Assembly (NCBI GenBank): GCA_005881895.1
Contig: VBCG01000009.1
Span: 25,993-76,572, forward strand
DNA from: Betaproteobacteria bacterium
GTDB taxonomy: Bacteria > Pseudomonadota > Gammaproteobacteria > Burkholderiales > Casimicrobiaceae
DNA: 50,580 nucleotides
Reading direction: 5' to 3'
Below are positions 1-50,580 of this stretch, in pieces (the first letter of the stretch is position 1; every line of letters starts with the position of its first letter). The notes beneath the pieces were generated by a model. That model searched no databases. It had not been told where the DNA came from and saw only the letters and a program-made list of their open reading frames with translations. A program made the translations under genes and the position numbers.

Positions 1-1174
1 TGCGGTGGCCGCGCGAAGAGCTGAGGACGGTCCGGCCGCTCCGCCGGTCGCCGCTCTACGATCGGCTGAAAGCGAAATGCGCGGTGTTCGGAACGAAGCT
101 CAATTGGGAACGCGCGAACTATTTTTTGCCGGAAGGCGTGAGCGAACCCGCCTACACCTTCGGCGCTCCGGGTTGGCTGCCCTATGTGCTCGACGAGCAG
201 CGAGCGTGCCGCGAGGATGTCGCGGTCTTCGATCAAACGTCGTTCGCGAAATTCGTGCTCAAGGGCCGCGACGCGTTGGCTGTTCTCCAACGGCTTTGTG
301 CGAACGATATCGACGTCGCGATCGACCGAATCGTCTACACCGGGATGTTGAACTCGCGCGGCGGATTCGAGAGCGACTTGACGATTACGCGGCTCGCACC
401 TGACACTTTTTTCATTCTGACCGGCTCGGCGCAGGCGACTCGCGATTTCAACTGGATCGAACGGCACATCGATGCCGATGAGCACGCATCGCTCGTCGAC
501 GTGACGAGCGCGTACTCCGTTATTTCGATTATGGGACCGAAAGCCGAAGCGCTGTTGCGACGGCTATCACCGCATGATCTGTCGAAAACCGGGCTGCCGT
601 TTTCGTGGACGACCGACATCGACGTCGGCCACGCACGAGTGCGGGCCGCGGACCCGGTTTCGAGCTGTATGTCTCCACCGACCAATGCGTGACGCTTTAC
701 GAAGCGTTGTGGAGCGTCGGCCCTGAATTCGCTTTGCGGGACGCCGGCTATTACACGATCGACGCGTTGCGCATCGAGGCCGGGCGACGCGCATGGGGCG
801 CCGAATTGTCACCCGACGAGTCGCCGTGGGAAGCAGGTTTGGCATACACGGTCAAGCTCGACAAATCGACATCGTTCGTCGGCCGCGAAGCCCTCATCGC
901 CGCGCGCGAAGCCGGCGTCAGAAAGCGCCTCATTCAATTCACATTGGACGATCCCCGTGCGTTTCCCTGGGGTGGCGAGCCTCTGTTAATGAACGGGCGC
1001 GCGGTCGGCGAGCTGACCTCAGCAGGTTACAGTCGAAAATATGACCGCGCCGTCGCGATGGGTTATGCGCGTGCAGAAGCGCCCATCATTGACGAAACCC
1101 TATTGGCCGCCCGCTACGAGGTCGATATTGCCGGCGAACGCTTCACCGTGACGCCGCATCTGAACCTTGCTTAA
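1..1174 (+). pseudogene. Frameshifted C-terminal part of a dimethylglycine/sarcosine dehydrogenase-like FAD oxidoreductase (GcvT-type folate domain)
   Basis: The gene enters from the left edge, so its FAD-binding N-terminus is outside the window. The visible part is the aminomethyltransferase (GcvT-like) region found at the C-terminus of dimethylglycine and sarcosine dehydrogenases, with RRSPLYDRLKA, VFDQTSFAKF and YTGMLNSRGGFESDLT. The frame holds to VGHARVRA (about 645), then the homology continues two bases over from GPGFELYV (650) to a TAA at 1172-1174. The family normally has about seven residues between these blocks (an RLTYVGE-like stretch), so a deletion of 3n+1 bases is inferred. Either this is a broken gene or the assembly has an error. 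Substrate cannot be told apart among N-methylglycines. Confidence 0.75.
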
Positions 1175-1267
1175 CCGTTCCACGGACAGTTGACTCCGGC
1201 GCTTGTTAGCTATCGCTTCTCTAATCGCCCTCCACTGTGGTTTGATAGCGGCATTTACAGACCGTTT

Positions 1268-2107
1268 ATGTCGCTCTCCCATCGCTTCTCCACCCCCCCG
1301 CGCCGCGGCCGCACACCGGCCAAGCCCGGCACGACGACCAACCACGTCCAAAGCCTGAGGCGCGGACTGTCGATCCTCGAATGTCTCGCCAAGGCCGAGG
1401 GCGGGCTCACATTGACTGACGTCGCGCACCGCGCCGAGCTTGCGCCGTCGACGACGCATCGCCTGCTCGCCACGCTCGAACGCATGCGTTATGTTTACCA
1501 GGCGGGCGATTTGGGTCGCTGGTACATCGGCCTCCAGGCGTTCACCGTCGGCTCGAGCTTTCTCGCGAGCCGCGACTTCATCGCGCAGAGCCATCCGTAC
1601 ATGCGTCGTCTGATGGAACAGTCCGGTGAAACGGCGAACCTCGGCATTCTCGACGGAACCGAAGCCGTGTTCGTCGACCAAGTGCAGTGCCGCGAAATGA
1701 TGCGCACGATCGTCAAGCTCGGCAGTCGCGTGCCGCTGCATGCGTCCGGCGTCGGCAAGGCGATCTTCGCCTCATTGCCCGACGAACAAATCGACGCGAT
1801 TCTCAAAGTCAAAGGCCTTCCGCGCATTACCGAGAATACGATCACTTCGCCGGAAACGATGTGGGCGAGCGTGCGCGTGATACGCCAACGCGGGTGGTCG
1901 TTCGATGACGAGGAGCATGCGGTCGCAACGCGATGCGTTGCAGCGCCGATCTACGACGAGCACGCCGAGACGTTGGGCGCGATTTCGCTCGCGGGGCCGT
2001 CGTCGCGGCTGCCGGATTCGCGGATCAAGCAACTCGGTCCGCTGGTAGCGCATACGGCGGAAGAGTTGACCAAGCGGCTCGGCGGACGCTGGCCGCATCC
2101 ATTCTAA
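1268..2107 (+). CDS. IclR family transcriptional regulator
   Basis: A 279-residue protein of normal IclR length. A winged helix-turn-helix occupies about residues 27-90 (SLRRGLSILECLAKAEGG, then LTDVAHRAELAPSTTHRLLATLE), and the IclR effector-binding domain follows to the C-terminus (VDQVQCREMMR, PLHASGVGKAIFA, ATRCVAAPIYDEH). I chose the ATG at 1268; an in-frame TTG at 1190 would add 26 residues without homology. It lies on the same strand as the N-methylglycine oxidoreductase remnant, so it may regulate one-carbon amine or glyoxylate-type metabolism, but this is inferred from position only. Effector unknown. Confidence 0.9.
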   Translation: MSLSHRFSTPPRRGRTPAKPGTTTNHVQSLRRGLSILECLAKAEGGLTLTDVAHRAELAPSTTHRLLATLERMRYVYQAGDLGRWYIGLQAFTVGSSFLASRDFIAQSHPYMRRLMEQSGETANLGILDGTEAVFVDQVQCREMMRTIVKLGSRVPLHASGVGKAIFASLPDEQIDAILKVKGLPRITENTITSPETMWASVRVIRQRGWSFDDEEHAVATRCVAAPIYDEHAETLGAISLAGPSSRLPDSRIKQLGPLVAHTAEELTKRLGGRWPHPF

Positions 2108-2124
2108 CCACGAGGAGGAAACCG

Positions 2125-2580
2125 ATGAAGCCACCCGTTCTTGTGCTGATCATGCTCGTTGCAACAATGTCCTCGCCGGCGTTCGCGCGCTCGGAGACTT
2201 GCCATGCCACCAACGAAAAGGAGGTGGCATCGCTCTTCGATCGCTGGAACAGCTCGCTTCGGACCGGAGACGCCAAGAAAGTCGTGGCAAATTACGCCAA
2301 GGCATCGGTTCTGCTGCCGACGGTCTCGAACACGCCGCGCATGACGCCCGACCAGAAGGAGGATTACTTCAAGCACTTCCTCGAGAACAAGCCGGTCGGC
2401 AAGATCGACTCCCGGTCCATTGAAATCGACTGCAACACGGCAATCGATGTCGGGCTCTACACGTTCACCTTCGGCGATGGCAGTCAAGTGAAGGCGCGCT
2501 ACACGTATACGTACAAGTGGGATGGTCACCAGTGGTTGATTACCAGCCATCACTCCTCGGCAATGCCCGAAAAGAACTGA
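2125..2580 (+). CDS. Exported SgcJ/EcaC-like (DUF4440, SnoaL-fold) protein
   Basis: A 151-residue protein with a cleavable signal peptide (hydrophobic core LVLIMLVATMSS, AFA before the cleavage site). The mature part resembles the calcium/calmodulin kinase II association domain/SgcJ family, a small SnoaL-like cone fold (EVASLFDRWNSSLRTGD near the N-terminus, HQWLITSHHSS at the end). Members often have no known activity. The start is well supported by GAGGAGG seven to eight bases before the ATG at 2125. It follows the IclR gene by 17 bp and may be cotranscribed. Function is not predicted beyond a periplasmic SnoaL-fold protein. Confidence 0.8.
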   Translation: MKPPVLVLIMLVATMSSPAFARSETCHATNEKEVASLFDRWNSSLRTGDAKKVVANYAKASVLLPTVSNTPRMTPDQKEDYFKHFLENKPVGKIDSRSIEIDCNTAIDVGLYTFTFGDGSQVKARYTYTYKWDGHQWLITSHHSSAMPEKN

Positions 2581-2609
2581 CGCGTTTTCAAGCGATCTTT
2601 CGCTTCGGC

Positions 2610-3104
2610 TTGTCCGCGCTGCTGTTCGCCGGCGCCCTCCACGGGTCCGTTGCGTGGAGCACGGTACGCGCCGGCGACGCCACGTATGTGGACGAGCTGC
2701 AGCGGCACGCAACGGCGATGGCATCGCTTGAAGAAGAATTCCTATCGTCGATCGACAGCGCGTCCGAACGGGAACGCTTCAACCCCTATCGGACCTACAA
2801 CCAATTGATGGGAAGCTGGCTGCAAGTCGATTTGGTCGAAGCATTGCTGGCGGCGTCGATCGAAGCGGCACCAACCTGCGAGGAAGAGACGATAAGAACG
2901 ACGCTTCGAGACCAGGCCGAATTTGCGCGCGCGGAGCTCGACCACGCCGTCGTCGATCTCGAACACAACGTTGCTGCGATCAAGCGCTACGATCACCTGC
3001 GGCTGAACAACGCCCTTCGTTCGTTGCTATCGAGCGTGCGAGCCACCGTCGATCGCATGATCATCGACCAGCGCCCTCCGTCGCCTTGCGGCACTGGGCC
3101 GTAA
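2610..3104 (+). CDS. Hypothetical exported protein
   Basis: I do not recognise this family. From the TTG at 2610 the product is 164 residues, beginning with a signal-like segment (LSALLFAGALHGSVAWS) and followed by a mostly helical, charged region with two cysteines (TCEEE, SPCGTGP) and a long amphipathic helix around EFARAELDHAVVDLEHNVAAI. The start is uncertain: no ATG is available, and a GTG at 2517 would give a 195-residue form overlapping the previous gene by 64 bp. No convincing ribosome binding site supports either. The open frame, signal peptide and position in a same-strand run make it probably real. Confidence 0.5.
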   Translation: MSALLFAGALHGSVAWSTVRAGDATYVDELQRHATAMASLEEEFLSSIDSASERERFNPYRTYNQLMGSWLQVDLVEALLAASIEAAPTCEEETIRTTLRDQAEFARAELDHAVVDLEHNVAAIKRYDHLRLNNALRSLLSSVRATVDRMIIDQRPPSPCGTGP

Positions 3105-3127
3105 CGCAAATTGAAGGCTGAAAGCGA

Positions 3128-3394
3128 ATGAACGCTGAAAAGATCAAGGTACGCATAACCGAAAGCGGTCAGACGATCGACGTCGTCGTTCTTAACAAGC
3201 GGTCTAGTCACATCGAGGTGGTCATCGGCGAAGGAATCCACAACGTCAAGTGCGAGCTGACGCCGACGCGAAGCGGCCAGGCCTACGTCGGAAACATCAG
3301 AGGGCGCGAGATCGTGTACGAGCGAAGTCGCGAGCAGGTTCAAGCGGACATCGATAAGGCCAACGCCGTGGGCCGCGAATTCAGGCGGCGCTAA
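3128..3394 (+). CDS. Small hypothetical protein
   Basis: An 88-residue cytoplasmic-looking protein, ATG start preceded by the purine-rich GCTGAAAGCGA. It looks like a small beta-rich domain (KIKVRITESGQTIDVVVLN, then HIEVVIGEGIHNVKCEL) with a basic helical tail ending GREFRRR. I do not recognise the family by name. It lies 23 bp after the hypothetical exported protein and 13 bp before the NIPSNAP gene, so it is likely part of one transcript. No function is proposed. Confidence 0.65.
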   Translation: MNAEKIKVRITESGQTIDVVVLNKRSSHIEVVIGEGIHNVKCELTPTRSGQAYVGNIRGREIVYERSREQVQADIDKANAVGREFRRR

Positions 3395-3407
3395 AGACGC
3401 TTACAGG

Positions 3408-3758
3408 ATGAACCGCCTCGTCGAAATCCGCTCATACAAGCTGAAACCGGGCAGTAGCGAACGATTCCACGAACTGGTCGTCACCAGGAGCCTTCCGCTT
3501 TTGCGAGCGTGGCACATGGAGGTCGTCGCTTACGGTCCGTCGCTCGATGACGCCGACGGCTATTTTCTAATCCGTGCCTACGATAGTCTCGAGCACCTGC
3601 AATCATCGCACCAGGCGTTCTACGGCAGCGACGATTGGCGCAAAGGACCTCGCCAATCCATCATTGACTTGATCGAGACGGATTGGAATGCGGTCCTTTG
3701 GCTCACGCCCGAGGCTGTCAACGCGATTCGCAGTTCGCCGGGAAACAACCCGGGCTGA
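3408..3758 (+). CDS. NIPSNAP family protein
   Basis: A 116-residue single-domain NIPSNAP protein (dimeric alpha-beta ferredoxin-like fold). The diagnostic opening is VEIRSYKLKPGSSERFHELV, followed by the FLIRAYDSLEHLQSSHQAFYGSDDW block and the closing strand WNAVLWLT. Bacterial members lack a known reaction, although several related dimeric barrel proteins are monooxygenases or small-molecule binders. The ATG at 3408 follows AGACGCTTACAGG (weak AGG). It lies between a small hypothetical gene and a GFA-family gene, all on the same strand. Confidence 0.85.
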   Translation: MNRLVEIRSYKLKPGSSERFHELVVTRSLPLLRAWHMEVVAYGPSLDDADGYFLIRAYDSLEHLQSSHQAFYGSDDWRKGPRQSIIDLIETDWNAVLWLTPEAVNAIRSSPGNNPG

Positions 3759-3813
3759 TAACGACGTAGCCGATTCGATTGATGATCGATGCTTGCAAGT
3801 GCGAGGCCGCGGC

Positions 3814-4251
3814 GTGACCGATTCGGCAAACGAGTATAGCTTCGAAGGCCATTGTCACTGCGGCGCGATCGGCTTCTCGTTTCGCACCGCGCAAACGCCA
3901 GACCGTTGGGCACTACGCGCTTGTCAATGTCGCTTCTGTCGAAGCCACGGCGCGCATACGACGTCCGATCCACACGGCACGGTGATTTTCTATTTCGCCA
4001 ATCCGGCAAAGCTTCACCGCTATCGTTTCGCATCGCGCACGGCGGACTTCCTAGTCTGCCGGGACTGCGGCACTTACATCGCGGCGGTAGTCACCTTACC
4101 GCGCGGACAGTTCGCCACACTCAACGTCAATGCGATTGCGGACATCGCCGGCTTGCCGGAAGCGAAGCCGGTTTCGTATGAAGGTGAGTCAACCGAACAG
4201 AAGGTCGAGCGCCGCGAACGACGCTGGACGCCGGTGCACGGTTTTATTTGA
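3814..4251 (+). CDS. GFA family (CENP-V/formaldehyde-activating-enzyme fold) zinc protein
   Basis: About 145 residues from the GTG at 3814. The family's zinc-binding cysteines are all visible: GHCHCGAIGFSF, then ACQCRFCRSHGA, then CRDCGTYIA. This is the fold of the glutathione-dependent formaldehyde-activating enzyme (Gfa), but most family members have no proven activity, so I assign only the fold. Upstream in-frame TTG codons (for example 3793) are alternative starts; no ATG fits. It is the last gene of the plus-strand run and converges on nagZ with 28 bp between the stops. Confidence 0.8.
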   Translation: MTDSANEYSFEGHCHCGAIGFSFRTAQTPDRWALRACQCRFCRSHGAHTTSDPHGTVIFYFANPAKLHRYRFASRTADFLVCRDCGTYIAAVVTLPRGQFATLNVNAIADIAGLPEAKPVSYEGESTEQKVERRERRWTPVHGFI

Positions 4252-4279
4252 TCGCAGAATCGCGGAACGACTCTACGCT

Positions 4280-5254
4280 CTACGCCGCCGATCGCTGCGC
4301 CCCGCTCATCTTTTCCAAACGTGCCGCGAGCAGCGGCGAGGACGGTGGGCTCCATCGCGCGAGCAGGTCATCCATCGCCGCGAAATCGTTGCAGGCAAGC
4401 ACCATGTCGCAGCCCGCCGCGAGCGCAGCATCGGCGCGCGCCACGATGTCGCCCGCGCCTCGAGCACCGGCCATCTCGAGATCGTCGCTGAAAATAACGC
4501 CCTCGAAACCCAAGCGGTCGCGGAGGATATCCTGCAGCCACACTGTGGAAAAGCCGGCCGGGTGCGAATCGATTTCCGGATACAACACATGAGCGGGCAT
4601 CACGCCGTCAATCAGGTTGGACTTCACGAGTGCGGCAAACGGAACGAGGTCATTGGCAGCGATTTCCGCGTACGCGCGCCGATCGACCGGCAGATCGACA
4701 TGTGAATCGGCGGCGACGCCGCCGTGGCCGGGAAAATGTTTCCCCACGGCCGCCATGCCGCCACGATGTAGCCCGCGACAGATCGCCGACGCGAGCTCGG
4801 CGACAGCGTGCGGTTCGTCGTGAAACGCGCGATCGCCGATGACCGCGCTCATGCCGAAATCGAGATCCAGCACAGGCGTGAAGCTGAAATCGACGCCGCA
4901 ATCGGCGAGCTCATCGGCGATCACCCGACCCCATTGCTCGGCCTCCGCAAGCGTATCGTCGCGGTGCACGTCATACGCTTCACCCAGCTTGCGCATCGGC
5001 GGAACGCGCGTAAAGCCGTCGCGAAAGCGCTGCACGCGTCCACCCTCGTGGTCGACTCCGATCAAAAGCGGCGGCGCGCGCATCGAACGGATGTCACGCG
5101 TGAGGCTCGCCAATTGGGTCCGCGAAACGTAATTGCGTGTAAAGAGAATTGCGCCGCCGACGAGCGGATGCGCGAGCCGTTCACGATCGGCGGCAGTGAG
5201 GATCGGTCCCCCAACGCCGAGCATCACAGCGCCGCGCGCGAGCTCGAGCCCCAT
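4280..5254 (-). CDS. nagZ: Beta-N-acetylhexosaminidase NagZ
   Basis: A 324-residue cytoplasmic GH3 glycosidase that removes GlcNAc from 1,6-anhydro-MurNAc peptides during peptidoglycan recycling. Visible landmarks are the substrate-binding [12 protein letters not shown] (about 66-77), the conserved [14 protein letters not shown] loop (172-185) with the catalytic Asp-His pair, and the nucleophile motif IFSDDLEM (about 254-261). The start ATG overlaps the pdxJ stop as TGATG, so translation is probably coupled. In most beta- and gammaproteobacteria acpS lies between pdxJ and nagZ; it is absent here. Confidence 0.95.
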
Positions 5255-6009
5255 CAACGCGATGCCGTCGCCGCTTCGCGCAACAGCGATTTCATTTCGC
5301 GCACCGCCTCGCGCATGCCGACGAACACCGACCGCGCGACGATCGCGTGGCCGATGTGCAGCTCGCGGACGCGGGGCAGTGCGGCAATCGGTTGCACATT
5401 GAAATAGTTGAGCGCATGACCGGCGTTGAAGCGCATTCCCAGCGCACGCACCGCTTCGCCGGCCGTGCGAATCGCCTCGAGCTCCGTGATAACCGCAGCG
5501 CTTTCGGGATCGCGCCCTTTGGCGTGAAATGCGTGCGCGTACGGGCCGGTGTGGATTTCGCACACTTTGGCCCCGACACTCGCTGCGGCCTCGACTTGTC
5601 GCACATCGGCATCAATGAAGACGGAGGTGACAATGCCCGCAGCGGCCAATTGCGCGACCGTCGACTTGATCTTGTTCGCCTGCCCAGCGACATCAAGCCC
5701 GCCCTCGGTCGTAATCTCTTCGCGTCCCTCCGGAACCAGCATCGCCATCTCCGGCTTGAGCCTCGCTGCGATGTCGATCATTTCCTTCGTTGCCGCCATT
5801 TCCAGATTGAGTTTGATGTGGACAAGCTCGCGCAGTCGCCGCACATCTTCGTCCTGAATATGCCGGCGATCCTCGCGCAAGTGTACGGTGATGCCGTCGG
5901 CGCCGCCCAGGTGTGCCTCGACAGCCGCCCATACCGGGTCGGGTTCGTGCGTGCGTCGCGCCTGCCGCAGCGTCGCGACGTGGTCGATGTTGACGCCGAG
6001 CTCGATCAT
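5254..6009 (-). CDS. pdxJ: Pyridoxine 5'-phosphate synthase PdxJ
   Basis: A 251-residue TIM-barrel enzyme that condenses 1-deoxyxylulose 5-phosphate with 3-amino-2-oxopropyl phosphate, the last step of the DXP-dependent vitamin B6 route. Signature blocks are [17 protein letters not shown] at the N-terminus, [18 protein letters not shown], the EIHTGPYA loop and the phosphate-binding [11 protein letters not shown]. The ATG at 6009 gives the canonical start [10 protein letters not shown]. It lies 22 bp after recO and is coupled to nagZ by TGATG, as part of the lepA-nagZ cluster. Confidence 0.96.
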
Positions 6010-6031
6010 CCGAGTGTCCCAACCATTCGAT

Positions 6032-6790
6032 TCATTTTGGCTCCGCTTCCTCGTCGAGCGCCTGCAGGTCCTGCACAACGCGGCGACTGAAGATGCGCCG
6101 CTCCTCGAGATAATGATCGAGCACCGAACGCATCAACCGCTTCGCTTCCGTCGCCGTTTGTGGATCCGGATAGCGTTCGTTCGCGAGCGCCAGCAGCGTT
6201 TCGCCGCGCACGAGCGGCCATCGTGCACCCGGCTCCGCGATATCCCGCCGCGGACCGCGATCGAAGGCGTAATGGTAGCGTCCCGCCGGATCGATCGGCG
6301 CGCCGGTGTCTTGTTCATGCGTTAGCGGCATTGCGTAACCCAATTCCGCCAACAATTTGAGCTCGAATCGGCGCAACGTTGCGGCCTGCTCTGCGGGTGC
6401 GGGATGTTCGGTCAACGCCAGTAGCGCGCTCTCGTATTCCGACCACAGCGCGGGGTGTGGATCCTCGCGCGGAACAAGCTTCAGCAACAGCTCGTTCAGA
6501 TAGAAGCCGCACAGGAGCGCAGCGCCGCGGGGTAACGGCATTCCGCCGCGCCACTCCGCGTCAAGCAACGTCTTCAGCTCGGCAGCGCCCGCCCACGACA
6601 ACAGCAGCGGTTGAAAGGCGTTCAGCAATCCGCGCATCTCCGAGCGCGGACGCTTCGCGCCGCGCGCGACCATCGCGACACGCCCATAGGCTCCGCTAAA
6701 CGCCTCGACGATGAGGCTCGTCTCCCGATAGGGATACGTGTGGAGAACGAATCCCGCCTGCCCTTCACGCCGGTCGCGCAGTTGCCTCAT
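6032..6790 (-). CDS. recO: DNA repair protein RecO
   Basis: A 252-residue RecO: N-terminal OB-fold ([38 protein letters not shown]) and a helical C-terminal domain ([33 protein letters not shown]). RecO loads RecA onto SSB-coated gaps with RecR. The zinc cysteines of some RecO proteins are absent, as is usual in proteobacteria. Its ATG overlaps the TGA of the upstream mini-ORF as ATGA, within the intergenic repeat described at 6791-6888, so its translation may depend on that leader. It lies in the era-recO-pdxJ order. Confidence 0.95.
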
Positions 6791-6888
6791 AGGACCCCCA
6801 CGCTTGCGGCCTCATTGGCCAATTCGGCCGCTGCGCTGCCCCCATAGGGAGAGTAATTCGCGCCTTGGGACGGCCCTGCGGCACTCAT
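6787..6888 (-). CDS. Candidate leader mini-ORF, 33 codons, within the dispersed repeat (copy A)
   Basis: An ATG at 6888, 19 bp after the era stop, opens a 33-codon frame beginning [14 protein letters not shown] and ending [14 protein letters not shown], whose TGA overlaps the recO start (ATGA). The same peptide, with in-frame length changes, occurs upstream of odhB at 24738-24851. No strong ribosome binding site precedes it. Either it is a translated coupling peptide for recO or the frame is a passenger of a structured repeat. Expression has not been shown; my support is the two-copy comparison. Confidence 0.45.
   Translation of the reverse strand: MSAAGPSQGANYSPYGGSAAAELANEAASVGVL
6791..6888 (-). 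repeat. Dispersed intergenic element, copy A (era-recO)
   Basis: Read on the minus strand the element runs from the mini-ORF ATG through GGGCCGTCCCAAGGCGCG, a CCC-TAT-GGG hairpin core, a GCGGCC/GGCCGC stem around GAATTGGCC, and ends in GCAAGCGTGGGGGTCC immediately before the recO start. It matches copies at 24742-24851 and 42933-43016 almost base for base over the conserved blocks. The element fills almost the whole era-recO gap. Confidence 0.85.
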
Positions 6889-6907
6889 CTCATCTAAGAT
6901 TCGACGC

Positions 6908-7804
6908 TCAATAGCCGAATCGCGTCAGTTGCGTCTCGTCGTTGGCCCATCCGCGTTTCACCTTCACCCATACCTCGAGGTAGACGGGACCGCCGAAGAC
7001 GCGTTCCATCTCGACCCGCGCTTGCGATGCGATGGCTTTCATTCGCGCACCGGCGGCGCCGACCAGAATGGCGCGTTGATTGGCCTTGTCAACGTAGACG
7101 GTGGCGTGAATCCGCCGCAGGTCGCCGCGCTCCTCGAAGCTTTCGATGGCGACGGTCGTTGCGTAAGGCACTTCTTCGCCCAACAGCCGGAAAATTTTTT
7201 CGCGGATCAATTCGGCCGCCAAAAAGCGCTCGTTGCGATCGGTCACATCCGATTCAGGATATAGCAATGGCGACAGTGGCAGCAGCTTCGTAATTTCGTC
7301 CTTGAGGTCGGTGAGCTGCATACCGCGCTCGGCGGAAATCGGCACGATCGCCGCGAAGTCGCGCAACAGAGCGATCTCGGACAGCATCGGCAACAGTACA
7401 GCCTTGTCCTTCAACTGATCGATCTTGTTGACTGCGACGATGACCGGAATGCCGGAAGGGAGCAATGCGGCGACTGCCCGATCAGCACTCGTCAGATGCC
7501 GCGCGTCGACAACCCAAACGACAACGTCGACGCCGCCTAGACTGTCCCGTACGGTGCGGTTCAGCCGATCGTTGAGCGCTCCGCGATTGCGCGTCTGGAA
7601 GCCGGGCGTATCGACGAACGCGAACTGCCGTTCAGGCTCGCTCAAAATTCCGGTGATGCGGTAGCGCGTCGTTTGCGGCTTTTTCGACGTGATGCTGATC
7701 TTTTCGCCGACGAGTGAATTGACGAGCGTCGATTTTCCGACTGACGGGCGCCCGACGATCGCGATGTGTCCTGCGCGATGCGTCGTCGCGGTGCGCTCAG
7801 CCAT
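6908..7804 (-). CDS. era: GTPase Era
   Basis: A 298-residue Era: G1 GRPSVGKS (18-25), effector region TSKKPQTTRYRI, G3 DTPGF, G4 NKID, then a C-terminal KH domain (VYLEVWVKVKRGWANDE). Era binds the 3' end of 16S rRNA and assists 30S assembly. The start MAERT at 7804 overlaps the rnc stop by 8 bp, the usual rnc-era arrangement, so the two are probably translationally coupled. An upstream extension of 25 residues in the same frame lies inside rnc and is rejected as the start. Confidence 0.96.
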   Translation of the reverse strand: MAERTATTHRAGHIAIVGRPSVGKSTLVNSLVGEKISITSKKPQTTRYRITGILSEPERQFAFVDTPGFQTRNRGALNDRLNRTVRDSLGGVDVVVWVVDARHLTSADRAVAALLPSGIPVIVAVNKIDQLKDKAVLLPMLSEIALLRDFAAIVPISAERGMQLTDLKDEITKLLPLSPLLYPESDVTDRNERFLAAELIREKIFRLLGEEVPYATTVAIESFEERGDLRRIHATVYVDKANQRAILVGAAGARMKAIASQARVEMERVFGGPVYLEVWVKVKRGWANDETQLTRFGY

Positions 7805-8471
7805 GTGCGCCGCTGGAAACGACGCGTGCGAACGCGGCGGCGGCGGCATTCTGCTCGGCAGCCCGTCGGCTCGTTCCACTGCCGCGCGTTGTCACTGCCA
7901 GAGCAGGGATCCGGCAGTCGACCTCGAATTGCTGCGCGTGCGCCTCGCCGGTCGTCGCGACGACCGCATATTCGGGCACCGGGTAACGGCGCGCCTGCAA
8001 CCATTCCTGCAAGCGCGTCTTCGGGTCCTTGCCGAGCGTTGCCGGGTCGGCGGCATGGAGCAGATCGGCGTAAATGCGGTCGATTGCGGCGCGTGCAGCC
8101 GGAAAGCCCCCGTCGAGAAACACTGCGCCCAGCACCGCTTCGAGCGCATCGGCGATGATCGACGGTCGATCGGCGCCCCCGCTCTTCACTTCGCCTTCGC
8201 CAAGCCGAATGTGTGCGCCCAACCCCATCTCCCGGGCGAGCTGCGCGAGCGTATCGCGGTTCACGAGGTTCGCGCGCGCGCGCGAAAGATCGCCTTCCTG
8301 CGTCGCCGGAAACCGCTCGAACAATGCCAGCGCGACGGCGCAATTCAGCACCGCGTCGCCGACGAACTCGAGTCGTTCGTTGTGAGGAACGCCGAAGCTG
8401 CGGTGCGTAAGGGCCTCGCGCAGGAGGCCGGGCTCGCGAAAGTCGTAACCGAGCCGTTCCGGCAATGTCAT
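7797..8471 (-). CDS. rnc: Ribonuclease III
   Basis: A 224-residue RNase III that cleaves double-stranded RNA in rRNA processing. The signature NERLEFVGDA is at 31-40, the second catalytic acidic cluster is in IIADALEAVLGAVFLDGG (D and E metal ligands), and the double-stranded RNA-binding domain follows (DPKTRLQEWLQARR, ending RRAAEQNAAAAAFARV). The gene lies 10 bp after the DUF4845 gene and overlaps era by 8 bp. Confidence 0.96.
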   Translation of the reverse strand: MTLPERLGYDFREPGLLREALTHRSFGVPHNERLEFVGDAVLNCAVALALFERFPATQEGDLSRARANLVNRDTLAQLAREMGLGAHIRLGEGEVKSGGADRPSIIADALEAVLGAVFLDGGFPAARAAIDRIYADLLHAADPATLGKDPKTRLQEWLQARRYPVPEYAVVATTGEAHAQQFEVDCRIPALAVTTRGSGTSRRAAEQNAAAAAFARVVSSGAHG

Positions 8472-8481
8472 TCAGCGATAA

Positions 8482-8835
8482 TCAGCGCGAGGCGGATGCG
8501 TCGAAATCCAGCAAGATGCTCGCGTTGCCGACCATCGGCAGTACGCGCTGCCATGAGGCCGTCGCCGTAATCGAACCACCCTGTCTCGACACCTGTATAT
8601 CGGCAGGGCGCACCGATTCGATGTATCCGGCTCCCGCCTTCCGATCGAATGCGCGGCGTACCTCACCAACGCTTCCGGTCGGTGCGTCGTCGAGCGCGGT
8701 TTTCAACGCTTTTTCCACGGCGAAGTACTCGATGTAAGCCGGAAGCACGCGAAATCCCACCAGCGCGACGACGATGACGACCGCGGCAACGAAAAGGAAT
8801 CCCAGGATCGTAATGCCGCGCTCGTTACGCATCAT
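8482..8835 (-). CDS. DUF4845 membrane-anchored protein
   Basis: A 117-residue protein with one N-terminal membrane segment (ILGFLFVAAVVIVVALVGF) and a small periplasmic domain. DUF4845 proteins are conserved between lepB and rnc in betaproteobacteria and their role is unknown; the N-terminus (RNERGITILGFLFV) resembles a type IV pilin-like anchor. AAGGGGAC lies just before the ATG at 8835, which I prefer to an upstream TTG at 8862 overlapping lepB. A second ATG directly follows at 8832. Confidence 0.88.
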   Translation of the reverse strand: MMRNERGITILGFLFVAAVVIVVALVGFRVLPAYIEYFAVEKALKTALDDAPTGSVGEVRRAFDRKAGAGYIESVRPADIQVSRQGGSITATASWQRVLPMVGNASILLDFDASASR

Positions 8836-8858
8836 TGGCCTGTCCCCTTGTGGTCCGC

Positions 8859-9788
8859 TCAACGAATGCCGCTTCCAACCCGCTTGAATGCGAGAGAAGC
8901 GATGTCGTCCCAGTTGAACCAGATGAAAAACGCCTTGCCGCGGATGTGGTCATCCGGCACGAAACCCCAATACCGGCTGTCGTCGCTATTGTCGCGATTG
9001 TCACCCATCATCAAGTATTGACCGGCAGGCACCCGGCACTTAAAACCGCGCTCATTGTAGTCGCAATTGTCGCGGCCAGGAAAATTGCGGACATTCGGCG
9101 GATAGACCGGCGGCGCTTGCGGGTTGATGCCGATCGTATGCTCCTGCGCGCCGGCGGCAATGTCGGTGCGCTCGAACGCGCGCTCGAGCGTATCGAAGCG
9201 AAGTCCTTCGAGATAACTGTAGGAGCCGTCGGCGCGCTGGGGCCACGGCTCTCCGTTGACCGTCAGGCGCTTGTCGCGGTATTCGACGACGTCGCCGCCG
9301 ACGCCGATCACGCGCTTGATGAAATCTTGCGTCGGATTGATCGGGTATCGGAACACGACGACATCGCCCCGCTTCGGGTCGCCCAACGGAATTATTTTCA
9401 TCTCGATGATCGGCAGGCGGATACCGTAGACAAATTTGTTGACGAGAATGAAATCGCCGACCTCGAGCGTGGGCCGCATCGACGACGACGGAATCTTGAA
9501 CGGCTCGGCCAGAAACGACCGCAGCAGAAACACGATCAACAAAACAGGAAAGAACGCCTTCGAGTATTCGACCCACGATGGCTCCCGCAAGGCAGCCGTT
9601 TCGACCTGTTCGCGCTGCGCGACGGCCGCCGCGGATTCGGTTGCCGGCACGGCCGCGCGTTGGCGGTCGAAATTCGCGATCGCCGCGCGTGCACGCTCGC
9701 GCCGGCGGCCTTCAAGGACAAGCTTGTCAACAAGCCAAGCGGCGCCTGTCACCGCAGTCAAGAGAAACAGAATCAGGGCAAAGTTCAT
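8859..9788 (-). CDS. lepB: Signal peptidase I
   Basis: A 309-residue type I leader peptidase with two N-terminal membrane segments (FALILFLLTAVTGAAWLV and FFPVLLIVFLLRSFLAEPF) around a cytoplasmic loop, then the periplasmic catalytic domain. The Ser-Lys dyad is visible: SSSMRPT (nucleophile about S103) and DFIKRVIGVGGD (about K158), with the later box MGDNRDNSDDSRYWG. It removes signal peptides from Sec and Tat substrates. The start is taken at the first ATG, 9788; a TTG two codons upstream is possible and no clear Shine-Dalgarno is seen. It is downstream of lepA. Confidence 0.95.
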   Translation of the reverse strand: MNFALILFLLTAVTGAAWLVDKLVLEGRRRERARAAIANFDRQRAAVPATESAAAVAQREQVETAALREPSWVEYSKAFFPVLLIVFLLRSFLAEPFKIPSSSMRPTLEVGDFILVNKFVYGIRLPIIEMKIIPLGDPKRGDVVVFRYPINPTQDFIKRVIGVGGDVVEYRDKRLTVNGEPWPQRADGSYSYLEGLRFDTLERAFERTDIAAGAQEHTIGINPQAPPVYPPNVRNFPGRDNCDYNERGFKCRVPAGQYLMMGDNRDNSDDSRYWGFVPDDHIRGKAFFIWFNWDDIASLAFKRVGSGIR

Positions 9789-9910
9789 CGGCAATGGGAA
9801 TGTTGTTCGTGTTGGATGGAGCCGAACGGGCTACCGCGAGCGCGCGGATTGTCGCACGCGCGGGGGTTCATTTCGCGCCGCCGGAACAAGGCGCGGGTGC
9901 AGCCTCTCTG

Positions 9911-9961
9911 GCGGCAGCGCAGCGGCCACATCGGGCACACCCGCCGCAAGCGTGGGGTTCA
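9911..9961 (+). repeat. Degenerate fragment of the dispersed element at the lepA 3' end
   Basis: The plus strand reads GGCGGCAGCGCAGCGGCC, 14 bp of unrelated sequence, then CCGCCGCAAGCGTGGGGTTC. These are the second half of the element found at 42933-43016, including its terminal GCAAGCGTGGGG block. Unlike other copies it faces away from the neighbouring start (lepB) and its end overlaps the lepA stop codon. The rest of the lepB-lepA gap (9789-9958) shows no gene. Confidence 0.6.
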
Positions 9962-11752
9962 CTTCCCGCCGACCTGGAGAATGGCGAGGAACGCCTCTTG
10001 CGGAATCTCGACGCTGCCGACCGCCTTCATTCGCTTCTTGCCCGCCTTCTGCTTCTCGAGCAGTTTCTTCTTCCGCGTCACGTCGCCGCCGTAGCATTTT
10101 GCCAATACGTTCTTGCGGAGCGCCTTGATCGTTTCACGCGCGATGATTTGGGCGCCGATCGACGCCTGGATCGCCACGTCGAACATCTGCCGCGGAATCA
10201 GCGAGCGCATTTTCGATGCGACTTCGCGTCCCCGATGGATCGACACCGAGCGATGCACCATCACCGAGAGCGCATCGACACGCTCGCCGTTGATCAGAAT
10301 ATCGAGCTTCACCACATCGGCCGCGCGGAACTCGCTGAATTCGTAATCGAACGACGCGTAGCCGCGCGACACCGACTTCATCCGGTCGAAAAAATCCATC
10401 ACGACTTCGGCCAGCGGCAGCTCGTAAGTCAGCATCACCTGGCGACCGAGATATTGCATATTCCTTTGAACGCCGCGTTTCTCGGTGCACAGCGTGATGA
10501 TGGGTCCGACGTGTTCCTGCGGCGTCAAGATCCTTGCCGTAATGACCGGCTCCCGGATCTCCTCCACTTTGGACAGGTCGGGCAGCTTGGACGGATTTTC
10601 TATCTCTTGAACGGTTCCATCGCGCAACAGCAGCTGATAGACGACCGTCGGCGCCGTCGTGATCAGATCCATGTCGTATTCGCGCTCGAGGCGTTCCTGC
10701 ACGATGTCCATGTGCAAAAGCCCGAGGAAGCCGCAGCGAAATCCGAAGCCCAGCGCCTGCGAAACTTCCGGCTCATAGCGCAGCGACGAGTCGTTCAACT
10801 TCAGCTTGTCGAGCGCGTTGCGCAGCGCCTCGTATTGGTTCGACTCGACGGGATAAAGGCCGGCAAAAACCTGCGGCTTCACTTCCTTGAAGCCCGGCAG
10901 CGGCGCCGCAGCAGGACGCGATGCATGCGTTACCGTGTCGCCGACTTGCGCAGCCTTCAATTCCTTGATGCCGGCCACAACGAAGCCGACGTCTCCGGCG
11001 GCAAGTGCGTCGCGGGCGGCCGACCGCGGCGTGAACACGCCGACTTGCTCGCACGTGTAAGGCGCCCCCGCGGCCATCAGCAATAGCTTGTCGCGCGGTT
11101 TGAGCATGCCGTCCATCACCCGAACCAGCATGACGACGCCGACGTAGTTGTCGAACCATGAATCGATGATCAAGGCGGTCAACGGCGCATTGGGGTTTCC
11201 TTCCGGCGGCGGAATACGCGCAATCACCGCCTCGAGAATGTCGTCGACGCCTTCGCCTGTTTTGGCGCTGGCCAGGATCGCGTCGTGCGCGTGGATACCG
11301 ATGATGTCCTCGATTTCGCTCATGACGCGATCGGGATCAGCGGATGGCAGATCGATCTTGTTTAGTACCGGCACGACAGTAACGCCCTGTTCGGTCGCGG
11401 TGTAGCAATTGGCTACGGTCTGCGCCTCGACGCCCTGCGACGCGTCGACGACAAGCAGCGCACCCTCGCACGCGGCAAGCGAGCGCGACACTTCATACGC
11501 AAAGTCGACGTGGCCGGGCGTGTCGATTAGATGCAACTGATAGAGCTCCCCGTTGCGCGCCGTGTATGTCAGCGCCGCGGTTTGAGCCTTGATCGTGATG
11601 CCACGCTCGCGCTCGAGGTCCATCGTATCCAGCACCTGCTCGCTCATCTCCCGGTCCGAAAGCCCTCCACAGCGCTGGATGAAGCGGTCGGCCAGCGTCG
11701 ACTTGCCGTGGTCGATGTGCGCGATGATGGAAAAGTTGCGGACGTTCTGCAT
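9959..11752 (-). CDS. lepA: Elongation factor 4 (LepA)
   Basis: A 597-residue translational GTPase of the expected length. G1 is [15 protein letters not shown] near the N-terminus, the switch region has [11 protein letters not shown]3 is DTPGHVDF, G4 [10 protein letters not shown], and the LepA-specific C-terminal domain ends with [25 protein letters not shown]. LepA acts on the ribosome in initiation and back-translocation and helps under ionic stress. Upstream of lepB as in most proteobacteria, with an unusually long gap of about 170 bp to lepB holding a repeat fragment. Confidence 0.97.
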
Positions 11753-11896
11753 GGGAAATGCGGTCTTCGCCTCTGCGCGCGAGGCCGGCAGTGGGCGCGG
11801 GGGACTTGCGGTCGATCGCGTCGGTGCCCCGGGAAAAGCTTTGAATTTTAGCGGAAAAGCGTCGCTAACGCGAACAAACGACGCTCCGTTTGCCTC

Positions 11897-12169
11897 TCAG
11901 GCGTCCGTTGCCTGCCTGGCCAGGGAGCGATGAACCGCAGCACTATCGAGCGTGTAATGGCAAAGCTCGACGCCCTCCGCGGGCGAACCCAGAAACAGCA
12001 CGGGGATGCGTTCGCCGTAACGCTCTTCCAGCGCTGCATCGGCGTCGACATCCAGTTCAACGACGCTCGCGTTGAAGCGAGCCGCAAGCGGCGCAACGGC
12101 AATGCGCATCTCGTCGCACAGGTGGCAATAGGCGCGTATCAGCAGCGTCAGAACGGGAGGTGGGTGCAT
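11897..12169 (-). CDS. Glutaredoxin family (DUF836-type) thiol-disulfide protein
   Basis: A 90-residue thioredoxin-fold protein with the dithiol motif in LIRAYCHLCDEMRIA (CHLC, residues 15-18) and the cis-proline segment ERIPVLFLG. The glutaredoxin-like DUF836 family is regularly found beside mucD and lepA in betaproteobacteria; its substrate is not known. The ATG at 12169 has no strong ribosome binding site. It lies 144 bp upstream of lepA on the same strand, and that gap shows nothing else I can support. Confidence 0.88.
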   Translation of the reverse strand: MHPPPVLTLLIRAYCHLCDEMRIAVAPLAARFNASVVELDVDADAALEERYGERIPVLFLGSPAEGVELCHYTLDSAAVHRSLARQATDA

Positions 12170-12285
12170 CGTCGCGTTGTAAGCCGTTTACCGACGCGGT
12201 TTGCAGCGAATCCGCTGAATGCCCATCATAGCGTCGCGCTAGCTCCGCCAAGCGCTTCCAACAATGCTCATTGCAGGAGGCTCAC

Positions 12286-12672
12286 ATGTTGAAAAACATC
12301 GCCATCGCATTCGGCATCGTGTTCATCATCGTCGGAATTCTGGGGTTCGTCTCCGCTGTAACGCCCAATGGTCTGCTCCTTGGCTACTTCGAAGTCAATC
12401 CCGCGCACAACGTCGTGCATCTCGCGACCGGTGTGGTCGCGCTCATCGTCGCCTTTGCAAGCGAAAAGGCCATGCGTCTTTTCTTTCAGATCTTCGGCGT
12501 GATCTACGCGCTGGTTGCATTGATGGGTTTCTTCATGGGCAATCAGCCGCTGCTCGGTATCGTCGCGATCAACGCGGCCGACAATTGGCTGCACGTACTG
12601 ATTGCGATCGTCGCGCTGTATCTCGGCTTTGGCATGAAGGCGGCCGAGCCGGCGGCAGCCACGACGACGTAA
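12286..12672 (+). CDS. DUF4383 membrane protein
   Basis: A 128-residue inner-membrane protein with four predicted membrane segments: IAIAFGIVFIIVGILGFVSA, VVHLATGVVALIVAFA, FFQIFGVIYALVALMGFFMG and WLHVLIAIVALYLGFGM. The HNVVHLATG motif and layout fit the DUF4383 family, whose role is unknown. The ATG at 12286 follows CAGGAGG with good spacing. It is the only plus-strand gene within this minus-strand cluster, inserted between mucD and the glutaredoxin gene, so it is probably a later insertion. Confidence 0.8.
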   Translation: MLKNIAIAFGIVFIIVGILGFVSAVTPNGLLLGYFEVNPAHNVVHLATGVVALIVAFASEKAMRLFFQIFGVIYALVALMGFFMGNQPLLGIVAINAADNWLHVLIAIVALYLGFGMKAAEPAAATTT

Positions 12673-12683
12673 GGTCAGTCGGC

Positions 12684-12711
12684 ATGGGCGGCGTCCAAGG
12701 ACGGCGCCCAT
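12684..12711. terminator. Hairpin between convergent DUF4383 and mucD genes
   Basis: ATGGGCGGCGT and ACGGCGCCCAT form an 11-bp stem with one mismatch and a six-base loop. It lies 12 bp after the DUF4383 stop and in front of the convergent mucD end. There is no T-tract, so it may be a 3'-end stabilising hairpin and not a true intrinsic terminator. Confidence 0.4.
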
Positions 12712-12729
12712 GTCGGTCGGTCGCCTCCT

Positions 12730-12760
12730 ATTCGCGCCGCGGGGCCGCTCCCAGGCGCGA
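12730..12760 (+). repeat. Fragment (first half) of the dispersed element
   Basis: ATTCGCGCCGCGGGGCCGCTCCCAGGCGCGA corresponds, with two single-base differences or insertions, to the opening block of the element at 42933 (ATTCGCGCCGC, GGGCCG, TCCCAAGGCGCGA). The second half is missing. It ends close to the mucD stop codon (12767). Confidence 0.55.
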
Positions 12761-12766
12761 GCCCAA

Positions 12767-14212
12767 CTATTCGCCGTTGCCGATCTTCAACGTCGCAAAA
12801 AACTGATTGTCGCCGCGCCGCACCTGTAGTGTGACGGAGGCGCCCTTATCGAGCTTCGCGAGCAGGTCATTGATCTGCGCGGCGCTTTTCGCCTCCGTCG
12901 CCTGGCCGCGCTGAATGATCGCGAGAATGATGTCGCCCGGCTGCACGTTGCCGCGGACGCCGCCGCTGATGTCCTCGACCAGCACGCCGGTCTTGACGTC
13001 GAGCTCCTTCCGTTGTTCGTCGGTGAGATCGACCAATGAGAGCCCCATCCGATTCGGCTTCGCCTTTTCCTTGGGTGCGGGCGGCGCACGACGCTGCGGC
13101 GTTACGGTGTCTTCCTTCATCTCGGCCACCGTCACTCCGATGTCCTTGGCGGCGCCCTTGCGCCAGACGGTCAGTGCGACCTTCGTTCCGGGCCGCACCG
13201 CAGTGATGATGCGCGGCAGGTCGTTCGACGTCTTCACCTCGCGATTGTCGACCTTGATGATGATGTCGCCCGACTCGACGCCGGCCTTCGCCGCAGGCCC
13301 GTCCTTTTCCACGCTGTTCACGAGCGCGCCTTGCGCTTGTTTCAAGCCGAACGCGTCGGCCGCTTCCTTGGTGACTTCCTGAATCTGCACACCGATTCGA
13401 CCGCGAACGACGTGGCCCTTTTCCTGTAGTTGCTTGACGGTGTTCATCGCAATGTCGATTGGAACCGCAAACGCGAGTCCCATGTAGCCGCCGGTGCGCG
13501 AATAGATGAGCGAGTTGATACCGATCACCTCGCCGCGCATGTTGAACAGCGGGCCGCCCGAATTGCCCGGATTGATCGCGACGTCGGTTTGGATGAACGG
13601 CACGAGGTTTTCCTGCGGCAGATCGCGCCCCTTCGCGCTGACGATCCCCGCCGTCATCGTGTTCTCGAGCCCGAATGGCTTGCCGATGGCGACGACCCAC
13701 TCGCCGACCTTGAGCTTTTCCGGATCGCCGATCGTGACCTTCGGCAGATCCTTGGCGTCGATCTTCAACAGCGCAACATCGGAGCGCTTGTCTGCGCCGA
13801 TGACTTTGGCCTTGAATTCACGGCGATCGGACAGCCGCACCGTCACTTCCGATGCGTCGTCGACGACGTGCGCATTCGTTGCGATGTAACCGTCGGAGGA
13901 AACGATGAAGCCCGATCCGGTCGACTGCGCTTCGAAGTCGCGCTCGGGGCTGCGCCGCGGAATCGGGCCGAAGCGCTTGAAGAATTCATAGAACGGGTCG
14001 TCTTCCGAGATATCGGGCAAGCGCTGGCTCCGCCGCACCGTCTGCGTGACGTCGACCGAAACGACGGCCGGACCCTGCTTTTCATAAAGATCGGTGAAGT
14101 CCGGCAGGCCGGCGCGACCCTGCGCGGCGGCCGGCACCGCGAAGGTCGCGACAAGCGTGAGCAACAAGACATGAACCACGGCAAATAGCCGGCCCGGGTG
14201 ACGGACGCGCAT
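12767..14212 (-). CDS. mucD: DegP/HtrA family periplasmic serine endoprotease MucD
   Basis: A 481-residue HtrA protease: signal peptide (LLLTLVATFAVPAAAQ), trypsin-like domain with triad H115 (ATNAHVVDD), D145 (KRSDVALLK) and S218 (NPGNSGGPLFN), then two PDZ domains (GRIGVQIQEV and the second around GLSLVDLTDEQ). It degrades or refolds damaged envelope proteins and works with the sigma-E regulators beside it. The ATG at 14212 is supported by CAGGAAA about nine bases upstream; an upstream frame extension of 14 residues is less likely. It lies 74 bp downstream of mucB. Confidence 0.95.
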   Translation of the reverse strand: MRVRHPGRLFAVVHVLLLTLVATFAVPAAAQGRAGLPDFTDLYEKQGPAVVSVDVTQTVRRSQRLPDISEDDPFYEFFKRFGPIPRRSPERDFEAQSTGSGFIVSSDGYIATNAHVVDDASEVTVRLSDRREFKAKVIGADKRSDVALLKIDAKDLPKVTIGDPEKLKVGEWVVAIGKPFGLENTMTAGIVSAKGRDLPQENLVPFIQTDVAINPGNSGGPLFNMRGEVIGINSLIYSRTGGYMGLAFAVPIDIAMNTVKQLQEKGHVVRGRIGVQIQEVTKEAADAFGLKQAQGALVNSVEKDGPAAKAGVESGDIIIKVDNREVKTSNDLPRIITAVRPGTKVALTVWRKGAAKDIGVTVAEMKEDTVTPQRRAPPAPKEKAKPNRMGLSLVDLTDEQRKELDVKTGVLVEDISGGVRGNVQPGDIILAIIQRGQATEAKSAAQINDLLAKLDKGASVTLQVRRGDNQFFATLKIGNGE

Positions 14213-14285
14213 GGCGATGCTTTCCTGATGGAAGGAGACGAACACGACCTTCATTGTCCCACGCCGCCGCGCGGGGGCACACCCT

Positions 14286-15230
14286 TCAGCGATGGGAGAC
14301 CGAATTTCCGATGAGCCGTACCGTCGCGCCCGGCGCTTCGCCGAGCACCGTCACCAGAAAATCATCCTGCCTGACGCTGTAGACGTTGAGGCCGCCCTGA
14401 TGTTTCATGCCGGTCGGGGCCGGCGCGGTCGTGTAGGGCTCGACGAAGACGCTGATGGCAACGAGACCGTCGGAAAACACGAGGTGTGCGACGGGATCGC
14501 GGCGACCGCGAAGCTGGCGAAAACCTTCCATGATCTTTGTGAATCCCGGCGGGATCCGGGTCACTGCCCATCCAGTGTCGTTCGGCGCGACATCGCCCGC
14601 GGAAGCTTCCTTGACCGTCCAGTCGGGAGGAACCGCAGCCCACGTCGGCTCGACCATTGGCGGATCGACCTTGGCGTTGACCGTGAGATCGGTAAATGCA
14701 AACTGTTCGACGACTTCGCCGCGCTCGTTAATCACGCGCGCCTTCAATAACAGGCTCGTCTCCGTGTCCGCCCAAAAACGGTGGCCGTAACGCAAGCCAT
14801 CCTTCGGCTCGAACACGGCGATATCTGCTGCATGCCCGCCGACACGCTCCCCCGCGACGAGGCGGAAGTTGTAGTACTGCGTAAGCGATTTCTGTTGTTC
14901 AGCGGACAGCGAAGGAAATGCGTTGCGGAACGTTCGCGGCTCGACGCGAACGATCTTCGCGTCGGGATAATAAATGCGGACTTCACCAAGCGCGCGCACG
15001 ACTTCGCGGGCTGGGCCGTCGAGGTTGACGAGTTTTTCGTACTCGCGTCCGTTGTCGCTCAAATGAGTGAGGCGCGAGGTCTCAACCCGAGCGCCTTGTT
15101 GATAGACGATCGTGCCGACGTAGTTGAGCTGCCGGGCCGCTTGGGCAACGCGCGCAACCCACTGGGACGCATCGTCAGCGCGCGCCGACGACGCCAGTGT
15201 AAACAACACCCAGGCAGCAGGCGCCAGCAC
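14286..15230 (-). CDS. mucB: Sigma-E factor regulatory protein MucB/RseB
   Basis: A 314-residue periplasmic protein that binds the anti-sigma factor RseA and protects it from DegS. A signal peptide (VLFTLASSARA) precedes a LolA-like N-terminal domain (NYVGTIVYQQGARVETSRLTH, LVNLDGPAREVVR) and the MucB C-terminal domain (GMKHQGGLNVYSVRQDD). The frame stays open for 80 codons upstream, but that region is the dispersed repeat, so I place the start at the GTG at 15230, ten bases after GGGGG. The TAG of another frame overlaps this GTG (TAGTG). Confidence 0.85.
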   Translation of the reverse strand: MLAPAAWVLFTLASSARADDASQWVARVAQAARQLNYVGTIVYQQGARVETSRLTHLSDNGREYEKLVNLDGPAREVVRALGEVRIYYPDAKIVRVEPRTFRNAFPSLSAEQQKSLTQYYNFRLVAGERVGGHAADIAVFEPKDGLRYGHRFWADTETSLLLKARVINERGEVVEQFAFTDLTVNAKVDPPMVEPTWAAVPPDWTVKEASAGDVAPNDTGWAVTRIPPGFTKIMEGFRQLRGRRDPVAHLVFSDGLVAISVFVEPYTTAPAPTGMKHQGGLNVYSVRQDDFLVTVLGEAPGATVRLIGNSVSHR

Positions 15231-15237
15231 TAGAAAA

Positions 15238-15438
15238 GGACCCCCACGCTTGCGGCCCGGACGCGAGTAGCCGGCGAGGGGCCCCGCGCAGCGGGGATCG
15301 ACGGCGACGCGAGTCGGCATGTGAGGCCGACGGCTGGAGGCATCGATTCGACGCAACGGCCCAAGGAGGCCAAGGCGCCGCTGCGCTGCCCCCGTGGGGC
15401 AAGCAATTGGCGCCTTAGGGCGGCCTGGCGGCCCCAAT
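15238..15438 (-). repeat. Expanded copy of the dispersed element between rseA and mucB
   Basis: Minus-strand ends match the other copies: AGGCCGCCCTAAGGCGCC with a CCCC-AC-GGGG hairpin and GGGGGCAGCGCAGCGGC at one side, GGGCCGCAAGCGTGGGGGTCC-like sequence at the other, against the mucB start. About 90 bp of unrelated sequence is inserted between the halves. It fills the 251-bp gap separating rseA from mucB, genes that normally lie a few bases apart. Confidence 0.75.
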
Positions 15439-15481
15439 AGAAGGAGCGAAGGAAGACGGGTGGGATGCATCGTGGGCGCTG

Positions 15482-15976
15482 TCAGGGACGGTCACCCTGC
15501 GTCGCGACGGCGCGCAGATAAGGCCCGACACCTTGGATGGCCGCTGCAGGCGAATACTCCTGGTGCGCCATCAGATAATCCGCCGGAATTGTCGACGCGC
15601 GAACTCGCGCAGCGTTGACGGCAGTTGCTTCACCGGCCTTGGCAACGGCCGCCGGCGTATCGCCCAGCAGCGACGACGCGGTCCAGCCGACGACTGTCAC
15701 GGCGGCGAGCGTGGCGGCAATCGCCCAACTCCAGGTCGCGATCCTCGACGAATGCTGTCGTGAAGGCGCCAGCACGGTGGGCTCGGCCGCGAACCGCTCG
15801 GCAAAGCTCTCGGCAAACCCGGCACGCGGGGCACCGGTGCCACGCATCGCATCGCCGATCACGTGATAGCACGTCCAGATCGCCATGGCGTCCTGCCGCT
15901 TGAGGGCGGTGCAGACGGCGTCGACTTCGTTGGCATCAACCTCGCCATCCATCAGACGCGAAATGTTCTCGTTCAT
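15482..15976 (-). CDS. rseA: Anti-sigma-E factor RseA
   Basis: A 164-residue single-pass protein. The N-terminal cytoplasmic domain that holds sigma-E is typical (MNENISRLMDGEVDANEVD, then WTCYHVIGDAMRG), followed by a membrane segment (about 82-104, WAIAATLAAVTVVGWTAS) and a short periplasmic tail. The ATG at 15976 overlaps the rpoE stop as TGATG, with GGAG seven bases upstream; this suggests coupled synthesis of the sigma factor and its inhibitor. An ATG two codons earlier sits too close to the GGAG. Confidence 0.92.
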   Translation of the reverse strand: MNENISRLMDGEVDANEVDAVCTALKRQDAMAIWTCYHVIGDAMRGTGAPRAGFAESFAERFAAEPTVLAPSRQHSSRIATWSWAIAATLAAVTVVGWTASSLLGDTPAAVAKAGEATAVNAARVRASTIPADYLMAHQEYSPAAAIQGVGPYLRAVATQGDRP

Positions 15977-16575
15977 CACCATCTCCGAGTCTCGTCGGTA
16001 CCGAGCAACGGCCGCAGTTCCGCGGCGATCGATTCGCGCGCGCGGAAAATGCGGGATCGGACGGTGCCGATAGGACAATTCATCACGTTTGCAATCTCTT
16101 CGTAACTCAGGCCCTCGATCTCGCGCAGCGTAATCGCCGTGCGCAGATCGTCGGGCAACTGCTCGAGCGCGCGATTGACCGTTGCAGCGATCTGCTTGCC
16201 GATCAACTCGCCCTCCGGTGTCGCGGCGTCGCGCAACTGCTCCGCGTCCTCGAAGCTCTCGGCGTCCTCGTGGTCGAATCCCGTCGACGTCGGAGCCCGC
16301 CGCCCCATCGCAACCAAATAGTTCTTTGCCGTGTTGATCGCGATCCGGTAGAGCCACGTATAAAACGCACTGTCGCCGCGGAAGCTCGGAAGCGCCCTAT
16401 ACGCCTTGATAAAAGCCTCTTGCGTCACGTCCTCAACCTCTGCCGGGTCGCGCACCAGCCTCGAGAGCAGCCGCGCGAGCTTGCGCTGATACTTCGCGAC
16501 CAAGAGCTCGAACGCGCGCCTGTCGCCCCGTTGCGCTCGCTCGACGAGCTGTTGATCGACTTCGCGATCACCCAT
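15976..16575 (-). CDS. rpoE: RNA polymerase sigma-E factor (RpoE/AlgU)
   Basis: A 199-residue ECF sigma factor. Region 2 shows FELLVAKYQRKLARLLSRLV, DVTQEAFIKAYRALPSFRG and FYTWLYRIAINTAKNYLV; region 4 shows LPDDLRTAITLREIEGLSYEEIA and GTVRSRIFRAR. It directs envelope-stress transcription and is held by RseA. I chose the ATG at 16575 (MGDREVDQQLVERAQ); the frame extends 20 residues upstream without homology. A sigma-E-like promoter about 130 bp upstream suggests autoregulation. Confidence 0.96.
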   Translation of the reverse strand: MGDREVDQQLVERAQRGDRRAFELLVAKYQRKLARLLSRLVRDPAEVEDVTQEAFIKAYRALPSFRGDSAFYTWLYRIAINTAKNYLVAMGRRAPTSTGFDHEDAESFEDAEQLRDAATPEGELIGKQIAATVNRALEQLPDDLRTAITLREIEGLSYEEIANVMNCPIGTVRSRIFRARESIAAELRPLLGTDETRRW

Positions 16576-16704
16576 TAAGCGGGTAGTCCCTGAAACAATG
16601 TTGTTGTTATGCCCGCCGAACGGAGGGCGCGGCAACCAGCGTCGAACTCACACAACGGATGGCGACATCCGTCGCAGAAAACCTCGCGGCGCACGCTTCT
16701 CGCA

Positions 16705-16731
16705 ACAGACCAACGGACGGTAGCTAAGTTC
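16705..16731 (-). promoter_or_regulatory. Candidate sigma-E promoter for rpoE
   Basis: On the minus strand GAACTT (16731-16726) is followed after exactly 16 bases by TCTGT (16709-16705). The RpoE consensus is GAACTT, 16-17 bases, TCTGA, so only one base differs. It reads toward rpoE, leaving a leader of about 125 bases. This is the expected autoregulatory site. The rest of the 16576-16768 gap holds no gene. Confidence 0.65.
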
Positions 16732-16768
16732 ACGCAGAGATGACGTTATTCATCGTGGACATCGACGA

Positions 16769-17797
16769 TTAACGTTTGTCCAGGACAAGGATTCCGCGAA
16801 CATCACCCGTGCGAATCCCGCGATAGTTGCGAAGCTGCGGGTGGCCCCACGAGTCGAGCTCGGAGGCGGCGCGGTTGTCGATCAATCGCAATGCATCGAG
16901 CACGGCGACGATAGCCGGATACAACCCGCGCTTCTGGCCATCGGCGAGCTTGATAGCGATGCCGAGGCCCTCCCCTTTGATCCCGATCGCCTGGACGCCT
17001 TCGGCGCCGATCTTGGTGATCCATTCCCCACGTCCTGCACGCATCAGCGCCAGATCGCTGCGGCGCTCACCGGACACCATCTCAGGATAAGTCATCATGG
17101 CATTAGCGAGCATCTGTGGGGCGCGTCCATAGGCCGGATCGATGTCGGGTGCCGCGAGCCGCGCATAAGCCCGCGCGAGGCGCGCAAGCGGTACGGCGTA
17201 ATTGGGCGCGGAACAACCGTCGATACCCGCCACCAGGTCTGGCTCTGGAACGCCGGTGAAGGTCGCTACGGCTTCACGGATCGCTTGCTGCAGCGCGTGG
17301 TCAAATTGAAGGTAATCGCCCTTCGGGTGACCGCACATCGCACAGTACGCGAGCATGCCGGCGTGCTTGCCTGAACAGTTGTGCGCAAGCGGTGAATATG
17401 GGGGCGGCGGCGGTATTTCACCGCGCGCTTCATAAAAACCGGGCGCGTGCGTCCCGCATTGGAGATCGGCGGCCGACGACCCGGACCTTGTGAGCATATC
17501 GCCGACCGCATCGACGTGACGCGGTTCACCTGAATGGCTCGCGCACAACAGCGCGACTTGCTCCGGGGCGAACCCAAATCGCTCGACGCCGCCCGCTGCA
17601 ACAAACGGAAGCGCTTGCACGGGCTTGAGCGCGCTCCGCGTGAACGTCAACGCCTCCGGATCGCCGGCAGCGTAGAGCAGACGACCGCTGCGATCGACGA
17701 CGGCGACCGAACCGTAGTGGATACTTTCGACGGCGGGGCCGCGGGTTGCGATAGCGAGCGGAACATGCGCCGCGAGCGCGGCGTGGGTGAGCGACAT
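16769..17797 (-). CDS. Asparaginase, Rhizobium etli AnsA type (PF06089 family)
   Basis: A 342-residue protein of the thermolabile rhizobial-type asparaginase family, unrelated to the E. coli AnsA/AnsB fold. The active-site blocks are present: RSALKPVQALPF (about S55 and K58), CASHSGEPRHV (about S89), HNCSGKHAGML and the cysteine loop GIDGCSAPNYAVPL. Expected reaction: L-asparagine to aspartate and ammonia. The start is the ATG at 17797. It lies downstream of prpE, separated by a REP-type hairpin, and upstream of rpoE; no metabolic link to either is evident. Confidence 0.88.
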   Translation of the reverse strand: MSLTHAALAAHVPLAIATRGPAVESIHYGSVAVVDRSGRLLYAAGDPEALTFTRSALKPVQALPFVAAGGVERFGFAPEQVALLCASHSGEPRHVDAVGDMLTRSGSSAADLQCGTHAPGFYEARGEIPPPPPYSPLAHNCSGKHAGMLAYCAMCGHPKGDYLQFDHALQQAIREAVATFTGVPEPDLVAGIDGCSAPNYAVPLARLARAYARLAAPDIDPAYGRAPQMLANAMMTYPEMVSGERRSDLALMRAGRGEWITKIGAEGVQAIGIKGEGLGIAIKLADGQKRGLYPAIVAVLDALRLIDNRAASELDSWGHPQLRNYRGIRTGDVRGILVLDKR

Positions 17798-17835
17798 CGA
17801 CAAAGAGCGCGATAAAACGATTATTATCGCCGATC

Positions 17836-17908
17836 GGGGTCAGAGACGATTTTTCTCCGCTGAATCGCTCGTATTGTCGTCAAGGTCAGAAAAGTCGTCT
17901 CTCACCCC
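17836..17908. repeat. REP-type inverted repeat between prpE and the asparaginase gene
   Basis: GGGGTCAGAGACGATTTTTC (17836-17855) pairs with GAAAAGTCGTCTCTCACCCC (17889-17908): 20-bp arms, two mismatches, 33-base spacer. The core GGGTCAGA..CGATTTT is the same as in the perfect repeat at 29430-29516, so both belong to one family of dispersed palindromes. It could act as a 3'-end hairpin for prpE, whose stop is at 17918. Confidence 0.75.
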
Positions 17909-17917
17909 ACTTCGGTC

Positions 17918-19813
17918 TTACGTTCGCAACGCCGCCTTGATCTGCTCGAGCGCTGCCGGATCCTCGATCGTCGTCAAGTCGCCCGGATCGCGCCCCTCGG
18001 CAAGTGCCTGAATCGAGCGGCGCAACAGCTTGCCGGAGCGCGTTTTCGGCAGCAGCGTCACGAAATGGACCTGGCCGGGACGCGCGATCGCGCCCAACTC
18101 GCGGTCGACCGTATCGAGCACTTCGCGACGCATCGTCGCCGCACCTTCCGGCGACGCGACGCGCGTTGGATCTTTGACGACCGCGAAGGCGACGGGAATC
18201 TGTCCTTTGAGCGGATCGGCAACGCCGACGACGGCCACCTCCGCAATGCCGGCGTGCGCCTGCACCGCTTCTTCGATTTCGCGCGTGCCCAACCGATGGC
18301 CGGCGACGTTGATCACATCGTCGGTGCGGCCGAGCACGAAGTAATAGCCGTCGGCATCGCGCGTCGCCCAATCGAACGTCGAATACGCGAGCCGGCCGGG
18401 AACGGTCGAGAAATACGTATCGACAAAACGCTGGTCGTCACCCCATACGGTCGTCATGCAGCCAGGCGGAAGCGGCGGCGTGATTGTCAGCACACCCTTC
18501 TCGCCAGTGCCGACCTCCTCGCCCGTCGCCTCGTGCAACAGCTTCACGTCGTAGCCGTACACCGGAAACGAAGGCGAGCCGAACTTGCGGGGCGTGTCCT
18601 CGATGCCCGGCTGCGCGGAGAGGATCGGCCATCCGCTCTCGGTCTGCCAGTAGTGGTCGACAATTGCGACGCCGAGCGAATCGCTCGCCCAACGGGCCGT
18701 CGGTTCGTCCAGCGGCTCGCCGGCCAGAAACAGGTACTTGAGACGCGACAGATCGTGCTTCTTCATGTACGCCGGATCCTGCTTTTTCAAGACACGAATC
18801 GCCGTTGGGGAACTAAACATCGTCTTGACGTTGTTCTCCTCGACGATCTTCCACCAGATTGCTGGGTCGGGTCGGATGGGGAGGCCTTCGTACATGATCG
18901 TCGTTGAACCGTTGATCAGCGGCGCGTAGATGATGTACGAGTGGCCGACGACCCAGCCGATGTCGCTCGTCGTGAACATCGTTTCGCCGGGCTCGACGCA
19001 GAAGATGCGGCGCATCGACGACGCCAGCGCAACCGCATAACCGCCGGTATCGCGTTGCACGCCTTTCGGCTTGCCGGTGGTTCCCGACGTGTAAAGAATG
19101 TACGAAGGCGCGGAGGATTCGAGCCATTCGCACGGTACGCGCGCGTTCGTCTGTTCGGCGCGTAGCGTTGCGTAGTCCAGGTCGCGGCCGGGCGTTCGCG
19201 GCATCGCGTTGTCGAGATGGCGATCGACGATGATGACGGCGCTCGGCGGATGACGGGCAATCCGGAGCGCTTCGTCGACAAGCGGCTTATAGTGAATCGG
19301 CTTGCCGCCGCGCATGCCCGCGTCGGACGTGAAGAGAACCTTCGGCTTCGCGTCGTCGATGCGCGTTGCGAGCGACGCCGCGGCGAATCCGCCGAATACC
19401 ACCGAATGGATGGCGCCGATGCGCACGCACGCCAGCATCGCGAACGCCGCTTCGGGAATCATCGGCATGTAGATCAATACGCGATCGCCGCAGCCGACAC
19501 CTTGCGCACGCAGGACCGCCGCGCAACGATTCACTTCGGCATGGAGCTCGGCGTAGGTGTAGCGCGCGCTCGTATCGGTTTCGGTCGAGAGGAAATGCAG
19601 CGCCAGCTGGTCGCTGCGCGTCGCCAGGTGGCGGTCGACCGCGTTGTGGCACAGATTCGTTCGTCCGCCGACAAACCAATGGGCGAACGGCGGTTTAGCG
19701 TAATCGAGGACTTCGTCGAACGGCGTTTGCCAGTCGATCAGCGCCGCCTCTTCGCGCCAGAAGTCTGCGCGGTCGGCGAGCGAACGTCGGTGAAAGTCGC
19801 GATAGCTGGACAT
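17918..19813 (-). CDS. prpE: Propionate--CoA ligase PrpE
   Basis: A 631-residue acyl-CoA synthetase of the acetyl/propionyl-CoA class. It has the ACS N-terminal domain (YRDFHRRSLADRADFWREEA), the AMP-binding signature YTSGTTGKPKGVQRD, and the C-terminal acylation-regulated lysine region LLPKTRSGKLLRRSI. The ending DLTTIEDPAALEQIK and the length are typical of PrpE and differ from Acs. It activates propionate to propionyl-CoA. Six bases separate it from acuI on the same strand, and prpBCD lie about 16 kb away. Confidence 0.88.
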   Translation of the reverse strand: MSSYRDFHRRSLADRADFWREEAALIDWQTPFDEVLDYAKPPFAHWFVGGRTNLCHNAVDRHLATRSDQLALHFLSTETDTSARYTYAELHAEVNRCAAVLRAQGVGCGDRVLIYMPMIPEAAFAMLACVRIGAIHSVVFGGFAAASLATRIDDAKPKVLFTSDAGMRGGKPIHYKPLVDEALRIARHPPSAVIIVDRHLDNAMPRTPGRDLDYATLRAEQTNARVPCEWLESSAPSYILYTSGTTGKPKGVQRDTGGYAVALASSMRRIFCVEPGETMFTTSDIGWVVGHSYIIYAPLINGSTTIMYEGLPIRPDPAIWWKIVEENNVKTMFSSPTAIRVLKKQDPAYMKKHDLSRLKYLFLAGEPLDEPTARWASDSLGVAIVDHYWQTESGWPILSAQPGIEDTPRKFGSPSFPVYGYDVKLLHEATGEEVGTGEKGVLTITPPLPPGCMTTVWGDDQRFVDTYFSTVPGRLAYSTFDWATRDADGYYFVLGRTDDVINVAGHRLGTREIEEAVQAHAGIAEVAVVGVADPLKGQIPVAFAVVKDPTRVASPEGAATMRREVLDTVDRELGAIARPGQVHFVTLLPKTRSGKLLRRSIQALAEGRDPGDLTTIEDPAALEQIKAALRT

Positions 19814-19819
19814 TGATTC

Positions 19820-20824
19820 TCAAGGGTGCGAGTCGGCGCCGATACGGACGACGGTTCGACCGCGCACCGTGCCTTTGATGTACGAATCGAAATGCGTCGG
19901 CAACTCGTCGAAGTCAATTGTGAGCACCTGGTCATGCACCCGGTCCGGCCGCCATTCGACGGCGAGCTTGTTCCACAGCGTCTGACGAAGCGACATCGGG
20001 CAGTTCACGCTGTCGACGCCGAGCAACTGGACCCCGCGGAGGATGAAGGGCGCGACCGTCGTTGTCAGCTTCATGTCGGCGGCGAGTCCGACCGATGCGA
20101 CGGTGCCGGCGATCTGCATCGTCGACAAAAGCCACGCGAGCATGTCGCCGCCCAAGTTGTCGATCGCGCCCGCCCACGTTGCCTTATCGAGTGGCCGAAT
20201 GTGCGAGAAGTCGAGCGATTGACGCAGCACGACCTCTTTCGCGCCGATGCTTTTCAGGTACTCCGCCTCGCGTTGCTTGCCGGTAATCGCAACGACGTGA
20301 TAGCCCTTTTTCGCCAGTATCTCGATCGCAACCGATCCCACGCCGCCGGTTGCGCCGCTCACGGCGACGCGGCCATTGTCCGGTTTGAGGCCGCTGTTCT
20401 CCATCAGATGGATCGCCAGCGCTGCGGTGAAACCCGCGGTGCCTAACGTCATCGCATCGAAGGCCGTCATGCTCTCAGGGCGACGAACGATCCAATCGCC
20501 GGGGACGCGCGCGAGCTCGGCATAGCCACCGTCGTGCGCAACGCCCATGTCGTAGCCGGTCACGATCACCTTGTCGCCTCGCCGCCAGCGCGGATCGTTC
20601 GAGCGCTCGACCGTGCCCGCCACGTCGATTCCGGCCACGGTCGGATACTTCCGCATGATCTTGCCGGCGCCGTTGTACGAGAGTGCGTCTTTGTAGTTGA
20701 TCGTCGAGTACTTGGTCCGGATGACGACGTCGCCCGGATCGAGCTCGTCGATGGTCATGTCGACGAACCGGCTTTGCACGACCTTGTCTTGTTCGAACGT
20801 GCGATACGCCTTGAATGTCTGCAC
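19820..20824 (-). CDS. acuI: Acrylyl-CoA reductase AcuI (YhdH/YhfP family)
   Basis: A 334-residue zinc-independent medium-chain reductase. Family landmarks: FKAYRTFEQDKVVQSRF, TKYSTINYKDALSYNGAGKI, GIDVAGTVERS, and the NADPH-binding AVSGATGGVGSVAIEILAK. AcuI reduces toxic acrylyl-CoA to propionyl-CoA. The GTG at 20824 follows GAGGAGACACCC, a good ribosome binding site; 81 further in-frame upstream codons overlap zapE and are rejected. Adjacency to prpE suggests both feed propionyl-CoA into the methylcitrate cycle. Confidence 0.87.
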   Translation of the reverse strand: MQTFKAYRTFEQDKVVQSRFVDMTIDELDPGDVVIRTKYSTINYKDALSYNGAGKIMRKYPTVAGIDVAGTVERSNDPRWRRGDKVIVTGYDMGVAHDGGYAELARVPGDWIVRRPESMTAFDAMTLGTAGFTAALAIHLMENSGLKPDNGRVAVSGATGGVGSVAIEILAKKGYHVVAITGKQREAEYLKSIGAKEVVLRQSLDFSHIRPLDKATWAGAIDNLGGDMLAWLLSTMQIAGTVASVGLAADMKLTTTVAPFILRGVQLLGVDSVNCPMSLRQTLWNKLAVEWRPDRVHDQVLTIDFDELPTHFDSYIKGTVRGRTVVRIGADSHP

Positions 20825-20859
20825 GGGTGTCTCCTCGGAAGATATCGTTCTAATCGTAA

Positions 20860-22017
20860 TCAGGCGCGAACCGCCGCCGGCTGCTTTCGGGTGTCGTGCA
20901 AGGTGTGCGGCAGCGCCATGTAGTCGCGCGTGCGCATTTCGACGAGCCGGCTCACGGTGCGTGGAAAATCCTGGGCGTTGGGCCCCTCCGCATGGAGCTC
21001 TTCCGCGGGCGCCTCGGCGGATGCAAGCAACTTCACGCGGTGATCGTACAGGATGTCGATGAGCCACGTGAAGCGGCGCGCCTCATCGGACGTCGCCGAC
21101 GACAGGCGGGGAATATCCGATATCAAGATCACCGCGAATCGCTGCGCCAGCTCGAGATAGTCGCGTTGCGAGCGCGGCCCGCCGCAAAGCGTTGCGAAAT
21201 CGAACCATGCGACGCTTCCCGCGCGGCGCTTCGCCATCAGCGTGCGCCGGTCAACCGCGATTCGGAGATCCTCGTCCGGCCCGGTCGCCATTGCATCGAA
21301 CGCGCGTTTAAGCGCCGCCTCCGATACCGGGCCCGCAGGCGTATGGTAGATCGGCATGTGCGTTAGCGCACGCAGGCGATAGTCGACGCCGGCGTCGATC
21401 TCCATCACGTCGAGCCATTGCTCGAGCAACGCGATCGCAGGCAGAAAGCGCTCGCGCTGCAGGCCGTCAGGCCAAAGTCGATCGGGCCGGTAATTCGACG
21501 TCATCACGAACACGACGCCGGCGGCGAACAGCGCCGCCAGCAATCGGCCGAGGATCATCGCATCGGCGATATCGCTTACGTGAAACTCGTCGAAGCAGAT
21601 CAAGCGCCATCGTGCGGCGATCCGTGCGGCGACGGCCGTCAGCGGATCGGTATCGCGGTTGAGCGTTGCCAGCTCCGCGTGCACGTCGCGCATGAACGCG
21701 TGGAAATGGACGCGCGTTTTGCGCCGTATTCTGACGCTCGCGCAGAAGCTGTCCATCAGGAACGTTTTTCCGCGGCCGACGCCGCCCCATAGATATACGC
21801 CGCGCGGAACGTCGGGCGGTGCGAACAAACGGCGCAGCGCGGACTTGCGGGCACTGCGAAACGCGGTCAGCTCGTCGGCAAGCTGCTGGAGTCGATCCAA
21901 CGCCGCGGCTTGCGCGTGGTCGAGCGTGGACTTCCGCCGGGCGAGCTCCGGCTCGAGGTATTCGATGAGCGCGCCGCGGCGGCGCGCAATCTGCCCGGGA
22001 TAATCGGCCTCCGCCAT
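20860..22017 (-). CDS. zapE: Cell division protein ZapE (AFG1-like ATPase)
   Basis: A 385-residue P-loop ATPase. Walker A is GGVGRGKT (78-85), Walker B LICFDEFHVSDIADAMIL, and the sensor region TSNYRPDRLWPDGLQRERF is typical of ZapE/AFG1. ZapE interacts with FtsZ in E. coli and is needed under low-oxygen or heat conditions. The C-terminus is slightly extended (HDTRKQPAAVRA). It is 9 bp after lpdA, the common position after odhA-odhB-lpdA in betaproteobacteria. Confidence 0.95.
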   Translation of the reverse strand: MAEADYPGQIARRRGALIEYLEPELARRKSTLDHAQAAALDRLQQLADELTAFRSARKSALRRLFAPPDVPRGVYLWGGVGRGKTFLMDSFCASVRIRRKTRVHFHAFMRDVHAELATLNRDTDPLTAVAARIAARWRLICFDEFHVSDIADAMILGRLLAALFAAGVVFVMTSNYRPDRLWPDGLQRERFLPAIALLEQWLDVMEIDAGVDYRLRALTHMPIYHTPAGPVSEAALKRAFDAMATGPDEDLRIAVDRRTLMAKRRAGSVAWFDFATLCGGPRSQRDYLELAQRFAVILISDIPRLSSATSDEARRFTWLIDILYDHRVKLLASAEAPAEELHAEGPNAQDFPRTVSRLVEMRTRDYMALPHTLHDTRKQPAAVRA

Positions 22018-22026
22018 CCGCGACAG

Positions 22027-23454
22027 CTAGATATTAATGGTGCGCTTGTCGACGCCGAGCGCCGCTTCGCGCGTCGCTTCGGAGAGCGACGGATGCGCAT
22101 GGCAGATCCGCGCAATATCTTCGCTCGACGCGCCGAACTCCATCGCGACGACGCCTTCAGCGATGAGCTCAGAGGCGAAGGGTCCGATCACATGCAAGCC
22201 GAGGATGCGATCGGTCTTCGCGTCCGCGAGCATCTTGACGAATCCCGTTGTGTCGCCCATCGCACGCGCGCGGCCGTTGGCCAGGAAGGGAAACGTGCCG
22301 GCGCGATAAGCGACCCCCGCAGCCTTCAACTGCTGTTCGTTCTGGCCGACCCAGGCGATCTCGGGCGATGTGTAGATGACCCACGGCGTCGTATTGAAAT
22401 CGACATGGCCGTGTTGTCCCGCAATGCGCTCGGCAACGGCCACGGCCTCGTCTTCGGCCTTGTGCGCAAGCATCGGTCCGCGGACGACGTCGCCGATGGC
22501 CCAGACGTTCGGAAGATTCGTTTTGCAGTCACCGTCGACCGCAATAAACCCGCGTTCGTCCAGCGCGAGACCAACCGCCTGCGCATTGAGCCCGTCTGTA
22601 TGCGGCACGCGGCCGATCGAAACGATCAGTCGTTCGAGCGCTACCTTCGCGGCGGCACCCGCTGCATCCGTGTAATCGACATCGACGCCATCCTTTTTGA
22701 CGGTGACCCGCGTAATCGTTACTCCAGTACGAATGTCGAGACCTTGCTTCTTGAATGCCTTCAGCGCTTCCTTGGCGATCGCTTCATCGGCGACGCCGAG
22801 AAAGGTCGGTAACGCTTCGAGCACCGTGACTTCCGATCCGAGCCGGCGCCAGACGCTTCCCATCTCGAGGCCAATCACACCCGCGCCGACGACGCCGAGT
22901 TTCTTCGGAACCTCTGGAATCGCCAACGCGCCTTCGTTGTCGAGCACGCGGTCGTTGTCGATCGCAACGCCGGGTAGCGCGCGCGGCTTCGATCCGGTCG
23001 CGACGATCACGTGCTTGGCCGTGATCTCGGCGGCGCTCGGACCTTCGACGTTGATCTTCCACGCGTCGCCATCCTTGCCGGCAAACGAGCCGCGGCCATG
23101 CAGAAACGTGATCTTGTTTTTCTTGAACAGATACAGGATGCCGTCGTTGTTCTGGCCGACGACCTTGTCCTTGCGCGCCAGCATCTTTGCGACGTCGATC
23201 GCAACGTCCTTGATCAAGATGCCGTGATCACCGAACGTGTGTTGCGCGTGCTCGAAGTTTTCCGAAGACTGCAAGAGCGCCTTCGACGGAATGCAGCCGA
23301 CGTTCGTGCAGGTGCCGCCCGGCGCGGGCTTGCCACCCGCGCGCGACCAGTCATCGATGCACGCGGTCTTGAAACCGAGCTGCGCGGCTCGGATAGCCGC
23401 GGTATAGCCGCCGGGACCGGCGCCGATCACGACGATATCGAATGGCTCAGCCAT
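22027..23454 (-). CDS. lpdA: Dihydrolipoyl dehydrogenase (E3)
   Basis: A 475-residue flavoprotein disulfide reductase. FAD-binding [10 protein letters not shown] (11-20), redox disulfide [15 protein letters not shown] (C49, C54), NAD-binding [11 protein letters not shown], and the C-terminal His-Glu pair in [14 protein letters not shown]. It reoxidises the lipoyl groups of the 2-oxoglutarate dehydrogenase complex encoded just upstream. The ATG at 23454 comes three bases after the odhB stop, so coupling is likely. Confidence 0.97.
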
Positions 23455-23457
23455 TGC

Positions 23458-24741
23458 TCACAGATCGAGCAGTAGACGGGCAGGGTCTTCGAGCGCTTCC
23501 TTGATCGCGACGAGCGACAGCACTGCTTCGCGTCCGTCGATGATGCGATGGTCGTACGACTGCGCGAGATAATTCATCGGCCGGATGACGATCTGCCCGT
23601 TCTCGACGACCGCGCGTTCCTTGGTCGCATGCACGCCGAGGATCGCCGACTGCGGCGGGTTGATGATCGGCGTCGACAGCATCGAGCCGAACACGCCGCC
23701 ATTGGAAATCGTGTACGTGCCGCCGGTCAATTCCTCGACCGTCAGCTTGCCTTCGGTCGCGCGTTTGCCGAAGTCGCCGATCTGCTTCTCGATGTCGGCG
23801 ATCGACATCTGATCGGCGTCCCGCACGATCGGGACGACCAGTCCACGCGGGCTTCCGACCGCAATGCCGATATCGAAATAGCCGTGATAGACGATGTCGC
23901 TACCGTCGATCGACGCGTTCAATGCCGGAAACTTCTTGAGCGCATGCACGGCCGCCTTGACGAAAAAGCCCATGAAGCCGAGCTTGACGCCATGCTCTTT
24001 TTCGAAGCGCTCCTTGTATTTGTTCCGAAGCTCGATGATCGGCTGCATGTTAACTTCGTTGAACGTCGTCAGAATCGCGGCGGTCGATTGCGATTGCACG
24101 AGACGTTCGGCAACGCGCTGTCGCAAGCGCGACATGGGCACACGCTGCTCGGGACGCGAACCGAGCGCGGCCGGTAACGAAACGGGAGGCGCGGAAGGTT
24201 TGGCGCTCGGTGCGGGCGGTTGCGTGGACGGTGCTGCAGGTTTTGCGGCAGGGGCAGCGGGTGCCACCTTGGCCTCGACGGCCGCAACGTCCTCTTTGGT
24301 GATGCGACCGCCGCGTCCCGTGCCCGTGACGGTCGTTGCGTCGACGCCCTTGTCGGCCATCATCTTGCGCGCCGCCGGCATTGCCGTTGCGGCCTCGGCG
24401 GCCTTTGCCGGTTCCGGGGCCGTGTGGAGAGCGTGGGGCGTCGGAGCTGGCTGCACCGGCGTCTGGGCGGGGGCTTTCGCGGCGGCCGATTGCGCGCCTT
24501 TGGCGTCGGTATCGATCACGCCGATCACGTCGTTCGACGTAACGGTCGCGCCATCTTCGCGCGTGATCTCGATCAGCACGCCATCGTTCGGCGCGGGCAA
24601 CTCGAGCACCACCTTGTCGGTTTCGACGTCGATCAAATTCTCGTCGCGCTTGACGGGTTCGCCGGGCTTCTTATGCCAGTTGACGAGTGTCGCTTCGGTG
24701 ACCGACTCCGGCAGCTGCGGCACTTTGACTTCGATTCTCAT
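23458..24741 (-). CDS. odhB: Dihydrolipoyllysine succinyltransferase (E2 of 2-oxoglutarate dehydrogenase)
   Basis: A 427-residue E2 with one lipoyl domain (lipoyl lysine K43 in [13 protein letters not shown]), an Ala/Pro-rich linker, the E3-binding domain ([30 protein letters not shown]), a second Ala/Pro linker, and the catalytic domain ([12 protein letters not shown], ending [16 protein letters not shown] with the active-site His). It transfers succinyl to CoA. The start ATG overlaps the TGA of the leader mini-ORF (ATGA) inside the repeat at 24742-24851, an arrangement it shares with recO. Confidence 0.96.
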
Positions 24742-24851
24742 TGTTGGACCCCCACGCTTGCGGCCTCATTGGCCAATTCGGCCGCTACGCTTTGCCCTCC
24801 GCCCCCGAAGGGGGAGTAATTCGCGCCTTGGGACGGCCCGTCGGCACTCAT
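24738..24851 (-). CDS. Candidate leader mini-ORF, 37 codons, within the dispersed repeat (copy B)
   Basis: An ATG at 24851, 27 bp after the odhA stop, opens a 37-codon frame beginning [14 protein letters not shown] and ending [15 protein letters not shown]. Its TGA overlaps the odhB ATG (ATGA). Compared with copy A, one nine-base and one three-base insertion, a synonymous change and two amino acid changes are seen, and the frame is kept. A weak AAAGCGA precedes the start. It may couple odhA and odhB translation; no peptide evidence is available. Confidence 0.5.
24742..24851 (-). repeat. Dispersed intergenic element, copy B (odhA-odhB)
   Basis: Minus-strand sequence shares with copy A the blocks GGGCCGTCCCAAGGCGCG, AATTACTC, a stronger hairpin core (CCCCC-TTC-GGGGG), GCGGCCGAATTGGCC and GCAAGCGTGGGGGTCC. 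It fills the odhA-odhB gap, which in relatives is usually short. Orientation places GTGGGGGTCC seven bases from the odhB start. Confidence 0.88.
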
Positions 24852-24877
24852 GTTGATGTCGCTTTCTTGCTCTTTGT

Positions 24878-27718
24878 CTATCGCGCAAGGACCATTTCGC
24901 CGCTTTGCAGCTTTTCGGCGAACGCTTCCTCGATAAGCTTCTTCTGCTCGGCGTTGTGTTTTGCCGCATAGCCGACCGCGGGCGACGCCGAGATCGAGCG
25001 GCCGGCATACGCCAGCACTTTCTTCGCATCGATGTCCGCGCGCAAATACGCGCGGAGGCGGTACCACGCGCCCTGGTTTTGGGGCTCTTCCTGACACCAG
25101 ACGACTTCCTTGGCCTGCGTATAGCGCGCGATTTCATCGCGGTAGTCGTCATGCGGGAACGGATACTGCTGCTCGAGCCGGACGATCGCGATGTCATCGA
25201 TCTTGTGCTCGCGCCGATACGCGAGAAGCTCGTAGTAGAGTTTGCCCGAGCAAACCAAAACGCGCTTCACCTTTTTCGCATCGATCTTGTCGGCATCGCC
25301 GATCACCGTGTGGAAGCTTCCGTCCGCCAGCGCTTCGAGCGACGACACTGCCTCTTTGTGCCGCAGCAGGCTCTTCGGGCTCATCACGATCAGCGGCTTG
25401 CGGTAGTCGCGCACCATCTGCCGCCGCAGCAAATGGTAGATCTGCGCGGGCGTCGATGGCACGCACACTTGCATGTTGTGCTGCGCGCACAGCTGCAGAT
25501 AGCGCTCCGGACGGGCGGACGAATGTTCGGGGCCTTGGCCTTCGTAGCCATGCGGCAGCAGCAGCACGAGCCCGCAGACGCGGCCCCATTTCACTTCGCC
25601 GGAGCTGATGAACTGGTCGATCACCACCTGCGCGCCGTTGGCGAAGTCCCCGAATTGCGCTTCCCAGACGACCAATTGATTCGGCTCCGATGTCGAATAA
25701 CCATACTCGAAGCCCACCGTTGCATTCTCGGTCAGCACGCTGTCGATGATTTCGAAGTCGGGCTGGCCTTCCTTCAGGTGCTGCAAGGGGACCCATGTGC
25801 CGGAGTCCCATTTCTCGCGGTTCTGGTCGTGCAGCACCGCATGGCGATGCGCAAATGTCCCGCGGGCGACGTCCTGGCCCGAAACGCGCACGCCATAACC
25901 CTGATCGAGCAGCGTCGCGTAAGCGAGCGTCTCGCCCATTCCCCAGTCGAGCGGTTGCTTGCCTTCTGCCATCGCGCGTCGATCGGCCATGACGCGTTCG
26001 ACACGCGAATGCAGCTTGAAATTGTCCGGAACGTTGGTCGCCCTGACGGCGAGACTCTTGAGCTGCGCAAGCGGGACACGCGTGTCGGACGTATCGGTCC
26101 AATGCTGGTTGGTGAACCGCGTCCAGTCGACGGTAAAGGGCGGCTTGTAGTTCGACAGAATCGTCGTGTTCGTGTGATAGCCCTTGTCCATCGCCGCGCG
26201 ATAGGTCGAGATCATGTTGTCCGCATCTTCGGCGCTGATCACGCCTGCGGCGATCAACTCGTCGGCGTAGAGCTTGCGCGTGCCCGGGTGCAGCGCGATC
26301 TTCTTGTACATCAACGGCTGCGTGACCATCGGCTCGTCGGCTTCGTTGTGCCCGAGCCGCCGGAAACAGACGAGATCGATGAACACATCCTTGTGGAATT
26401 GCTGCCGGTAGTCGAGCGCCAGTTCGACTGCCAGCAGGCACACTTCGGGATCGTCGCCGTTCACGTGGAAGATCGGCGCTTCGATCATCTTGGCGATGTC
26501 GGTGCAATACGTCGTGCCGCGCGTGTCGCGCGGATCGGACGTCGTGAAGCCGATCTGATTGTTGATGACGATATGGACGGTGCCGCCGGTGTAGTACCCG
26601 CGCGTCTGCGACATGTTCAGGCATTCCTGAACGACGCCTTGAGCCGCGATCGCGGCGTCGCCGTGCATCAAGACCGGCAGGACTTGATCGCCCATCGTGT
26701 CTTTGCGCCGATGCTGCCGTGCCCGCACGCTGCCCTCGACAACCGGGTCGACGATCTCGAGATGCGAAGGATTGAACGCGAGCGTCAGATGCACCGGTCC
26801 GCCCGGCGTTGTCACGTCGGACGAGAAGCCCTGGTGATATTTGACGTCGCCATTGGGAAGCTCCATCGGCTGCTTGCCTTCGAACTCGGTGAAGAGATTC
26901 GCCGGCATCTTCCCCAGCGTATTGACGAGCACGTTCAAGCGGCCGCGATGCGCCATGCCGAGCACGATCTCCTGCACGCCGGACGCGCCGGCTTTCTGGA
27001 TCAACAGGTCGAGCATCGGGATCAGCGTATCGCCGCCCTCGCCCGAAAAACGTTTCTGCCCGACGTACTTCGTATGCAGATAGCGCTCGAGCGTTTCGGC
27101 CGCGGTCAGCCGCTCGAGGATGTGGCGGCGCTGTTCGGGCGTGTAGTTCGGCCGCGAGCGAATCGGTTCGATCCGTTGCTGAACGAAGCGCTTCGTTGCC
27201 GTATCGGAGATGTACATGTACTCGACGGCGAACGTGCGGGTGTATGTATCTTTCAACGCCGCGATGATGTCGCGCAGACGCATTCGCGCCGGACCCGCCT
27301 TCAATGAACCGACATCGAACTCCAGGTCGAGATCGGACTCGGCGAAGCCGTACGTCTTGAGATCGAGATCGGCGATATACGGCGCCTCGAGGCGCTTCAG
27401 CGGATCGAGGTCGGCGTGGTACATGCCGAGCGTGCGGAACTTGCTGATGAGCCGCAGCACCAGCACCTGTTTGTGCATCGTCGTCGAGTCGACCATCGCG
27501 CCGGCGACTTTCTTGTTCTTCGCAAGCTGGATAAACGATTCGATCACCGGTGCGTGCGAAACGTCGTCGGCGCCGCCTCGAAGGTCGTCGAAGTAGCTGC
27601 GCCATTCACCGTCGATGCTGGCCGGATCGGCGAGATAGCGTTCGTACAGCTCTTCGATAAACGGCGCGTTGCTGCCGAAGAGCGTGCTGCTGGAAAGGAA
27701 TTCAGTCATGCTGCCCAT
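24878..27718 (-). CDS. odhA: 2-oxoglutarate dehydrogenase E1 component
   Basis: A 946-residue thiamine diphosphate enzyme that decarboxylates 2-oxoglutarate and succinylates the lipoyl group of OdhB. The N-terminus FLSSSTLFGSNAPFIEELYERYL is typical of OdhA/SucA, followed by LIQKAGASGVQEIVLGMAHRGR, the thiamine diphosphate region HVNGDDPEVC and the C-terminal transketolase domain (FGDFANGAQVVIDQF, LLPHGYEGQGPEHSSARPER). I chose the ATG at 27718, with GAGG seven bases upstream; a second ATG at 27709 is an alternative. It follows gltA. Confidence 0.97.
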   Translation of the reverse strand: MGSMTEFLSSSTLFGSNAPFIEELYERYLADPASIDGEWRSYFDDLRGGADDVSHAPVIESFIQLAKNKKVAGAMVDSTTMHKQVLVLRLISKFRTLGMYHADLDPLKRLEAPYIADLDLKTYGFAESDLDLEFDVGSLKAGPARMRLRDIIAALKDTYTRTFAVEYMYISDTATKRFVQQRIEPIRSRPNYTPEQRRHILERLTAAETLERYLHTKYVGQKRFSGEGGDTLIPMLDLLIQKAGASGVQEIVLGMAHRGRLNVLVNTLGKMPANLFTEFEGKQPMELPNGDVKYHQGFSSDVTTPGGPVHLTLAFNPSHLEIVDPVVEGSVRARQHRRKDTMGDQVLPVLMHGDAAIAAQGVVQECLNMSQTRGYYTGGTVHIVINNQIGFTTSDPRDTRGTTYCTDIAKMIEAPIFHVNGDDPEVCLLAVELALDYRQQFHKDVFIDLVCFRRLGHNEADEPMVTQPLMYKKIALHPGTRKLYADELIAAGVISAEDADNMISTYRAAMDKGYHTNTTILSNYKPPFTVDWTRFTNQHWTDTSDTRVPLAQLKSLAVRATNVPDNFKLHSRVERVMADRRAMAEGKQPLDWGMGETLAYATLLDQGYGVRVSGQDVARGTFAHRHAVLHDQNREKWDSGTWVPLQHLKEGQPDFEIIDSVLTENATVGFEYGYSTSEPNQLVVWEAQFGDFANGAQVVIDQFISSGEVKWGRVCGLVLLLPHGYEGQGPEHSSARPERYLQLCAQHNMQVCVPSTPAQIYHLLRRQMVRDYRKPLIVMSPKSLLRHKEAVSSLEALADGSFHTVIGDADKIDAKKVKRVLVCSGKLYYELLAYRREHKIDDIAIVRLEQQYPFPHDDYRDEIARYTQAKEVVWCQEEPQNQGAWYRLRAYLRADIDAKKVLAYAGRSISASPAVGYAAKHNAEQKKLIEEAFAEKLQSGEMVLAR

Positions 27719-27738
27719 GGGGTACCTCGTCTCATGCA

Positions 27739-27796
27739 CCCCTCACCCCAGCCATATCCCGCACACGGGAGAGGGAGCGCGAAGCGCGGGTGAGGG
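27739..27796. repeat. Composite palindrome between gltA and odhA
   Basis: CCCTCACCC (27740-27748) pairs with GGGTGAGGG (27788-27796). Inside it are two smaller stems, TCCCG-CACA-CGGGA and GCGC-GAA-GCGC, giving a cloverleaf-like fold. It is unlike the two other repeat families in this window. The CCCTCACCC...GAGAGGGAG type is a frequent dispersed intergenic palindrome in proteobacterial genomes. It may end gltA transcripts or protect their 3' ends; no T-tract follows. Confidence 0.6.
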
Positions 27797-27836
27797 ACGC
27801 CTACCATGATGTTGGGGCGAAGATTGCGTTCGACAA

Positions 27837-29141
27837 TCAACGCTTCTCCAGCGGCGGCACCGACCGGCGCGTCGAGCCGGTGAACAATTGCCGCGGCCGG
27901 CCGATCTTGTACTCCGGATCCGAGACCATTTCGTTCAGCTGGGCGATCCAGCCGACGGTCCGCGCGACCGCGAAGATCGCCGTGAACAGCGATACCGGAA
28001 TGCCGATCGCCTTCTGCACGATGCCCGAATAGAAATCGACGTTCGGGTAGAGCTTGCGCGAGACGAAATAATCGTCCTCGAGCGCGATTTTCTCGAGCGC
28101 CATCGCCAGCTTGAACAGCGGATCATCGCCGAGGCCCAGCTCGTCCAGCACCTCGTAACACGTCTCGCGCATCAGCTTGGCGCGCGGATCGTAGTTCTTG
28201 TAGACGCGGTGCCCGAAGCCCATCAGCCGCACGTTGGAATTCTTGTCCTTCGCCTTGGCGATGAAATCGCCGATCTTCGCGACGCCGCCTTCCTTCTGAA
28301 TGTCGTACAGCATGTTGAGCGCCGCTTCGTTGGCGCCGCCGTGCGCCGGCCCCCACAGGCACGCAACGCCCGCCGCGATCGCCGCAAATGGATTCGTTCC
28401 CGACGACGCGCAGAGCCGCACCGTCGACGTCGACGCATTCTGCTCGTGGTCGGCGTGCAGGATGAAAATGCGATCGAGCGCGCGGACGAGCACGTCTTTG
28501 ACCTTGTAGTCCTCGCAGGGCGTGGCGAACATCATGCGCATGAAATTACCGGTGTACGACAGGTCGTTGCGCGGATACATGTACGGCTGCCCCACCGAAT
28601 ACTTGTACGCCATCGCCACGAGCGTCGGCATCTTCGCGATCAGCCGATGCGCCGAGATGTCGCGTTGGCGCGCGTCGTGCACGTTGATCGAATCGGGATA
28701 AAACGCCGACAGCGCGCCGACCATGCCGGTCAACACGGCCATCGGATGTGCGTCGCGCCGAAAGCCGCGCATGAAAAACTGCATCTGCTCGTTGACCATC
28801 GTGTGATGCGTCACGACGTCGACGAAATCCTCCTTCTGCTTCGCCGTGGGCAGCTCGCCGTATAGCAACAGATAGCAGACTTCGAGGTAATCGCATTTGA
28901 CGGCCAACTCCTCGATGGGGTACCCGCGATAAAGCAGCTCGCCCTTATCGCCGTCGATGTAAGTGATCGCGGAGCTGCAGGCCGCCGTCGACAGGAAGCC
29001 GGGGTCGTAGGTGAACTTGCCCGTCTTCGTGTAAAGCGTGCGAATGTCGATGACATCCGGCCCGATGTTGCCGGTGAGCAATGGAAACGTGACGGGGCCT
29101 GTCCCGTCGGAAAATGTGAGCGTCGCAGTGCGGTCGGTCAT
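27837..29141 (-). CDS. gltA: Citrate synthase
   Basis: A 434-residue type II (hexameric, NADH-sensitive class) citrate synthase. Catalytic residues sit in [13 protein letters not shown] (His), [13 protein letters not shown] (His) and the late YPNVDFYSG (Asp), and the N-terminal small domain ([26 protein letters not shown]) is typical of the gram-negative enzyme. The ATG at 29141 is preceded by GAGGAAGGATG. It is 52 bp after sdhE within the sdhCDAB-sdhE-gltA operon order. Confidence 0.97.
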
Positions 29142-29193
29142 CGTGCATCCTTCCTCAATCGATAAAACAGTTGCCCTCCGATACGCTTTGTCG

Positions 29194-29457
29194 TCATGCG
29201 ATGCGCAGCTCATCAACCAGCGGGCGCACCGACGCCTCGGGCTCGCAGCGACCCGCAATCAGGTCCCACAACTCGTTGTCCGTCAGTGCGAGCAGCGTGT
29301 CGAGCATGGCAACCTGTTCTTCGGTGAGCGTCGCGCCTTTCGCGTCCAGGAAGCGGGCCAGGATCAGATCGTTTTCGAGCAAACCGCGCCGGCAACGCCA
29401 TCGAATCCGCGCGAGTTGGCGGTCGTCCAGGAAATTAGGGTCAGACTCGATTTTCAT
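29194..29457 (-). CDS. sdhE: FAD assembly factor SdhE with a repeat-derived N-terminus
   Basis: An 87-residue SdhE/YgfY protein that promotes covalent flavinylation of SdhA. The diagnostic block [21 protein letters not shown] (RGxxE motif) starts near residue 16, then [14 protein letters not shown]. The ATG and the next eight codons (MKIESDPNF) lie in one arm of the inverted repeat at 29430-29516; homologous sequence begins at about [13 protein letters not shown]. No other start codon fits, and no clear ribosome binding site is seen. It lies between sdhB and gltA as in relatives. Confidence 0.88.
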
Positions 29458-29516
29458 GTGATGAGCTATGCGTTTTTCCGAACCCGGCGCGAAAATCGAG
29501 TCTGACCCTAATTTCC
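29430..29516. repeat. Perfect 26-bp inverted repeat (REP type) filling the sdhB-sdhE junction
   Basis: Arm 29430-29455 (core GGGTCAGACTCGATTTTC) is exactly complementary to arm 29491-29516, with a 35-base spacer. The right arm ends one base before the sdhB TGA; the left arm contains codons 2-9 of sdhE. The core matches the repeat at 17836-17908. Sequences of this kind are typical of REP/BIME elements mobilised by RAYT (Y1) transposases; no such transposase is in the window. Confidence 0.9.
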
Positions 29517-30212
29517 TCAGATCGCCCGTTTGACCATGATGTCCTTGATCTTTCCGATCGCCGCCGTGGGATTCAACCCCTTCGGGCAGACGTCGACGCA
29601 ATTCATGATCGTGTGACAGCGAAACAGCCGGTACGGATCGTCGAGGTTGTCGAGCCGCGCGTTCAACGCCTGGTCGCGGCTGTCAGCGATGAAGCGGTAC
29701 GCCGCCAGCAATCCCGCGGGACCGACGAACTTGTCCGGGTTCCACCAGAACGACGGACACGCCGTCGAGCAGCAGGCGCAGAGGATGCATTCATAAAGGC
29801 CGTCGAGCCGTTCGCGCTCGGCCGGCGATTGCAGCCGCTCTTTCTCCGGCGGGGGGGTATCGTTGATGAGATAAGGTTTGATCGAGTGGTACTGCTTGAA
29901 GAACTGCGTCATGTCGACGATAAGATCGCGGATGACCGGCAGCCCGGGTAGCGGCCGCAACTCGACCGGTTCCTTCAGCGTCTTGAGGTTCGTGACGCAG
30001 GCGAGGCCGTTGGTGCCGTTGATGTTCATCGCATCGGAGCCACAGACACCTTCGCGGCAACTGCGCCGGAACGACAAAGAATCGTCGACCGTCTTCAACC
30101 GGATCAACGCATCGAGCAGCATCCGATCGTGCGGATCGAGCTCGATGTCGTAGTCGCGGTAATATGGCTTCGCGTCCTTCTCAGGATCGTAGCGATAGAT
30201 GCGAAATTTCAT
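29517..30212 (-). CDS. sdhB: Succinate dehydrogenase iron-sulfur subunit
   Basis: A 231-residue subunit. [2Fe-2S] ligands are in SCREGVCGSDAMNI and GLAC, [4Fe-4S] and [3Fe-4S] ligands in CILCACCSTACPSFWWNP and CHTIMNCVDVCPKGLNP. It carries electrons from SdhA flavin to quinone at SdhCD. The ATG at 30212 follows GGAGCCCCG. The stop is immediately followed by the inverted repeat. It lies 14 bp after the sdhA frame ends. Confidence 0.96.
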   Translation of the reverse strand: MKFRIYRYDPEKDAKPYYRDYDIELDPHDRMLLDALIRLKTVDDSLSFRRSCREGVCGSDAMNINGTNGLACVTNLKTLKEPVELRPLPGLPVIRDLIVDMTQFFKQYHSIKPYLINDTPPPEKERLQSPAERERLDGLYECILCACCSTACPSFWWNPDKFVGPAGLLAAYRFIADSRDQALNARLDNLDDPYRLFRCHTIMNCVDVCPKGLNPTAAIGKIKDIMVKRAI

Positions 30213-30226
30213 CGGGGCTCCGACCC

Positions 30227-31982
30227 TCAATACGTTCGCGTCTTCGGCGGGAACGCATCGACTGAAAGCGGCTTCATGTTGACCGGCTTGTAACCGAGCC
30301 GGTTGCCTTCGCGATACCACAGCGTGTGCTTCAGCCAATTGACGTCGTCGCGATTCGGATAGTCGCTGCGCGCCTGCGCGCCACGCGATTCACGCCGTGC
30401 CTCGGCGGACACGACCGTCGCCTTGGCAACTTCGACCAGATTATCGAGCTCGAGCGCCTCGACGCGCGCGGTGTTGAACGTCTTGCTGTGATCGTTGATC
30501 GAGGTGCGCATCGCGCGCTGCGCGAGGTCCACCTTCGGAAAGCAAACCTTGATTGCGGAACACGCCGCAGTGTGCCTGGAGTGTCTTCCGCAGCGTGTCC
30601 GCTACCGCTGAAACCGATTCACCCGACGTCGCGTTGTCGATCCGCGCAAGACGCGCGCGCGACGCTTCCGCGGCGTCGCCGGGCAATGGCTTGTGCGGCG
30701 CCGCCTTCAAGTTCTCGCTGACGATGAAGTTGCCGGTCGCGCGGCCGAAGACGATGAGATCGAGCAGCGAATTCGTGCCGAGGCGATTCGCGCCATGCAC
30801 GGACACGCACGCGCATTCCCCCACGGCGAAAAGTCCCGGCACGACGCTGTTGGGATCGCCGTCTTTCGGTGCAACGACCTGGCCATGAACGTTGGTCGGT
30901 ATGCCCCCCATCATGTAATGGATCGTCGGGACAACCGGGATCGGCTCCTTGATCGGATCGGCATTCGCGAACTTGATCGAAATCTCGCGGATCGACGGCA
31001 AGCGCTTGATGATCACGTCGGGACCGAGGTGGTCGAGCTTCAGCAGAACGTAGTCCTTGTGCGGGCCACAACCACGGCCTTCCTTGATCTCCTGATCCAT
31101 CGACCGGCTGACGACGTCACGCGACGCGAGGTCCTTGAGGTTCGGTGCGTAGCGCTCCATGAAGCGCTCGCCGTTCGCGTTCAGCAGAATGCCGCCCTCG
31201 CCGCGCACCGCTTCGGTAATCAGGATGCCGGCGCCGGCGACGCCGGTCGGATGAAACTGCCACATCTCCATGTCTTCGAGTGGCAGGCCGGCGCGCGCCA
31301 CCATGCCGAGGCCGTCGCCCGTGTTGATGAACGCGTTCGTCGATGCCGCGAAAATGCGGCCCGCGCCGCCGGTGGCGAGAATTGTGGCTTTGGCGTGCAG
31401 GATCATCGCTTCGCCGGTTTCCATTTCCAGCGCCGTAACGCCGACGACATCGCCGTCCGCATCGCGGATCAGGTCGAGCGCCATCCATTCGACGAGAAAC
31501 TGCGTCCGCGCGCGGACGTTCCGTTGGTAGAGCGTATGCAGCAGCGCGTGACCCGTGCGGTCCGCGACCGCACAGGCGCGTTGCACCGGCTTCTGGCCGA
31601 AATTCGCCGAATGCCCGCCGAATGGTCGTTGATAGAGCGTGCCGTCGTCGTTGCGATCGAAAGGCATCCCGAAGTGCTCGAGCTCGTAGACGACGTCCGC
31701 CGCGGTCTTGCACATGTACTCGATCGCGTCCTGGTCGCCCAGCCAGTCGGAACCTTTGATCGTGTCATACATGTGCCACAGCCAGCTGTCCTCGGACATG
31801 TTGCCGAGCGACGCGCCGATCCCGCCTTGCGCAGCAACCGTATGCGACCGCGTCGGAAAGACTTTCGACAGCACGGCCACCGACAAGCCTGCTTCCGCGA
31901 GCTGCAACGACGCGCGCATCCCCGCGCCGCCGGCACCAACGATGACGGCATCAAAGTGCATCACGGGGAAGCTCTTAGCCAT
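30227..31982 (-). pseudogene. sdhA: Succinate dehydrogenase flavoprotein subunit, split by a frameshift
   Basis: All the expected parts of SdhA are present: FAD-binding [20 protein letters not shown], the flavinylation histidine in [16 protein letters not shown], the catalytic region [32 protein letters not shown], and the C-terminal [16 protein letters not shown]. The frame breaks after [13 protein letters not shown] (about 30540) and resumes one base downstream at [12 protein letters not shown] (about 30535). Family spacing suggests 11 missing bases between two copies of GAAGGTG. Because SdhA is needed for the TCA cycle, a sequence error is at least as likely as a true lesion. In one piece it would be about 590 residues. 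Confidence 0.85.
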
Positions 31983-31998
31983 CACCCTCGCCGGCGGC

Positions 31999-32358
31999 TC
32001 ACACGGCCCCCCACAGTATCTGGATCGTCCACCCTGCGTACGCGATCAGCATGCAAATGACGACCATCTGCACCGCGAGGCGCCATCCGGTGGGCTTCAC
32101 GTAATCCATTGCGATATTGCGGACGCCCACCCACGCGTGGAAAAACAGCGCGATCATGAAAAGGAACGTCGCGAGCTTGAACGCATTGTTCGCGAAGAGG
32201 CCTTTCCACACGCTGTAGTCAAGGCCGCCGTGCCAGACGACGACGCCGAATACGAGCAGCGTGTAGAGCGCCATCACGACGGCCGTTACACGTTGCGACA
32301 ACCAATCGCGCCATCCGTAATGCGCACTGACCGCTTCGTGCGACGGATTGGTCACCAT
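31999..32358 (-). CDS. sdhD: Succinate dehydrogenase membrane anchor subunit SdhD
   Basis: A 119-residue protein with three membrane segments: [39 protein letters not shown] and [20 protein letters not shown]. The [16 protein letters not shown] motif around the third helix entrance is characteristic of SdhD. With SdhC it binds quinone and haem b. The start overlaps the sdhC end by 7 bp; sdhA begins 17 bp after its stop. Confidence 0.93.
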
Positions 32359-32750
32359 AGCCGCACCGCGACGATGATCGTCAACAACAGCGAGAGAACG
32401 AGGACGATCGCCGAAGAGCGACGCGCCGGCGCAAGCTCGACGCCGACGTGCACGTCAAGCGCGAGATGGCGCAATCCGGCAAGCAGATGATGGATGTACG
32501 CCCAGGCGAGTGCCAGCGCGACGAGCTTCCACAGCGGCTGCGCCATGACCGATTTCCATTGCGCAAACGCTTCCGGCGACGCGACCGATACGTGTACGCC
32601 CCATAGCAGAACCGGAATGCCGACTAAAAACAGCAGCGCGCCGCTGATCCGATGAAGAATCGATACGATCGCCGGCAGCGGTTGCCGGATCTCGAGCAAG
32701 TTGAGATAGACAGGGCGCGGTTTGACAATGCGTCGCTCGAGAACGGCCAT
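32352..32750 (-). CDS. sdhC: Succinate dehydrogenase cytochrome b556 subunit SdhC
   Basis: A 132-residue protein with three membrane segments. Family signatures: RPVYLNLLEIRQPLPAIVSI with SILHRISG (quinone site) and IHHLLAGLRHLALD, containing the haem-ligand histidine region. The ATG at 32750 (MAVLERRIVKPRP) has GGGA upstream; an eight-residue extension in frame is not needed. First gene of sdhCDAB, 236 bp downstream of gntR. Confidence 0.93.
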   Translation of the reverse strand: MAVLERRIVKPRPVYLNLLEIRQPLPAIVSILHRISGALLFLVGIPVLLWGVHVSVASPEAFAQWKSVMAQPLWKLVALALAWAYIHHLLAGLRHLALDVHVGVELAPARRSSAIVLVLSLLLTIIVAVRLW

Positions 32751-32930
32751 AATCGTCAATCCCGAGGCGGCCATGCCGGCCCACGGCGTTCGCGGAAATC
32801 GGGCGCCGTCAACCGATCAAGATCGCGGCGGGCGAAGGCGTAAATCGGCATCGATGATGCTCGGAAAGCTTAAGGTTCCCGCGACGGGCGTTGCGGTGAG
32901 GGGATTCGGCACGATTTGTGCACAGCGGAA

Positions 32931-32936
32931 ATTATA
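32931..32936 (-). promoter_or_regulatory. Candidate -10 box for the sdhCDAB operon
   Basis: A perfect TATAAT on the minus strand lies about 180 bp upstream of sdhC, in the 32751-32986 gap between sdhC and gntR. No good -35 hexamer is present at 16-18 bases, so an activator or an extended site would be needed. No gene is visible in this gap. Confidence 0.3.
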
Positions 32937-32986
32937 GCGCCCTGTGCGCTGCTGCCGCCACGACAGCGCAACTTATCGTCGCCGGC

Positions 32987-33724
32987 TTATTGCAGTTCGT
33001 TTGCATAATGATGATGGCGTGTCGAGCAGAGCCCGCGTCGCAGTTCGACCGGCCGATCGCCGTAGGTGAACGTGACCCGGTCGACCGCGAGCAACGGAGT
33101 CCCGATCGCGACACGCAGCATCGCGGCGGCCGTCGCATCGGCCGCCACCGCGCGGAGCTTCTCCTGCGCCTTCAACATGCGCACGCCGAACTGCGTCTCG
33201 AAGAATCCGTACATTGACCCGTGATACGCGTCATATTTCGCCTTCGTCAGACCGCGAAACAACGCCGCCGGCAACGTGATCTCGTCGAAGATCGTGGGCG
33301 TACCGGCGTATTCGAGCACGCGACGCAGGAGGATGACCGCCTCACCGGCCTTGAGGTCCAAGAGCCGTGCCGCTTCGATGCTCGCCTTGGCGCGCCGCAC
33401 GTCGAGCAGGCGGCTCGCTGGATATTCGGCCTCGCCGTCGTTGCGCCGGATGTGCAGAAAGCGGAACTGTGGCGTCTGCTCTTCCGTGTGCGTCGCGACG
33501 TACGTACCCTTGCCCTGGCGGCGAACAACCAGATTGTCGGCCGCGAGCGCCTCGATCGCCTTCCGCACGGTCCCTTGCGCCACGCCGAAGCGGCTCGCCA
33601 ACTCGATTTCGGACGGAATCGCCTCGCCGGGACGCCACTCGCGCGCCTCGAGGCTTTTTTCGAGTAGGCCCTTGATTTGCAGATAGAGCGGTCGAAAGGC
33701 CGGCGTGGATGGTGACTGTGACAT
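32987..33724 (-). CDS. GntR/HutC family regulator with UTRA domain
   Basis: A 245-residue repressor-type regulator: N-terminal winged helix (PLYLQIKGLLEKSLEAREW, GEAIPSEIELASRFGVAQGTVRKAIEALAADNLVVRRQGKGTYV) and a UTRA ligand domain (from about residue 95; GEAVILLRRVLEYAGTPTIFDEITLP). The same gene is found between mdh and sdhC in many betaproteobacteria, so control of TCA genes is the likely role. The effector is unknown. The ATG at 33724 is preferred to an upstream TTG. It is divergent from mdh across a 259-bp region. Confidence 0.9.
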   Translation of the reverse strand: MSQSPSTPAFRPLYLQIKGLLEKSLEAREWRPGEAIPSEIELASRFGVAQGTVRKAIEALAADNLVVRRQGKGTYVATHTEEQTPQFRFLHIRRNDGEAEYPASRLLDVRRAKASIEAARLLDLKAGEAVILLRRVLEYAGTPTIFDEITLPAALFRGLTKAKYDAYHGSMYGFFETQFGVRMLKAQEKLRAVAADATAAAMLRVAIGTPLLAVDRVTFTYGDRPVELRRGLCSTRHHHYANELQ

Positions 33725-33836
33725 GAGTTGAAAAACAGCGAGCGACGCTGGAGTGCGCAATCAAGCTTGCGGGCGCAATCTCGATCCCGGGCCGGGTCAT
33801 TATCGATCAGCGATCCGATGCTGTCCATTAATGCTG

Positions 33837-33850
33837 TCTTATATCTTATA
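33837..33850. promoter_or_regulatory. Tandem TCTTATA operator-like repeat between gntR and mdh
   Basis: Two adjacent copies of TCTTATA, followed by the AT-rich AATAATATATGAG, form a very AT-rich island within GC-rich DNA, 18 bp upstream of the mdh -35 box. The position fits an operator for the divergent GntR regulator controlling mdh and possibly itself. Assignment is inferred from location and repeat structure. Confidence 0.4.
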
Positions 33851-33867
33851 AATAATATATGAGTTGA

Positions 33868-33896
33868 TTGACAGGCGGCTGTCGACTGCCTAAAAT
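33868..33896 (+). promoter_or_regulatory. Strong sigma-70 promoter for mdh
   Basis: TTGACA (33868-33873), a 17-base spacer, then TAAAAT (33891-33896), pointing to mdh. This is the best sigma-70 match seen in the window. Transcription would begin near 33903, about 80 bases before the mdh ATG. Confidence 0.7.
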
Positions 33897-33983
33897 GTCC
33901 TTTGAGCGAGCGCGCTGCCGCCGCCGGGTTGTGCAAGTGCTCGCCGTCACATCCGACCTCCCTTCTTTGCGTCAGGAGCCCTC

Positions 33984-34970
33984 ATGAAACGACCCGTCCG
34001 CGTCGCCGTCACCGGCGCCGCCGGCCAGATCGGCTACAGCCTGGTGTTTCGAATCGCGGCAGGCGAAATGCTGGGCCAGGACCAACCGGTCATCCTGCAG
34101 CTTCTCGAACTGCCGCTCGACAAAGCGCAGGCCGCGTTGAAAGGCGTCATGATGGAGCTCGAGGACTGCGCGCTGCCGCTCCTCGCGGGCATGGCGGGCA
34201 CCGCGGATCCGAAAGTCGCCTTCAAGGATGTCGACATGGCCATTCTGGTCGGCGCGCGACCGCGCGGCCCGGGAATGGAGCGCAAGGATCTTCTGCTCGA
34301 GAACGCAAAAATCTTTATCGAGCAAGGCCGGGCGCTCGATGCGGTCGCGTCACGCAACGTCAAGATCCTGGGCGTGGGCAATCCCGCCAACACGAACGCC
34401 TACATCGCGATGAAATCCGCGCCGTCATTGCCGAAGCGCAACTTCACCGCGATGCTGCGCCTAGATCACAATCGCGCCCTGTCACAACTTGCGCAAAAGA
34501 GCGGCAAGCCGGTCGGCTCGATCGAAAAGCTCGTTGTTTGGGGCAACCACTCGCCCACGATGTACCCGGATTACCGCTTTGCAACCGCCGACGGCGCATC
34601 GATCAAGGCGTTGATCAACGACGAAAACTGGAATCGCAACGTCTTCCTGCCCACCGTCGGCAAGCGCGGTGCAGCCGTCATCGAAGCGCGCGGGCTTTCG
34701 TCGGCCGCGTCGGCGGCCAATGCCGCCATCGATCACATGCACGACTGGATTCTTGGGACGGGCAATCAGTGGGCGACGATGGGCGTCGCCTCCGACGGCA
34801 GCTACGGCATCCCGGAAGACATCATGTATGGTTTTCCGGTCACGACGGCCAACGGCGAGTACACGATCGTTGAAGGGCTCCCGATCGACGATTTCTCGCG
34901 CGAGAAGATGAACGTGACGCTGAAAGAGCTCGAGGAGGAGCGCGCCGGCGTTGCGGCCTTGCTCCGCTAA
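33984..34970 (+). CDS. mdh: Malate dehydrogenase
   Basis: A 328-residue NAD-dependent enzyme of the long, LDH-unlike Mdh group common in betaproteobacteria. NAD-binding [10 protein letters not shown] (11-20), substrate arginines in [14 protein letters not shown], cofactor loop [12 protein letters not shown], and the catalytic histidine in [13 protein letters not shown]. It interconverts malate and oxaloacetate. CAGGAG precedes the ATG. It heads a plus-strand run with a CoA-ester lyase, prpBCD and aconitase. Confidence 0.97.
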
Positions 34971-34982
34971 CGGCCATCGTTT

Positions 34983-35993
34983 ATGAGCGTCCGCCTTTCG
35001 CCGGAAGCCGCGCTATACGGCAACGAGCGTCCGCTGCCGGCGCTTCCGCCGTGCGTCCATTACGCCGGCAGCGAGCGGTTCATTGCCAAGGCGCTCGAAC
35101 TGCAACGTGCGCGCGGACCGGTATTCGACGTCGCCGGCGACTGCGAGGACGGCGCGCCAATTGGGCTTGAGGCCGAGCATGCGCGGATGATCGCCAAGCT
35201 GATCGGCTCGTCCGCCAACGCGCACAACCGCGTCGGCGCGCGCATCCACGACGTCCGCCATCCCGCGTGGGAAAACGATCTGGAGATTCTGGTCGGCGAA
35301 GCCGGCGATCGCATTGCGTTTCTGACACTGCCTAAATCCGAGACCGTCGGCGACGTCGAACGCGCGCTTGAAGCGCTGGCCAAGCACAGTGCACGCAAAG
35401 GGCTCAGCCGAACGATTCCGTTGAGCGTGTTGATCGAAACTCCGAGCGCCGTCCATGACGCGTGGGCGATCGCCGAATTGCCCGGTATCGCAAGCCTCGA
35501 CTTCGGCACGCTGGACTTTGTCAGCGCGCATCACGGTGCCGTCCCGCTTTCGGCGATGGAAAGTCCCGGCCAGTTCGATCACGCGCTGTTGCGTCGTGCC
35601 AAAGCGGAAGTAGCCGCCGCAGCGCTCGCCCATGCGATCGTTCCGGCCCACGGCGTCACGCGTTCGCTCGATGATCCGGACATCGTCTACGCAGACGCGC
35701 GACGCGCACGCGATGAGTTCGGCTTTCTGCGGATGTGGAGCATTCACCCGTCGCAGATCGATCCCATCGTGCGCGCGTTCTCACCCGACCGCCTGGAAAT
35801 CGACGAAGCAGCCGCGATTCTCATCGCTGCGCAAGCCGCCGATTGGGCGCCGCTGCGCGTTGCCGGCAAGCTGCACGATCGCGCGTCGTATCGGTATTGC
35901 TGGAGCGTGCTGCAACGTGCGCACGCGACGGGAACGCCGCTGCCTCCAGACGGCGCGGCGTTTTTTTCGCACGTGGATCGGAAGCCATCGTGA
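34983..35993 (+). CDS. HpcH/HpaI aldolase, citrate lyase beta-like (CoA ester lyase)
   Basis: A 336-residue CitE-like TIM barrel. Magnesium and substrate elements include [58 protein letters not shown] and [13 protein letters not shown]. Members cleave or form CoA esters such as malyl-CoA, citramalyl-CoA or methylmalyl-CoA; which applies here is not evident. It starts 13 bp after mdh and its TGA overlaps the prpB GTG (GTGA), so it belongs to the propionate/TCA operon. Confidence 0.88.
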
Positions 35994-36886
35994 CAGCGAT
36001 GGTTGCGGGCGCGAAGTTTCGTGCCGCCGTCGAGGCCGAAAAACCGTTGCAAGTCGCCGGCGCGATCAACGCGTACGTGGCGCGCATGGCCGAGCGTGTC
36101 GGTTTCAAGGCGTTGTATCTATCGGGTGGCGGTGTTGCCGCCAACTCGCTTGGCATGCCGGACCTCGGTATCAGCACGCTGGAGGACGTGCTGATCGACG
36201 TGCGCCGCATCACCGACGTCACCACATTGCCGCTGCTCGTCGACATCGACACGGGCTGGGGAAGCGCATTCAACATCGCGCGCACGATTCGCTCGATGAT
36301 CAAGGCCGGCGCTGCCGCCGTGCACATCGAAGATCAGGTCGGTGCGAAGCGCTGCGGGCATCGGCCGGGCAAGGAAGTGGTCGCGAAGCAAGAGATGGTC
36401 GACCGCGTCAAAGCCGCTGTCGACGCGCGCACCGATCCATCGTTCGTCATCATGGCGCGTACCGATGCGCTGGCCGTCGAAGGGATCGATGCCGCAATCG
36501 ATCGCGCAGTCGCGTACGTCGAAGCGGGCGCCGACATGATTTTCCCTGAAGCGATGACCGAGCTGGCGATGTACAGGCGCTTCCGCTCGGCGGTGACTGT
36601 TCCTATCCTCGCGAACATCACCGAATTCGGCCAGACGCCGCTCTTCACGACGGACGAATTGCGCTTCGCCGATGTCGACATCGTGCTCTACTGTTGCTCG
36701 GCCTACCGCGCGATGAACGCCGCGGCGCTGAATGTCTATCGCACGATACGCCGCGAAGGAACGCAGAAGAGCGTCGTGCCGCTGATGCAGACGCGCGCCG
36801 AGCTGTACGATTTTCTCGGCTATCACGATTACGAAAAAAAGCTGGACGAGTTATTCGCGAAGCAAAGCGTGGACGCATCGCGCTGA
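35990..36886 (+). CDS. prpB: 2-methylisocitrate lyase PrpB
   Basis: A 298-residue member of the isocitrate lyase superfamily. It has [18 protein letters not shown], the metal site in [11 protein letters not shown], the catalytic loop [13 protein letters not shown] with the essential cysteine, and [12 protein letters not shown]. It splits 2-methylisocitrate into pyruvate and succinate. The GTG at 35990 overlaps the previous stop (GTGA) and has GGAAG upstream; an ATG three codons later is an alternative. 8 bp separate it from prpC. Confidence 0.93.
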
Positions 36887-36893
36887 GGACCCA

Positions 36894-38048
36894 ATGAACG
36901 AAGCCCCTGCTGCCGTTCCCAAGCCGAAGAAATCGGTTGCGCTTTCCGGTGTCGTTGCCGGCAACACGCAGCTTTGCACCGTCGGGCGCACCGGCAACGA
37001 CCTGCACTACCGCGGCTACGACATCCTCGACATCGCCGACGTCTGCGAATTCGAGGAGATCGCGTATCTGCTCGTGCACGGCACGTTGCCGACGATGAGC
37101 GAGCTCGCGGCCTACAAGGTCAAGCTCATCAATGCGCGCGGCATTCCGGCGCCGGTCAAGGTCGCACTCGAGCAAATACCTGCGTCGGCGCATCCGATGG
37201 ACGTCATGCGTACGGCCGTTTCGATGCTCGGCACGATCGTTCCCGAAAAAGGCGATCACCCGGCGCCCGGCGCACGCGACATCGCCGACGCGCTGATGGC
37301 GTGCGAAGGCTCGATGCTGCTCTATTGGTACCACTGGAGCCATCACGGCAAGCGGATCGACGTTGAAACCGATGACGACACGATCGGCGGTCATTTCCTG
37401 CATTTGCTGCACGGCAGACGTCCATCCGCAACGTGGGTGCGTGCGATGCACACGTCGCTCAATCTCTACGCCGAGCACGAATTCAATGCGTCGACGTTTA
37501 CCGCGCGCGTGATCGCCGGCACCGGCTCCGATTTGTATTCGGCGCTCACCGGCGCCATCGGCGCATTGCGCGGCCCGAAGCACGGCGGTGCCAACGAATT
37601 CTCGTTCGAAGTGCAGAACCGGTACAGCACGCCCGACGAAGCAGAGGCGGACATCCAGCGCCGCCTCGAGATGAAACAGGTGATCATCGGCTTCGGCCAT
37701 CCGGTCTACACGATCGCCGATCCTCGCAACAAGGTGATCAAGGACGTCGCACGACGCCTCTCCAAGGAGGCGGGCGATATGCGGATGTTCGAGATCGCCG
37801 AGCGCCTCGAAAATGTGCTGTGGGAGGCGAAGAAGATGTTCGCCAATCTCGATTGGTACTCGGCGGTCAGCTATCACACGATGGGCATCCCGACCGCGAT
37901 GTTCACGCCGCTCTTCGTCATCTCGCGCACGTCGGGGTGGTCGGCGCATGTGATCGAGCAACGGATCGACGGCAAGATCATCCGGCCTTCCGCCAACTAC
38001 ACCGGTCCCGATAACCGAAAATTCGTGCCGCTCCAGCAGCGTCTCTAG
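36894..38048 (+). CDS. prpC: 2-methylcitrate synthase PrpC
   Basis: A 384-residue short citrate synthase of the PrpC class. The N-terminus [20 protein letters not shown] and [12 protein letters not shown] are typical of PrpC, and the catalytic His-His-Asp set is in [24 protein letters not shown] and [11 protein letters not shown]. It condenses propionyl-CoA with oxaloacetate. Sequence and length differ clearly from the gltA product at 27837-29141. Confidence 0.95.
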
Positions 38049-38058
38049 CGAATCGTTC

Positions 38059-39501
38059 ATGTCCGCAGCGATTTCCAACGTCCGCCCCGAACCTGACAAG
38101 GTCTTGGTCGACATCGCCGACTACGTGACGGAACACCGGATCACAAGCGACGAAGCCTACGTCACCGCGCACTATTGCCTGCTCGACACGCTCGGCTGCG
38201 GCTTCGAGGCGCTGTCGTATCCAGCGTGCACGAAGCTGTTAGGGCCCATCGTTCCCGGCACGATCGTGCCGAACGGCGCGAAAGTGCCGGGAACGCCGTA
38301 TCAACTCGATCCGGTGCAGGCGGCGTTCAACATCGGCGCCATGATTCGCTGGCTCGACTTCAACGACACGTGGCTCGCCGCCGAATGGGGACACCCGTCG
38401 GATAACTTGGGCGGCATTCTCGCAACGGCTGACTGGCTGTCGCGCACCGCCGTTGCCGCCGGCAAGACGCCGCTCACCGTCCATGACGTATTGAAGGCGA
38501 TGATCAAGGCACATGAGATCCAGGGCGTCATCGCGCTCGAGAACAGCTTCAACCGCGCGGGTCTCGATCACGTCGTGCTGGTCAAGGTCGCATCGACTGC
38601 CGTCGTCGCGAATCTGCTCGGCTTGTCGCGCGACGAGATCATCAACGCGATCTCGCTCGCCTGGGTCGACGGCCAAAGCCTGCGGACGTACCGCCACGCG
38701 CCGAACACCGGCTCGCGGAAGAGCTGGGCGGCGGGCGATGCGACGTCGCGCGGCGTTCGTCTCGCGCTGACGGCGAAAACCGGCGAGATGGGGTACCCAT
38801 CGGTGCTGACGGCGAAGATCTGGGGTTTCTATGACGTGCTGTTCAAAGGGCAACCGTTCAAGTTTCAGCGCCCGTACGGCAGCTACGTGATGGAAAACGT
38901 GCTGTTCAAGATCTCGTTTCCCGCGGAGTTTCATGCGCAGACCGCCGTCGAATGCGCGATGCAGCTGCATCCGCTGGTCAAAGACCGGTTGCCCGACATT
39001 GCGAAGATCACGATTCGCACGCACGAATCGGCGCTTCGCATCATCGACAAGCAGGGTCCGCTGTCCAATCCCGCCGACCGCGACCATTGCATTCAGTACA
39101 TGGTCGCGGTCCCGCTGATCTACGGCCGGTTGCTGGCCGGCGACTACGAGGACGGCATTGCCGCCGATCCCCGCATCGACTCGCTGCGCGCCAAGATGGT
39201 ATGCGTCGAAGACAAGACGTTCTCGAAAGACTATCTCGATCCGGAGAAGCGCTCGATCGCCAACGCCATCACGATCGAATTCGCCGATGGCAGCCGCACC
39301 CGCGAAGTCGTGGTCGAATATCCGATCGGGCATCGGCGCCGGCGCAAGGAAGGCATGCCGCTGCTGATCGAAAAGTTCAAAACCAATCTCGCACGCCGCT
39401 TCGCCGCGAAGCAGCAGCACGCGATTCTCGACGTCGCGCTCGACTTGAAGAAGCTCGAAACGATGCCGGTCCACGAATTCGTCGATATGATGACGGTCTA
39501 A
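38059..39501 (+). CDS. prpD: 2-methylcitrate dehydratase PrpD
   Basis: A 480-residue MmgE/PrpD family dehydratase (cofactor-independent). Landmarks: [79 protein letters not shown] and the C-terminal [18 protein letters not shown]. It removes water from 2-methylcitrate to give 2-methyl-cis-aconitate, which the nearby aconitase can rehydrate. The acnD-prpF alternative is not present here. Confidence 0.95.
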
Positions 39502-39527
39502 CAAGCCATCCACTCCGGAGCTCTCTC

Positions 39528-40046
39528 ATGTTGCGCACGCTGCTCGTTCTCGTTCTGCTTTTGCCGCTCGGCGCACAGGCTGCGCAGGAATATCCGAAGC
39601 TCAAGCCCGGATTGTGGGAGATGATGACGGCGAACAGTCGAAGCAAGGATCGGCCGCCGCAGAAAAGTGCGATTTGCCTCGACGCGTCGCTGCAGCAAGA
39701 CATGATTCGGATGTCGACCGGCATGATGCAAGGGATGTGCAGCAAGCTCGACACGAAATACGTCGGCAACACGTTCACCGGCGAAGCCACGTGCAATCTC
39801 GGCACCTCGACAATGAAGTCGAAATCCGTGATGACGATGATGGGCGATAGCGCCTATCGCACCGAGGCGCATGCGTCGTTCGATCCGCCGATGAACGGCA
39901 TGACGCAATCCGACACGGTGATCGAGGGCCGCCACGTCGGCGCGTGCAAGCCGGGGCAGCAGCCCGGCGACATGACGATGCCGAACGGTCAGACGATGAA
40001 TATTCGCAACATGATGGGCGGCAACATCATGGGCGGCAAGAAGTGA
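39528..40046 (+). CDS. DUF3617 exported protein
   Basis: A 172-residue protein with a signal peptide (LLVLVLLLPLGAQAAQ). Mature region YPKLKPGLWEMMTANS, with paired cysteines in ICLDAS, MCSKL, TCNLGT and GACKPG, matches the DUF3617 family of small periplasmic proteins with no known role. Methionine-rich C-terminus (MMGGNIMGGKK). The ATG at 39528 follows CTCCGGAG. It lies between prpD and acnA, same strand, probably carried in the operon. Confidence 0.85.
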   Translation: MLRTLLVLVLLLPLGAQAAQEYPKLKPGLWEMMTANSRSKDRPPQKSAICLDASLQQDMIRMSTGMMQGMCSKLDTKYVGNTFTGEATCNLGTSTMKSKSVMTMMGDSAYRTEAHASFDPPMNGMTQSDTVIEGRHVGACKPGQQPGDMTMPNGQTMNIRNMMGGNIMGGKK

Positions 40047-40089
40047 TGATTCGTAGCGCTCCCCTCGCCCACCTTTTGGATCCACTGCC

Positions 40090-42912
<2,823 letters not shown>

Positions 42913-42932
42913 AAACCGCGCGAGCGCAGCGC

Positions 42933-43016
42933 ATTCGCGCCGCAGGGCCGTCCCAAGGCGCGAATTACTCCCCCTCGGGGGGCAGCGCAGCGGCGAAGCC
43001 GCAAGCGTGGGGGTCC
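42933..43016 (+). repeat. Dispersed intergenic element, copy C (acnA-DMT transporter)
   Basis: Plus-strand sequence has GGGCCGTCCCAAGGCGCG, AATTACTC, a CCCCC-TC-GGGGG hairpin core, a GCGGC-GAA-GCCGC hairpin and GCAAGCGTGGGGGTCC. The start codon seen in copies A and B is ATT here and a 13-base deletion shifts the frame, so this copy has no complete mini-ORF. The frame of the following transporter runs back into it. Confidence 0.87.
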
Positions 43017-43876
43017 ATTTTCGCCACGCGTTGTCGCTGTTCCTGCTCGCCGGATTCTGCCTTTCCTCGCTCGACACGACCGCGAAGTATCTCGTCCGCG
43101 ATCACGCGTTGCTGATCGTCGTTTGGGCGCGCTATGCCGGCCAAACGCTGGTCGTCACGCCGTTTGCGTGGCATCGCGCGGGCCCGGGCTTCTGGCGAAC
43201 AAAGCGGCTGCCCATGCAACTGGTGCGCTCGTCATTTCTGCTCGCCGCGACGATGTGCTTCTTTGGCGGCCTGCGTTTCCTTCCACTCGCGGAAGCGTCG
43301 TCGATCACGTTCCTGGCGCCCGTCGTTGTCGTTGCATTGTCCCTTCCGGTTTTGGGCGAAAGGCCGACCCGCCCGCGGATCGCGGCTGCAGTCGTCGGGT
43401 TCATCGGCATTCTGATCTTGCTGCGTCCGGGATCATCGATCCTGCATCCCGCCGTCCTCCTTCTCTTGGCCGCAGCGTTTTGCAATGCGTTCTACCAAAT
43501 GCTGACGCGCAAGTTGCTGGAAGAGGTCCCGCACACGACACTTTTCTATAGCGCGCTGGTCGGTACGGTCGCCCTATCGGCCGCGCTGCCGTGGACGATC
43601 GCCGAGACGTCGTTTGCCGCGACCGATGCGCTCCTGCTTCTGCTCCTCGGCACGTTGGCCGGCATCGGGCATTGGTGCCTGACGCATGCCTATCTGGCTG
43701 CGCCCGCGTCACTATTGACGCCATTCACCTATTTGCAGATTCTCTGGGCGACGGCGTTCGGTCTGATCGTGTTCGGCCAGCATCCGGACGGATGGTCGGC
43801 GGTCGGCATGGCGGTCATTGCGTTGTCGGGACTCCTGCTCGCGCTCCACGAGAGGCGACGCGCCCGCATCGGTTGA
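43007..43876 (+). CDS. DMT (EamA) family transporter
   Basis: About 289 residues and ten membrane helices in two EamA repeats, beginning ALSLFLLAGFCLSSLDTTAKYL with the family-typical short first helix, then SSFLLAATMCFFGGLRFLPLAEASSITFLAP, and the second repeat NAFYQMLTRKLLEEVPHTTLFY. Substrate unknown. The start is uncertain: the GTG at 43007 lies inside the repeat, a TTG at 43031 would remove eight residues; there is no ATG nearby. Confidence 0.85.
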   Translation: MGVHFRHALSLFLLAGFCLSSLDTTAKYLVRDHALLIVVWARYAGQTLVVTPFAWHRAGPGFWRTKRLPMQLVRSSFLLAATMCFFGGLRFLPLAEASSITFLAPVVVVALSLPVLGERPTRPRIAAAVVGFIGILILLRPGSSILHPAVLLLLAAAFCNAFYQMLTRKLLEEVPHTTLFYSALVGTVALSAALPWTIAETSFAATDALLLLLLGTLAGIGHWCLTHAYLAAPASLLTPFTYLQILWATAFGLIVFGQHPDGWSAVGMAVIALSGLLLALHERRRARIG

Positions 43877-43966
43877 TCGGTTACAATCAATCGTTGACGG
43901 CAACCCTGGCGGTCACAAGAAACGACCGGTCCGTCAAAACCCACTCAAGAGCCCGGAGAAACGATC

Positions 43967-44344
43967 ATGAAGACGCGCACGCTTGCCGCCTTGACGGCGA
44001 TGGCGCTCGCCGCAACGCTTGCTGCGTGCGGCCAGCAATCGCAGACCGCACAACAGGCCGCCGACAAGGCCAAGGAGTCGGCATCGAAGGCTGCCGACGC
44101 CACGAAGGACGCTGCAAAGGCGACGATGGAAGCGGCCAAAGACGCGACCAAGGCCGCCGCTGACGCGACGTCGGACGCCGCCAAGGCAGCGACCGAGGCG
44201 GCGAAGGACGCCGCATCGAAGGCGACCGACGCGACGAAAGAAGGCGCCGCGAAGGCCGCCGATGCGACGAAGGAATCCGCCGACAAAGCCGCTGCCGCAG
44301 CGAAAGACGCCGCCGACAAGGCGAAGGAAGCGGCGAAGAAATAA
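43967..44344 (+). CDS. Ala/Lys-rich lipoprotein with helical repeats
   Basis: A 125-residue lipoprotein: signal peptide with lipobox LAAC (cysteine at 21), then about 100 residues made almost wholly of A, K, D, T, S and E in approximate 11-residue periods (KAADATKDAAK, KAATEAAKDAA). This is like LEA-type or YtjA/apolipoprotein-like amphipathic helices. Such proteins are often surface or periplasmic stress proteins; no function is claimed. The ATG follows CGGAGAAACGATC. A terminator lies 29 bp after the stop. Confidence 0.75.
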   Translation: MKTRTLAALTAMALAATLAACGQQSQTAQQAADKAKESASKAADATKDAAKATMEAAKDATKAAADATSDAAKAATEAAKDAASKATDATKEGAAKAADATKESADKAAAAAKDAADKAKEAAKK

Positions 44345-44372
44345 AAAGCAGTAACGCGCAACGCTCTAGCAA

Positions 44373-44403
44373 ACGGCCGTCCATTGCGACGGCCGTCTTG
44401 TTT
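44373..44403 (+). terminator. Rho-independent terminator after the Ala/Lys-rich lipoprotein
   Basis: ACGGCCGTC and GACGGCCGT form a perfect nine-bp stem with a six-base loop, followed by CTTGTTT. On the minus strand AAA flanks it, so it may also stop the convergent parA remnant. Confidence 0.75.
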
Positions 44404-44422
44404 CGGCGCAACCGGTTGCCCG

Positions 44423-44830
44423 TCAGCTGCTATGCGCCGCGGCCTTGCGTCCCACCCAGCGCGTCAGCGGCCGCCATTGCTCCCAATCCTGCTCCGCCCG
44501 CGAGCGCGGCAAATCGAAGACCGACAGTCCATCGCGCGCGCAATGGACGTACACATGCGTATCGCGCAAGTGCGCAACCAGGGGAAACTCAAATTCCTTC
44601 AGGAAATCGTCCAACCCGGCGGCGGCGCGTGTATGCGAGTCGACGCGCATCGCGATGATACCCAACGAAAGCTCGCCCTGCTTCACCGCCTTGTGTTCGG
44701 CGAGCGTGCCGAGAAAGCGTTGCGTCGCCGCCATGTCGAACGTCGATGCCGACAGCGGCACGAGCATCACGTCGGACCGGCGCACCGCATCGCGCAGACT
44801 CGCGCCGTTTGCGCCGGCCGCCGAGAGTGT
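44423..44830 (-). pseudogene. ParA-like ATPase remnant (C-terminal part only)
   Basis: About 135 residues match the C-terminal half of orphan ParA/MinD-type ATPases: ASLRDAVRRSDVMLVPLSASTFDMAATQRFL, then ELSLGIIAMRVDSHTRAAAGL, LRDTHVYVHCARDGLSVFDL. The N-terminal half with the Walker A (KGGVGKS type) is missing, and the DxPAG switch II motif is degraded to LSAAG. The open frame continues upstream only as antisense to ttcA, which begins 84 bp away. No in-frame start fits, so the gene is judged a remnant. Confidence 0.7.
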
Positions 44831-44914
44831 ACGACGGCGATGGGCCGAGAGAGAACGGCCATTCGGCTGATATCGCCGCAAGCGGTTCGCCACCCGGTCC
44901 GCTAGAATTCGGCG

Positions 44915-45865
44915 ATGGAAGATGTCTCCGGTACCGTCGTACCGCCCGTGCGCCTGGCGGAGCGGCCGCGCGATCCGCGCAAATCCGAATTTGAGACGAA
45001 CAAACTCAAGAAGCGTCTGCGACGTCTCGTCGGCCAAGCGATCGGCGATTTCGCGATGATCGAAGCGGGCGATCGCGTCATGGTGTGCTTGTCGGGCGGC
45101 AAGGACAGCTACGGGCTCCTCGACATCCTGCTTTCGCTCAAGGACCGCGCGCCGCTTCGCTTCGACATCGTCGCGGTCAATCTCGACCAAAAGCAGCCGG
45201 GCTTTCCCGCGGACGTGTTGCCGCGATATCTAGGTGACCGCGGCGTGCCGTTCCATATCGCCGAACAGGACACCCACAGCGTCGTCAAGCGCGTCATTCC
45301 CGCCGGCCGCACGATGTGCTCGCTGTGCTCGCGCTTGCGCCGGGGCGTTTTGTATCGCGTTGCGAGCGAGCTCGGCGCGACGAAGATCGCGCTCGGACAT
45401 CACCGCGACGACGTGCTGGCTACGTTTTTTCTCAATCTTTTTTTCGGCGGCAAGCTGAAGACGATGCCGCCGAAGCTCATGTCCGATGACGGACGTCACG
45501 TCGTCATCCGCCCGCTGGCCTACGTCCGCGAGCGCGATCTCGCGCGCTATGCCGATGCAATGCAGTTCCCACTCATTCCCTGCACGCTGTGCGGCTCGCA
45601 GGAGAACCTGCAACGCAAGCAAGTTACCGCGATGCTGCGTACGTGGGAGCAGCAGTTTCCCGGTAGGATCGAATCGATCTTCAATGCGCTCGGAAACGTC
45701 GTGGCGACACATTTGATGGATCGGCGTTTGCACGATTTCGCCGCGGTGCAAGCCACAGGAGAGCCCGACGGCGACGGTGATCTTGCATTCGACGTCGATC
45801 TCGCGCTCGAGCACGCCGCACCGATTCTCGGTGACGCGTCGATCGAGGCGCTGGTGCCGAAGTGA
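44915..45865 (+). CDS. ttcA: tRNA 2-thiocytidine(32) synthetase TtcA
   Basis: A 316-residue enzyme that thiolates cytidine 32 of certain tRNAs. PP-loop [13 protein letters not shown] (SGGKDS 60-65), the cluster/catalytic cysteines in [14 protein letters not shown] (C135, C138) and [13 protein letters not shown], and [21 protein letters not shown] are all typical. It uses a [4Fe-4S] cluster. Divergent from the ParA remnant, and its stop overlaps the next start as TGATG. Confidence 0.95.
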
Positions 45866-46521
45866 TGATCGGAACCGATCGTCTCGTCGGACGGCGCCGC
45901 TTTGTTGCTGTTGTCGCGGTATTTCTTGCATGCACGCCGACGTCGTTAGCGTTCGCGCAAACGGACACCGCGCTCCCATCTCCGAAGGACGCGCTTTCCG
46001 GACCTGCGCTGTTGAATGCGCTGCGACGCGGTGGTTACGTGATTTATTTCCGTCACACGTCCACCGATTTCGGCCAGAACGACGAAGGGATGACGTCATA
46101 CGACGATTGCACGAAGCAACGCAATCTCACGGAGCAAGGACGCGCCGAGGCACGTGCGATTGGTGCTGCGATCGCAAAGTTGCAGATTCCAATCGACGAC
46201 GTGCTGGCGAGCCCCTTCTGCCGCACGCTGGAAACGGCGCGACTTATTTTCGGGCGCGCGACGACATCGCCTGGCGTTCGTGGAGGCCCTGCTACAACGG
46301 AAAATGCCGATCGCTACGCTGATTTGCGGAGGCTTCTTTCCACGCCGGTGTCGCGCGGCGTCAACGTCGCGATCGCGAGCCATGGCAATCCGTTTCGGGC
46401 CGTCGCAGGGACGCCGTATCTCGCCGAAGGCGAAGCCGCCGTGATCGAGCCGCTCGGTAAAGACGGCTTCCGCATCGTCGCGCGCATTACCAAGGATGGA
46501 TGGAACGCCCTCGCAACCTAG
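45865..46521 (+). CDS. Exported histidine phosphatase superfamily protein
   Basis: A 218-residue protein with a Tat- or Sec-like signal (RRRFVAVVAVFLACTPTSLAFA) and the phosphoglycerate-mutase-like phosphatase fold. The catalytic histidine region is GGYVIYFRHTSTDFG (H in RHT), followed by LTEQGRAEARAIG, LASPFCRTLETARL and the second histidine in IASHGNPFR. Substrate is unknown. The ATG at 45865 overlaps the ttcA stop (TGATG); a GTG one codon upstream is also possible. Confidence 0.87.
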   Translation: MIGTDRLVGRRRFVAVVAVFLACTPTSLAFAQTDTALPSPKDALSGPALLNALRRGGYVIYFRHTSTDFGQNDEGMTSYDDCTKQRNLTEQGRAEARAIGAAIAKLQIPIDDVLASPFCRTLETARLIFGRATTSPGVRGGPATTENADRYADLRRLLSTPVSRGVNVAIASHGNPFRAVAGTPYLAEGEAAVIEPLGKDGFRIVARITKDGWNALAT

Positions 46522-46722
46522 CGAGCGCCGTTTGATCATCTCGATCCATGGCACCGATCATGTCGATCGGCGCGCGTGATCGAAGTTCTGTGTAACCCTT
46601 TCCCGGCATTCTTCGCGAATTTCGAACACAACATTCATCGCGGAACCTCCGCTGCGGTGCAGCATCGAACTCCGCGACGGGTCTTTCCCGTCGTCATTTT
46701 TTCAATTGCAAGGAGTTCATGC

Positions 46723-47124
46723 ATGAAATCGTTACGAATCCCGTCGTTGGCCGCAGCGTTTGCCGGCATCGCATCCATTGCATCAATGCATGCGATGGCG
46801 GCCCCTTACGCGAGCTTCTCCGACATGGAAGCGGATTTGCAGCGGCTGTCGAGCCCCGGTACCGCATGGCAGAACCCGCAGCGCAACTTGAGTCAGGCGC
46901 CCGCGGATCCAATCGAACGCGCCACGACAACTGGCGATCGCGCAGCGCGCTTTCAACAGGAAGAGAACGCGTGGCAAGCGGAATCGCGCTCCGATAATCC
47001 GCCCGATCAACCGCCCGCGCGGGCGCAGGTCACGCGAGGACCTGCACGCGCTGCGGCGGCTGCACAGCGCAGCCGGGACTTCGCCGACACCGAGCGTACC
47101 GATCAGCAGCTCTCGACGCCGTAA
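46723..47124 (+). CDS. Hypothetical exported protein
   Basis: A 133-residue protein with a signal peptide (LAAAFAGIASIASMHAMAA) and a low-complexity, Gln/Ala/Pro/Arg-rich mature region (YASFSDMEADLQRLSSPG, then ARAAAAAQRSRDFADT). AAGGAG precedes the ATG at 46723 with good spacing. I do not recognise the family. About 200 bp upstream (46522-46722) shows no gene. Convergent with the GST gene, 18 bp apart. Confidence 0.7.
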   Translation: MKSLRIPSLAAAFAGIASIASMHAMAAPYASFSDMEADLQRLSSPGTAWQNPQRNLSQAPADPIERATTTGDRAARFQQEENAWQAESRSDNPPDQPPARAQVTRGPARAAAAAQRSRDFADTERTDQQLSTP

Positions 47125-47142
47125 CTGCTTTTCAAACGACGA

Positions 47143-47838
47143 TCATTTGACGACCGATTGATCCTGTCCGAACAGGACTTGGCGCGACTTTTCGTCGTGG
47201 ACAGTCGGCTTAGGATTGATCGTCTTGGCGATTGCGTACGCGCGCTGCACTGCCGGGCGCGACGCAATCGCCGCCTTCCAGCGCTTGAGGTGCGGAAACT
47301 CGTCGACGTTCTGCCCCTGCCGCTCCGGTTGAACCCACGGATAGCTGGCGATATCGGCAATCGAATAATCGCCGGCAATGAATTCGCGATCGGCCAGGCG
47401 CTTGTTCAACACCGCATACAGGCGTCCCGTTTCCTTCAAGTAGCGTGTCATCGCGTAGGGCAACTTTTCGGGTGCGTACAACCGGAAGTGATGATTCTGC
47501 CCCGCCATCGGGCCGAGGTTCCCCATCTGCCAAAACAGCCACTGGATGCAATCGAGACGCGCGCGAAACGCCGCCGGCACGAGTTGGCCGACTTTGTCGG
47601 CGAGGTAGAGCAGGATCGCGCCCGATTCGAACATTGCAAGCGGCGGTCCGCCGTCTCTAGGTGCGTGATCGACGATCGCGGGAATTCGGTTGTTGGGCGA
47701 GATCTTCAAGAAGGCGGGATCGAACTGTTCGCCTTTCGAGATGTTGACCGGTTGCAACGTGTACGGCAGCGCGGTCTCCTCCAGGAAGATCGTCAGCTTG
47801 TGCCCGTTGGGCGTGGTCCAGTAATAAAGATCGATCAT
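47143..47838 (-). CDS. Glutathione S-transferase family protein, YfcG/YghU type (Nu class)
   Basis: A 231-residue Nu-class-like GST. The N-terminal thioredoxin fold reads IDLYYWTTPNGHKLTIFLEE with the TPNG(H)K loop characteristic of disulfide-bond oxidoreductases YfcG and YghU, then GEQFDPAFLKISPNNRIPAIVD and FESGAILLYLA; the helical domain has the N-capping IADIASYPWV. It probably reduces disulfides with glutathione. The ATG overlaps the SDR stop (TGATG), so the two are coupled. Confidence 0.9.
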   Translation of the reverse strand: MIDLYYWTTPNGHKLTIFLEETALPYTLQPVNISKGEQFDPAFLKISPNNRIPAIVDHAPRDGGPPLAMFESGAILLYLADKVGQLVPAAFRARLDCIQWLFWQMGNLGPMAGQNHHFRLYAPEKLPYAMTRYLKETGRLYAVLNKRLADREFIAGDYSIADIASYPWVQPERQGQNVDEFPHLKRWKAAIASRPAVQRAYAIAKTINPKPTVHDEKSRQVLFGQDQSVVK

Positions 47839-48617
47839 CAGAACGTGCCCGGATACGCGCCGCCATCGATCAGCACATTCTGGCCGACGACGTAGCCGGC
47901 GTGGACGCTGCACAAGAACGCGCAGACAGCGCCAAACTCCGCCGGTGTTCCGAAACGGCCCGCGGGAATGCGCTCGCTTGCTTCGCGCATCAAATCCTCC
48001 AGCGGCTGCCCTGCGGCCTTCGCGCGTGCCGTGATCGTGCCGCGCAGCCGGTCGGTGTCGAACGATCCCGGCAGCAGGTTGTTGATCGTTACGTTGTGGC
48101 GTGCGACCTTGCGCGCAAGTCCCGCGACGAATCCGGTGAGACCGCTCCTTGCGCCGTTCGACAATCCGAGCACGTCGATCGGCGCTTTCACTGCCGACGA
48201 CGTGATATTGACGATGCGCCCGAAGCGGCGCGCGATCATCCCGTCGATCGTTGCCTTGATGAGCTCGATCGGCGTCAGCATGTTGGCGTCGAGCGCGCGG
48301 ATCCAAGTATCGCGGTCGAAGTCGCGAAAGTCGCCGGGCGGCGGGCCGCCGGCGTTGTTCACGAGGATATCCGCCTCGGGGCATGCCGCCAAGGCTTGCG
48401 CGCGTCCCTCCGGTGTCGTGATGTCGCAAGCGAGCCATGCAACGGTTCGGCCTGCGCGTGCTCCAATTTCGTCGGCGGTTTTCTGCACGTCACTGCGCGT
48501 GCGCGCCAGAATCGTCACGTCGACGCCCGCTTGCGCGAGCGCTTCGGCGCAACCACGGCCGAGTCCCTTGCTGGCCGCGCATACGAGCGCTTTGCGTCCG
48601 GCGATGCCAAGATCCAT
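47838..48617 (-). CDS. Short-chain dehydrogenase/reductase
   Basis: A 259-residue classical SDR. The cofactor motif is AASKGLGRGCAEALA, NNAG is present (ILVNNAGGPPPGDF), and the C-terminus is GQNVLIDGGAYPG. The usual catalytic Tyr-x-x-x-Lys is not evident: after NITSSAVKAP the expected site reads LGLSNGARSGLTG, with N/S in place of Tyr and R in place of Lys. This matches a known SDR branch (SDR near 3-oxoacyl-ACP reductases lacking YxxxK), so catalytic activity is uncertain. GAGGAGA precedes the ATG. Confidence 0.88.
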   Translation of the reverse strand: MDLGIAGRKALVCAASKGLGRGCAEALAQAGVDVTILARTRSDVQKTADEIGARAGRTVAWLACDITTPEGRAQALAACPEADILVNNAGGPPPGDFRDFDRDTWIRALDANMLTPIELIKATIDGMIARRFGRIVNITSSAVKAPIDVLGLSNGARSGLTGFVAGLARKVARHNVTINNLLPGSFDTDRLRGTITARAKAAGQPLEDLMREASERIPAGRFGTPAEFGAVCAFLCSVHAGYVVGQNVLIDGGAYPGTF

Positions 48618-48627
48618 CGAGGTCTCC

Positions 48628-49872
48628 TCAAGCCGCGCGCACGCCGACGGCCCTGCGCACATTGACGACGGTGCCGATGGCGACGAGGAGCAGCCCTGCG
48701 ATGACAAAGAACATTTCGCGTGCAAGGCCATGATCGAGCATCAGGCCGAACCACACCGGTCCGAGCGTCGCGCCGAGATCAAGGCCGGAGTAGACAAAAC
48801 CGTACACGCGCCCCGCCGCGCCTTTCGGCGTGGCGTTACGCACGATCAGGTCGCGCGAAGGGCTGGTTGCGCCCAGCACGAATCCGGTGACGACGAACAT
48901 CGGCACAATCAACGGCCGCGGCACGATGCCCGTGGCAACGATCGCAAGGAGCGCGGCGCCCGCCAACAAACCGGTGCCCGCGACACGATCATGACGCGCC
49001 GTGCGAACCGCGAGAAACCCGCCTGCGACAATGCCCGCAGTGCCGCCCAGCAAATAGGCGGTCACGGCCGATGTTGCGAGCAGGATCGGAATCGACAATC
49101 CCACGTTGAGACCGGTCGGGAGGAACGTCTGCAAGCCAACCGAGGCCGTCGTTTGAAAAATGAAATAGAAAAAGCACAAAAGGATTCCCGGCTGGACGAA
49201 TAGCGACAAGCTGCCGCCGAGCGTGTGTGTATGCGCGTCGTGCGCGCGCTGCGAGGTGAGGGAGGCGCGCTGCGTCGCGAGCATCCCAAGAACGACGAGA
49301 CCTATCAAACCGATCACGACGAGCGCGGCGCGCCAGCCGAACGCGCTGCCAAGCCCGAAACTGACAACCGGCGCGAGCGCATAGCCGAGATTGCCACCGA
49401 CGCCGTGCATTGAATAGGCGTAGCCCAGGCGCTTGACATCGACGCTGCCATTGAGGATCGCAAAATCGGCGGGATGGAACACGCCATTCCCGATGCCCAT
49501 CACTGCCACGGCGGGGAACAGCCACGCCGGACCGGGCGCAAACGACGCGGCCAGCGTTCCGCCAACCAACAGCGCCATGCCGGTCAGCAGGACCGGACGA
49601 GCACCGGCGCGGTCGACGATAAAACCGGCGGCAAACTGCGTGATGCCGCTCGCGACGTAAAACGTTCCGACGAGCGCTCCGAGCAGCGTGAACGACGTAT
49701 CGAAATCGGCGCGCAGCAACGGGAAGAGCGGCGGCAGCGCGAGCTGGAAGAAATGCGACAGACTATGAGCGATGCTGACGAGCACGATGACGCGTGCGTC
49801 GCGACGGAACGTCGTGCCGGTAGCGGTATTCAAAACGATTGAACGTGTGAGGCGCAGGCGTAGAGTTCGCAC
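48628..49872 (-). CDS. MFS transporter
   Basis: About 414 residues with twelve predicted membrane helices; MFS signature-like [21 protein letters not shown] between helices 2 and 3 (read [19 protein letters not shown]), and [23 protein letters not shown] in the second half. The family resembles fosmidomycin-resistance (Fsr)-type exporters by general layout, but I would not assign a substrate. The GTG at 49872 follows AGGGATAC; a TTG at 49833 gives a better-fitting N-terminus of 11 residues before RDARVIVLV. Divergent from msrB. Confidence 0.85.
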
Positions 49873-49905
49873 TATAGCGTATCCCTACATCTACATTGGA
49901 GACGA

Positions 49906-50304
49906 ATGCTCGACAAAGTGCACAAGACGGACGCCGAGTGGAAGGCGCAGCTCACGCCCGAGCAGTTCAAGGTCACGCGCAAGAAAGGCACCGAGCGGCC
50001 CTTCAGCAACGAATATTGGGATAACCACGAACAGGGCATGTATCGCTGCGCCGGTTGTGGCACACCGCTGTTCAAATCGGATACGAAATTCGACTCGGGG
50101 ACGGGCTGGCCGTCGTTCTATGCGCCGGTCAACAAGGAAAACGTGCGCGAGGAATCGGACAACACGCTGTTCATGCGCCGCACCGAGGTGCTGTGCGCTG
50201 CGTGCGACGCGCATCTCGGGCACGTATTCAATGATGGCCCTGCACCGACCGGTCAACGTTACTGCATGAATTCCGCCGCGCTCAAGTTCGACCCGGAAAA
50301 ATAA
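49906..50304 (+). CDS. msrB: Peptide-methionine (R)-S-oxide reductase MsrB
   Basis: A 132-residue repair enzyme. The zinc cysteines are CAGC (48, 51) and CAAC (97, 100), [12 protein letters not shown] is the substrate block, and the catalytic cysteine is C120 in [13 protein letters not shown]. It reduces the R form of methionine sulfoxide. ATTGGAGACGA precedes the ATG. The divergent gene is an MFS transporter, with 33 bp between the starts. Confidence 0.96.
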
Positions 50305-50407
50305 TCGACGCCGTGTTGTAGGCGCGCGTCGGATTGCGGCGGCGCCCGCGCCCGTATATTCTTTGTAGGCATCGGACCCGTCAAGAACAGCAATCAAGGA
50401 GGCGTTT

Positions 50408-50580
50408 GTGAGCCAGCTGCGCGCAATCGTTATTGCGGGTTTCGTGATGCTGCTCGGTGTGCCGCTGACGGCGTCGGCCGACCGCATTTTCTGCGAGAGT
50501 CGCGACTATCACCGGAATTACTGCCCCACCGGCGGCAATATTGCCAACGCGCAACTCGTCACCCAGCAGTCACAGGCCGC
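50408..50580 (+). CDS. Start of a DUF3011 exported protein (runs off the window)
   Basis: A GTG at 50408 with AAGGAGG seven bases upstream opens a frame beginning VSQLRAIVIAGFVMLLGVPL, a signal peptide ending at ASA. The first mature residues DRIFCESRDYHRNYCP contain the CESRD repeat typical of DUF3011 proteins. The rest is outside the window. Function unknown. The upstream gap 50305-50407 has no other gene. Confidence 0.75.
   Translation, partial: MSQLRAIVIAGFVMLLGVPLTASADRIFCESRDYHRNYCPTGGNIANAQLVTQQSQA

What the first reader, a model, noticed from the sequence alone, without database searches (positions are those of the whole stretch)
6787..24851. A mini-ORF inside a dispersed repeat is translationally joined to recO and odhB
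Two distant intergenic copies (6787-6888 and 24738-24851) each hold a complete small frame (33 and 37 codons) starting MSA(A/D)[10 protein letters not shown] and ending [13 protein letters not shown]. Each stop overlaps the next gene's start as ATGA. The copies differ by insertions of nine and three bases, one synonymous change and two amino acid changes, so reading frame is kept although sequence and length vary. The genes downstream are unrelated (DNA repair, TCA cycle). A mobile or amplified sequence that brings its own coupled leader peptide would be an unusual way to keep operon translation going after insertion. I know the general sequence type recurs in Burkholderiales intergenic regions; I know of no described function.
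Basis: partly seen in the sequence, partly recalled or inferred. Interest (0 to 1): 0.78.

Follow-up and report, generated by a model that had tools for sequence, protein, structure and literature searches.

The report
Frame-keeping repeat at operon gene junctions
A short hairpin-rich DNA repeat, scattered through a soil bacterium's genome, often sits exactly where one gene stops and the next begins and there usually keeps the protein-making reading frame unbroken across itself, which suggests how selfish DNA can enter operons without breaking them.

Summary
The two window copies (recO, odhB) belong to a structured repeat of mostly 75-105 nt. Its 3' tail matches 145 places in this 4.29 Mb MAG (reversed-pattern control 6), with many copies in three congeners. 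In stretches of four genomes, 124 of 175 full copies begin xTGA. In 45 of 69 with a co-directional upstream gene that TGA is the gene's stop codon. Of 59 non-tandem xTGA copies with one usable co-directional downstream gene, the frame from the element's start ends on the next gene's NTGA start in 28 and fuses in frame in 18. Where an NTGA start lies within 25 nt, 25 of 29 are in coupling phase, through nine different unit lengths against four off-phase ones; elsewhere 19 of 30 are in fusion phase. The G-rich tail is a predicted strong Shine-Dalgarno (mean -8.6 vs -3.8 kcal/mol). The peptide looks incidental: codon-position diversity is flat and stems co-vary. Best reading: a REP/MITE-like repeat that lands at stop/start junctions, where survivors keep translation continuous. 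The mobilising enzyme is unknown; no translation was measured.

The parts
6787..6888 (-). mini-ORF over the recO copy; TGA overlaps recO ATG (ATGA 6787-6790)
6794..6888 (-). repeat copy between era and recO (hmm 1-90)
6794..6801 (-). GTGGGGGT tail, predicted Shine-Dalgarno for recO
   Evidence: duplex energies over 49 coupled copies
24738..24851 (-). mini-ORF over the odhB copy; TGA overlaps odhB ATG (ATGA 24738-24741)
24748..24851 (-). repeat copy between sucA and odhB; no copy seen there, by eye, in 16 of 16 genus relatives readable for at least 100 nt upstream of odhB
24748..24755 (-). GTGGGGGT tail, predicted Shine-Dalgarno for odhB
42933..43014 (+). third copy, ATTC type with perfect 9-bp first hairpin, after the aconitase gene; its tail supplies a possible GTG start for the EamA gene (43007)
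15240..15436 (-). degenerate composite copy (short element with a second repeat module inside it) at the start of rseB/mucB, in an open frame with rseB
6032..6790 (-). recO
   Evidence: Pfam RecO_N/RecO_C
23458..24741 (-). odhB (2-oxoglutarate dehydrogenase E2)
   Evidence: Pfam 2-oxoacid_dh

Best explanation
The copies are insertions of a short palindromic repeat (hairpins H1-H3 and a GUGGGGGU tail) placed directly after an xTGA at a gene junction, typically the stop codon of the upstream gene and in some cases also the former start of the downstream gene (ATGA overlap). After insertion a start codon at the left edge (with whatever ribosome site precedes it) begins a frame across the repeat. 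Surviving insertions are mostly those in which a ribosome either runs on in frame into the downstream gene (N-terminal extension) or terminates on an NTGA that is the downstream start, where the tail is a strong Shine-Dalgarno and restarts it. SHOWN by sequence: repeat family, hairpins with compensatory changes, position on the upstream stop, phase of the frame, NTGA coupling, predicted SD strength, empty sites. INFERRED: that the left xTGA is host sequence, that the mini-ORF is translated, that reinitiation happens, that phase is held by selection, and that the repeat moves as DNA by an unidentified enzyme.
For: Family: 102 nhmmer hits in 664 kb of own genome, 98 used; 117 distinct in 359 kb of three congeners. 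Upstream: element TGA = upstream stop in 45 of 69 xTGA copies vs 0 of 11 others; background 4-nt overlaps 49 of 351 gene pairs in the own genome, 2 of 72 in congener loci. Phase: of 59 non-tandem xTGA copies with exactly one qualifying downstream gene, phase 2/0/1 = 31/21/7; with an NTGA start within 25 nt, 25 of 29 in coupling phase (p 6e-9); without one, 19 of 30 in fusion phase (p 7e-4); unit lengths 80,83,86,89,92,95,98,104,110 in phase, 97,99,100,108 (one copy each) off phase. Of 36 phase-2 copies 31 couple by NTGA; background NTGA starts 36%, p 8e-10. SD: 49 coupled mini-ORF ends -8.6 vs 731 background genes -3.8 kcal/mol, p 3e-20. Structure: 11 of 22 pairs with two-sided changes, 0 of 500 shuffles as high. 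Empty sites: a 4-nt NTGA overlap in the relative's intact junction in 5 of 11 xTGA junctions judged by eye.
Against: Copies are related, so counts are not independent; only per-junction phase and distinct unit lengths speak to this. In 6 of the 11 judged junctions, both window copies among them, the relative has a gap or another overlap, so an ATGA overlap is not always the starting state; two further junctions (L178, L201) were ambiguous and not counted. Left and right x agree in only 27 of 38 non-tandem coupled copies, so a plain target duplication is not shown; a general TSD test in the own genome was weak. Two outer H1 pairs are not standard pairs in 46 and 47 of 66 aligned copies. Distinct body lengths alone show no three-base preference. 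Genes were called with a home-made hexamer finder. Left out of the phase count: 23 tandem copies and 42 without a usable downstream gene, of 124. No transcription, translation or transposition data.
Confidence: 0.6

Rival explanations
1. Phase is a by-product. The repeat has a few inherited lengths and lands at ATGA overlaps, with ATGA restored at its right end, so the mini-ORF is in phase automatically. The downstream gene is served by the Shine-Dalgarno tail alone and the mini-ORF is irrelevant.
For: xTGA and non-xTGA copies share lineage length differences and similar modal-frame fractions, 31 of 45 ATGA and 12 of 18 ATTC in the own genome; the tail alone is a strong predicted SD.
Against: Nine different in-phase unit lengths against four off phase; copies lacking a nearby NTGA start are preferentially in the other tolerated phase, fusion (19 of 30); two coupled copies have an 81-nt body with a 9-nt linker, a compensated combination.
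Confidence: 0.22
2. A functional leader peptide: the mini-ORF encodes a conserved small peptide that acts in cis or trans.
For: Similar peptides in many copies; a weak excess of synonymous changes in xTGA copies (observed over expected S/N 1.29, 1.14, 1.08, 1.60) versus the two other classes large enough (0.90, 0.76).
Against: Third-position diversity is not raised (.149 vs .109/.157, p 0.33), and non-xTGA copies look the same (.139 vs .117/.169); amino acids in the H3 loop vary (T, I, K, L, P, R, S and a stop in G000) although the third base there is mostly A; arms change as base pairs; 11 of 110 short xTGA copies have an in-frame stop.
Confidence: 0.07
3. A cis-acting RNA (mRNA stabiliser, attenuator or SD-sequestering switch: CCCCC can pair either with the H2 GGGGG or with the tail GGGGG) whose frame is kept only as a side condition.
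For: RNAalifold pairs CCC (columns 39-41) with the tail (106-108), an alternative to H2.
Against: Copies occur in either orientation and in convergent or divergent gaps (98 copies of the own genome: 34 same, 19 opposite, 13 convergent, 10 divergent, 20 called inside a gene, 2 at a contig edge); no Rfam match.
Confidence: 0.1
4. Chance resemblance or assembly artefact.
For: The genome is a fragmented MAG (260 contigs).
Against: Same element and geometry in three other genomes and relatives in other families; reversed-pattern controls low (6 vs 145; 0-3 per genome; 0).
Confidence: 0.01

Closest known systems
REP sequences / REPINs (GTAG-tagged palindromes, RAYT-associated)
   Same: Short, high-copy, mostly intergenic palindromes close to gene ends; GTAG REP termini often provide the TAG stop to flanking ORFs, and some REPs lie at ORF N termini (PMC3733652, passages read)
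   Different: Longer (mostly 75-105 nt, three hairpins); the stop supplied is a TGA overlapping a start codon; phase is kept between two genes; no element found beside the Y1 transposase genes tested; GTAG before H3 in only about half of the aligned copies
Rickettsia palindromic elements (RPE)
   Same: Palindromic repeats tolerated in frame in proteins (PMC10969869, passages read); like the fused class here
   Different: RPEs sit inside ORFs; here copies sit at stop/start junctions, and a coupled class with its own SD-like tail exists
IS200/IS605 ends (IS608, ISDra2)
   Same: Cleavage sites are chosen by pairing with an element tetranucleotide, the guide (PMC8266576, passages read); here the first four bases co-vary with an internal tetranucleotide
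   Different: No transposase identified; here the internal tetranucleotide is the 3' side of a 9-bp stem; cleavage never tested
ATGA stop/start translational coupling (termination-reinitiation)
   Same: Same ATGA/GTGA overlap geometry (recalled knowledge)
   Different: Here there is a mini-ORF inside a repeat between upstream stop and downstream start, often with such an overlap at each end

Membership tests
REP (GTAG-tagged) | conserved GTAG directly 5' of the palindrome | tested here: not met
   before H3 the second tag base is T in 32, C in 33 and A in 1 of 66 aligned copies; none before H1 in that alignment
REP (RAYT-associated) | a Y1 tyrosine transposase flanked by the repeats | tested here: not met
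   14 Y1_Tnp matches in 10 of 22 genus genomes, no element in any of the 14 fetched loci (about 3.3 kb in the one whose length I printed); no Y1_Tnp match in G020 or G013, both rich in copies though 66% and 84% complete
MITE | terminal inverted repeats shared with an IS | tested here: not met
   the two ends (xTGAGCGCC and GTGGGGGTCCA) are not inverted repeats of each other (by eye); no search for a parent IS was made
MITE | target site duplication | tested here: inconclusive
   87 copies: own-pair matches of 6 or more nt 14 vs 4.9 shuffled, but tandem arrays supply several; xTGA class alone 7 vs 3.75, within the shuffles; left and right x agree in 27 of 38 non-tandem coupled copies
Rickettsia palindromic element | in-frame insertion within ORFs | tested here: inconclusive
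   18 of 59 are in-frame N-terminal fusions, but at junctions; no sequence comparison with RPEs was made
IS200/IS605-type ssDNA element | host tetranucleotide matched by an element tetranucleotide | tested here: inconclusive
   35 perfect matches of 186 vs 19 when shuffled within genome; x vs last guide base Fisher 1.7e-5 pooled (single genomes p 0.03-0.11); flanking positions at chance (46 of 186 each). A plain stem would give the same signal, and the host origin of the four bases is inferred
IS200/IS605-type ssDNA element | TnpA-catalysed ssDNA cleavage | not testable with these tools
   needs biochemistry
conserved coding sORF | codon-position bias / purifying selection on amino acids | tested here: not met
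   flat codon positions in G000, only a weak synonymous excess in the four genomes
known RNA family | match to an Rfam model | tested here: not met
   window, gathering scores; six loci with long forms, E up to 1

The most novel reading that the evidence does not exclude
A mobile repeat that finds stop/start overlaps by pairing an internal guide with the host tetranucleotide (ATGA, GTGA), inserts there, and rebuilds translational coupling with a built-in in-phase spacer ORF and a strong Shine-Dalgarno: an operon-compatible insertion element.
Probability: 0.28. Interest if true: 0.82.

Novelty: new variant of a known kind. Interest (0 to 1): 0.62.

Why it matters
Operons with overlapping genes leave little room for insertions, yet this repeat lies in many gene junctions. 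If phase and SD are what let it stay, it shows how selfish DNA can spread inside translationally coupled operons, would explain some spurious-looking N-terminal extensions and mini-ORFs in annotations, and gives a natural experiment (many insertions, nine in-phase unit lengths) on how coupling is tolerated.

Tried and rejected
Conserved peptide: rejected as main cause. General target-site duplication: weak, partly from tandem arrays. RAYT as mobiliser: no element in the loci of 14 Y1_Tnp matches. Rfam: none. Plasmids: one partial hit, Rhodoferax antarcticus; phages: none. A 15-nt exact-tail scan of viral contigs gave 13 stretches, fetched but not examined. A strict order-wide pattern found only the own genome, 1 of 300 (that sample held no other genome of the genus); a DNA query found 11 of 300 including the own genome, and none of the 8 other genomes of the family in that sample. 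Literature: searches (mobile or palindromic repeats with stop codon, start overlap, coupling, RAYT/REPIN, guide terms; 0, 2, 1, 16, 62, 1 and 9 papers) showed no title or abstract start describing this arrangement in the rows listed; I read passages of four papers only; most subscription papers are not held. Rows dropped: 4 of 102 nhmmer hits under 24 bits; partial copies (98 to 87 in G000); in the phase test 23 tandem copies and 42 without a usable gene of 124; ten G000 copies of the short-loop subfamily. The printed output was cut, so junctions were judged from its visible part and from the filtered (35 pairs).
Full report
OBSERVATION. The two frames are where the finding says: minus strand, 33 and 37 codons, each TGA sharing ATGA with the start of recO or odhB. 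Pfam confirms era/recO and sucA/odhB. The window holds a third copy (42933-43014 +) and a degenerate composite copy at the start of rseB (about 15240-15436 -). In the whole own genome (4.29 Mb MAG, 260 contigs) the tail GCCGCAAGCGTGGGGGTC matches 145 times at up to 3 mismatches, reversed-pattern control 6. At 2 mismatches, 61 genomes (own and 60 relatives) range from 0 to 108 matches, reversed control 0-3 each; G000 has 108, G020 70, G013 35, G002 30; within the genus G004, G006 and G014 have none.

ANATOMY. From 60 stretches of G000 merged with the window and earlier loci (664 kb) nhmmer gave 102 hits; 98 at 24 bits or more were used. An alignment of 66 copies shows: H1, nine-base arms around GCNGGGCCGTCCCAA; H2, CCCCC-loop-GGGGG; H3, GCGGC-loop-GCCGC with loop GNA, GNNA or a longer arm; and the tail GCGTGGGGGTC. 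Counting pairs: 90.2% of cells paired (shuffled 88.5%), 11 of 22 pairs with two-sided changes (shuffled 2.6), 0 of 500 shuffles as high, slid registers lower; two outer H1 pairs are non-standard in 46 and 47 of 66 copies, mainly those of the xTGA type. RNAalifold offers an alternative pairing of the C run with the tail.

TWO CLASSES. In G000, 87 full copies: 45 begin ATGA and 18 ATTC; the rest are mixed. Over four genomes 124 of 175 begin xTGA. In non-xTGA copies H1 is often a perfect nine-base palindrome with varying arms. In relatives from other families, 4 of 11 hits have nine complementary bases with unrelated arm sequences, 3 are nearly so, and 4 pair only in the inner part (by eye). The first four bases co-vary with the internal four: perfect pairs 35 of 186 against a shuffled mean of 19 within genome (G013 alone not significant, p 0.15); the x of xTGA against its partner, Fisher p 1.7e-5 pooled, 0.03-0.11 in single genomes; the next two positions outward are at chance, 46 of 186 each. 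In G002 the partner is mostly TCAT or TCAC opposite ATGA or GTGA; in G000 and G020 it is most often GAAT, leaving a tandem G-A mismatch against ATGA. Two readings fit: a guide that pairs with the host target, or a plain stem kept or corrected as a palindrome.

POSITION. Among copies with a co-directional upstream gene, the element's own TGA is that gene's stop in 45 of 69 xTGA copies and 0 of 11 others. Background four-base overlaps: 49 of 351 neighbouring pairs in G000, 2 of 72 in the congener loci. For odhB no copy is seen in 16 of 16 genus genomes with at least 100 nt readable upstream (one of them, L218, holds another insert; five of the 21 other genomes had less or no upstream sequence). 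Of 11 xTGA junctions that I judged by eye against a relative without the copy, 5 show a four-base NTGA overlap in the relative (for example a kdsB-like and a bioD-like junction; these names are recalled from the sequences, not from a call) and 6 show a gap or another overlap, both window copies among the six; two more (L178, L201) were ambiguous. Three insertions are shared by G000 and G020 at orthologous sites (C66/L189, C148/L255 and, of ATTC type, C26/L250); the G000 copy at C66 has a stop in its frame.

PHASE. With a strict gene definition (co-directional gene starting less than 40 nt beyond the element), 65 xTGA copies have phase 2 (coupling), 0 (fusion), 1 (neither) = 36, 23, 6. The genomes differ: G020 14 coupled and 2 fused of 17, G013 6 fused and 1 coupled of 8, G002 2 coupled of 3. 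With a looser definition that does not favour fused genes, and tandem copies left out, 59 copies give 31, 21, 7; 28 coupled and 18 fused. Split by the downstream gene: with an NTGA start within 25 nt, 25 of 29 are in phase 2; without one, 19 of 30 are in phase 0. Distances from left xTGA to right NTGA: 80, 83, 86, 89, 92, 95, 98, 104, 110 in phase; 97, 99, 100, 108 off phase, one copy each. Body lengths alone do not show this: distinct lengths in both classes take all three residues. So phase is a property of the junction, which argues for selection on translation rather than a fixed-length founder, though relatedness of copies keeps this short of proof.

LONG FORMS. A second repeat module of roughly 100-150 nt sits in the H1 loop, in the H3 region, or in place of H1-H2. 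At least four such copies (C217, C218 near 15.9 kb, C39 near 63.6 kb, L195) still read open and end on the next NTGA: two by script (C39, L195) and two by my own reading of the sequences. Others do not, for example the C242 copy near 14.9 kb, which stops inside.

SHINE-DALGARNO. Predicted pairing of the 17 nt upstream of the start with ACCUCCUUU (anti-SD recalled, not read from this genome): mean -8.6 kcal/mol for 49 element-coupled mini-ORF ends (11 of them before a tandem copy) against -3.8 for 731 other genes and -4.0 for 55 genes at four-base overlaps.

PEPTIDE. Diversity by codon position in G000: xTGA .109/.157/.149, others .117/.169/.139. Observed over expected S/N: 1.29, 1.14, 1.08, 1.60 in the xTGA classes of the four genomes; 0.90 and 0.76 in the two other classes large enough. 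In-frame stops: 11 of 110 short xTGA copies (8 of 48, 2 of 28, 1 of 20, 0 of 14). There is at most weak constraint on amino acids.

MECHANISM. I commit to the following. The left xTGA is host sequence (inferred); a start codon there begins the mini-ORF; ribosomes either run on into the next gene or stop on its start and restart with the help of the tail. The hairpins serve the element, not the host. What mobilises it is unknown: Y1 (RAYT-like) matches occur in 10 of 22 genus genomes, none with the element in its fetched locus, and none was found in G020 or G013.

KNOWN KINDS. GTAG REPs can give TAG stops and lie at N termini of ORFs (PMC3733652, passages); Rickettsia palindromic elements are in-frame insertions (PMC10969869, passages); IS200/IS605 guides select cleavage sites by pairing (PMC8266576, passages); the REPIN paper (PMC3116915) has no occurrence of the stop- or start-codon terms I looked for. 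The junction-placed, phase-keeping arrangement with an SD-like tail is what differs; the searches named in Tried and rejected did not show it.

LIMITS. Home-made gene calls; MAGs; related copies; stretches were chosen because they carry tail matches; no expression data.

Noticed in passing
window 15240-15436 (-): Composite copy: a second repeat family (module with GCCGTCGATCCCCGC ... CCCTCGCCGGCT) lies inside a degenerate short element at the start of rseB, in an open frame with it.
   Followed up: partly
L335, L338 (own genome C162, C226): The second repeat module also occurs without a recognisable short element nearby, so it is probably a dispersed family of its own that merges with it.
   Followed up: no
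L358-L367: In other families of the order 4 of 11 hits (in L360, L361, L366, L367) have H1 arms unrelated in sequence yet fully complementary over nine bases (for example GGTTTCGCC/GGCGAAACC, GTCAGCGTC/GACGCTGAC) around a nearly constant loop; 4 others do not pair in the outer part.
   Followed up: partly
L122 about 177-258 and L292 about 1273: The same junction seems to carry the element in opposite orientations in G000 (C166) and G013, which suggests two separate insertions.
   Followed up: no
L064 about 2500-3000: The era-recO gap of a related named MAG holds a different inverted-repeat-rich insert of a few hundred bases with a 25-nt piece resembling H1.
   Followed up: no
L202, L291, L282, L298 (G013): Some G013 copies carry an extra insert of about 55-60 nt in H3; the two scored for phase (L291 near 2487, L282; bodies 141 and 138 nt) still read as in-frame fusions.
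   Followed up: partly
L123, L167, L158, L191, L200, L277: Tandem arrays with a period of roughly 82-98 nt.
   Followed up: partly
H3 loop, alignment A1: Short H3 loops are mostly GNA (mainly non-xTGA copies of G000) or GNNA-like (mainly xTGA copies of G000), a shape known (from recall) to make stable DNA hairpins; the one-base difference also changes the phase.
   Followed up: partly
viral contigs L228-L240: 13 IMG/VR stretches hold the exact 15-nt tail; not checked whether they carry the whole element.
   Followed up: no
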